DNA of 33,527 nucleotides, from contig JAPLJI010000142.1 in the NCBI GenBank assembly GCA_026388655.1, positions 1-33,527 on the forward strand, written 5' to 3'. Each line of letters opens with the position of its first letter. Positions within the stretch are counted from its first letter, which is position 1. Below the pieces are notes generated by a model. That model was not told where the DNA came from, ran no database searches, and saw only the letters and a list, made by a program, of their open reading frames with translations. The position numbers and the translations under genes were made by a program. The stretch is from Pseudomonadota bacterium (lineage in GTDB: Bacteria; Desulfobacterota; JAPLJL01). Of this stretch, positions 1-33,527 are shown in pieces.

Positions 1-2156
1 GGCGCTCCTTCCCGCTGGGTACCGTTCTCAATTATCTGGGCGGGGAAGCCCAATGGAAATTAATCACGGCTTCCGGACAGGCGGTTAAACTCGGAATTAC
101 CGAAGACGGAATCTGCCGGGTGCCCCTGAATGACCTGGGCAAACTGGGGTTCCGGGCCAACGGAATCCGGGTGTTTTACGAAGGCAAAGAGATTCCCGTG
201 GAAATAACCGCCCCGGACGAAAGTTCGGACCGGGATATCCAGAAGAGACTTTCGCGCTGGCAGCGGGGTTCCACCGCGGAGAATCTCGAACTGCGCTTCG
301 CCGGCCGGAAACCGGACAGCAAATACACCTCGGCCTCGGTTTACTGGATCATTCCCGATCGTCGGATGGGCTTGACCCTGCCCAGGGTTTCCGCGGCCCC
401 GGCCGCGGGTCTTCCCAGCCTGGGTGAAACCACCCAGGTTCAGCTCCTGGAAGAAAACCGTTATTACTTCGCGAACATGCCCGGCGGAGACCTGGCGGAT
501 CACTGGTACTGGGATTCCCTGGTGGCCGACGAGGCCAAGGATTTCGCCCTGGAAATCCCGGACCCGGTGCCGGACGCGGAGGGCGAGATCAACCTGTCCG
601 TGATCGGTCTCCTGGATGATCCCGCCATCGAGAAAGAAAACCATCTCCGGGTGGAGCTGAACCGCGTTTCCATCGGGGAAATGACCTGGGGTGGAAGGGG
701 AGAAATCTCGGCTTCGTTCCCGATCCCGGCCGGAATCATGGCCGAGTCGGGGAATACCCTGAACCTGGTCCTGGCGGGAGATACCGGCGCGGGCAACAAC
801 GTGATTCTGCTGAACAGCATCGAGATTACCTACCTCCGGGCGCTTTCGGGAAAATCCGGGAAGATCAGGTTCCAGGTTCCCGGAACCGCCAATGTCGAGA
901 TCACCGGTTTTGCCGGTGAAGATATCCTGGTTTACCGGTTGGGAGCCAAGGCGAATCAGGCCCGGTTGGTTGACCTGGAGATTTCTTCCCTGGATTCCGG
1001 TTACCTGGCGAGATTCCGCGCGGAGGCCGGGGAATACCTGGCTTTGAACGGTTCCGGGATGGTCGCCCCCACTTCGGTCAAACGGGATGTTCCTTCCCAG
1101 CTCAAGCGGGAATCCAACGAGGCGGACCTGATTATCGTGGGTCCCCAGGCTTTCCAGGAGGACCTGCTGCCCCTGGTTTCCGCCCGGATGCAGGAAGGCC
1201 TGCGGGTCAGTCTCGTGGACGTGGAAGATATTTACGACGAGTTTAATTACGGCGAGCTGGATCCCCGGGCGATCCGGGATTTCCTCAGCTATGCCTATCA
1301 TAATTGGACCGCGCCTCCGCCGGCCTTCGTGCTTTTGGCCGGGGACGCGAGTTATGATTTCAAGGACTACATGGGCACCGGGAAAACCGGGGTGATCCCG
1401 GCCCCGCAGGTAACCACGGATTACCTCGAATTCACCGGGCCTTCGGATAACTGGTATGCCTGCGTGGACGGCGCGGATGAAGTCCCCGACCTGGCGATCG
1501 GACGACTCCCGGCCCGCACCCCCTCCGAGTTGAAGGCGATGGTGGCAAAAATCCTGGCGCGGCAGGGAAAACCCCTGGCCGGGGAAGAAGTGCTCCTTTC
1601 GGCGGACAATGATGACCCGGTTTTCGAGCAGGGGATGGAAGCGGCGGCGGCGATCCTGACGCCAGGCTTTGATATCACCCGGGCTTACCTGGGAAGCCTG
1701 GGCCTGGAAACCACCCGGCAGATGATCCTGAATTCTCTCCAGCAAGGGGTGGGAATTTTCGAATATGCCGGTCACTCCGCCATCGACATATACGCCCAGG
1801 AAGATATTTTCGGGGTGGATGAGCTTTCCTATCTCTCGGGGAACGGGAAAACCTTCCTGGCCGCGGCCCTGGGCTGCCTGAGCGGTTATTTCGACGTGCC
1901 TTACCTTGAATCCCTCGGCGAGGAAATGGTCCGCCTGCCGGGCGGCGGGGCTTTTGCCGGGTTATTCTCCTCCGGGTTTACCTACCCGGAACAGCAGATT
2001 CAGCTTAACAATTCTTTCCTGCGATCAATCCTGGCCGGTGAACGCCTGGGTTCGAGCTTCCTGAAGGCCAAGCTGGAGGAAGCGCAGAACGGAGGATCAA
2101 GGGATATTCTCAGGAGCTACCATTTATTCGGGGATCCGTCGGCCAGACTTGAGTAG
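1..2156 (+). CDS. Gingipain-type C25 cysteine peptidase, 5' truncated
   Basis: The frame is open from the left edge of the window, so the N-terminus lies upstream. About 718 codons are visible. Early residues around positions 90-200 match the typical pre-catalytic segment of the C25 family (a 'GI...VPLNDL' stretch). The catalytic domain spans roughly 1120-2150. It contains the AGHSA motif with the His codon at 1773-1775 and the ALGCLSG motif with the Cys codon at 1875-1877. The dyad spacing of 34 codons is close to that of gingipains. The protein ends at YHLFGDPSARLE just after the peptidase domain, so no type IX sorting domain or anchor is visible at the C-terminus. Family knowledge suggests an exported protease, but the signal peptide cannot be checked here. 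A terminator follows at 2307-2340. Confidence 0.85.
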   Translation, partial: RSFPLGTVLNYLGGEAQWKLITASGQAVKLGITEDGICRVPLNDLGKLGFRANGIRVFYEGKEIPVEITAPDESSDRDIQKRLSRWQRGSTAENLELRFAGRKPDSKYTSASVYWIIPDRRMGLTLPRVSAAPAAGLPSLGETTQVQLLEENRYYFANMPGGDLADHWYWDSLVADEAKDFALEIPDPVPDAEGEINLSVIGLLDDPAIEKENHLRVELNRVSIGEMTWGGRGEISASFPIPAGIMAESGNTLNLVLAGDTGAGNNVILLNSIEITYLRALSGKSGKIRFQVPGTANVEITGFAGEDILVYRLGAKANQARLVDLEISSLDSGYLARFRAEAGEYLALNGSGMVAPTSVKRDVPSQLKRESNEADLIIVGPQAFQEDLLPLVSARMQEGLRVSLVDVEDIYDEFNYGELDPRAIRDFLSYAYHNWTAPPPAFVLLAGDASYDFKDYMGTGKTGVIPAPQVTTDYLEFTGPSDNWYACVDGADEVPDLAIGRLPARTPSELKAMVAKILARQGKPLAGEEVLLSADNDDPVFEQGMEAAAAILTPGFDITRAYLGSLGLETTRQMILNSLQQGVGIFEYAGHSAIDIYAQEDIFGVDELSYLSGNGKTFLAAALGCLSGYFDVPYLESLGEEMVRLPGGGAFAGLFSSGFTYPEQQIQLNNSFLRSILAGERLGSSFLKAKLEEAQNGGSRDILRSYHLFGDPSARLE

Positions 2157-2217
2157 AGGGTGCCCCGGGTTTTTCTGTCAAATTTCTTATATGGACTGCA
2201 TCGGCTTGCCGATTCAA

Positions 2218-2237
2218 TGCAATAGAAAGCTATTGCA
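2218..2237. repeat. Perfect inverted repeat, 8-bp stem
   Basis: TGCAATAG and CTATTGCA flank a four-base AAAG loop in the gap between the peptidase gene and the PilZ gene. It has no T-tract, so it is not an obvious terminator. It could be an operator or an RNA hairpin. No function is assigned. Confidence 0.5.
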
Positions 2238-2306
2238 CTCCATAGAAAATCAAATATTAGACAGGCCAATAACCGCCTTTCCCAGATTTATCTCGGCAAA
2301 AGATAT

Positions 2307-2340
2307 GGCTTTTCCCTTCGGAAAAGCCTTGTTATTTTCC
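2307..2340 (+). terminator. Rho-independent terminator after C25 peptidase
   Basis: A perfect 9-bp stem, GGCTTTTCC with GGAAAAGCC, closes a four-base loop and is followed by TTGTTATTTT. It lies 150 bp after the peptidase stop and just before the promoter of the next gene. Confidence 0.65.
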
Positions 2341-2351
2341 GGCAGAAGAAA

Positions 2352-2381
2352 TTGACAAAAAGCTCCAACCCGGGGTAAATT
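2352..2381 (+). promoter_or_regulatory. Sigma-70-type promoter for the PilZ gene
   Basis: TTGACA at 2352-2357 matches the -35 consensus exactly. After 18 bp comes TAAATT at 2376-2381, a 4/6 match to the -10 box. The start codon at 2403 would give a leader of roughly 15 bases. Confidence 0.55.
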
Positions 2382-2402
2382 GGCTTTCGGAAAGAATCAA
2401 CC

Positions 2403-2786
2403 ATGGGGGTGGATATGGCTAAAGGGTTTGACCCGGATAAACGTCTGAAAAAAAGGATATCGATCCAGTTGGATGTCCGTTACCAGAGCCTGGAAGGCTT
2501 CATCTCGGATTACTCGATGAACATCAGCCAGGGTGGAATGTTTATTTCCACCCGCAACCCCCTTCCTCTCGGCACCCGGGTTGCCTTGAAGGTCGGCCTG
2601 CCGGATGCCGAGCTTCCCCTGAATATTGAAGGGGAGGTGGTCTGGGTCAGCGAATACGATAAAAAATCAAAGAGCAACCTGATCCCGGGCATGGGGGTTC
2701 AGTTCCGCAACCTGGATGAGCAGGAAAAGAAAAGAGTCGAGGATTTCATCGCCCGCGAAGCTCACCAGAAGGGCATTACCTTTTGA
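2403..2786 (+). CDS. PilZ domain protein
   Basis: This 127-residue protein is a single PilZ domain. It has an early basic stretch (KRLKKRISIQL), then 'YSMNISQGGMFISTRNPLPLGTRV' split over residues 38-62, which matches the conserved D/NxSxxG motif and following beta strand, and later 'EGEVVWVSE' and 'GMGVQF'. PilZ domains bind cyclic di-GMP or act in gliding and surface motility. The classic RxxxR arm is only weakly represented (KRISIQLDVRY), so nucleotide binding is uncertain. The start at 2403 has GGAAAG eight bases upstream. An in-frame ATG at 2415 preceded by GGGGGTGG is an alternative that would remove four residues. Confidence 0.85.
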   Translation: MGVDMAKGFDPDKRLKKRISIQLDVRYQSLEGFISDYSMNISQGGMFISTRNPLPLGTRVALKVGLPDAELPLNIEGEVVWVSEYDKKSKSNLIPGMGVQFRNLDEQEKKRVEDFIAREAHQKGITF

Positions 2787-2828
2787 TCTCGGGGTTCCTC
2801 CCATTTCTCGAAAAATAAAGATTGAAAA

Positions 2829-3578
2829 TTGAAGAAGCTAAGCCGTGAGGAGGTTCTGGACAAGGTTCAGCGGGGAGAGGATCTCTCGGGTTTTGATCTC
2901 CGGGGACTCGATCTTCAGAAAGCCGAGCTCTCGGGGGCAAATCTGAAGGGAGCGCACCTTAGATACGCCAACCTGAGCGGGTCGAACCTCTCCAAAGCCG
3001 ATCTCCGGGAGGCGAATCTCAGGCATGCGTTAATGCTGGGGGTTAATCTCTCGGAGGCCGATCTCCGGGAGGCGGACCTGACCCACGCGGACCTGAGCGG
3101 GAGCAACCTGGTCAATACCAAGATCTCGGAAGCCAAGATGGAAGGGTCCAAGGGAATATCCAACAAGGTATTTTTCACCCAGAAGGTTCTGGATTCCCTG
3201 AATGACGAGGACAAGATCAAGATTGACGGAAACCGGCTGGCGATCACCGGCCCCGATGGATTAGAACGGGCTTACGAGGTGGTGCCGGCTTTCCGTTTCC
3301 TCCGGCAGGAGACCGAGGGCGAGGATAAATTTGACCTGGTGGGCAAGGTCAAGACCGAGAAAGAAACAAAGGAAATGGGCGTGGACGCCTACCATAACTC
3401 GGCTATTTACAATGATATCGTCTACCAAATTGAATCCGGTTTCATCGGGGTGCCGGCCGCCGCGAACGCGGCCGCCGCGGCCGGCCGGCCGGAGGAGGCC
3501 AAGAAAGCCCAGGCCGCGGCCAAGTCGGATGAGGACCTTCTGGCCGATTTCATGATGAAACACCTGCCGGGATTTTAA
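2829..3578 (+). CDS. Pentapeptide-repeat protein with C-terminal extension
   Basis: This 249-residue protein starts at TTG; no ATG or GTG is suitably placed and the ribosome-binding site is weak. Residues about 20-110 are tandem A(D/N)LxX pentapeptides (examples: AELSGANLKG, ADLREANLRH, ADLREADLTH), which fold as a right-handed quadrilateral beta helix. At DNA level this is visible as repeated GATCTCCGGGAGGC blocks at 3000-3080. Residues 113-249 are not repeats: a charged segment, an alanine-rich linker near 210-235, and a final DLLADFMMKHLPGF helix. No signal peptide is seen. The function is unknown. Pentapeptide proteins can mimic DNA or act as scaffolds, and nothing here decides between these. 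Confidence 0.8.
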   Translation: MKKLSREEVLDKVQRGEDLSGFDLRGLDLQKAELSGANLKGAHLRYANLSGSNLSKADLREANLRHALMLGVNLSEADLREADLTHADLSGSNLVNTKISEAKMEGSKGISNKVFFTQKVLDSLNDEDKIKIDGNRLAITGPDGLERAYEVVPAFRFLRQETEGEDKFDLVGKVKTEKETKEMGVDAYHNSAIYNDIVYQIESGFIGVPAAANAAAAAGRPEEAKKAQAAAKSDEDLLADFMMKHLPGF

Positions 3579-3594
3579 TCGTACATTATTAAAG

Positions 3595-3690
3595 GATGGA
3601 TTTTTGTTTTTTCAGTTCCAAAATATTTAAACAATAATTTTAAATATAAGATCACAACATATTTAAATATATAGATTATTATATTTTCAA
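3595..3690. other. AT-rich island
   Basis: About 95 bp made almost only of A and T (runs such as ATATTTAAA and TTTAAATATA, several short palindromes) in a GC-rich surrounding. It lies between the plus-strand pentapeptide gene and the minus-strand small membrane gene. No ORF, promoter pair or terminator stands out. Confidence 0.6.
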
Positions 3691-3725
3691 TTTCCTTTGG
3701 TCTTGCCACGGGATTACCTTATTCC

Positions 3726-3793
3726 GTCATTCCGCACTTGATGCGGAATCCAGTTATTTTATTTTTCTGGATCCCCGCTTTTGCGGGGATGAC
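3726..3793. repeat. GTCATTCC palindromic repeat, copy 1
   Basis: The element starts GTCATTCCGCACTTGATGCG and ends GCGGGGATGAC. Each end is itself a small hairpin (CCGCA..TGCGG and CCCCGC..GCGGGG). The similarity to the copy at 8109-8176 extends about 30 bp to the left (GGTCTTGCCACGGG), so the pair forms a unit of nearly 100 bp. Confidence 0.8.
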
Positions 3794-3842
3794 AAATGGA
3801 GAGGTGGATTCCCATAATCCCATTCAATTTTTTAAAATGAAG

Positions 3843-3898
3843 CGGCCCGCCAGTGCGGCGGGCCGGGGGGGCGACCCCTTGGTAATCCCAGGGGGTCG
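3843..3898. repeat. Two adjacent GC-rich hairpins
   Basis: The first hairpin has a perfect 9-bp stem, CGGCCCGCC with GGCGGGCCG, at 3843-3865. The second pairs CGACCCC (3872-3878) with GGGGTCG (3892-3898). They lie downstream of the minus-strand small gene and could back up its terminator, because an AT-rich tract follows in the minus direction. Confidence 0.55.
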
Positions 3899-3944
3899 AT
3901 CTTGCGGGATTGGGGAGGGAATTTATTGCGGGTCCATATTCATC

Positions 3945-3969
3945 GAATAAAGCCCCTGAGGGAGGGGCT
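3945..3969 (-). terminator. Terminator of the small membrane gene
   Basis: Read on the minus strand, AGCCCCT CCCTC AGGGGCT forms a 7-bp stem followed by TTTATT. It begins about 22 bp after the stop codon of the 29-residue ORF, which supports that ORF as a real transcription unit. Confidence 0.55.
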
Positions 3970-3991
3970 CATGATTGTCCCGGGCCACGGC

Positions 3992-4081
3992 TTAGAGACT
4001 GTACACAAGGGTCCAGATCAGAATTGCCAGCAGAGAACCGATCAGCAGAACCAGGCTCGTTATTTTTTCTCTTTTATCCAT
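3992..4081 (-). CDS. Small single-span membrane protein (29 aa)
   Basis: An ATG at 4081 opens a 29-codon frame. The peptide has a charged N-terminus (MDKREK) followed by about 20 hydrophobic residues (TSLVLLIGSLLAILIWTLVY) and ends at a TAA. This is the profile of a small single-pass membrane protein with the N-terminus inside. GGAAAG lies about 10 bases upstream of the ATG. A second in-frame ATG at 4102 would add seven residues (MNGKKNV). The terminator hairpin downstream fits. I do not recognise a family. An overlapping plus-strand frame has no coding character. Confidence 0.55.
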   Translation of the reverse strand: MDKREKITSLVLLIGSLLAILIWTLVYSL

Positions 4082-4496
4082 GACGTTCTTCTTTCCGTTC
4101 ATTTTGCTTTCATTCGCCTCTGCTTTTTATTATTGCAAGCCTCGTGCCAGGAAATGGAGAAGGTTGTGATTGGGAATCTCCGACGGAGAGGGAAAATAAA
4201 TCAGCCGGGAATATGGGTCACAAGTAACCCGCCGGGTGAAAAATACACCCTCTAATAGCATTTGGTCTGATCAGGCGTTAATGATGTGATGTAGGGGCGG
4301 CATTAATGGCGCCCGTCTTCGGGCTTGATGAATCAAGCCCCTACCCGGAACACCCTCTAATAATTCGGCCTGGCCTCCCCGCCGCCTCGAAAGGGCGAAG
4401 CGCTCGGTGACGAGGTGCTGGTATGATTTGACTTTGATACTATGTTTGGTTTTTGATATTTGACATTAGGCTCCCTATCAGGAGGGGATGGGAATC
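4082..4496. other. Intergenic region with one GTAGGGGC element
   Basis: About 400 bp without a convincing gene. A GTAGGGGC...GCCCCTAC element occupies 4291-4344. The rest is mixed sequence with fragments of similar elements (ACACCCTCTAATA occurs twice, near 4245 and 4350). The ribosome-binding site of the next gene, AGGAGGGG, is at 4480-4487. Confidence 0.5.
4291..4344. repeat. GTAGGGGC...GCCCCTAC element, copy 1
   Basis: The ends are inverted: GTAGGGGC on the left and GCCCCTAC on the right. The interior holds GGGCTTGATGAATCAAGCCC, itself a palindrome. Related copies are at 6036-6093 and 8187-8244, and a right half is at 5996-6019. Confidence 0.7.
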
Positions 4497-5990
4497 ATGG
4501 AGAATCCAAAGAACGGATACGACGCGGCGGTAATCGGGACCGGGTTGGGAGGATGCGCCTGCGGGGCGCTCCTGGCCAAGGCCGGGTTGAAAACCCTGAT
4601 CCTGGAAAAGAACGAGAAGATCGGGGGGTCATGTTCCTATTATGAAAAGGAAGGGTTCAAGGTCGATATCGGGACCCATATGTTCACCCGGGGTAATTAC
4701 GGGCCCATCGGGGAGGTCCAGCGTCGCCTGGGAATACCCCGGCGCATCCAGTTTGCCCAGGTTTCCGATCTGGCCCTGTTAACCGGAGCGGGATACAGCC
4801 TGATCCTGCCCAAGGAAGCCTACCGGTATCCGGCTTTCTACTACCAGCTTTATCGCCAGCTTGATGTTCCACTCAAGGATTTTATCGCGGTGTCCAAGCT
4901 TTTTTATGACCTGGTAATGATGCCGGATTCCGAGATCGAGAAATGGGACGAGCGCCCGGTGGATGAGTTCGTGGCCAAATATGTAGGGAAGAATTTGCGT
5001 TTGCTCGGATATCTGGGCGGAATCCTGGGGCTGTTTTTCGTGATCCCGTTCTGGGAGGCCTCGGCCGGGGAGGCCATCTGGAGCTACAAGCGGATGTTCG
5101 GGGAAAGGACCCTCTCTTACCCGCGGGGAGGGGCGAGCCGGATTCCTTCCGTTTTCCTGGAAGCCGCCCAGGGCCTGGGCGCGGATCTCTTGACCGGGAG
5201 CCGGGTAACCCGGATCAGGGTGGAAAACGGCCAGGTCCAGGGAGTGGAAATAGAGGGAGGAACGTTCTTCCCGGCTCGGGCGGTGGTCAGCACCACCTCG
5301 CTCCGGGATAGCGTTTTTCATCTAGTCGGCGAACAGCATTTCCCGGAGCTCTATCGTGAAAAGGTCAGAAAACTGAAAAAATCCATCATCGCCTTCCAGG
5401 TGAAGATCGGCCTCGACAAAAAGCTTTTCAAAGCCGGCGCCCTGTTCGGCGCCCGGATCCGGGATAAGAATTTCGATCCGAAGAAAGTAACCCTGGAGGA
5501 AGTGAAAAAGGGTTATCAAGAAATCATGGAAGGGAAGATTCCCCAGGTGACCATGGTTTACTGCCCCGTGCCCAGCAACTTCGACCCCGCGCTCGCGCCC
5601 CCGGGAAAACAGCTGATCACCGCCTGCACCGCCGGTCCCACCACCGACGTGGATCTCCAGGACCCGCCGGAAAAATGGCTGGATGAGCTGGTGGATACCC
5701 TGGACGAATTGATCCCCGGTTTGAAAAAACACATGATCTGGTGCGACCGTTTTGACACCAAATTCATCGCCAACTGGATCGGGAAGGAATTCGGCCCGGC
5801 CATCTCCACGGCCCAGACCGTGGACCAGGTGGGGAAGAACCGGCCCCTGATCCGCACCCCCATCCGGGGCCTGTATTTTGCCGGGGACGGTGCGGGAGGA
5901 CGCGGAGTGGGGACCGAGCTCGCCACGCAGAGCGGGATCGAATGCTCGGAAATGGTTGCCTCCGATCTTCGTTTTGGATTGCTGGGCTAA
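4497..5990 (+). CDS. CrtI-like FAD-dependent oxidoreductase
   Basis: This protein of about 497 residues belongs to the phytoene desaturase / carotenoid isomerase-like superfamily. A Rossmann FAD motif lies at the N-terminus (AVIGTGLGGCACGALLAKAG), followed by the acidic beta-2 end (LILEKNEKIGGSC). The C-terminal FAD motif reads GLYFAGDGAGGRGVGTELA. AGGAGGGG at 4480-4487 is well spaced for the ATG at 4497. An ATG at 4488 would sit directly on that site and is less likely. No carotenoid genes lie nearby, so the substrate is unknown. The next gene is an enoyl-CoA hydratase-family enzyme, but 312 bp of repeats separate them, so an operon is not implied. Confidence 0.85.
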   Translation: MENPKNGYDAAVIGTGLGGCACGALLAKAGLKTLILEKNEKIGGSCSYYEKEGFKVDIGTHMFTRGNYGPIGEVQRRLGIPRRIQFAQVSDLALLTGAGYSLILPKEAYRYPAFYYQLYRQLDVPLKDFIAVSKLFYDLVMMPDSEIEKWDERPVDEFVAKYVGKNLRLLGYLGGILGLFFVIPFWEASAGEAIWSYKRMFGERTLSYPRGGASRIPSVFLEAAQGLGADLLTGSRVTRIRVENGQVQGVEIEGGTFFPARAVVSTTSLRDSVFHLVGEQHFPELYREKVRKLKKSIIAFQVKIGLDKKLFKAGALFGARIRDKNFDPKKVTLEEVKKGYQEIMEGKIPQVTMVYCPVPSNFDPALAPPGKQLITACTAGPTTDVDLQDPPEKWLDELVDTLDELIPGLKKHMIWCDRFDTKFIANWIGKEFGPAISTAQTVDQVGKNRPLIRTPIRGLYFAGDGAGGRGVGTELATQSGIECSEMVASDLRFGLLG

Positions 5991-6302
5991 TTTTCGGGCT
6001 TGATGAATCAAGCCCCTACAAAGAGGAGATTTGATGTAGGGGCGGCTTTCTACGGCCGCCCGAATGAGGGAGCCCGCGGAGGGGCTCCCCTACATTTAAT
6101 GTAGTTGCCCGATTCATCGGGCTAAGAGTCGGTAGCCGCAGCCTTTAGGCTGCGTTTCCCAGAAGTAGTTGCCCGATTCACTTGTCCAGAGAAATGAGGG
6201 ATCGGGCGAAGAAATTATAACTAAGGAAGCCTCATAAATGAGGCAACTACAAATGGAATTTTAAATTGGATGATTTAAAATCCCCTATTCAAGGAGGAAA
6301 TC
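5991..6302. repeat. Composite repeat region
   Basis: The gap is almost entirely repeats: half of a GTAGGGGC element (5996-6019), a full one with GTAGGGGC/CCCCTAC ends (6036-6093), then a GTAGTTGCCCGAT element from 6101 to 6250 ending GGCAACTAC. A GTAGCCGCAGCCTTTAGGCT hairpin sits inside the last one at 6132-6154. The elements are nested or abutting, which suggests repeated insertion into one tolerated site. AAGGAGG at 6291-6297 serves the next gene. Confidence 0.75.
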
Positions 6303-7091
6303 ATGGAAAAGCCGGAAGTTTTCTCGGAAAAGAAGGACGCCATTACCACGATTACCATTTACCGGCCGGATCGGAAGAATGCGGTGCGGTCCCAGACCCT
6401 GGACCTGCTCTGGAAGGAAATGGCGGCCGCGGCCGAAGACGAATCCGTCCGGGTGGTAGTGCTCACCGGTGTTCCCGGGGCCTTTTGCGCCGGCGCCGAC
6501 CTCAAGGAGGGGTTCGCAGGGGAGGATCCCATGGAAAGGGTGATGGAAACCACCACCCGCACCGCCCAGAAGATCATCACCTGGATGGTGAACATGCCCA
6601 AGCCGGTCATCACCAAGGTGGACGGTCCGGCCGTGGGGTTCGGATGCAACCTGGCCCTGGGCGCGGACATCGTGATCGCCTCCGAACGGGCCCGATTCAG
6701 CGAGATCTTCGTCAAGGTGGGATTGGCTACCGATGGGGGCGGGGCTTTTTTCCTGCCCCGCCTGGTGGGCCTGCGCAAGGCTTTCGAACTGGTTTTCACC
6801 GGCGATTTCGTTGAGGGGAAAAAGGCGGAGGAGATCGGGCTGGTGACCCGGGTGGTACCGGTGGCCGACCTGGACCGGGTGGTGGACGAGCTGGCCCAGA
6901 AACTGGCCCGGGGGCCGCGGCGGGCGATGGCCGCCACCAAGGCCGCCATTTACCGGGGCCTGACCGGAGACCTGATGCAGGTCCTGGAAATGGAGACCCA
7001 GGCCCAGATTAACGCGGTGCGAAACGGGGAATTCACCGAAGGGGCGATGGCGTTTATCCAGAGGCGGGATCCGGACTTCAGGAATATATAA
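6303..7091 (+). CDS. Enoyl-CoA hydratase/isomerase family (crotonase fold)
   Basis: This 262-residue protein is full length for a crotonase. The oxyanion-hole motifs are present: AFCAGADL (residues 60-67) and DGPAVGFGCNLALGADIV (107-124). The two glutamates of a true hydratase are absent: N116 stands where Glu144 of rat mitochondrial crotonase lies, and F136 where Glu164 lies. Instead D144 (LATDGGGAFFLPRLVG) aligns with the catalytic aspartate of isomerase-type members such as PaaG and dienoyl-CoA isomerase. I infer an isomerase-type activity on an acyl-CoA thioester rather than hydration. AAGGAGG lies upstream of the ATG with good spacing. A heptamer array starts 9 bp after the stop. Confidence 0.88.
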   Translation: MEKPEVFSEKKDAITTITIYRPDRKNAVRSQTLDLLWKEMAAAAEDESVRVVVLTGVPGAFCAGADLKEGFAGEDPMERVMETTTRTAQKIITWMVNMPKPVITKVDGPAVGFGCNLALGADIVIASERARFSEIFVKVGLATDGGGAFFLPRLVGLRKAFELVFTGDFVEGKKAEEIGLVTRVVPVADLDRVVDELAQKLARGPRRAMAATKAAIYRGLTGDLMQVLEMETQAQINAVRNGEFTEGAMAFIQRRDPDFRNI

Positions 7092-7099
7092 AATCATGG

Positions 7100-7127
7100 T
7101 CAAAGCTCAAAGGTCAAGGCTCAAAGT
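7100..7127. repeat. Period-7 array (TCAAAGC type)
   Basis: Four heptamers in a row: TCAAAGC, TCAAAGG, TCAAGGC, TCAAAGT. The array begins 9 bp after the crotonase stop codon. Confidence 0.75.
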
Positions 7128-7188
7128 ACTATGTTCGACTGATAGCTAACGGCTAATGTACTGCGTTGTAAATTCCTTTACCCTGGTT

Positions 7189-7253
7189 GTCATTCCGGGC
7201 TTGACCCGGAATCCAGGTTTTTTATCATGGATTCCCGCTTTCGCGGGAATGAC
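7189..7253. repeat. GTCATTCC palindromic repeat, copy 2
   Basis: Ends GTCATTCCGGG and CGCGGGAATGAC. Similarity to the copy at 26298-26362 extends about 30 bp further left (TGCGTNNTAAATT...CTTGGTT type sequence), making a shared unit of about 95 bp. Confidence 0.8.
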
Positions 7254-7298
7254 ACAAAGGATGAAGAACAGCAAAGATTGAAGGAAGATTAAATCAAG

Positions 7299-8018
7299 AT
7301 GCGATCATTCTTTCTGGTGCGTCATGGTGAAGCCCGGACGGTGGATGAGGAAGGGGTCATCCGCAATTACACCGGGGCCGAACTGACGGAAAGGGGAATC
7401 CGGCAGGCCCAGGCCCTCCGCGACTACTTCCAGGAGACTAAATTCTCCGCGGTTTACGCCAGCGACTTAAAGCGTTCCCTCCAAACGGCCGAAATCGTGG
7501 TGCAGGGGCGGGGGATGCAGGTCAGGACCGACCCTCATCTCCGGGAATTTTCAGTGGGCCAGCTTGAAGGCATCACGGTCTCCGAGGCCATTGACCGTTA
7601 TTTTCCCTCCGCCCGAAATATTCAATCCCCCGCCGATTTCCGGGCCCAGTTTTCCCTCCAGGGAAGATTCCCCGGGGGAGAGAGCCTTTCCGAATTTGAG
7701 GGGAGGGTGCTAAAGGCCTGGAAACGGCTCGTGGCCGCCGAGGGGGAGGACGGCCCGGTCCTGGTCGCGGCCCACGGCGGGGTAAACCGGGTGATCTTGG
7801 CCGATCTTTTGGGTTTGCCGATGGAGATGGAAGGCCTGGCCCGGATCGACCAGGATCCCGCCGCCCTCAACCTGATTGTTTACGTGCCGAGGGAGGGGAT
7901 GCCGGATCACGGGATCGTGCGGATCATCAACTATACCCCTTACAGCCCCACCAAGAGCGATCTGGGCCTGGATCGCTTTATCGTCTCGATGCTGAAAGGC
8001 CGGATCCCCACGGCTTGA
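7299..8018 (+). CDS. Histidine phosphatase family protein
   Basis: This 239-residue protein has the family signature RHGE at residues 8-11 with the phosphorylated His at 9. It also has the SDLKRSLQTA arginine motif (about 56-65), an acid near REFSVGQLEG (82-91) and the second His in VAAHGGVNRV (159). The general architecture is that of phosphoglycerate mutase-like phosphatases (2,3-bisphosphoglycerate-dependent mutase, CobC, or broad-specificity phosphatase). The long C-terminus (PDHGIVRIINYTPYSPTKS) does not match CobC. The specific substrate cannot be told. GGAAG precedes the ATG. Confidence 0.85.
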   Translation: MRSFFLVRHGEARTVDEEGVIRNYTGAELTERGIRQAQALRDYFQETKFSAVYASDLKRSLQTAEIVVQGRGMQVRTDPHLREFSVGQLEGITVSEAIDRYFPSARNIQSPADFRAQFSLQGRFPGGESLSEFEGRVLKAWKRLVAAEGEDGPVLVAAHGGVNRVILADLLGLPMEMEGLARIDQDPAALNLIVYVPREGMPDHGIVRIINYTPYSPTKSDLGLDRFIVSMLKGRIPTA

Positions 8019-8108
8019 ACCTGCCCGCCGCTGAAAAATCGATCATAACGGGTTTAAAATTTTTAACTTGTAATTCCCCGTGGTCTTGCCACGGGGTTAC
8101 CTTATCCC

Positions 8109-8176
8109 GTCATTCCGCACTTGATGCGGAATCCAGTTTTTTTGTTTTTCTGGATCCCCGCTTTCGCGGGGATGAC
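8109..8176. repeat. GTCATTCC palindromic repeat, copy 3
   Basis: Same layout as copy 1 (GTCATTCCGCACTTGATGCG...CGCGGGGATGAC), including the conserved left flank from about 8077. It is directly followed by a GTAGGGGC element. Confidence 0.8.
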
Positions 8177-8186
8177 AATCAGTTAT

Positions 8187-8244
8187 GTAGGGGCGGCCCT
8201 CCGCGGCCGCCCGAAGAAGGGAGCCCGCGGAGGGGCTCCCCTAC
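8187..8244. repeat. GTAGGGGC element, copy 3
   Basis: GTAGGGGCGGCC at the left and GGGGCTCCCCTAC at the right. Inside are GCGGCCGCC and GAGCCCGCGGAGGGGCTC hairpins. It is nearly the same as 6036-6093. Confidence 0.75.
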
Positions 8245-8296
8245 GAAAAAAAATATTGTAAGGTTTTTACTGAGACACCAAGGGTAGATATCCAAG

Positions 8297-9502
8297 ATGA
8301 TCCCTCGATATAAACCTTATCTCGGCTGGGAGGAATTCCGCGCCGCGCTGGCCTGGGGCCGCCCGGCGGTGGAAGAATTCGAAAAGAAATTCGCCCGGGC
8401 CCTGCAGGCCAAATATGCCCTGGCTTTCCCCTACGGGAGAAGCGGCCTGTATGCCCTTTTAAAATCCCGGGGGATCGAGGGCGCGGAAGTCATCATTCCC
8501 GCTTATACCTGCGTGGTCGTCCCTCACGCGGTGGTGGCCTCGGGAAATATTCCCCGCTTTGTGGATATTTCCCTGTCCGACTATAACCTGGACCTGGATT
8601 TATTGGAGAACGCCATCACCGACCAGACCAGGGTAATCATCCCCACCAATCTTTTCGGTTACCCAGGCAATCCGCGGCGCTTATTCGAGATTATCAACCG
8701 GACCGGAAGGGAAATCCTGGTTTTCCAGGACTGCGCCCATTCCTTGGGCGCCACTTGCCAGGGAAAACCGGTCGGTAATGAAGGGGATGCGGCCATCTTC
8801 GGCCTGGGCATCAACAAGATGATCACCTCGGTTCTCGGGGGGATGGTCACCACTAACGATGAAAATATCTGCCAATCCCTTCGGGAATACCGGGACTCCA
8901 GCTTTGCTCCGGGAAATTTTCGGAAAAGATTGACCAGATCAATATATTTATCTCTGGCCTTCATGACCTTGAACGATTCGCTTTACCGGCTGGTCGATTT
9001 CCTGGAGGAAAAAACCCCTTTTCTTGATTTTTTCACCTCTGATTATGATGAAAATAAAATTACCCTGCCGAAAGATTATCTCGAGCGAATGGTGGACCTG
9101 GAAGCGCGGGTCGGGATCGAGCAGTTAAAAAAATACCCGGAAATTCTCAGGCGGAAAGAGGAAATGGCCGGGTATTATGACCGGCATCTGCAGCCGATCA
9201 AGGATAAAGTTGTTCTTCCGCCCTTGATGGTTGGAGCCACGTATTCCCATTACGTGGTCCGGGTCCCGGACCGGATCAAAACCATCGAGGCCCTGCGCCG
9301 GAAGGGGATCCAGCTCGGCTGGCTGATCGAATATTCCGTCCCGGAAATGCCGGTCTATCGGCAATATAAAACCGGTTCCTACCCGAACTCTTATCTCTGC
9401 TCTCAAACCACGGTAAATTTACCTTTATATCCGGGTCTGAAAACGCGGGATCTGGATTACATTAATAAGAAATTTATCGAATTTTTTGTTTGCAATTTAT
9501 GA
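8297..9502 (+). CDS. DegT/DnrJ/EryC1/StrS-family aminotransferase
   Basis: This 401-residue PLP-dependent enzyme belongs to the sugar aminotransferase family. Visible motifs are AFPYGRSGLYALL (43-55, cofactor phosphate site), VIIPAYTCVV (65-74), FQDCAHSLGA (143-152, with D145 contacting the PLP nitrogen) and GLGINKMITSVLGG (169-182), where K174 is the expected Schiff-base lysine. Family members make amino sugars for lipopolysaccharide, glycans or secondary metabolites. No sugar nucleotide genes lie beside it here, so the substrate is open. Start ATG at 8297 lies about 50 bp after a repeat and has only a weak ribosome-binding site. Codon use near 8940-9060 is somewhat more AT-rich than the neighbours. 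Confidence 0.85.
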   Translation: MIPRYKPYLGWEEFRAALAWGRPAVEEFEKKFARALQAKYALAFPYGRSGLYALLKSRGIEGAEVIIPAYTCVVVPHAVVASGNIPRFVDISLSDYNLDLDLLENAITDQTRVIIPTNLFGYPGNPRRLFEIINRTGREILVFQDCAHSLGATCQGKPVGNEGDAAIFGLGINKMITSVLGGMVTTNDENICQSLREYRDSSFAPGNFRKRLTRSIYLSLAFMTLNDSLYRLVDFLEEKTPFLDFFTSDYDENKITLPKDYLERMVDLEARVGIEQLKKYPEILRRKEEMAGYYDRHLQPIKDKVVLPPLMVGATYSHYVVRVPDRIKTIEALRRKGIQLGWLIEYSVPEMPVYRQYKTGSYPNSYLCSQTTVNLPLYPGLKTRDLDYINKKFIEFFVCNL

Positions 9503-9562
9503 CACAGTGTGTTAAAAATTTAATATAGTTTTTCTCTTTTTCCTTCAGAAAGGAAGCCAGTC

Positions 9563-9985
9563 ATGGCATTATTTCCCAGTCCAGAGTGGGTGGAGGAGAT
9601 GCGGAAGGTGGCCGAGTCGGACCCTGAATATAAGAAAGCCGGGGCTGATTGGGAAGGGGACATGATTATGGTAATTGAAGCGGAGCCCGGAAAGCTTGAC
9701 CAGCCTTTTATGTATTATTCCAAGCCTTACAAAGGGGAGATGCTCGAATACTACCAGCTCAAAAACGAGAACGAGCGGACAGCCGAATACACCATCCGCG
9801 CCCCTTATTCAGTGATAAAAGGGATTATCAAGGGGGAAATCGATCCCTTGCAGGCGATGATGAAGGGCAAGATCAAGGTCAAGGGCAACATGCAGAAGCT
9901 CCTCAAATACGCCAAGTTCCAGCAGTTGGGGATGAAGGCCCTGGCCAAGGTAAAGACCGAATTTGTGGACGAAGTCAAAAAATAA
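9563..9985 (+). CDS. SCP2 sterol-binding-like domain protein
   Basis: This 140-residue protein consists of one SCP2-like fold. The conserved 'YTIRAPYSVIKGIIKGEIDP' and 'MMKGKIKVKGNMQKLLKY' stretches (about 78-113) match the lipid-binding loop and the GKIKVKGD-type strand seen in SCP2 proteins. It probably binds acyl-CoA or other hydrophobic ligands in the cytoplasm, in keeping with the crotonase and acyl-CoA dehydrogenase nearby, but no operon links them. A strong GAAAGGAAG site precedes the ATG. The promoter of the downstream RNA lies within its last codons. Confidence 0.8.
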   Translation: MALFPSPEWVEEMRKVAESDPEYKKAGADWEGDMIMVIEAEPGKLDQPFMYYSKPYKGEMLEYYQLKNENERTAEYTIRAPYSVIKGIIKGEIDPLQAMMKGKIKVKGNMQKLLKYAKFQQLGMKALAKVKTEFVDEVKK

Positions 9986-9994
9986 GGTTATAAT
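9966..9994 (+). promoter_or_regulatory. Promoter of the SRP-like RNA
   Basis: TGGACG at 9966-9971 (4/6) is followed after exactly 17 bp by a perfect TATAAT at 9989-9994. Transcription would start near 10001, about 15 bases before the long RNA rod begins. The -35 box lies inside the end of the SCP2-like gene. Confidence 0.6.
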
Positions 9995-10000
9995 AAAAAC

Positions 10001-10165
10001 CAGTAGTCTGAGGCAGCTTTAAAAGGTGACCATTTATATTACTGAAGCCGGCCTTTTCGGAAGGGCGGGGGAATCAGATCGGCCCGGAAAGGCAGCAAGG
10101 TTGTTTTCCCTCAGCCCGCGGGATTATGCCGGGGGAAATGAGGGTGTTTATCCTTTTAAGCATCT
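10001..10165 (+). ncRNA. ffs: Rod-like structured RNA, candidate SRP (4.5S) RNA
   Basis: The sequence folds as one long hairpin. GCUUUAAAAGG (10016-10026) pairs with CCUUUUAAGC (10152-10161) with a one-base bulge. Inner pairs are CAUUU/AAAUG (10031/10136), CCGGC/GCCGG (10048/10128), GGGC/GCCC (10063/10114), GGGAA/UUCCC (10069/10106) and GCC/GGC (10082/10091). The centre of this symmetric rod is GGAA at 10086-10089, the SRP tetraloop sequence, followed on the 3' side by GGCAGCAAGG, close to the SRP GGAAGCAGCC segment. It differs from the usual CCGGAAGG: here the loop is CGGAAA. A promoter lies upstream. SRP RNA is the best match I know, but the loop and 5' symmetric loop are not canonical, so another structured RNA is possible. 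Confidence 0.5.
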
Positions 10166-10240
10166 TCCAGAAAAACCGATTACGAGAGCGATTTTAAGAT
10201 AGTTTCAACTAACTTTTAAGTATTTTTTTATGGAGAATGA

Positions 10241-10270
10241 TTGACAGCAGCGCATTGACTATAGTAGAAT
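10241..10270 (+). promoter_or_regulatory. Promoter of carD
   Basis: A perfect TTGACA at 10241-10246, 18-bp spacer, then TAGAAT at 10265-10270 (5/6). The leader to the ATG at 10302 is about 25 bases and contains CGGAGGG as ribosome-binding site. Confidence 0.7.
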
Positions 10271-10301
10271 ACCATTAACTTTAGTAAACGGAGGGCTCCC
10301 A

Positions 10302-10790
10302 ATGAATTTTAAGATCGGTGATTTGGCGGTGTATCCTTATCACGGCGTGGGGGTTATTGAAGCGATTGAGACCAGACGGATCTCAGCCAGCGATGAGAGC
10401 ACTTTTTATGTCGTCCGGATCCTTGATAACGGGATGGTTTTGCTGGTTCCGACCGACTCGGCGGTGCAGATCGGGCTCCGGGAGGTGGTTAACCAGAACG
10501 AGGCCTCCAAGATTTTCCAGATTTTAAGAGACCGCAAGGTCAATATCCGCCTGGATCTTTCCTGGAATCGTCGGCAGAAGGAATACAACGAAAAACTCAA
10601 GACCGGTTCAGCTTTTGAGATCGCCGAGGTTCTCCGCGATCTCGAGCACCTGCGCCGCAAGAAAGACCTTTCCTTTGGGGAAAAGCGGATGCTGGGCACG
10701 GCGCGCTCCCTCCTCATCCGGGAACTCTCCATCGCCACCAAGTCCGAGGAAGACGCCATCGAGAAGAAACTGAATAATATCTTTCATTAA
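10302..10790 (+). CDS. carD: CarD family transcriptional regulator
   Basis: This 162-residue protein has the length and order of CarD/CdnL. Residues 1-65 form the Tudor-like RNA polymerase interaction domain (FKIGDLAVYPYHGVGVIEAIE, then FYVVRILDNGMVLLVP). Residues 70-162 form the helical DNA-binding part (SWNRRQKEYNEKLKTGS, EVLRDLEHLRRKKDLSFGEKRML). CarD binds the polymerase beta subunit and stabilises open complexes at promoters. CGGAGGG precedes the ATG. It is transcribed from its own strong promoter. Confidence 0.92.
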   Translation: MNFKIGDLAVYPYHGVGVIEAIETRRISASDESTFYVVRILDNGMVLLVPTDSAVQIGLREVVNQNEASKIFQILRDRKVNIRLDLSWNRRQKEYNEKLKTGSAFEIAEVLRDLEHLRRKKDLSFGEKRMLGTARSLLIRELSIATKSEEDAIEKKLNNIFH

Positions 10791-10862
10791 TCCCTTAGTC
10801 CCACGGATCAGAAGATAAATCCTCCCCCATCTTTTCCGAATTCAGGAAAACTCAATACAGCT

Positions 10863-11480
10863 TTGCCGTCAGAGATTGACTCTTTTTTAAGAACCCTGGA
10901 GAAAAGGGGTTACCAGGCCCGTTTTTTTCCCGTCCCGGAAGAAGCCAGGCATTATCTCCTTTCCCGGATTGAGCCGGGAAGCGCGGTCGGGGTGGGGGGT
11001 TCTAAAACGATTCGCGATCTCGAGGTGATTCCGGAAATCCGGATCCGGGCCGGGAAGCTTTATGATCACTGGCAGGAGGGGTTGAACCTGGCGGATGACC
11101 AGATGATCCGGAAAGCCCAGCTGACCTGCGATCTTTTTCTCACCAGCGCCAATGCCATCACCCGCGAGGGGGAAATCGTGAATATGGACGGAATCGGCAA
11201 CCGGGTGGCGGCCTTGATTTTTGGCCCTCAAAAGGTAATGGTGGTAGTCGGAATCAATAAAATCGTGGCGGATCGGGAGGCGGCGATCCGCCGGATCCGG
11301 GAGGTAGCCGGGCCCCTGCGGGCCAAGAGCCTGAACCTCCCCAATCCGTGCGTGAAAGCCGGGGTCTGCCAGGATTGTGATCTTCCCACCCGGATCTGCC
11401 GGGCCCTGGTAATCCTGGCGAGGGCCCCCAGCCGGTCCCAGATCGAGGTAATTGTCATTGGGAAGGAAATGGGGTTCTAA
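10863..11480 (+). CDS. LUD-domain protein (LutC/YkgG-like)
   Basis: This 205-residue protein shows the LUD fold signature: GVGGSKTIRDL (43-53), LFLTSANAITREGEIVNMDGIGNRVAALIFGP (about 92-123) and VVVGINKIV. It ends with a cysteine cluster C-x5-C-x2-C-x6-C (CVKAGVCQDCDLPTRIC), as in the single-domain DUF162 type. Related proteins act with lactate utilisation enzymes, but no lutA/lutB is nearby, so the role is unknown. The start is TTG. The frame is the same as that of carD and remains open for all 24 codons between the carD stop and the TTG. The ribosome-binding site is weak. A heptamer array begins two bases after the stop. Confidence 0.8.
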   Translation: MPSEIDSFLRTLEKRGYQARFFPVPEEARHYLLSRIEPGSAVGVGGSKTIRDLEVIPEIRIRAGKLYDHWQEGLNLADDQMIRKAQLTCDLFLTSANAITREGEIVNMDGIGNRVAALIFGPQKVMVVVGINKIVADREAAIRRIREVAGPLRAKSLNLPNPCVKAGVCQDCDLPTRICRALVILARAPSRSQIEVIVIGKEMGF

Positions 11481-11482
11481 AA

Positions 11483-11566
11483 TTGACGATTTACGATTGA
11501 CGAATGGGAAAAGCATAGCGCATAGAGCATAGCGCACAGCGAGGTAGCCGCAGCCTTTAGGCTGCG
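11483..11566. repeat. Period-7 arrays plus GTAGCCGCAGCC hairpin, left copy
   Basis: TTGACGA, TTTACGA, TTGACGA (11483-11503), then CATAGCG, CATAGAG, CATAGCG, CACAGCG (11514-11541), then the GTAGCCGCAGCCTTTAGGCT hairpin (11544-11566). The same three modules recur in the same order at 12936-13027, on the other side of the acyl-CoA dehydrogenase gene. Confidence 0.8.
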
Positions 11567-11682
11567 TAGATCAAAAGAATTGATGATTTACGAATGAAAA
11601 TCAAAAAACAATAACGATTGCAACTCATTAATAATGAATTAAAAACAGAGAATACGGATGGTTTTATGTTTTTTTAATATGC

Positions 11683-11717
11683 AATCGTAAATCGTAAATC
11701 GTCAATCGTAAATTGAA
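11683..11717. repeat. Period-7 array (AATCGTA type)
   Basis: AATCGTA, AATCGTA, AATCGTC, AATCGTA, AATTGAA. This is the reverse complement of the array at 11483-11503, so the two form inverted ends of a 235-bp intergenic block. Confidence 0.8.
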
Positions 11718-11769
11718 AGAATAGTTTAAATAAACAAAAAAAATTAAATATTTTAAGAAGGGGGGAACC

Positions 11770-12924
11770 ATGGTTTTTGAGCCATCTGCCGAGTTGAAAC
11801 AGTTTCTGGAAACCATTCGCAAGTTCGTCGAAAAGGAATGTTACCCGGTCGAAATGGAAATCGAGGAAAAAGGGGAGGTTCCCGAGCACATCATTAAAGG
11901 TCTTTGCCAGCTGGGGCTTTTCGGGGTTACCACCCCGACCGAGTACGGCGGCCTCGGGCTCTCGATCATCGATTACTGCCTGATCCTGATTGAGCTCTCC
12001 CGGACCAATGCCGCGGTCCGCTCCCAGATCACCACTAACAACGGGGTCGGATCCAAGGGAATCCTTTTTGACGGGACCGAGGAACAGAAGAAAAAATATC
12101 TGCCTTCCCTGGCCTCGGGCGAAAAGATGGCCAGTTTCGCCCTGACCGAGCCGGGGGCCGGAAGTGACGCGTCGGCGATTTCCACCACCGCCGTCAAGAA
12201 AGGGAGCAACTGGGCGATTAATGGAACCAAGTATTTCATCACCAATGCCCCCCGGGCCTCGATTTTCACCGTTCTGGCTTTGACCGACAAGGAGAAGCGG
12301 GCCCGGGGAGGGATCACGGCCTTTATCGTGGAGAAGGGTACCCCCGGCCTGGTCATTGGAAAAATTTTCAAGGCGATGGGAAATGTCGGGAGCAAACCGG
12401 CCGAAGTCATTTTCGAGGATTGCCAGGTCCCGGAGGAAAATATCATCGGGGGACCCAAAATGGTGGGACAGGGATTCCGGACCGCGATGAAGTCTCTCAA
12501 TGAAGCCCGGATTACCCTCTCGGCCTCGATGATCGGATTTGCCGAACGGGCCCTCAAGCTGGCCCGGGATTACGCCAAGATCCGTGTCCAATTTGGCAAG
12601 CCGATCGCGGAGAACCAGGCGATTCAGTGGATGCTGGCCGACAGCGCCACCGAGATCTATGCCTCGAGGTGCATGCTTTTTGATGCCGCGGCGCGTGTGG
12701 ATGCCGGCCAGAAGGTGGATGCCATGTGCTCGATGACCAAGGTTTTCGCCAGCGAGATGCTGTGCAGGGTCACCGACCGGTCTTTGCAGATCCATGGCGG
12801 GACCGGGTATATAAAAGAGTCCCCGATCGAGCACCTTTACCGGGACGCCCGGATGTTCCGGATCGTGGAAGGGACAAGCGAGATCCAGCGAATGATCATC
12901 GCCCGGGACGTGCTTAAAGATTGA
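11770..12924 (+). CDS. Acyl-CoA dehydrogenase
   Basis: This 384-residue flavoenzyme has the usual family length. Motifs are CQLGLFGVTTPTEYGG (near 47), SFALTEPGAGSDASA (about 120-134) and YFITNAPRASIF. The C-terminal half has QFGKPIAENQAIQW and IHGGTGYIKESPIEHLYRDAR. The catalytic base is the Glu in IVEGTSEIQ, as in short- and medium-chain enzymes. It oxidises an acyl-CoA thioester to the enoyl-CoA and passes electrons to an electron-transfer flavoprotein. Chain length cannot be read from sequence alone. AAGGGGGG precedes the ATG. Its TGA stop (12922-12924) falls inside the first heptamer of the following array. Confidence 0.93.
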   Translation: MVFEPSAELKQFLETIRKFVEKECYPVEMEIEEKGEVPEHIIKGLCQLGLFGVTTPTEYGGLGLSIIDYCLILIELSRTNAAVRSQITTNNGVGSKGILFDGTEEQKKKYLPSLASGEKMASFALTEPGAGSDASAISTTAVKKGSNWAINGTKYFITNAPRASIFTVLALTDKEKRARGGITAFIVEKGTPGLVIGKIFKAMGNVGSKPAEVIFEDCQVPEENIIGGPKMVGQGFRTAMKSLNEARITLSASMIGFAERALKLARDYAKIRVQFGKPIAENQAIQWMLADSATEIYASRCMLFDAAARVDAGQKVDAMCSMTKVFASEMLCRVTDRSLQIHGGTGYIKESPIEHLYRDARMFRIVEGTSEIQRMIIARDVLKD

Positions 12925-13027
12925 CGAAAATACCAATTGACGATTGACGATTTACGAGTGACGAATGGCAAAAGCATAGCGCAAAGAGCATAGCGCATAG
13001 AGAGGTAGCCGCAGGCTTTAGCCTGCG
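12921..13027. repeat. Period-7 arrays plus hairpin, right copy
   Basis: TTGACGA at 12921 contains the acyl-CoA dehydrogenase stop codon. Then come ATTGACG, ATTGACG, ATTTACG, AGTGACG (12936-12963), CATAGCG-type heptamers (12975-13002), and a GTAGCCGCAGGCTTTAGCCT hairpin (13005-13027). The module order is the same as at 11483-11566. Confidence 0.8.
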
Positions 13028-13089
13028 AAAAAGGCGCAACCTGAAGGTTGCGGTTACCCATCTTGTTGATATGCTGATTGAGAATCGGT

Positions 13090-14199
13090 CTACTGTTTGA
13101 CCAGCCAATCCAAGACCAAGGGAAAGATTTCCTCGAGGGCGGTTTCCCCCATCAGAAGATCGATATGTCCGTAATCCCGCTGGAAACCATTGCCCCGGCC
13201 TGCCACCACCATTTTCTTCCGGGGTGAGGAGACCCCGTTGTAAACCTCGAGAACACTGGCGGGTGAGACCAGGTTATCGAGAGACCCGGCGATGAGCAGG
13301 ATCGGGTTTTTTATCCTGGCTAAATTAGCGGAGTAATCGTAATTGCCGGCGTGAGCGGCGAAGCTTTCGTCTTTGAGCGCGTTGGAAAACTGCAGGAGAA
13401 GTTTGGCGGGCAGGTTTTCCACCGCCAGCGGGGCAAGATGGCGGACAAAATTTCGGTCCAAATTGTCCTGGTTGTATTGGATGATGCTGAAAGTGGAGCC
13501 GAACTCCATATTAAAGAGAAGGAAAACCTTGATTAATTGCTTGACCGGGACCCGGTTAAAAATTTTCAGCAGGAAGGTTAATTTCTCCTGCGAAGCCAGG
13601 ATGTCATTGGGAATGCGAAACGATACCGGGGAGGCCACCGCCACCCCCCGGCGGATCAGACGGGCGTCTCCTCTCTCCAGGTAGGCGTAAAGTTCCATCC
13701 CCCCCATGCTGTGTCCGACCCAGTCAAGCTGGCGGGCCTTGGTTTCGGACTTGACCTTTTCCAAAATGGCCGGGATATCGGTGAGGATGAAATCCTCAAA
13801 GGACCAGAGGTAATCGGCTTTTTTTCCGTCAGCCCGGCGGGAAAGCCCCATGCCCCGGCATTCGCCGATCCAGACATCCAGCCCATTATGCGCCAGGAAA
13901 CGGGCCATGCTGTGGCGGTCGTCGCTTTCGAAGTTATAGCGGTTGGCCCCCAGGCCGTTGAACATGACCACCGGCACGCTGTTTTCCCGCAAAGGCTCGG
14001 GTTTATAACGGTGAACCGCCAATTCCCAGCCATCCTGGGTCGCGGCCCAGTAAACGGTGGGGGAGGCCGGGATCTCCGCGGAATGGACGGGAAAACAAGT
14101 GAGAAGTAAAAAGTTAGAAGTAAAAAGTAAAAGCTTAAACAGGGTCTTAACTCTTCTTTTCATTTTGCTTACGTTGTTGTGTTTAAAGCTATCCGCCAT
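13090..14199 (-). CDS. Exported alpha/beta hydrolase
   Basis: The frame encodes 369 residues from the ATG at 14199. The hydrolase triad is visible: S164 in GHSMGG, D308 in AGSLDNLV and H345 in YGHIDLL. NGLGANR (81-87) is the oxyanion region, and the early GECRGMGLS matches lipase-like and polyhydroxyalkanoate-related hydrolases. The N-terminus is a signal peptide: KRR, then a hydrophobic core (residues 22-36), then a VHSA cleavage site near 41. That core is encoded by a period-7 array. The ATG at 14199 overlaps the upstream stop codon by 11 bp; an ATG at residue 13 (MKRRVK) would give a more typical signal peptide. The substrate is unknown. Confidence 0.82.
   Translation of the reverse strand: MADSFKHNNVSKMKRRVKTLFKLLLFTSNFLLLTCFPVHSAEIPASPTVYWAATQDGWELAVHRYKPEPLRENSVPVVMFNGLGANRYNFESDDRHSMARFLAHNGLDVWIGECRGMGLSRRADGKKADYLWSFEDFILTDIPAILEKVKSETKARQLDWVGHSMGGMELYAYLERGDARLIRRGVAVASPVSFRIPNDILASQEKLTFLLKIFNRVPVKQLIKVFLLFNMEFGSTFSIIQYNQDNLDRNFVRHLAPLAVENLPAKLLLQFSNALKDESFAAHAGNYDYSANLARIKNPILLIAGSLDNLVSPASVLEVYNGVSSPRKKMVVAGRGNGFQRDYGHIDLLMGETALEEIFPLVLDWLVKQ
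14096..14133. repeat. Period-7 array inside a signal peptide
   Basis: On the plus strand: CAAGTGA, GAAGTAA, AAAGTTA, GAAGTAA, AAAGTAA, AAG. Read on the minus strand in frame it encodes LLLFTSN then FLLLTCF, a seven-residue echo of the 7-bp period. Confidence 0.8.
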
Positions 14200-14452
14200 G
14201 GGTTATTAACTGCTCGCCAGTTACCGCCAGCCTTCCAGCTTCCGATTGCGCGAAAGTCGGGATCGGGCCCTTAGCCAGGTAACGAACCTTCCGGCGGAGA
14301 AACTTGTCGTCCTGGCTCTCCTCGAGGATTTCCCGCTCCTGGATATTGGGAAGGGATTTGACGATCCGGACGATTACCTCCGGGTCCGACCAGATTTCAT
14401 TGAGCTGGTCCGGGTCAATTCCGGAAAATTGCTGGAAGATATGGATCTTCAT
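14189..14452 (-). CDS. START/SRPBCC-like protein, apparently truncated
   Basis: The 87-residue product begins MKIHIFQQFSGIDPDQLNEIW and continues through EREILEESQDDKFLRRKVRYLAKGPIP. This resembles the first half of DUF2505-like START-fold proteins, which are usually about 150-180 residues. The similarity stops after about residue 65, and the frame ends at a TAG that overlaps the ATG of the hydrolase gene. I infer loss of the C-terminal half, perhaps when the hydrolase gene came to lie beside it. AAGGAGAACACTC before the ATG is an excellent ribosome-binding site, so the gene may still be translated. The family call is from pattern memory and is tentative. Confidence 0.55.
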   Translation of the reverse strand: MKIHIFQQFSGIDPDQLNEIWSDPEVIVRIVKSLPNIQEREILEESQDDKFLRRKVRYLAKGPIPTFAQSEAGRLAVTGEQLITHGG

Positions 14453-14700
14453 GAGTGTTCTCCTTGATGCTTCGACGACACCCCCGCCCCGCCCTGGAGG
14501 CGGGGTTCACCCTAAAGGGGATTCACCCTGAAGGAAAAAAAGCGACACTCAATATGGCTTCAACTGAGCTCAGCCGAATGTCCAACCCTGAGCATACCCC
14601 GGATTTCAGATCGGGGAAGTCGAAGGATTGATATAAAATTGGCCGAAAAATCGCTACAATTATAATACCTTTCTCGTAAGGAGAACATCGTTCACGAAAG
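14453..14700. other. Intergenic region with promoter
   Basis: This stretch holds a GGGGTTCACCCT-type repeat near 14510, a fragment of the widespread CTGAGC...GTCGAAGG repeat (14591-14627), and a promoter. TTGGCC at 14639-14644 is separated by 16 bp from a perfect TATAAT at 14661-14666. AAGGAGAAC follows at about 14679, but no ATG, GTG or TTG stands at the right distance, so it may be the promoter of a decayed gene. Confidence 0.45.
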
Positions 14701-14714
14701 GATAGAAAGTTCGG

Positions 14715-15061
14715 GTGGAAAACCGTAGAAGATACATTAAAACGGCCCTGATCGTTTGCGCAGTTCTCTCACATTTTTCCTGCCCGGGCGGGAAATCTTA
14801 TCAAGCCGGACGGGCGGGAGACAGCATCTTCCTCCACCTGATCAACTATAACTATTCCCGAGGTCGGGGTTTGCCCCGCAGGAAGGGATCAACATTTCCC
14901 TGCGTTTGCCCGCGGGGTTTGTCACCACCGGCAAGAAACTCGAATGGCGGGAGCCGGGGAGCCCAGGGGGTGAACTTAACTTCAGCCTGGAAGGGGGAAG
15001 ACTCAAATTCGCTCTTCCCATCATCCGCGAATATTGCCTGGTGGTGTTTGCGCCGCAGTGA
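14715..15061 (+). pseudogene. Frameshifted remnant, glycosidase-like C-terminal domain
   Basis: Two frames join into one sensible sequence. From 14715 one frame reads ...GDSIFLHLINYNYS up to about 14858. From about 14861 another frame reads SGFAPQEGINISLRLPAGF and runs to ...REYCLVVFAPQ with a stop at 15059-15061. The combined pattern (HLxNY, then alternating beta strands ending in YxLVVF) is like the C-terminal beta-sandwich of some glycoside hydrolases. A one-base insertion or two-base deletion at 14856-14864 explains the shift. The catalytic part is absent, so this is a fragment as well as frameshifted. A sequencing error at that point cannot be excluded. The family call is weak. Confidence 0.5.
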
Positions 15062-15127
15062 GGAGCCGTTTCCGGCCCGGGCGTTACTCCTGGACTTTCT
15101 TCTCTCCCGGGAAGCAAAGCCTTATAA

Positions 15128-15156
15128 TTGACACCGGGAAGCTAAAGTAATAATTT
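15128..15156 (+). promoter_or_regulatory. Probable promoter of glyQ
   Basis: A perfect TTGACA at 15128-15133 is followed by an AT-rich -10 region (TAATAATTT, 15148-15156). No hexamer matches well at the ideal distance, so the exact -10 box is unclear. The leader to the ATG at 15186 contains AAGGGG. Confidence 0.45.
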
Positions 15157-15185
15157 CAAAACCAAGTTTTTAAGGGGTTGAACTT

Positions 15186-16055
15186 ATGAATTTTCAGGAT
15201 TTGATTCTTCATCTCCAGGATTTTTGGAAAAACCAGGGTTGCCTGATCGTCCAGCCTTATGACCTGGAAAAAGGGGCGGGGACATTCCATCCCGCGACTT
15301 TTCTACGGGTTCTGGGCCCGGAGCCCTGGAAGGTCGCCTACGTGGAGCCGTCACGGCGTCCCACCGATGGGCGATACGGAGAGAATCCCAACCGTCTCCA
15401 GCACTACTATCAATTCCAGGTCATCCTGAAGCCTTCGCCACTCGAGGTTCAGGAGATTTATCTAAACAGCCTGAGGTCCCTGGGCATTAAACCGGAGGAC
15501 CATGATCTCCGGTTTGTCGAGGATGACTGGGAATCGCCCACGCTGGGGGCCTGGGGGGTGGGCTGGGAGGTATGGCTGGATGGAATGGAAATAACCCAGT
15601 TTACCTATTTTCAGCAGAGCGGGGGAATTGACCTGGATCCCATCCCGGTGGAATTGACTTACGGGTTGGAGAGAATCGCGATGTACCTGCAGGGTGTGAG
15701 CAGCATCTTTGACATTGTCTGGGCCCACGGGGTTACCTACAGGGAAATGCATCACCAGGACGAGGTGGAGTTTTCCAAGTTCAATTTCGAAGAAGCCGAC
15801 GGGGAAAAGCTATTAACCCTTTTCCAGATTTACGAATCCGAGGGTAAACAGTTGATTGCCAAGGGATTGGCTCTTCCCGCTTATGATTTTTGCATGAAAT
15901 GTTCCCATGTTTTCAACCTTCTGAATGCCCGGGGAGTGATCAGCGTTGCCGAGCGGATTGCTTATATCGTCCGGGTGCGCGATCTCGCCCGCCATTCAGC
16001 GGAACTTTATTTAAAGGGCCGCGAAGCCCGCGGTTTTCCCCTGCTTCGCAAATAA
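15186..16055 (+). CDS. glyQ: Glycyl-tRNA synthetase alpha subunit
   Basis: This 289-residue protein is full length for GlyQ of the bacterial alpha2-beta2 enzyme. Characteristic stretches are [29 protein letters not shown], split over residues 13-41, then [26 protein letters not shown] and [18 protein letters not shown]. It carries the catalytic site that forms glycyl-adenylate and charges tRNA-Gly. The beta subunit gene glyS, which normally follows directly, is missing: only repeats and a minus-strand gene lie downstream. AAGGGG precedes the ATG. Confidence 0.97.
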
Positions 16056-16348
16056 TCTCGAACCAAAATAATTTCCCCTCCCTGGAGGGGAGGGGATTGA
16101 GGGGAGGGTGAAAAATCATCCTTTGGTAGTTCGCCGATTTATCTGCTCGCCGTTGCCTGTCCGGCAGACAGGCGGGTCGGCGGTTTTGGATAGCCCGATC
16201 CCTCATTTTTCGGGATAAATAAATCGGGCAACTACGGAGTAATTTTCATTGAAGGATTGCTCGACTAAATCGCCGACCAGGGTCGGCCACTACGATTCAA
16301 TTGCGAATTATTTTGCTTAGTAATTCAAGATGATAATTCCGAGAGCAG
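16056..16348. repeat. Repeat-filled gap after glyQ
   Basis: About 300 bp with no gene. CCCCTCCCTGGAGGGGAGGGG (16077-16097) is a GC-rich hairpin. A GTAGTT..CGAT element with ends GTAGTTCGCCGATTTATC and AAATCGGGCAACTAC spans 16126-16235. A related fragment ending CACTAC follows near 16262-16295. Confidence 0.7.
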
Positions 16349-16369
16349 GGTTCGTTCTCCGAACGAACC
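16349..16369. repeat. Perfect hairpin after the radical SAM gene
   Basis: GGTTCGTTC and GAACGAACC form a 9-bp stem with a three-base loop, directly after the minus-strand stop codon at 16371. It lacks a T-tract, so it could be a processing or stability hairpin rather than a classic terminator. Confidence 0.55.
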
Positions 16370-16370
16370 G

Positions 16371-17426
16371 TCAGCCAGCTTTTTTGATCTTCCCCGCCCG
16401 GGCCCGGGCCAGTTCGCAGGATGGCCGGTAGGGCTTGGCGATCTCGTTCGACAAGGTCAGGGACATCCCCGGGCAGAGAGAACAGAATCCCAGGTAACGG
16501 CAGGAAAGACACTCCGGAACCCGCGCCATCGTCATTTTCCTGAGCTCCTGGAGCACCGGGGATTTCCTCCAGATTTCCGCGAATTTCTTTTTTCTCAAGT
16601 CGCCGGCTTGACGGCGGATCTGAACGCAGGGATAAACCTTGCCGTCGGGAGAAATCGCCAGGGAGTTTCTTCCGGCCGCGCAGATCGGATCTGCGGGTCG
16701 GCGGTCGGGATTGGGGGTAAGGTCCGGGCAGGATTCGGAATCGTTTTCCCGGGACAATCCGGCCCGGATCTCCCGGGTTTTGAGCTGAAGTTTTAAAGGG
16801 GCGGGGTTGCCATCGTCGCGGGGGGAAAGGACGTAGGAAAATTGAATGAGAACGTCCAGATCCCGGGCCAAGTCCCGCAATGGCTTGATCTCTTTTTGAT
16901 TAAGCGTCATCACCGGGGTTTTTAAATTAACCTTGATGCCTTCATTTTTGAGAAGCCGGATAGCTTTCCAGGTGAGCTCGAATGAACCTTCCATTCCGGT
17001 GATCAGGTCGTGAATATTGGGGTTAGCGGCATAAACGCTGATTTCGACTTCGAAGGGGTTCAGGCGGGAAAGTTTTTTAACGGTTTCCCTGGTGATCAGT
17101 GTCCCGTTGGTAAAAATGCGAAAGGCGAAGCGTTGTTCCCGGGCGATTTTGAGCAGTTCCAGGAAGTTTGGATAGAGCAGGGTTTCTCCACCGGTAAAGG
17201 TTAAAAAAAGCGTTCCGGATTCCGCCAGCTGGGTAAAAATATTTGCCCATTGCTTCAGGGTGAGTGAGGATTTTGGGGAAAAGGATTTTGGGTGGAGTTG
17301 GGCGGGCAGTATGTAGCAATGCCGGCAGGATAGATTGCATCGGTAGGTCAGCTCAATTAATGCCGAGATGGGGGTCAGCCGCAGCGCGGCCTTGTTCATT
17401 ATCTTTTCGTAACCGGGCATGATCAA
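16371..17426 (-). CDS. Radical SAM/SPASM protein, PqqE-like
   Basis: The frame gives up to 351 residues. The radical SAM cluster motif is YRCNLSCRHCY with C30, C34 and C37, and FTGGETLLYP is the SAM-binding GGE motif. A SPASM domain follows: PICAAGRNSLAISPDG, VYPCVQI, then CLSCRYLGFCSLCPG. This matches enzymes that modify ribosomal peptides with a PqqD-like partner, and such a partner is encoded just upstream at 17579-17878. Possible starts are TTG 17426, ATG 17420 (MPGYEK) and ATG 17399 or so (MNKAAL); none has a strong ribosome-binding site. A heptamer array covers the start region (17425-17453). The peptide substrate is not identified. Confidence 0.85.
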   Translation of the reverse strand: MIMPGYEKIMNKAALRLTPISALIELTYRCNLSCRHCYILPAQLHPKSFSPKSSLTLKQWANIFTQLAESGTLFLTFTGGETLLYPNFLELLKIAREQRFAFRIFTNGTLITRETVKKLSRLNPFEVEISVYAANPNIHDLITGMEGSFELTWKAIRLLKNEGIKVNLKTPVMTLNQKEIKPLRDLARDLDVLIQFSYVLSPRDDGNPAPLKLQLKTREIRAGLSRENDSESCPDLTPNPDRRPADPICAAGRNSLAISPDGKVYPCVQIRRQAGDLRKKKFAEIWRKSPVLQELRKMTMARVPECLSCRYLGFCSLCPGMSLTLSNEIAKPYRPSCELARARAGKIKKAG

Positions 17427-17453
17427 AGTGAAAAGTGAAAAGTTAGAAAAAAG
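17425..17453. repeat. Period-7 array (AAAGTGA type)
   Basis: AAAGTGA, AAAGTGA, AAAGTTA, GAAAAAA. It is the same family as the array inside the hydrolase signal peptide at 14096 and lies at the 5' end of the radical SAM gene. Confidence 0.7.
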
Positions 17454-17470
17454 TAATAAGCCCTATTTCT

Positions 17471-17553
17471 GTCATTCCGCACTTGATGCGGAATCCAGGG
17501 TTTCCCGTTTTTGCGGGGGACAGCGTCTGGATTCCTGCTTTCGCAGGAATGAC
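17471..17553. repeat. GTCATTCC palindromic repeat, copy 4
   Basis: Ends GTCATTCCGCACTTGATGCG and CGCAGGAATGAC, with a longer middle than the other copies (an extra TTTTTGCGGGGGACAGCG piece). It separates the PqqD-like gene from the radical SAM gene. Confidence 0.8.
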
Positions 17554-17578
17554 AACGATGACTGAAGCAGATGCCAAA

Positions 17579-17878
17579 TCAGGAATTTGATTTTTGCCAG
17601 GAAATCAAATCCCGGGTCGCGAGCCCTTCAAAAAGTTCCAGGAGATCATTTTCAGCTTTAGAGATTTCTGCCTGGTATTCCAGGGAAAGGGCCTGGGCGA
17701 TTTTTTGAATGTTGCTTTTCCCATCAATTTTCCGCCAGGCAAAGGCCCCGGTGTGGTTTAAAACGTAGATCATCTTGTTTTCGGGGTTAACCAGCACCGC
17801 TTCCCCCTCGATGATTCTGAAGGCGATCCCCGGGGAAATTTCCGGGATGGAGCTGAGATCGGATCCGGTCTTCTTCAT
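17579..17878 (-). CDS. PqqD family peptide-recognition protein
   Basis: This 99-residue protein has the PqqD pattern: an opening strand region (ISPGIAFRIIEGEAVLVNPENKMIYVLNHTGAFAWRKIDG, residues 14-53) followed by helices with 'IAQALSLEYQ' and 'LLELFEGLATRDLI'. PqqD-like proteins form the RiPP recognition element, a winged helix that holds a precursor leader peptide for a radical SAM enzyme. It sits between a nucleotidyltransferase gene and a SPASM radical SAM gene on the same strand. The ribosome-binding site is weak. Confidence 0.82.
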   Translation of the reverse strand: MKKTGSDLSSIPEISPGIAFRIIEGEAVLVNPENKMIYVLNHTGAFAWRKIDGKSNIQKIAQALSLEYQAEISKAENDLLELFEGLATRDLISWQKSNS

Positions 17879-17940
17879 CAGGGTAAGTTTAAAAGATTAA
17901 AGTTCGGATCGAAAGGGACAATAATTAAAAATTTCCAATG

Positions 17941-17961
17941 TCTAATTACTAATTTCTAAAC
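17941..17961. repeat. Period-7 array (TCTAATT type)
   Basis: TCTAATT, ACTAATT, TCTAAAC. It lies just after the stop codon of the minus-strand nucleotidyltransferase gene, the same gene-end position seen for the plus-strand arrays. Confidence 0.6.
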
Positions 17962-17972
17962 AAATCTAAAAA

Positions 17973-19073
17973 TCAACGATTTATCTCTCGATATAACAAC
18001 CTTTCCACCCGGAAACGCAGGTATTTTGAGGAAAACCGGATGAAGCGCGGGAAAGATTCCTGGGTGGACAAATCGATTAATAGCTGCCGGACCCGGTCGC
18101 GGCGGTAGCTTTCGACAAGATGAGGAGAAGGTTTCCGGGTCATCCGCGAGAAAATCCAGCTTCGCGGCAATGGGATTCTGGGAAAATCATCGGGAAGGTG
18201 CAGGGAAAGATTGGCGGTAATAAGTTTAATGGTAAAAAGCAGGGGATAGGTGCAGTTCCACTTATGGGCGCGCCGGATCAATTCCAGCCAGTCGGGGGTT
18301 TGCCGGTCCAGAAGAAATTTAATATCCAACAGCCAGATCATCCGGGCCTGGAAACGGTGAATGGCGAGGTGAAGGGAAGAGAAAAGGATGGAATCAGGGA
18401 CGGAAAGGGTTTGGTAGGAAACGCCTTCAAAAGCGCTGGATCCGGATCGAGGCCAGAGCTCTTCGGGGTTATCCGGGCCGAAGCGGGAATGAGCGGACAA
18501 ACGCGAGTGGAGATCGAAGTATAACGGCACGGATTCGGTCCGGTTTTGCTTAAATTCGAGAAAATATTCCGGGGCGTTCTTAAAACCGGGGGGAAAGTTG
18601 GGAACAGGCAGATGCCGAAAACCATTGGCGGTCAGGATTTTCAGGGCGGGAAGGATATCTTTTTCCCGAACCAGGAAATCGATATCCGCTAACGGCCGGA
18701 GACCGGGATCAGGGTAAATCCCGGACACGATTAAGGCGGTGCCTTTGAGCAGGAGGTAGGGGATTTTTTTTTGAGAGAGGATTTGATCAATGCGTTTGAG
18801 TTCATCGAAGAAAAGGGCGTTTTGAGCGACCGTGGCATAATAAAACCTCGCGCCTCTTTCCCGTTCCTCCGGGGGGAGCAGGTCCAGGAATCCATGCTTT
18901 TTCAACTGGCAATAAACCAGGGGGGCCACCCCCTGGTCCGAGCAGATTTTCCAGAAATTATTCCAGTCGGTATGGGCGGTTATTTTGTCCAGGATATCCG
19001 ATTCCGGATCCTCCAGGCAGGATATTTTCCAGAGAAGATTTATGACCTGATCGAAAGCCGAGGGGGTTTTCAT
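17973..19073 (-). CDS. Nucleotidyltransferase family protein (NTP_transf_5-like)
   Basis: This 366-residue protein matches the uncharacterised nucleotidyltransferase family often found beside PqqD-like and radical SAM or lasso peptide genes. The core is YLLLKGTALIVSGIYPDPGLRPLADIDFLV (about 105-134). Its GTAL and D-x-D (ADIDFLV) residues are the expected metal-binding nucleotidyltransferase signature. HLAIHRFQARMIWLLDIKFLL is the typical helical segment after it. The substrate in these loci is unknown. It is the first gene of a likely three-gene unit running to 16371. No strong ribosome-binding site precedes the ATG. Confidence 0.8.
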   Translation of the reverse strand: MKTPSAFDQVINLLWKISCLEDPESDILDKITAHTDWNNFWKICSDQGVAPLVYCQLKKHGFLDLLPPEERERGARFYYATVAQNALFFDELKRIDQILSQKKIPYLLLKGTALIVSGIYPDPGLRPLADIDFLVREKDILPALKILTANGFRHLPVPNFPPGFKNAPEYFLEFKQNRTESVPLYFDLHSRLSAHSRFGPDNPEELWPRSGSSAFEGVSYQTLSVPDSILFSSLHLAIHRFQARMIWLLDIKFLLDRQTPDWLELIRRAHKWNCTYPLLFTIKLITANLSLHLPDDFPRIPLPRSWIFSRMTRKPSPHLVESYRRDRVRQLLIDLSTQESFPRFIRFSSKYLRFRVERLLYREINR

Positions 19074-19119
19074 AGCCGTATTGAATATTTTTACATAAAT
19101 TACGTCTCAGAACCATAAA

Positions 19120-19147
19120 GTTGGGTGTTGGTGGTTGGGTGTTGGGT
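19120..19147. repeat. Period-7 array (GTTGGGT type)
   Basis: GTTGGGT, GTTGGTG, GTTGGGT, GTTGGGT. A related array in the opposite sense (CTCCCAA units) follows at 19232-19273. Confidence 0.8.
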
Positions 19148-19231
19148 AGGGAAAAAACTAAGAACTATGATCCATAAGAATAATATTAAAAGGGGGGAAG
19201 AGGTTTGGAGTTGTAAAGATTTAAATTTGCC

Positions 19232-19273
19232 CTCCCAACTTCAAACTCCCAACTCCCAGTTCCCAACTCCTAA
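19232..19273. repeat. Period-7 array (CTCCCAA type)
   Basis: CTCCCAA, CTTCAAA, CTCCCAA, CTCCCAG, TTCCCAA, CTCCTAA. Six heptamers, roughly the reverse complement of the GTTGGGT array 90 bp to the left, so the two could pair. Confidence 0.8.
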
Positions 19274-19326
19274 CCAGTATAGCGAAACAAACTGCCGGGG
19301 TAGTAGAATTACCTGGGAGGATATCG

Positions 19327-20487
19327 GTGTTACGTTCTGATCTAAATTTTGAAGTCGGGCCGATCCGGCCGCCGAGCGAGGCTCACAGCCTGTTGATCCG
19401 GGCCACGCGGAACTGCCCCTGGAACCGCTGCCATTTCTGCCCGGTTTATAAGGGTGAGAAATTCAGCCTCCGAACGGTGGAGGAGATTAAAAAGGATATC
19501 CAGACCGCCCGGGAGATTGCGGACAAGATCAGGGCGATGGCCTGGAAGGGAGTGCTCGGCGACCGGGTCCAGGAAGCCGCGGCTTTGGCCTATCGCAATG
19601 CCCCCAACGATTCTTTCCGCCAGGTGGCCTTATGGCTGTATTTCGGGGGCGAATCGGTTTTTCTCCAGGATGCCAATACGCTGGTGATGAGAACCCCCGA
19701 ATTGGTTGAAGTCCTCAGGTTTCTCCGCCAGACCTTTCCCCAACTCAAACGGGTGACGATTTACGCCCGCTCGCACACCGCCGCCCGGAAGAAACCGAAT
19801 GAATACCAAGAATTGCTCAAGGCCGGCCTGGACCGGATCCATATTGGGCTCGAGACGGGATACGATCCTTTGCTGGAATACATCGAAAAAGGATGCACCG
19901 CGGAGGACGAAATCAAGGGTGGAAAGCTGATCCGCGAGTCCGGGATCGAGTTCTCGGAATACGTCATGCCGGGCCTGGGGGGAAAGAAATGGTCCCGGGA
20001 ACACGCCGAGGCGACGGCTTCGGTCTTAAACGAAATCGATCCGCATTTCATCAGGATCAGATCCCTGGTTGTCCCGCCCGGCACCCGGCTCTGGGAAAAG
20101 ATTAATCGCGGCGAATTCGAACCCCTCGATGAGGATGGCGTGGCCCGGGAGATCCATACTTTCATCTCCCGCCTCGAATGCCATTCGCGGGTGACCAGCG
20201 ACCACATCATGAACCTGCTCGAGGAAGTGGAGGGCAAACTGCCGGAGGACAAGACCCGGATGCTCGCGGCCCTGGAGCGCTACCTGGGGCTCGATCCCGA
20301 GGACAAACTGATTTTCCGGGTGGGGAGGAGACTGGCGGCGGTCGGAGGTTCGGCCTTCCGCAACCTGGATGAGCTTGATGATCCCGACAAACGCGAGGCC
20401 ATCGAGGAACTCCTCGAACGGTTGAATATTCACAGCCCCGAGGACCTGGACGAAGCGATCAACAAGATCCGGGAACAATTCATATAA
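19327..20487 (+). CDS. Radical SAM protein with CX4CX2C motif
   Basis: This 386-residue protein has the cluster motif RNCPWNRCHFC with C30, C35 and C38, so the first spacing is four residues rather than the usual three. LYFGGESVFL is the GGE-type SAM site, and HIGLETGYDPLLEYIEKGCTAEDEI and YVMPGLGGKKWSREHAEAT follow the HemN/Elp3-like barrel. The C-terminal part (about 290-386) is helical and charged with no extra cysteine cluster. The start is GTG with GGGAGG eight bases upstream. It is divergent from the nucleotidyltransferase/PqqD/SPASM unit, so a functional link is possible but not shown. The reaction is unknown. Confidence 0.8.
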   Translation: MLRSDLNFEVGPIRPPSEAHSLLIRATRNCPWNRCHFCPVYKGEKFSLRTVEEIKKDIQTAREIADKIRAMAWKGVLGDRVQEAAALAYRNAPNDSFRQVALWLYFGGESVFLQDANTLVMRTPELVEVLRFLRQTFPQLKRVTIYARSHTAARKKPNEYQELLKAGLDRIHIGLETGYDPLLEYIEKGCTAEDEIKGGKLIRESGIEFSEYVMPGLGGKKWSREHAEATASVLNEIDPHFIRIRSLVVPPGTRLWEKINRGEFEPLDEDGVAREIHTFISRLECHSRVTSDHIMNLLEEVEGKLPEDKTRMLAALERYLGLDPEDKLIFRVGRRLAAVGGSAFRNLDELDDPDKREAIEELLERLNIHSPEDLDEAINKIREQFI

Positions 20488-20490
20488 AAA

Positions 20491-20551
20491 AGTTCAAAGT
20501 TCAAAGCTCAAAGGTGAAAGGAAACATGAAAGTCAAAGTTCAAAGGTCAAA
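20491..20551. repeat. Period-7 arrays (AGTTCAA type)
   Basis: AGTTCAA, AGTTCAA, AGCTCAA, AGGTGAA (20491-20518), then AGTCAAA, GTTCAAA, GGTCAAA (20531-20551). The first unit starts three bases after the radical SAM stop codon. Confidence 0.8.
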
Positions 20552-20570
20552 ACTCACCGGAAAAACGATC

Positions 20571-20600
20571 GTCATTCCGGCGGAAGCCGGAATCCAGGGG
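20571..20600. repeat. Half copy of the GTCATTCC repeat
   Basis: GTCATTCCGGCGGAAGCCGGAATCCAGG is only the left hairpin arm of the element; the right arm ending GGAATGAC is missing. Confidence 0.65.
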
Positions 20601-20606
20601 ATTTTC

Positions 20607-20634
20607 CTATGACCTATCACCTATGACCTGATAA
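20607..20634. repeat. Period-7 array (CTATGAC type)
   Basis: CTATGAC, CTATCAC, CTATGAC, CTGATAA, immediately before the alcohol dehydrogenase start codon at 20656. Confidence 0.75.
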
Positions 20635-20655
20635 CACCGACACTGATAACTGGTT

Positions 20656-21774
20656 ATGGAATTTAATTTTCAAAACCCAACGAGGATAATCTTCGGCTGG
20701 GGAGCCCTCGGAGGCCTCCGCCAGGTGGTTGACGGCTTCGGCCCGGGCCGGATCCTGCTGGTAACCGGTAAATCCGCGATGCGGAAATCCGGGATAACCG
20801 GGAAAATCATCCAGGAACTGGGACCCGAAAGGGTGGCGGTTTTCGATCAGGTCGAGCCCAATCCCTCCGCCCTGACCGTGGACCGGGGCGTCGAGATCTG
20901 CCGGAGGGAGAAAAGCGGTTTGATCATCGGTCTGGGAGGCGGGAGCCCGCTTGATTCCGCCAAGGCCATGGCGGCTTTGGCCAATAACCCGGGCCAGGCC
21001 TGGGAATATCTGGAAGGAAAAGAGCTGAAGCATCCGGGTCTGCCCTTGATCGCCGTTCCCACCACTTCCGGTTCTGGAAGCGAGGTTACCCCCTTTTCGA
21101 TCCTGACCATTCCGGAAAAACATCTGAAATTTTCCCTGCGGCATCCGATTCTATATCCCCGGGTCGCGATCATTGATCCGCTTTTAACGGTCAGCCTTCC
21201 TCCCCGGCAGACCGCGGCCACCGGTCTGGATGTGTTGGCACACGCCCTGGAATCCCTCTGGTCGAAGAATCATCAACCCCTGGCGGCCCTCTTCGCCGAG
21301 CGCGCCATCGAGCTCATCTTTCTGCATCTGGTCCGGGCTTATCGGAGCGGGGACGACCCGGCCGCCCGGATCGGGATGTCGGAGGCCAGCATGCTGGGCG
21401 GGTTGGCCATCAGTCAGACCGGCACCACCGCCATTCATCCCGCTTCTTATCCCCTTACTTTTGACTTCGATTTTGAACACGGCCTGGCCTGCGCCATTTT
21501 CATCCCGTCTTTTTTCCAGATCAACCGGCCGGCAATCGGGGATCGCTTGGCCCGGCTCCTGCGGATCCTGGACCTGAAAAACCTGGAAAGCTTGGCAGGG
21601 AAGATTCAAACCTTGATGCGGGAGCTCGAGGCCCCGATCCGTCTCCGGGAAATCGGGGTGAAAGAGAAGGATCTCTCCCAACTGGCGGAGCGGGGGATCG
21701 GGAAGAGCACGGCTTTGAACCCGGTTGAGTGTCGGCGGGAAGATCTGGAAAAAATCCTCAAAGAAATATTTTAA
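20656..21774 (+). CDS. Iron-containing (group III) alcohol dehydrogenase
   Basis: This 372-residue protein has the usual family length. The nucleotide site is IIGLGGGSPLDSAKAMA (90-106), and VPTTSGSGSEVTPFSI (134-149) is the family signature. The metal ligands are in place: D192 and H196 (GLDVLAHALE), H261 (AIHPASYPLT) and H275 (FEHGLACAI). It would interconvert an alcohol and an aldehyde using NAD(P)H. The specific substrate is unknown. There is no clear ribosome-binding site, because a heptamer array and GATAACTGGTT fill the space before the ATG. Confidence 0.9.
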   Translation: MEFNFQNPTRIIFGWGALGGLRQVVDGFGPGRILLVTGKSAMRKSGITGKIIQELGPERVAVFDQVEPNPSALTVDRGVEICRREKSGLIIGLGGGSPLDSAKAMAALANNPGQAWEYLEGKELKHPGLPLIAVPTTSGSGSEVTPFSILTIPEKHLKFSLRHPILYPRVAIIDPLLTVSLPPRQTAATGLDVLAHALESLWSKNHQPLAALFAERAIELIFLHLVRAYRSGDDPAARIGMSEASMLGGLAISQTGTTAIHPASYPLTFDFDFEHGLACAIFIPSFFQINRPAIGDRLARLLRILDLKNLESLAGKIQTLMRELEAPIRLREIGVKEKDLSQLAERGIGKSTALNPVECRREDLEKILKEIF

Positions 21775-22153
21775 AATTGACGATTTACGATTGACGATTT
21801 ATGAGTGAAAACCAAAGATTATGCTAAAATTCAAAGCTCCCATATCAAATCAAGCTTAAACCCGAAAAATGCGATTGAATCCATTCCTTTGTCATCCGCA
21901 GGCGGATTTTTTTGTAGTCTGCCGATTCACTTGTCCCTTCGCTGAGGGGATCGGCGGTTTTCAAAAGCGCCCGATAAATCGGGCAACTACAAAACATCAG
22001 GTAATAACAACTGTATTTTCCGGCTTAAAGTTTGTTTGCTAAAAGTCTTGGATTTAAATTTTGAATTTGGTGCAATCGTCAATCGTCAATCGTAAATCGT
22101 CAATCGGCAGGTGGCGGGATTGAGCCCGCGTTTGTTGTTATAATTCAAAAGTT
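21775..22153. repeat. Repeat-filled gap before cobA-hemD
   Basis: About 380 bp without a gene. ATTGACG, ATTTACG, ATTGACG, ATTTATG (21776-21803) starts just after the dehydrogenase stop. The inverted partner AATCGTC, AATCGTC, AATCGTA, AATCGTC, AATCGGC is at 22074-22108. Between them are a terminator (21894-21913) and a GTAGT..GCCGATT element with right end CGGGCAACTAC (21914-21990). Confidence 0.8.
21894..21913 (+). terminator. Short hairpin with T-tract
   Basis: ATCCG CAGG CGGAT is followed by a run of seven T. It would end transcripts from the alcohol dehydrogenase gene about 120 bp after its stop. The stem is only 5 bp, so its strength is doubtful. Confidence 0.45.
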
Positions 22154-23668
22154 ATGACGGGGGGAAAGGTATATTTGATCGGCGCGGGCCCCGGAGATCC
22201 CGGACTCCTGACCAGAAAAGCGGAGAGAATCCTGGGCCTGGCGGACGTGGTCTTTTACGACGCCCTGGTGGATCGGTCCATTTTAAGCCTGGTCAAACCC
22301 GGAGCGGAGCTCATCCCGGTCGGGAAACGAGGGGGTAAGCCCTCACCCAAGCAAAAGGAAATCAATAAACTCCTGATCCAGAAGGCCCGGGCCGGCAAGG
22401 TCGTGGCCCGGCTCAAGGGGGGAGACCCGTTCGTTCTGGGGCGGGGGGCGGAAGAAGCCCTGGCCCTGGTCCGGAGGGGGGTGAAGATCGAGCTGGTCCC
22501 GGGGGTTACCTCGGCGATTGCCGCCCCCACCTATGCCGGGATTCCCTTGACCCATCGGGATTTCGCTTCGAGTTTTTCCGTGATCACCGGTCAGGAAGAT
22601 CCCGCCAAAACCGAGTCCGGGATCGATTGGAAGGCGTTGGCTTCGGGAAAAGGGACCCTGGTATTCCTGATGGGGATGGCCAACCTGGATAAAATCACCG
22701 GGAACCTGACCCGGGCCGGTCTTTCTCCCCGGACTCCGGTCGGGATTGTCGAGAATGGAACCTACCCGTTTCAAAGAACGGTGATCGGGGATTTGCAGGA
22801 TATCTCCCGACGGGCCCGGAAAACCGGGATAAAACCGCCGGCGGTGATCATCGTGGGTGAAGTGGTCCGCCTGCGGGAAAAAATGAATTGGTTTGAGAAA
22901 AAACCCCTGTTTGGAAAAAAGATTGTTATCACCCGGGCCCGGGAACAGGCTTCTTACCTTTCGGAACTGCTTCAGGAGTCGGGGGCCTGGACGCTGGAAT
23001 TCCCCACCATTGAGATACTGGGTCCCCGGCAATGCACCAGTCTGGACCGGGCGATCGGGAAGATTTCGAGTTTTGACTGGCTGGTTTTAACCAGTCCCAA
23101 CGGGGTGAGAGGCCTGATCGGAAGAATGCTGGATCTGGACCGGGATTTGCGTGATTTGAAAGGGGTCAAGATCGCCGTGATCGGCCCGGCTACCCGGGAC
23201 GAACTGGGGTGGTGGGGGATAAAGGCCGAGGTTATGCCCGCGAGGTATTATTCGAAAGAACTGCCCCGGGCCATGGGCGGGAAAAATATCCGGGGACAAC
23301 GGATCCTGCTGGCCCGCTCCGAACAGGCGGATCCGGATTTAAATCGAGCCCTCCGGGCCGCGGGAGCGGTGGTAACCGAGGCGATTTGTTATCGCACGGC
23401 CAGGGTCAAAAAGGTGGACCCGGAAGTAAAGAAGATGGTGGCCTGCGGGGATTTTGACGGGATTACGTTCACCAGTTCCTCCACGGTGAATAACTTCATG
23501 GGAATCATGGGGAAGCCGCGGGCCCAACGGCTTCTGAAAGGCAAACTCGTGGCCGCGATTGGAGAGGTAACCGCCCGGGCGTTGCGGGAGAACCAGGTCC
23601 AGGCCGGGATTGTCGCCCGGAGACCAACGATTCCCGATCTGGCGGAGGCGATAATCAAACACTATTAA
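22154..23668 (+). CDS. cobA-hemD: Uroporphyrinogen-III methyltransferase / synthase fusion
   Basis: This 504-residue fusion has two enzymes. Residues 1-245 are the SAM-dependent uroporphyrinogen-III C-methyltransferase: GAGPGDPGLLT (10-20), LKGGDPFVLGRG (87-98), LVPGVTSAIAAPTYAGIPLTHR (114-135). Residues about 253-504 are uroporphyrinogen-III synthase: KIVITRAREQ, LVLTSPNGV, and ITFTSSSTVNNF. Together they convert hydroxymethylbilane to uroporphyrinogen III and on to precorrin-2, feeding siroheme. The ATG is ten bases after a perfect TATAAT (22139-22144) and lacks a ribosome-binding site, so the mRNA may be nearly leaderless. A heptamer array starts five bases after the stop. Confidence 0.95.
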   Translation: MTGGKVYLIGAGPGDPGLLTRKAERILGLADVVFYDALVDRSILSLVKPGAELIPVGKRGGKPSPKQKEINKLLIQKARAGKVVARLKGGDPFVLGRGAEEALALVRRGVKIELVPGVTSAIAAPTYAGIPLTHRDFASSFSVITGQEDPAKTESGIDWKALASGKGTLVFLMGMANLDKITGNLTRAGLSPRTPVGIVENGTYPFQRTVIGDLQDISRRARKTGIKPPAVIIVGEVVRLREKMNWFEKKPLFGKKIVITRAREQASYLSELLQESGAWTLEFPTIEILGPRQCTSLDRAIGKISSFDWLVLTSPNGVRGLIGRMLDLDRDLRDLKGVKIAVIGPATRDELGWWGIKAEVMPARYYSKELPRAMGGKNIRGQRILLARSEQADPDLNRALRAAGAVVTEAICYRTARVKKVDPEVKKMVACGDFDGITFTSSSTVNNFMGIMGKPRAQRLLKGKLVAAIGEVTARALRENQVQAGIVARRPTIPDLAEAIIKHY

Positions 23669-23673
23669 AATTA

Positions 23674-23733
23674 AGTTCAAATGCCAAAGTTCAAATGCCA
23701 AATAAAGCTCAAATGACAAAGCTCAAATGCCAA
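23674..23733. repeat. Period-7 array with 14-bp super-repeat
   Basis: AGTTCAA-ATGCCAA repeated twice (23674-23701), four spacer bases, then AGCTCAA-ATGACAA and AGCTCAA-ATGCCAA (23706-23733). Two different heptamers alternate, giving a 14-bp repeat. Confidence 0.8.
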
Positions 23734-23758
23734 ATAAAACCAAGAACACAAAATTATT

Positions 23759-23826
23759 GTCATTCCGCACTTGATGCGGAATCCAGTTGTTTTGCTTTTC
23801 TGGATTCCTGCTTTCGCAGGAATGAC
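23759..23826. repeat. GTCATTCC palindromic repeat, copy 5
   Basis: Ends GTCATTCCGCACTTGATGCG and CGCAGGAATGAC, lying between cobA-hemD and ahbC. Confidence 0.8.
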
Positions 23827-23918
23827 GATAGACAACATAAAAATCTTTTTGATTTAGATAACTCTCGGTTTTGCCGCGGGGAGAATCATCTTTGGATTTT
23901 GAACTTGGAGACTTTTAA

Positions 23919-25082
23919 ATGATTAACCTGAGCCGGCTTTTATTTGACTATGAAACCGAAGGGGACCGCCTCCGCTACCGGAGCGATCCGAAAAAAGCCA
24001 GACCCATCGTGGTCTGGAATATCACCCGCCGCTGTAATTTAAAGTGCCGGCACTGCTATTCCGACTCTAAAAACCGGTTTTACCCCGGGGAGGTGAAAAC
24101 CGAGGAAGCCCGGCGGATTCTGGAGGATCTCGCGGATTATAAAATCCCGGTTGTGCTCTTCTCGGGGGGGGAGCCGTTGCTGCGACCGGATATTCTGGAG
24201 CTGGTTGCCCGGGCCCGGGACTTGGGGATCAGGCCGGTATTGTCCACCAACGGGACCCTGATTAATCAAAAAACCGCCCGGGAGCTGAAAAAAGCGGGCC
24301 TGGCTTATGCCGGGGTCAGCCTGGATGGGATCGGGGAAAGGAATGACTTTTTCCGCGGGGTTTCCGGGGCATATATAAGGACCTTGAAGGGAATCCGAAA
24401 CTCGCAGGACGCCGGCATAAAAACCGGGCTGAGATTTACCATCACCCGCCTGAATATGGGAGAGATCCCCGGGATTTATAATCTTTTAAAGAAAGAAGAA
24501 ATCGTGCGGGCCTGTTTTTATCACCTGGTTTGCACCGGCCGGGGGAGTAATCTCCTCGATGTGAATTTAACCCCCTGGGAGACCCGGCAGATCATGGACA
24601 CCATCATTTCCCTTTCCGGGGAGCTTTTCTGGGAGGGGAGAAAAATGGAAATTCTCACCGTCGACAATCATGCCGACGGCCCTTATCTTTTTCTCCATGT
24701 TAAAAAACGCGATCCGGTCAGGGCCAGAAAAATATTTTCGCTTCTGAAAATGAACCGGGGCAACCGTTCCGGGATCGGGATTGCCGGGATGGACTGGAAC
24801 GGCCAAATCAGCCCGGACCAGTTCTGGCAGAGCCGGGTCCTGGGAGATATTCACCGGAAGGGTTTTGCCGAAATCTGGGGAAACCCCAAAAATCCGACCC
24901 TCAAGCGGTTAAGGGAATACCCGCGGCGAATCAAGGGAAGATGCGGAAAGTGCCGGTTCCTGGAAATCTGCAACGGGAATTTCCGGGCCCGGGCGGAGAC
25001 GATTTTGAATGATCCCTGGGCCTCCGACCCGGCGTGTTACTTGAGCGATGAGGAAATAGGTTTAGTGAAAAGTAAAAAGTGA
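23919..25082 (+). CDS. ahbC: 12,18-didecarboxysiroheme deacetylase (radical SAM)
   Basis: This 387-residue radical SAM/SPASM protein matches AhbC and its relative NirJ. The cluster motif is TRRCNLKCRHCY with C39, C43 and C46, and FSGGEPLLRPD follows. Diagnostic later stretches are TVDNHADGPYL (248-257), MDWNGQISPDQFW (291-303) and GRCGKCRFLEICNGNFRARAE (340-360). The final C342, C345, C351 and C373 would hold an auxiliary cluster. AhbC removes two acetate side chains from 12,18-didecarboxysiroheme to give Fe-coproporphyrin III. Context with ahbD and a siroheme decarboxylase favours AhbC over NirJ. The last codons (VKSKK and the TGA) are encoded by a period-7 array. GGAG lies before the ATG. 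Confidence 0.9.
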   Translation: MINLSRLLFDYETEGDRLRYRSDPKKARPIVVWNITRRCNLKCRHCYSDSKNRFYPGEVKTEEARRILEDLADYKIPVVLFSGGEPLLRPDILELVARARDLGIRPVLSTNGTLINQKTARELKKAGLAYAGVSLDGIGERNDFFRGVSGAYIRTLKGIRNSQDAGIKTGLRFTITRLNMGEIPGIYNLLKKEEIVRACFYHLVCTGRGSNLLDVNLTPWETRQIMDTIISLSGELFWEGRKMEILTVDNHADGPYLFLHVKKRDPVRARKIFSLLKMNRGNRSGIGIAGMDWNGQISPDQFWQSRVLGDIHRKGFAEIWGNPKNPTLKRLREYPRRIKGRCGKCRFLEICNGNFRARAETILNDPWASDPACYLSDEEIGLVKSKK

Positions 25083-25112
25083 AGATGCCGGGGTTCAAAG
25101 TTCAAGGTTCAG
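25064..25112. repeat. Period-7 arrays across the ahbC stop codon
   Basis: AGTGAAA, AGTAAAA, AGTGAAG (25064-25084) contains the ahbC stop codon (25080-25082). GGTTCAA, AGTTCAA, GGTTCAG (25092-25112) follows. Confidence 0.75.
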
Positions 25113-25135
25113 AGGTTTGGAAATCCATTTTGTTA

Positions 25136-25172
25136 ACCTTTGAACGTTGAACCCTGAACCTGACAACCTGAA
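25136..25172. repeat. Period-7 array (TTGAACC type), inverted partner
   Basis: TTGAACG, TTGAACC, CTGAACC and then TGACAAC, CTGAATA. It is close to the reverse complement of 25092-25112, so the two arms could form a hairpin of over 20 bp between ahbC and hemB. Confidence 0.75.
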
Positions 25173-25192
25173 TAATCACAAAGGAGAACAAA

Positions 25193-26164
25193 ATGATTTT
25201 TCCAGAATATCGGGCGCGCCGTTTGAGGAAAACCGAAGGGTTAAGATCATTGCTGCAGGAAACCCGGCTCTCGGTCAAAGATTTCGTCTATCCTCTGTTT
25301 GTTTTCCCGGGAAAGGGGAAACAGGAGATTTCTTCCATGCCGGGGATTTACCGCCTGGGCCTGGAGGATCTGGCCGGGGAGATCCAGGAAATCGACCAGC
25401 GGGGAATCCCGGCGGTCATTCTTTTCGGACTGCCCCGGGTTAAAGACGCGGTTGGTTCGGAAGCATTCAAGGAAAAAGGAATAATCCAGCAGGCGATCCA
25501 GGCCATCAAGGCCCAGAAAAGCAGGCTCACGGTCATCTGCGACCTTTGCCTCTGCGAGTATACCGACCATGGTCATTGCGGAAAAATGGAGAACGGCGAG
25601 CTGGATAACGATGCCACCCTCGAGATCCTGGGCGAAGTGGCGGTGGCCCAGGCCCGGGCGGGAGCGGACATGGTGGCTCCTTCGGGAATGATTGACGGCC
25701 AGGTGCAATCCATCCGGGAGGCGCTGGATGAACACGGGTTTGAGGGGATCCCGATCATGGCCTATTCGGCCAAGTACGCTTCGGCTTTCTATGGGCCTTT
25801 CCGCGACGCCGCCCAGTCCGCTCCCCAGTTCGGTGACCGGAAATCCTACCAGATGGACCCGCCCAATGTCCGGGAGGCTTTGCGGGAGATCCAGCTCGAT
25901 ATCGACGAAGGAGCGGATATCGTGATGATAAAACCGGCGCTGGCTTACCTGGATGTGATCGCCCGGGCCCGGATGGAATTCAATCACCCGATCGCGGCCT
26001 ACAATGTGAGCGGTGAATACTCGATGATCGAGGCGGCCGCCCGGGCGGGTTTCATCGAGAGAGAGAGGGCTATCATGGAGGTATTAACGGCCATCAAGCG
26101 GGCCGGGGCCGATATTATCATTTCCTATTACGCCAAGGAGATGGCTCAGGTTCTGGAAAAGTGA
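25193..26164 (+). CDS. hemB: Porphobilinogen synthase (ALA dehydratase)
   Basis: This 323-residue protein is full length. Zinc-site cysteines are present in DLCLCEYTDHGHCG (C119, C121, C129), so this is the zinc-dependent type. The two active-site lysines are K194 (AYSAKYAS) and K247 (MIKPAL), the latter forming the Schiff base. It condenses two 5-aminolevulinate molecules to porphobilinogen, the first shared step of tetrapyrrole synthesis. AAAGGAGAAC precedes the ATG. It lies between ahbC and ahbD, an arrangement known from Ahb loci. Confidence 0.97.
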   Translation: MIFPEYRARRLRKTEGLRSLLQETRLSVKDFVYPLFVFPGKGKQEISSMPGIYRLGLEDLAGEIQEIDQRGIPAVILFGLPRVKDAVGSEAFKEKGIIQQAIQAIKAQKSRLTVICDLCLCEYTDHGHCGKMENGELDNDATLEILGEVAVAQARAGADMVAPSGMIDGQVQSIREALDEHGFEGIPIMAYSAKYASAFYGPFRDAAQSAPQFGDRKSYQMDPPNVREALREIQLDIDEGADIVMIKPALAYLDVIARARMEFNHPIAAYNVSGEYSMIEAAARAGFIERERAIMEVLTAIKRAGADIIISYYAKEMAQVLEK

Positions 26165-26297
26165 GGAAACAATCCAAAGCAACCGTTTTTTTAAAGCGGA
26201 TCAAATTCGGATTGCCATCGATCGATAATCCAACAATAAGCACTTAAATCAGAAATCCATACTAGTGTATTGCGTCATAAATTTCTTTAGCTTGGTT

Positions 26298-26362
26298 GTC
26301 ATTCCGGGCTTGACCCGGAATCCAGGGTTTTTATCATGGATTCCCGCTTTCGCGGGAATGAC
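26298..26362. repeat. GTCATTCC palindromic repeat, copy 6
   Basis: Ends GTCATTCCGGG and CGCGGGAATGAC. Nearly identical to 7189-7253 and sharing its left flank. Confidence 0.8.
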
Positions 26363-26415
26363 GGCCAGAAATTCATATAAAGAAGCATTAGGCGCATATT
26401 ATTAATTAGAAATTT

Positions 26416-27441
26416 ATGAATGCTGCTCCTTCTTTAAGAATCGTCGCCTGGGAGCTTACCCGCAGGTGCGAGTTGAATTGCCGGCATTGCCGGGCCGGGG
26501 CCAGCCCCGAGCGGGACCCCCTGGAACTGAAGACCGAAGAAGCTTTGCGGGTAATAAAATCCCTGGCCGGATTCTCCCGGCCACTTTTGATCCTCTCCGG
26601 GGGTGACCCGATCCTGCGGGAGGATCTTTTTGACATTATCCGGGAAGCCAGGAATGCAGGGTTCAAGGTGGTCGTGGCACCCACCGGCGCGAATTTGAAT
26701 CCGGAGATTGTTCAGAAGATCAAGCGGGCCGGGGTGGAACGGTTGAGCATCAGTCTGGATGGGGCTTCGGGGAAGAGCCACGATTCCTTCCGGGGAAAGC
26801 CGGGGGTATTCAATCTGATCATGAAGGGCGTGGATTTTCTCCGGGAGGCCGGGCTTCCTTTCCAGGTGAATACCACGGTCACCAGGGTGAATATCGCCGA
26901 GGTTCCCGAGATCTACGAACTAACCCGAAAAATCGGGGCCGAGGCTTTTCATATTTTTCTTCTGGTGCCGGTGGGAAGAGGTGAAAATCTCCGGGACTGG
27001 GAGATCACCCCCAAGGAATATGAAAAAACATTACGCTGGATCGCGGAAAAAGAAAAGGAAGGGGCCCTGGAATTGAAGGCGACTTGCGCGCCCCATTATT
27101 ACCGGATCCTGAAGCAAATGGGGATTCCACCCAAAAACCCCGGCGGGCAGGGTTGCCTGGGGGGGAAGAGCTACGCTTTTATCTCTTCCCGGGGCGAGGT
27201 GCAAATCTGCGGATATCTGCCTTTGCCGGCGGGGGATCTGCGAAAGAATGGTTTTGATTTTCACTCCATCTGGACCGGTTCGGAATTATTCCGGGCCGTG
27301 CGGGAGGTTGATTCCTACCAGGGTAAATGCGGGATCTGCGAGTTCAATAAGATCTGCGGTGGATGCCGGGCCCGCGCCTTCGCTTTTGGCGGAAATTTTC
27401 TAGGAGAAGAACCGTTCTGTCTTTATCAACCGAAACAATAA
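26416..27441 (+). CDS. ahbD: Fe-coproporphyrin III decarboxylating heme synthase (radical SAM)
   Basis: This 341-residue radical SAM/SPASM protein has TRRCELNCRHCR with C18, C22 and C25, and LSGGDPILRED as the SAM-binding motif. Later stretches typical of AhbD are LKATCAPHYYRIL, QGCLGGKSYAFISSRGEVQICGYL, and CGICEFNKICGGCRARAFA, whose cysteines serve a second Fe4S4 cluster. AhbD oxidatively decarboxylates two propionates of Fe-coproporphyrin III to the vinyl groups of heme b without oxygen. The location beside hemB, ahbC and a siroheme decarboxylase subunit fits. The upstream ribosome-binding site is weak. Confidence 0.9.
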   Translation: MNAAPSLRIVAWELTRRCELNCRHCRAGASPERDPLELKTEEALRVIKSLAGFSRPLLILSGGDPILREDLFDIIREARNAGFKVVVAPTGANLNPEIVQKIKRAGVERLSISLDGASGKSHDSFRGKPGVFNLIMKGVDFLREAGLPFQVNTTVTRVNIAEVPEIYELTRKIGAEAFHIFLLVPVGRGENLRDWEITPKEYEKTLRWIAEKEKEGALELKATCAPHYYRILKQMGIPPKNPGGQGCLGGKSYAFISSRGEVQICGYLPLPAGDLRKNGFDFHSIWTGSELFRAVREVDSYQGKCGICEFNKICGGCRARAFAFGGNFLGEEPFCLYQPKQ

Positions 27442-27714
27442 AAGGTCAAGGGTGAAAGGTGAAAGGTGGCCCAGACTTCGCCAAGGCTACGTCGGGCTCG
27501 CAGAGCTCGGTAGCCGCAGGCTTTCCTTCGACAAGCTCAGGACGGGTAGCTTGCGTTTTTAGTGGTTAGGTTGTTTGGTGGCTCGGTGGTTAGGTAGCTA
27601 GAAAATACAGAAGGCAATTAGGGTATCAGGAAATCAGGATGTGGAGATCCGAATATCAGGTTATCAGGTAATCAACCAAACCAGATGAACTATTAGCCAT
27701 ACGCTATTATCACC
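27442..27714. repeat. Repeat-filled gap after ahbD
   Basis: AGGTCAA, GGGTGAA, AGGTGAA, AGGTGGC (27443-27470) starts two bases after the stop. A GTAGCCGCAGGCTTT element is interrupted by the widespread CCTTCGACAAGCTCAGGA repeat (about 27511-27555). GGTTAGG, TTGTTTG, GTGGCTC, GGTGGTT, AGGTAGC follow at 27564-27598, and ATCAGG units with a looser 7-8-bp spacing at 27625-27672. Confidence 0.7.
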
Positions 27715-28158
27715 ATGGACAAACTTGATGCCCGAATTCTAAACCTGATCCAATCCGGTTTCCCCCTCGAGAAAAAACCCTACCGGGAATTGGCAAGGCA
27801 AACCGGGATTCCGGAGCCGGACCTGGTCCGCCGGATCAAGATCCTGAAGAAAAAGAAGATCATCCGCCGGCTGGGTGGGGTATTAAATTCCGAAAGGCTG
27901 GGTTACCCCGGCGCGCTGGTCGCGGCCCGGGTTCCGGCTCGGGGCCTGGAGCGCCTGGCCCGGATGGTCGGGAATCACCCGGGGGTTACCCATTGCTATG
28001 AGAGAAAGGGCAGGCTCAATTTCTGGTTCACCCTGCAAACGAAAAGCCGGAAAGACCTGGCCGCGGTCATCTCAAAATTGGAAAAGGAAAGCGGGATAAG
28101 GTTTGTCTGTTTACCTTCCCGGAAAAGGTTTAAAATTAATTTCCAGATCGAGTTTTGA
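27715..28158 (+). CDS. Siroheme decarboxylase subunit (AhbA/AhbB family)
   Basis: This 147-residue Lrp/AsnC-like protein has a helix-turn-helix N-terminus (DKLDARILNLIQSGFPLEKKPYRELARQTGI, residues 2-32), then IIRRLGGVLNSERLGYPGALVAARVP and the diagnostic GVTHCYERKGRLNFWFTL. That last motif is the one shared by AhbA, AhbB and NirD/L/G/H. The enzyme removes the carboxylates of the C12 and C18 acetate groups of siroheme, giving the AhbC substrate. AhbA and AhbB usually act as a heterodimer encoded side by side, yet only one subunit is present here. I cannot say which of the two it is. Classic transcription regulators of this fold lack the THxYER...NxWFT motif. Confidence 0.87.
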   Translation: MDKLDARILNLIQSGFPLEKKPYRELARQTGIPEPDLVRRIKILKKKKIIRRLGGVLNSERLGYPGALVAARVPARGLERLARMVGNHPGVTHCYERKGRLNFWFTLQTKSRKDLAAVISKLEKESGIRFVCLPSRKRFKINFQIEF

Positions 28159-28171
28159 CGGGAGGGTTGAT

Positions 28172-28366
28172 TTGGTATATAAAGTTGCGGAAGTAACACC
28201 GGTAACCGACGAAGAGCTGGAGAAAGCCCTGAACAGATGGACGGCGCAAGGATACCATTTTATCGGAATCCAGTTCGCCATGCGGGAGTCTTCTCCGCGT
28301 CCGAGCCTGGCCTTTGTGATTTTCGTTAAATCCGAGGTCAAAGATCCGCTTCAGGGGGAGGAATGA
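28172..28366 (+). CDS. Small DUF4177-like protein
   Basis: A TTG at 28172 with GGGAGGG five bases upstream opens a 64-residue frame. The frame also runs further left, to 28103, but that part overlaps the decarboxylase gene. The peptide begins MVYKVAEVTPVTDEELEKALN and continues RWTAQGYHFIGIQFAMRE, which resembles the small 'YKVVEV...LNxWGAEGWxL' proteins of the DUF4177 type. The function is unknown. The stop overlaps the start of the next gene (ATGA), so the two are probably translated together. Confidence 0.65.
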   Translation: MVYKVAEVTPVTDEELEKALNRWTAQGYHFIGIQFAMRESSPRPSLAFVIFVKSEVKDPLQGEE

Positions 28367-28842
28367 CCGAGCCGACTGAGTCTGTACCAGCCATGGAGAT
28401 TAACGGGCAAAATCCTGAGAAACCGGAGCTGTTTAACCGGTACCTGGCGAAATTCATTGATTTGCTTTTGGTCCTGGCCCTGGCCAAGCTGGACCGGGTT
28501 TTCGGTTTTATCGCTCCCCTGATCGGGATGACTTACATCCTGATCAGTGACGGATTATCCCAGGGGAGGAGCCTGGGGAAAAACCTGGTCGGGCTCCAGG
28601 TGGTGATTGAAAGGGATATCCTGCTCCCCTGTAATTTCAAGCATTCTACCCTCCGCAACCTTCCGATCGGGGTGGTGGTTTTATTTTTGGTCATACCTTT
28701 TTGGGGGTGGGTTTTATTTTTCACCTTGGGTTTAGTTATTCTCGGCGTGGAAGCTTATCAGATTTATCAGGATCCCAGCGGTTTGAGGCTAGGGGATCTG
28801 ATCGCGGAAACGCGGGTTTTAGAGAAAAAACCCCCGGGTTGA
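28363..28842 (+). CDS. RDD family membrane protein
   Basis: This 159-residue protein has the RDD pattern: NRYLAKFIDLLLVLALAK opens the first membrane helix, GRSLGKNLVGLQV is the central loop, HSTLRNLPIGVVVLFLVIPFWGWVLFFTLGLVILG gives two more spans, and RLGDLIAETRV is the closing motif. RDD proteins are small multi-span membrane proteins, some of which function in ion exchange; the role here is unknown. It overlaps the previous gene by 4 bp and the next start by a few bases, so it belongs to the run leading into the Tad genes. Confidence 0.8.
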   Translation: MTEPTESVPAMEINGQNPEKPELFNRYLAKFIDLLLVLALAKLDRVFGFIAPLIGMTYILISDGLSQGRSLGKNLVGLQVVIERDILLPCNFKHSTLRNLPIGVVVLFLVIPFWGWVLFFTLGLVILGVEAYQIYQDPSGLRLGDLIAETRVLEKKPPG

Positions 28843-29699
28843 AATTGGATCACCTTCTACCCTTTATCCTGATCGCCAGTTTTGGGTTGTTTTTCCTTCT
28901 TGCCTTGTCCGGCGCCGAGCTGTTTTCCCGGGGATGGAAAAAGTACGAAGAGCGGTATCTGGCCCGCACCGCCGGGGTTCTGGATGAGATGTTCCTTCCC
29001 TTTACCCCCGAGCAGGTTTTTTATCTGAACATTCTTTCCGTGGTGGTTTTTTCCCTGGTTATTTTTCTCCTGACCCGGAGCCTGTTTTTCGGGCTGCTTT
29101 TCGGCGGTTTCGGGTATTTCCTGCCCCGGCTGATATTTTTCTGGGCCAAACGCCAGAGAAAATCCCGGCTGGAAGAACAGCTGGTGGACGCGATCGAGGC
29201 AATCGCCAATTCGCTGAAATCAGGATTCAGCATGGTTCAAGCCCTGGAACTTCTTTCCCGGGAGGCCTCTCCTCCCATTTCCCAGGAGATTACCCTGGTG
29301 GTCAGGGAAATGGCCCTCGGGGTGAATCTGGAGGAGGCCTTGAAAAACCTGGGGGAGAGGACAAAGAGCGAGGACTTCGATCTGGTGATCACCGCCATTT
29401 TAATCTCCCGGGGGGTGGGGGGTAACCTGGCCGAGACCTTTGCCCGGCTGGGGGCGACCATCCGCCAGCGAAATACCATCCGGGGGAAAATAAAATCCCT
29501 GACCGCCCAGGGAAAAATGCAGGGGATGGTGATCGGGTCGTTACCGCTGGTCCTGGGCCTGGTTCTGTACCGGATCGATCCGAACATGATCCTCGTGCTC
29601 TTTCGCGAACCCGTGGGTTGGGCGATCCTGGCCGCCGTGCTGCTTTTTGAAGGGATCGGGGCTTTTTTTATTTGGAGGATAATCGCGATCGATGTTTAG
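28839..29699 (+). CDS. tadB: Type II secretion F-domain protein, TadB-like
   Basis: About 286 residues from a TTG at 28839, which overlaps the RDD stop (a TTG at 28845 is an alternative). The same frame is open further upstream, but that part overlaps the RDD gene. Two N-terminal membrane segments and a pair near residues 65-105 are followed by the T2SSF cytoplasmic domain: EEQLVDAIEAIANSLKSGFS and SPPISQEITLVVREMALG. A C-terminal pair of spans follows. TadB is a platform protein of Flp/Tad pili, working with TadC and the TadA ATPase. Neither the ATPase nor a pilin gene is in this window. The gene overlaps the next one by 8 bp. Confidence 0.85.
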   Translation: MKLDHLLPFILIASFGLFFLLALSGAELFSRGWKKYEERYLARTAGVLDEMFLPFTPEQVFYLNILSVVVFSLVIFLLTRSLFFGLLFGGFGYFLPRLIFFWAKRQRKSRLEEQLVDAIEAIANSLKSGFSMVQALELLSREASPPISQEITLVVREMALGVNLEEALKNLGERTKSEDFDLVITAILISRGVGGNLAETFARLGATIRQRNTIRGKIKSLTAQGKMQGMVIGSLPLVLGLVLYRIDPNMILVLFREPVGWAILAAVLLFEGIGAFFIWRIIAIDV

Positions 29700-30585
29700 C
29701 GGATTTTTTCTCGCCGGAATCGCGTTGCTGTCTTTCGGGTCGCTTTTCTTCCTGGTGCGGGGGCTCTGGCCGATCCGGGTGGAGGCGGTGAAACTCCCCG
29801 GCGTATTGATCTCGGAGAGGGAGCGGCTGATCGGCGCCTCCCCGGCGTATCGGATTTTTGTCCAACTGGCCGGCTATCTCTCCGGTTGGATCCCGGAATC
29901 CCGCCTCCAAAATTATTTTGCCGGAATCCGGAAAAAATTAATCTCCGCGGGCTCCCCCCTGGCCCTCGCCCCGCCCGAGTTTTTCGCCCTGAAGGTCCTG
30001 GGTGCTTTGGCCGCCTTGATCCTGGGGCTGTGTCTGGGTTACCTGCTGTCAGTGGGAATTTGGATCATAGCCGCCGTCCTTTTCGGATTTTTCTACCCCG
30101 ATATCTGGCTCCGGGATAAACGCCTGAAGCGCCAGCGCAGGATATTAAAGGAAATGCCTTATCAGCTCGATCTTTTGACCCTGGCGGTTGAGGCCGGATT
30201 GGATTTTTCCAGCGGCCTGGAAAGAATGATTGCCAAAGCGGGCCCGGGTCCGCTCCGGGACGAATTTTTCCTGACTTTGCAGGAAATGAAGATGGGAAGA
30301 AACCGGATGGATTCCCTGAAGGGCCTGGCGGAAAGAATAAAAATCCCGGATATCAGCACCCTGATTTCCGCCCTGGTCCAGGCGGAGGAGATGGGTTCCG
30401 GCCTGGGCCCGACCCTCAGGATTCAGTCCGACCAGTTGCGGAACAAGCGTTTTCAACGGGCGGAGAAACTGGCAATGGAAGCCCCGGTCAAGATGATTTT
30501 CCCCCTTCTTTTTATCTTTGTCTGCGTCTTTTTCATGCTTTTCGGATCGGTGATTTTAAGCGCGTTTAAAGGGGGGATTTTCTGA
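29692..30585 (+). CDS. tadC: Type II secretion F-domain protein, TadC-like
   Basis: This 297-residue protein has membrane segments near 4-25 and 105-140 and at the C-terminus. Its T2SSF domain reads LDLLTLAVEAGLDFSSGLERM and continues to LISALVQAEEMGSGLGPTLRIQSDQLR, the TadC pattern. It pairs with TadB to form the inner-membrane platform of a Flp/Tad pilus or a related secretion device. GGAGG lies 12 bases before the ATG, within the end of tadB. The stop overlaps the CTG start of the next gene. Confidence 0.87.
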   Translation: MFSGFFLAGIALLSFGSLFFLVRGLWPIRVEAVKLPGVLISERERLIGASPAYRIFVQLAGYLSGWIPESRLQNYFAGIRKKLISAGSPLALAPPEFFALKVLGALAALILGLCLGYLLSVGIWIIAAVLFGFFYPDIWLRDKRLKRQRRILKEMPYQLDLLTLAVEAGLDFSSGLERMIAKAGPGPLRDEFFLTLQEMKMGRNRMDSLKGLAERIKIPDISTLISALVQAEEMGSGLGPTLRIQSDQLRNKRFQRAEKLAMEAPVKMIFPLLFIFVCVFFMLFGSVILSAFKGGIF

Positions 30586-31400
30586 AATCCGGAAAATATT
30601 TCCGCCTTTTAGCGGCGGCCGTTTGTTTCGAGGGCGCGGTTTTCCCCCTCGAATCCTGGGCTGAACCGCAGGCGGAACCAAAATCCTGGCCCCTAAAGCT
30701 GCAGGCCGGCTCCCGGGCTTATGAGAACCTGGAATTTGCCGAAGCGTCGCGGATTTTAAAAGAGGTTATCGCCGGGCTGGAAGAGGGGCAGGAAGGGAAG
30801 GATTCCAGCCAGGTTCTCTCTCAGGCTTATCTTTATCTGGGCATGGTTTACCTGGCCGAGGGATTTGATTCCCTGGCCGAGAAGCAGTTTGCGTCCGCCG
30901 GTCTTCTGGATCCGGGTCTGGATTTGGATTCCAGACTGTTTTCCCCGGGTATCATCGCCAGTTTCCAGCGAGCCAGGCTCCAGACTGAAGCCCAGGGCCG
31001 CATTAGACTGTCCGTGGAAACCCAGCCACCGGGAGCCGAGACATATTTCGACGGCCGCTTCGCCGGGAAAAGCCCGCTTTCATTATCCGCCGTTCCGGGA
31101 GTCCACTATCTCTGGGCGGAAACCGCGGGATGGCCTTCCCGGGGACAAAAATTAATTTTAAAAGCCGGGGAGGATGCCCGGGCCCTGCTGGAACTAGGGC
31201 CGGCTCGCGGACCGGCCGGATCCCCCCCCTCATCCGGGACCGGGGAAACGCCGCCACCCGCCCGGGGCTGGAAGAAAAAAGCCGTGATTATCGGGGGAAC
31301 CATTCTCGCGTTGGGGACGGTAGTCTCCGTAATCCTGATCTGCACCATGGGGGGAAAAGGAAGCCCGGGAAATACCGGGGCGATTTTTGTCAGATGGTGA
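30582..31400 (+). CDS. PEGA-domain membrane protein, probable CTG start
   Basis: The frame opens after a TAA at 30567 and no ATG, GTG or TTG occurs until 30843. A CTG at 30582, overlapping the tadC stop as CTGA and preceded by AAAGGGGGG at good spacing, gives 272 residues with a convincing signal peptide (MKSGKYFRLLAAAVCF, then a SWA-EP cleavage site). Starting at 30843 would lose that signal. After it come a helical TPR-like region (about 40-130), a PEGA beta domain (RLSVETQPPGAETYFDGRFAG), a proline-rich linker and one membrane span near 233-255. PEGA proteins are surface or envelope proteins. The CTG start is inferred. Confidence 0.7.
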   Translation: MKSGKYFRLLAAAVCFEGAVFPLESWAEPQAEPKSWPLKLQAGSRAYENLEFAEASRILKEVIAGLEEGQEGKDSSQVLSQAYLYLGMVYLAEGFDSLAEKQFASAGLLDPGLDLDSRLFSPGIIASFQRARLQTEAQGRIRLSVETQPPGAETYFDGRFAGKSPLSLSAVPGVHYLWAETAGWPSRGQKLILKAGEDARALLELGPARGPAGSPPSSGTGETPPPARGWKKKAVIIGGTILALGTVVSVILICTMGGKGSPGNTGAIFVRW

Positions 31401-31730
31401 TCAGGTGGTAGCCGCAGCCTTTAGGTTGCGTAGTTCAAAAGAATTGACGATTGACGAGTGACGAGTGACGAGTGACGAGTGAAAACCTAAGAAGAATTGA
31501 CGAATAACAAATGAAAGCAAAAGCAAATTATTAATTGCAGATTATGTTTGTTGAATATTTAAATCGTAAATCGTAAATCGTAAATGATCATGGACTAGAC
31601 AGACCAAATAGACCAGATAGATCAAAGAAACCAGAATGTAGGGCAAGGCTTCAGCCTTGCGTCCGAAAAGAGGGGTTCGAGGGTTGGAGATGAACCACGA
31701 TGACCGAACAAATCAAATAAACCATATGTG
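31401..31730. repeat. Repeat-filled gap before the kelch gene
   Basis: A GTAGCCGCAGCCTTTAGGTT hairpin is at 31408-31430. TTGACGA, TTGACGA, GTGACGA (three times) is at 31444-31478, and the inverted AATCGTA array (three units) at 31562-31582. AGACCAAAT/AGACCAGAT units of 9 bp lie near 31600-31630. A GGCAAGGCTTCAGCCTTGCG hairpin is near 31641-31662. No gene is seen. The layout repeats that of 11483-11717. Confidence 0.75.
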
Positions 31731-33254
31731 ATGAGATCTCAGCGAAAAAATCATGCAGGTTTTCGATTAGGTGTTTTTTTCCTTTTTGCGCTAATTTTCG
31801 TTGGTTGCTCGGAAACTGACCGATCCGGGGAACTTGGAATCCAGCTGAATTGGCTGCCGGATGCCGACTCGCGCGTCGCTTCATTCCGGGGAGGGATGAT
31901 TCCCGAGGCGAACCTGGCGGGGGCCGATTTCATCCGGGTCACCATCAAAGGGCAATTTACGGATGTTATCAAGGAGTTTTTACTTTCCAAATATCCGGAC
32001 GGGGCTTTGATCTCAGGGATCCCGGCCGGGTCCGGGATTCTGGTCCAGGTGGAAGCTTTGCGCCAGGTTACGGAAAAGGCGATTTACAGCGGATCCCGGT
32101 CGGGGGTAGAGATCCAGGCCGGGCGGGAAACCGGGGTTTCGATCCTCATGACCCGGGAGGGAGAATTCAGCTTGCTTTCTCCCCTGAATTCACCCCGGGC
32201 TTTTGCCGCCTCGGCCACTCTGCCGGACGGGCAAATTCTCCTCGCGGGAGGGGCCAGGAATTTCAGCGACGAGGGAGACCGATGGAAGATTTCTCCCGAT
32301 GGGTCACTTGAGGTTTACCAGCCGGAGCTGGGAAGCTTCAGGGTCCTGGAGGCGGAACTCGATGTTCCCCGGGTTTTTCATACCCTGACCCTTCTTTCCG
32401 ACGGCACCCTGATCGTGGCCGGGGGAATGGTGGCGGGATGGCTGGATCCGGATTTGTCCATCCAGGCCGGATCGTTGACCAACTCCATCGAATTTTTCCG
32501 CCCGGAATCGGGCTTGGTTTCCGATTTCGGCCGGTTGAATTTTCCCCGTTTTTTCCACACCGCGGATATCCTGGCCGATGGCCGGATCCTGGTGGCGGGA
32601 GGATGGGGTGAGGACGGGAAAAAAATCCAGACCGCGGAAGTCCTCAATCCCGAGAGCGGGGAAATCGAGATAGTGCAAATGCTCACGGGCCGGGCCGGGC
32701 ACCGTTCGTTGTCCCTGCCCCAGGGTTCGATCCTGCTCTGGGGCGGAAACGCCGGAGAGCCACTCGCGGAGATTTACGTTCCCGGCCAGGGCTTCCAGCC
32801 GTTTGCGGGCGGAACCAGCTGCCCCGTGGTTGAGTATCACACCCTGGACCTGGTCGATAACTGGATTCTGATTTCCGGGGGGGTAATTCGCGAGCCTTAC
32901 CTGGTCCTGGCAGACGGCTGGCTGGTGGATCTGGCCCGGGAAAAGCCGGATCGGAAATTGCCGCTTAATTCGGTCCGGGCTTTTCATTCTTCCTTTAAGT
33001 TACCGTCCGGAGAAATCTGCCTGGCCGGAGGGATTCAGAATATTTCCGATCTCGCCGGAGGCAGGAAGGTGGAATGCTTTAATCCCGCGACCCAGGATTT
33101 CCAGGCGGTGGCAGAACTCAACCAGGGGCGTTTCGGTCACACGGCGGTTGGGCTTGCCGATGGCAATGCCCTGATCGTGGGGGGGGTGGTGGGAAACCGG
33201 GATTCCCTGGAAGCAACCTTCAGCGCGGAAATTTATAATCCGCCGGGATGGTAA
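31731..33254 (+). CDS. Kelch-type beta-propeller lipoprotein
   Basis: About 507 residues from the ATG at 31731. The N-terminus is a lipoprotein signal (RRxK-like basic start, hydrophobic stretch, LIFVGC with the lipid Cys at 26). Residues about 150-505 hold at least five to six kelch-like blades, each with 'LPDGQILLAGG'-type sequence: LLSDGTLIVAGG, ILADGRILVAGG, LPQGSILLWGG, LPSGEICLAGG, LADGNALIVGG. The fold is that of galactose-oxidase central domains. It probably sits on the periplasmic face of a membrane or on the surface. The substrate or partner is unknown. No strong ribosome-binding site is visible. Confidence 0.8.
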   Translation: MRSQRKNHAGFRLGVFFLFALIFVGCSETDRSGELGIQLNWLPDADSRVASFRGGMIPEANLAGADFIRVTIKGQFTDVIKEFLLSKYPDGALISGIPAGSGILVQVEALRQVTEKAIYSGSRSGVEIQAGRETGVSILMTREGEFSLLSPLNSPRAFAASATLPDGQILLAGGARNFSDEGDRWKISPDGSLEVYQPELGSFRVLEAELDVPRVFHTLTLLSDGTLIVAGGMVAGWLDPDLSIQAGSLTNSIEFFRPESGLVSDFGRLNFPRFFHTADILADGRILVAGGWGEDGKKIQTAEVLNPESGEIEIVQMLTGRAGHRSLSLPQGSILLWGGNAGEPLAEIYVPGQGFQPFAGGTSCPVVEYHTLDLVDNWILISGGVIREPYLVLADGWLVDLAREKPDRKLPLNSVRAFHSSFKLPSGEICLAGGIQNISDLAGGRKVECFNPATQDFQAVAELNQGRFGHTAVGLADGNALIVGGVVGNRDSLEATFSAEIYNPPGW

Positions 33255-33273
33255 CACAAAATGGCAAAAAACA

Positions 33274-33377
33274 GTTTCGAGTTTCTAGTCTCTAGTTTCG
33301 AGTTAAAACCGACACCGACAATGATTCCTTAAAATTTACTGGTTTAAAATCAAAACCCGAAACCCGAAACCCGAAAA
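33274..33377. repeat. Period-7 arrays before acpS
   Basis: GTTTCGA, GTTTCTA, GTCTCTA, GTTTCGA (33274-33301) and AACCCGA three times (33354-33374). ACTAGAAACCCGAGAC near 33390 is nearly the reverse complement of part of the first array. Confidence 0.8.
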
Positions 33378-33426
33378 AGGAAAACTTAAACTAGAAACCC
33401 GAGACATATAAATGTAAACTTTGCCT

Positions 33427-33527
33427 ATGAATCGAGTCGGGGTTGATCTGGTGGAAGTGGAAAGGGTCCGGGGTCTCGTCGAGAAATGGGGCGATCGTTT
33501 TTTGCACCGGGTCTTTTCGGACAACGA
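33427..33527 (+). CDS. acpS: Holo-[acyl-carrier-protein] synthase, 3' truncated
   Basis: The window ends after about 33 codons. They read MNRVGVDLVEVERVRGLVEK and continue with WGDRFLHRVFSDNE, which is the start of AcpS, with the metal-binding Asp in GVDLVEVERV. AcpS transfers 4'-phosphopantetheine from CoA to acyl carrier protein. ACATATAAAT upstream may be part of its promoter. Confidence 0.8.
   Translation, partial: MNRVGVDLVEVERVRGLVEKWGDRFLHRVFSDN

Follow-up and report, generated by a model that had tools for sequence, protein, structure and literature searches.

Short tandem arrays of 7-nucleotide units lie in many gaps between the genes of a Desulfobacterota genome (GenBank assembly GCA_026388655.1), and the sequence of the unit varies from gap to gap. 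This raises the question of how a single period could come with so many units. An earlier note, made from the letters of one contig, had seen in the arrays a common generating process and not the spread of an element. Here we asked how regular the period is, how the arrays are arranged relative to genes and to each other, and what stands in the same gaps of a related genome.

Materials and Methods

The source is a 3.56-Mb draft genome of 194 contigs, and the window is one of them (JAPLJI010000142.1, 33,527 nucleotides). Gene calling relied on a codon-usage model. The gaps analysed came from the window, from another 40 stretches of this genome and from some 1.2 Mb of DNA of the congener G002. 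Stretches L009-L028 were picked for their TTGACGA content, and stretches L042-L061 were picked regardless of it. In total, 72 gaps were matched between the source genome and G002, whose orthologs had a mean protein identity of 83.6% and an identity of 70% at fourfold sites.

Results

The 7.1 kb of intergenic DNA in the window contained 133 lag-7 runs (at least 12 of 14 matches); lag 6 had none, lag 8 had 2, and dinucleotide shuffles gave 0.1. The lag comparison with shuffled controls proposed in the earlier note thus came out as it expected. Coding DNA was near background, and there were almost no such runs in genes. In the unselected stretches of the genome, about 350 lag-7 runs stood above a background made of N-runs. 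When all arrays in the intergenic DNA of the source-genome stretches were counted by one criterion, there were 325 with period 7, 53 with period 8 and 39 with period 9, and none of the other periods within 4-12 exceeded 21 arrays. TRF agreed with this excess. The gaps thus hold intergenic heptamer tandem repeats of the STRR/LSSR type, with an excess of 7 nt over other periods and over shuffles. The earlier statement that the period is almost always 7 is fair, provided that it leaves room for octamer and nonamer minorities; these are real, and therefore period 7 is dominant and not exclusive. The number of gaps with arrays had been put too high, at 20 or more, and was 15 of 25 in the window by a loose criterion. 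The idea that three units match two turns of DNA (21 bp) found no separate support: the signal at lag 21 was lower than at lags 7 and 14, which is no more than a multiple of 7 should give. Beside heptamers, arrays of octamers (GGTGGTTA, TATCAGGT) and of nonamers (GGACACTAT) were seen at 27561-27592 and 27654-27674 of the window and in stretch L134. The heptamer arrays of the window are listed in Table 1.

Table 1. Positions of heptamer arrays and inverted arms in the window
Feature	Position	Strand	Remarks
CAAAG-NT heptamer array directly after stop codon	7096..7124	+	gap 7092-7298; ortholog has GTTCAAG units in G002, TTGACGA units in G001
Left arm, TTGACGA family, 1 nt past stop codon	11482..11506	+	gap 11481-11769; TRF
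GCATAGC/GAGCATA array adjoining left arm at 11482	11510..11541	+	
Right arm, TTGACGA-family reverse complement	11683..11718	-	partner of 11482-11506; G002 ortholog has GTTTCGA/TCGAAAC-like pair
TTGACGA array past stop codon	12931..12967	+	gap 12925-13089
GCATAGC/GCAAAGA array	12978..13002	+	
AAAGTGA array, 5' edge of minus-strand gene	17421..17448	+	
CTAATTT-family array	17934..17959	+	
Left arm GTTGGGT	19127..19147	+	
Right arm CTCCCAA	19235..19274	-	inverted partner of 19127-19147
GTTCAAA/CAAAG array past stop codon	20489..20521	+	
Second CAAAG array	20529..20556	+	
CCTATGA array (inward TCATAGG)	20603..20629	-	partial inverted partner of CAAAGGT units; family kept in G002 ortholog
Left arm TTGACGA, 1 nt past stop codon	21776..21804	+	
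Right arm TCGTCAA	22073..22109	-	pairs with 21776-21804, REP-like core in between; z -6.1 when folded as single-stranded DNA
GTTCAAA/ATGCCAA array, interrupted by short indels	23673..23752	+	TRF
Left arm GTTCAAA, compact hairpin	25093..25114	+	
Right arm TTTGAAC, compact hairpin	25138..25160	-	RNA fold z -5.0; G002 ortholog has GGGCATA/CCCTATG pair
AAAGGTG array, overlaps stop codon	27441..27468	+	
Left arm TTGACGA/GTGACGA	31440..31485	+	end is GAGTGAAAA
Right arm TCGTAAA	31560..31590	-	
Left arm GTTTCGA/GTTTCTA	33273..33304	+	
Right arm AACCCGA	33346..33384	-	TRF

The 329 arrays of the source-genome set were made of 119 canonical units, many of which fell into about a dozen main families, and several distinct units thus occur in one genome, as in repeats of the STRR/LSSR type. 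TTGACGA was by far the largest family (74 of the 329 arrays), and its counts are inflated because stretches L009-L028 had been selected for it. Further families were CAAAG-NT (GTTCAAA, AAAGGTC), CATAG-NN, CTAATTT, GTTTCGA and GTTGGGT. A G-rich, quadruplex-type unit as in Xanthomonas was not found among the commonest units: TTGACGA and GTTCAAA have no run of three G, and such runs were confined to minor families (TTGGGTG, GGGCATA). The unit may change in register within an array, for instance from AAAGGTC to TTGACGA in stretch L051. Mismatches per 7 nt between units numbered 1.22 at separation 1 and 2.36 at separation 4, where it should be noted that the detection rule itself favours like neighbouring units; this likeness of neighbours fits local duplication or slippage followed by mutation. 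By eye, some units seemed to have five constant and two variable positions, as in the Nostoc motif NNTGAGT. We rejected this pattern, as the two most variable columns were adjacent at the chance rate (56, 54 and 56 for distances 1, 2 and 3).

The units had been described as differing entirely between places. In fact, many of them have their reverse complement or a close variant within the same gap: TTGACGA, for example, occurs with TCGTCAA or with AATCGTA/CAATCGT. Two of the pairs given as unshared units, GTTGGGT with CTCCCAA and GTTTCGA with AACCCGA, share a gap and are reverse-complement partners there, and TTGACGA recurs at four sites of the window (11482, 12936, 21776 and 31445). Genome-wide, its double unit TTGACGATTGACGA (exact or with one mismatch) was found at 355 places, against 0 for the reversed control. 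The two congeners had 129 and 175 places, and each of 115 further genomes of the phylum had 0-6. Furthermore, 37 of 76 TTGACGA edge arrays had the inner end GARTGAAAA or a close variant (reversed control, 0), often followed by CCAAAGAA, which is sequence outside the repeat. Because the arms share this inner end, they are copies and not independent births. To this extent, and with the fixed polarity and inverted pairing described below, the arrays partly fit the case of copies of a few fixed elements, which the earlier note had set against its own reading. TTTGAAC arrays had a wider distribution: of 116 genomes of the phylum, 40 contained them, with up to 175 matches, and the reversed controls were low in all but one. 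In samples of up to 20 kb, other heptamers were present in G022 (70% GC), G011, G048 and G111, and there were none in most of the genomes sampled. Heptamer arrays were also present on two Armatimonadota contigs.

In many gaps, an array of unit X stands just past the stop codon, and its reverse complement forms an array immediately ahead of the next gene. There were 68 inverted same-family pairs within gaps, against 15.7 in permutations (maximum 26 in 500 permutations), and 25 against 4 expected when TTGACGA was left out. With polarity normalised, the outermost arrays belonged to the same family in 36 of 132 co-directional gaps (12.4 expected). The values were 3 against 1.4 in convergent gaps and 3 against 1.0 in divergent gaps, which are too few to judge. 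Most arrays had no detected inverted partner. A small set hinted that inverted pairs favour co-directional gaps; this was not significant in the larger set (p = 0.15) and was dropped. Beyond family, the arms showed no unit-by-unit match, since arms of the same gap were no more alike than same-family arms elsewhere.

The direction of the arrays was nearly constant. When edge arrays with identical units from different gaps were read from the gene end into the gap, 1846 pairs ran in the same direction and 40 in the opposite one; at one mismatch, the numbers were 1751 and 384. Stop-edge compared with start-edge arrays gave 634 pairs in the same direction and 15 in the opposite, and 67 of 69 TTGACGA edge arrays read inward. 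Inverted pairs pointing inward at ORF ends, as known from Xanthomonas, are therefore present in this genome.

Of the gaps matched with G002, 21 carried arrays in both species, 8 and 6 in one genome only, and 37 in neither (odds ratio 16, p = 9e-7). The association held when same-family pairs were removed (odds ratio 9, p = 6e-4) and in gaps of at least 100 nt (odds ratio 16). If some gaps are simply permissive and accept whatever inserts, the association would be no different, and thus shared gaps are not proof of function. A family common to both species was found in 9 of the 21 gaps, against 2.6 by chance, and never on the opposite strand. In two gaps, both species had inverted pairs of different families: the TTGACGA pair after 11480 is replaced by a GTTTCGA-like pair in G002, and the GTTCAAA pair after 25082 by GGGCATA/CCCTATG. 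In addition, gap 7 of stretch L017 compared with L165 gave an example of a filled and an empty gap, where a whole short hairpin was extra. Faster turnover of gaps with arrays was considered and rejected, because whole-gap identity did not differ from that of array-free gaps (p = 0.32).

Target-site duplications of the MITE type did not exceed chance in 58 elements, the longest shared flanking word matching the chance distribution. The only duplication-like case seen by eye was in gap 10 of stretch L028, where a TTGACGA-family array lies between direct repeats of about 29 nt (TCTCCCATCACCTTCCCTGAAAT...CTC). Nor did arms and internal core go together as in a MITE. The REP-like cores in the loops are separate dispersed families that occur with many arm families or with none, and because they are not tied to any arm family, arms and cores do not move together. 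GTAG-footed REP-like palindromes with many different stem sequences lie in the gaps of the arrays at many loci, among them 11544-11567, 12999-13025, 6033-6060 and 21908-21990 of the window. RAYT (Y1_Tnp) genes are present, with 7 matches in the source genome, 4 in G001 and 2 in G002, and only a minority of RAYT-like loci were flanked by heptamer arms. RAYT was thus rejected as the obvious mobiliser: the genes are there, yet the arms are not regularly at their loci.

Discussion

The fixed inward polarity is the strongest single fact in this study. Neither slippage nor fold-back copying explains it, unless one founder spread. We propose that most of the arrays are arms of small palindromic elements that were dispersed among intergenic sites and later reshaped by slippage and mutation, and we give this an about even chance of being right. 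Such an element would have the layout (X)n - loop/core - (rc X)m, with X a degenerate heptamer. Its copies would spread as palindromes without target-site duplication, and their polarity would be fixed because a palindromic element keeps its polarity in either insertion orientation. Subsequently, the arms may be reshaped by unit slippage and mutation, and old copies may be replaced in tolerant gaps by copies of another family. As a guess, the hairpin might have a further part in insulating or processing the transcript where one gene gives way to the next. Dispersal of palindromic elements with heptamer arms is the best-supported account, one that we hold evenly poised between right and wrong, and any specific mechanism or function is something that we infer.

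Bacterial heptamers are usually explained by polymerase slippage, and the earlier note was close to this account: slippage with a 7-nt bias, following the polymerase-contact idea of Mrazek and colleagues, would give birth to arrays independently in each gap from whatever sequence was there. The dominance of period 7 over many units and the likeness of adjacent units (1.22 against 2.36) agree with a common generating process, and that part of the earlier reading stands. In addition, many bacteria have heptamers as their commonest type of long simple repeat, according to the passages in which two reports cite Mrazek 2007 (PMC4679880, PMC4692102). The other part, that no element had spread, is at odds with the TTGACGA copies. 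Slippage predicts neither the fixed polarity, nor the inverted pairing over many units, nor a shared inner end outside the repeat, nor the replacement of one family by another in the same gap; polarity and pairing thus go beyond slippage alone, which we consider unlikely as the whole explanation. It is similarly doubtful that the palindromes were born in place, without transposition, by a nascent strand that snapped back and switched template, so that one arm was copied from the other and then amplified by slippage. Such fold-back copying would account for the paired arms, for the switching of both arms to another family together and for the missing target-site duplication. On the coding strand, the arms had 52 G.U and 59 A.C mismatches (p = 0.57), and this equality is what an origin at the DNA level would lead one to expect. 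Polarity would then vary randomly from gap to gap, yet it is fixed, and the arms lack a unit-by-unit match beyond family.

The same mismatch counts bear on the view that the arms are kept as an RNA hairpin between genes (for 3'-end protection, processing or termination), with heptamer families interchangeable. Gaps retain arrays while the families change, as this view would have it, and stable folds are formed: the compact hairpin at 25088-25165 has a predicted RNA fold of -35.5 kcal/mol (z -5.0), and 21770-22115 has a z of -6.1 as single-stranded DNA. There is also a precedent in Nostoc, where stem P6b of the trnL intron is based on one or the other of two heptamer motifs, which were repeatedly replaced (PMC4476775). 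However, G.U was not in excess over A.C, as selection on an RNA hairpin would predict, pairs were not significantly more frequent in co-directional than in convergent gaps, and there was no Rfam match. We therefore regard a role as RNA as improbable. A still more remote reading, which we give very little weight, is that each array is a row of sites to which a nucleoid or RNA-binding protein attaches, by analogy with suggestions for the paired repeats of Geobacter metallireducens (IHF/HU) and for the Beggiatoaceae TAACTGA repeats (Csp, S1). Evenly spaced tandem units that keep one orientation relative to genes would suit it, and the analogues are published (PMC4679880, PMC2700814). Very different units in one genome and swaps between congeners fit sequence-specific binding poorly. 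The polarity, pairing and replacement that speak for dispersed palindromes make the question of origin testable by comparison of close strains.

The present arrays are a diverse variant of heptamer repeats that have already been described in Xanthomonas, Nostoc, Beggiatoaceae and Geobacter. In Xanthomonas, intergenic GGGAATC arrays lie no more than 50 bp from ORF ends; those that follow a stop codon are on the coding strand, and those that precede a start codon are on the non-coding strand. There are 70-75 inverted pairs per genome, at the same genes in two species, with extensive variation in length and sequence (PMC4692102). The inward polarity and the inverted pairs are common to both systems. 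However, Xanthomonas GGGAATC, like Nostoc GGGGAYT, is one G-rich, quadruplex-capable unit per genome, whereas the present genome has many units, the majority of which are not G-rich, and whole families are replaced at orthologous gaps (PMC4692102). The same report mentions the STRR heptamers of cyanobacteria (Calothrix), which in that brief account are tandem 7-nt repeats with several units per genome, as here. In Geobacter metallireducens, units of about 7-9 nt are repeated three to five times in tandem, and these arrays mostly form opposite-strand pairs; there are several unit classes in one genome, and they are absent from a congener. Three hepta/octanucleotide classes with 16-48 aligned sequences were proposed there as IHF/HU sites (PMC2700814). 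Paired short tandem arrays with several unit classes per genome are what that account has in common with ours.

In P6b of the Nostoc trnL intron, heptamers form both arms of a hairpin, and Class I (TDNGATT) and Class II (NNTGAGT) alternate; this is a single site within a group I intron, whereas the heptamers here are genome-wide (PMC4476775). TAACTGA arrays of Beggiatoaceae stand beside start codons and mostly point toward them, and they are reversed after a stop in one Bacteroidetes case (PMC4679880). This orientation fits one inward polarity, as here, but there is one unit and essentially no inverted pairing (1 of 170 sets). REP/REPIN sequences with RAYT are dispersed intergenic palindromes, as are the elements here, and RAYT-type (Y1) genes are present as well. 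A REP/REPIN is a single imperfect palindrome with a GTAG foot, whereas the heptamer arms have no GTAG foot and are independent of REP cores (PMC3733652, PMC3116915).

What this study adds is the coexistence of many families in a single genome, a quantified rule of polarity and the replacement of families in orthologous gaps. A simple rule (any heptamer, mirrored, with the same polarity) allows the reports on Xanthomonas, Nostoc, Beggiatoaceae and Geobacter to be compared. Tentatively, and with clearly less confidence than in dispersal itself, heptamer-armed palindromes could be a distinct class of non-autonomous intergenic DNA elements in several bacterial phyla, which would include the heptamers of these four groups. 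They would use any heptamer with a fixed inward polarity and might be swapped as whole cassettes, without duplication, at conserved slots at gene boundaries.

Other Features of the Gaps

Paired palindromes of the forms GTCATTCCG...CGGAATCCAG and GGATTCC...GGAATGAC are dispersed in genomes of the genus and lie at 3727-3800, 7190-7255, 17471-17555, 23752-23826 and 26292-26360 of the window. The sequence at 10040-10125 resembles domain IV of SRP RNA (CAGATCGGCCCGGAAAGGCAGCAAGG), with no Rfam match even at E 0.1. Toxin-antitoxin-like pairs (AbrB/PIN and RelE types) were seen by eye, inserted in gaps beside heptamer arrays or in the orthologs of such gaps, in L064 (3443-4348) and in L121 of G001. 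Finally, 22154-27441 of the window holds a row of heme genes of the siroheme route (CobA/HemD fusion, AhbC, HemB and AhbD).

Follow-up and report, generated by a model that had tools for sequence, protein, structure and literature searches.

Did a noncoding tandem repeat become part of an exported protein, and if so, did it bring export to that protein or take the place of an older signal? The question is raised by a stretch of 33,527 nucleotides (hereafter the window), part of a draft metagenome assembly from an uncultured bacterium, in which the N-terminus of an alpha/beta hydrolase gene (72.9 bits against Pfam Abhydrolase_1; gathering cut-off 25.8) contains a short array of seven-base units (Table 1). 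A sequence-only reading had named four such units and proposed that a noncoding repeat was captured as coding sequence and gave the hydrolase its export signal. The four units are present, at 14103–14130, and a fifth, degenerate one extends the array, which reads CAAGTGA GAAGTAA AAAGTTA GAAGTAA AAAGTAA on the plus strand. TRF scores it at 44 and 57 (periods 7 and 14), and within 14097–14132 there are 23 of 29 matches at lag 7 and 19 of 22 at lag 14, compared with at most 14 matches at the other lags from 3 to 15. The period-7 score of the signal-peptide region was reached in none of 20,000 codon permutations; the presence of a period-7 array in the core of this signal peptide is not a matter of chance.

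Table 1. Coordinates of the hydrolase locus and of related arrays in the window.
Feature	Position	Strand	Basis and remarks
Alpha/beta hydrolase CDS	13090–14199	minus	Pfam Abhydrolase_1, E = 4e-20; longest start ATG 14199
Five-unit degenerate heptamer array	14096–14130	RAAGTNA-like on plus, YTYTNAC on minus; coding on minus	Sequence, TRF, lag matches
Predicted Sec signal peptide MKRRVKTLFKLLLFTSNFLLLTCFPVHSA	14080–14163	minus	Internal ATG 14163; boundary agrees with sister orthologue
Segment without detectable homology to the colinear sister contig	14085–14249		165 bp in the window, 466 bp in G002
Truncated upstream gene, 87 aa	14189–14452	minus	G002 counterpart 184 aa
Intergenic copy of the hydrolase array family	17425–17453		Abuts start (5') of minus-strand gene 16371–17420; TRF, pattern match
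Array-family copy forming C-terminus and stop	25062–25084		CDS 23919–25082 (radical-SAM-like, ending VKSKK-stop); runs into spacer

Read on the minus strand, the array gives LLLFTSNFLLLT(C), within ...MKRRVKTLFKLLLFTSNFLLLTCFPVHSAEIP, and forms nearly the whole hydrophobic core of the predicted signal peptide, as had been proposed, encoding about 12 of its 14 residues. From the longest start, the N-terminus of the open reading frame is MADSFKHNNVSKMKRRVKTLFKLLLFTSNFLLLTCFPVHSAEIPASP; from the internal Met, it is MKRRVKTLFK / LLLFTSNFLLLTCF / PVHSA, that is, a charged n-region, a hydrophobic core, and small residues at -3 and -1. Judged by the encoded residues, the internal ATG gives a more typical putative signal-peptide layout than the ATG at 14199, and by inspection neither start has a clear ribosome-binding site. 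The home-made, rule-based finder used for all signal-peptide calls in this study assigns a signal peptide to this N-terminus; cleavage is predicted near VHS/A or VHSA/EIP, and export and cleavage of the hydrolase are predictions of the same kind. A lipoprotein signal was rejected by inspection, as there is no lipobox and LLTC would place Thr at -1.

The hydrolase array belongs to a family that is spread through the genome of the window (G000). Its tandem units match AAGTNAR / YTYTNAC and are included in the genome-wide match list; three consecutive AAGTNAR units occur 27 times in the 3.56-Mb genome and never in a reversed control, and the broader pattern of three YTYTNAC units occurs 74 times versus 0 in the control. 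Tandem repeats in 611 kb of the genome are dominated by a period of seven bases or a multiple of it: 74 arrays have period 7 and 51 have period 14, and a Markov-shuffled copy of the same 611 kb has no period-7 arrays. With genes called by a home-made dicodon caller, 122 of the 140 heptamer arrays in an 874-kb sample, partly picked around known arrays, are intergenic, 11 are C-terminal, 4 N-terminal, and 3 internal. A 1.2-Mb sample from a sister species (G002) has 188 arrays, which are divided similarly (168, 13, 4, and 3). The hydrolase array is thus an exception among mainly intergenic arrays. Two further copies in the window had also been taken to be intergenic, which is correct for the first (17425–17453) and mostly incorrect for the second (25064–25084), as this consists largely of the last codons and stop of a radical-SAM-like gene (Table 1). 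Lysine-rich gene ends derived from arrays are common (e.g., VKSEK-stop and KVKSKK-stop), and other heptamers give GQSA-stop (L121 12117–12584, L124 6653–7333, L125 10823–11917, and others). Arrays of other units (TGACGAG, CAATCGT, and AATCGTA) lie at gene borders within the window (31445–31482, 22073–22106, and 11683–11713).

A first comparison had suggested that the arrays are nearly confined to the genus; we rejected this, as the broader YTYTNAC-type pattern was found in 108 of 395 genomes of the phylum, and near-restriction to the genus therefore holds for one unit type alone. Several of these genomes (G123, G341, G252, G253, G161, G172, and others) have about 40 to 190 matches each to three YTYTNAC units, and the preferred heptamers seem to vary between them. 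One locus per genome was inspected there for arrays in signal peptides, and no clear case was seen.

Because seven is not a multiple of three, a stop-free seven-base unit encodes one and the same cyclic peptide of seven residues, whichever of the three frames is read. TTTTTAC is read as FLLFTFY, CTTTCAC as LSPFTFH, TGCGCTT as CALRFAL, and TGCTCTA as CSMLYAL, and the opposite strands of these four units encode hydrophilic peptides with lysine or arginine, in most cases with a stop every 21 bases. In the array family found in the hydrolase gene, the T-rich strand is hydrophobic and stop-free, whereas stops recur at 21-base intervals on the A-rich strand. From these readings, arrays with a T-rich sense strand are expected at the N-termini of exported proteins and those with an A-rich sense strand as short C-terminal tails, a placement that agrees with the arrays observed.

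Across the three genomes of the genus (G000, G002, and a third, G001) and the collections searched, the hydrolase has one close orthologue, in G002 (80% identity). The signal peptide of this protein, LIKTARIIILSAFLFLPFIFSSAYSAEIPASP, has different residues and no array (lag-7 score of 4, versus 14 in the window), yet it has the same length, from a common (V/I)KT to a common SAEIPASP cleavage site. The sequence-only reading had expected relatives to have an unrelated signal peptide or none, and the nearest relative indeed has an unrelated core; the opposite pattern, in which the hydrophobic residues would be shared but the repeat absent, does not occur in the one close orthologue that these collections contain.

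The window is colinear with a G002 contig (C16) across nearly all genes to about 24.9 kb. Around the hydrolase, DNA homology extends over 13093–14084 and 14250–14468; the gap begins exactly at the signal-peptide boundary, and homology restarts inside a DUF2505-like upstream gene, whose 184-aa product in G002 is a near-full-length match to DUF2505, just below the cut-off. Within the intervening segment lie the array, the start codon(s), the signal peptide, and the point at which the truncated upstream gene now ends (Table 1), and the alignment of the 165-bp and 466-bp intervals is not significant (best local score 22, shuffles up to 26). Signal-peptide divergence is common in this species pair: the DNA identity of 0.60 for the hydrolase is the eighth lowest of 41 hydrophobic N-termini, and homology is lost inside or beyond the signal peptide in 6 of 24 signal-peptide pairs. 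We therefore rejected divergence alone as proof of replacement, and the case for replacement is built on the points at which homology breaks off and on the truncation of the neighbouring gene.

Other differences between the two contigs lie nearby. At 14469–14788, the window has 320 bp where G002 has about 1.7 kb, and most of a divergent lipoprotein-like gene, which encodes at least 276 aa in G002, is gone: only some 33 residues from its N-terminus, up to CPGGKSYQAGR, can be aligned, and a remnant ORF lies at 14715–15131 on the plus strand. A dispersed repeat of about 67 bp has four copies in the window (7187–7253, 8109–8176, 23751–23830, and 26296–26363), all of which are 81%–91% identical to a single stretch of the sister contig (L056 18105–18180).

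We think that array-bearing DNA probably replaced an older signal peptide of the hydrolase through rearrangement, the array being usable in any frame. Between its genes, the genus has many degenerate heptamer arrays that change fast; on the lineage leading to the window, a rearrangement would have deleted the end of the DUF2505-like gene together with the old signal peptide, and would have left array-bearing DNA joined to the codon at which the mature hydrolase begins. In whatever phase it is fused, a T-rich array could provide the hydrophobic core, which would make it easy to rebuild a signal peptide that had been lost. One rearrangement is the simplest reading of truncation and signal loss together, although we infer both its direction and its being a single event; with one close orthologue, and hence two genomes compared, there are too few sequences to show that the array-free state came first or to fix the direction. 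Gradual drift with local slippage may have acted instead of replacement, given the rank of the 0.60 identity and the six pairs that lose homology.

A related alternative is that the old, T-rich signal-peptide DNA grew into heptamers by slippage in place and that the neighbour was truncated in a separate event. The G002 signal peptide is likewise T-rich, of equal length, and has (V/I)KT in the matching place, and passages of two papers tie heptamers to slippage (PMC4679880, PMC4692102). We nevertheless regard growth in place as unlikely: the two signal peptides do not align beyond the level of shuffled sequences, the units agree with the genome-wide consensus of the family, and a single interval lies between the two breaks, one at the edge of the signal peptide and the other within the neighbouring gene.

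Very unlikely, in our view, is the idea that the array newly supplied an export signal to a formerly cytoplasmic protein. It has on its side a core that is encoded by the array and an array family that is mostly intergenic, but the array-free orthologue has a signal peptide at the matching boundary, and an N-terminal hydrophobic segment is present in several more distant homologues (L103–L107), so the array is unlikely to have introduced export or membrane attachment. The proposal that the array gave the hydrolase its export signal is thus not supported. Capture of a noncoding repeat as coding sequence is upheld, in that an overwhelmingly intergenic family forms the core and recurs in this way elsewhere, though as a replacement and not as the origin of export.

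Four further signal peptides in the genome of the window are built from heptamers. These belong to a FadL-type porin (CTTTCAC units, leader LLLLFFTFHLSPFTYKSFA), a FadL paralogue (FFLFTFHLSPFTSAVWA), a lipocalin-like protein (FLLTFHLSPLTFNLAKA), and a binding protein (TGCGCTT units, ...FALCAPRFAICVLLLALCALPLAPGFAGA) that we take from its sequence to be TupA-like, with Pfam giving only a PBP superfamily domain. The FadL array is common to all three species of the genus and therefore predates their split or was exchanged. The lipocalin-like protein has a CTTTCAC array in G000 and a TGCTCTA-type array in G002; in the TupA-like protein of G002, a CTTTCAC array adjoins the mature part, and a TGCGCTT array lies further upstream in the same open frame. 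As in the hydrolase pair, homology restarts near the start of the mature protein in the TupA-like and lipocalin-like pairs. In three other genera, the signal peptides of TupA-like orthologues are ordinary and score 2–3 at lag 7. In the two genomes together, a lag-7 score of at least 10 is reached by 8 of 325 predicted signal peptides, where codon permutation gives an expectation of about 0.08, and by 5 of 1,180 non-signal N-termini (Fisher p = 0.002); these five include the FadL leader, which the signal-peptide rule had missed. Lags that are not multiples of 3 or 7 give 0–1 cases at a score of 10. Heptamer arrays have repeatedly become the cores of predicted export signals in this genus, apparently replacing older ones.

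Across the three species, the array-containing FadL leader (-200 to 0 relative to the mature start; L220, L221, and L222) is 93%–99% identical in DNA, compared with 70%–78% for the adjoining mature gene between G000 and the others; further in, G001 and G002 are alike. This looks like selection on the leader or recombination. Such conservation would also be expected if arrays were kept in leaders for a role in DNA or RNA (e.g., protein binding or translation control) with coding as a by-product, and regulatory functions have been proposed for heptamers of other bacteria, in passages of two reports (PMC4679880, PMC2700814). We consider such a role highly improbable as an explanation for the arrays in leaders, given that two orthologue pairs have different units at the same position, with hydrophobicity preserved, as would be expected if selection acted on the peptide and not on a particular DNA motif. 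There is next to no prospect that a T-rich Leu/Phe/Thr/Ser core only looks periodic, for all that signal-peptide cores are T-rich and of low complexity, in view of the codon permutations, the 8 observed versus about 0.08 expected cases, and the near-absence of cases at other lags.

Among the heptanucleotide repeats of bacteria are the STRR-type repeats of cyanobacteria. Others are TAACTGA in Beggiatoaceae (PMC4679880), GGGNATC in Xanthomonas and Nostoc (PMC4692102), and the heptamers of Geobacter (PMC2700814); passages of the first two reports cover the abundance of such repeats, the suggestion that polymerase slippage is linked to them, and the way in which stop codons restrict their overlap with gene ends, with gene-end overlap and stop-limited translation discussed for TAACTGA (PMC4679880). 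To the extent that these passages describe them, the known heptamers resemble ours in being short arrays of seven-base units, mainly intergenic and variable between relatives; they differ in that here the unit is degenerate, many unit families occur together, and arrays recurrently form signal-peptide cores.

Rickettsia palindromic elements are dispersed, palindromic, and inserted at many protein positions in coding genes; there, too, dispersed repeats become parts of proteins, whereas ours are tandem heptamers at N- and C-termini. Heptamers involved in phase variation are near-perfect repeats that switch expression. As in the part of the literature that covers, e.g., Haemophilus HMW1A (PMC8262952), seven-base tandem repeats here affect surface or exported proteins, but ours are degenerate, short, and inside coding sequence. 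Near-perfect units, in numbers that vary between strains and so shift the frame, mark phase-variable repeats; the hydrolase array has degenerate units and was looked at in one strain. In yeast, thymine-rich non-genic DNA can readily encode de novo transmembrane segments (PMC7005711), which likewise makes T-rich noncoding DNA a ready source of membrane-entering segments; in yeast the outcome is a new gene, whereas here a bacterial gene that already existed has gained a tandem repeat or had part of its sequence exchanged for one. We found no earlier description of heptamer arrays as signal-peptide cores in the open-access papers searched.

To our knowledge, the natural origin of new signal peptides is poorly documented. 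Here the source DNA is still recognisable, and sister species' versions of the same protein carry different array-derived signals. We give an even chance to the broader idea that the genus has in its arrays a permanent, frame-independent supply of signal peptides, in which captured arrays wear down to ordinary signal peptides and are exchanged for arrays of other units, so that the turnover of intergenic repeats would drive signal-peptide turnover. That a seven-base unit reads alike in three frames explains why such repeats would be so easily used. The finding offers a concrete, testable path from a noncoding repeat to a working protein part and may help to explain why signal peptides diverge abruptly.
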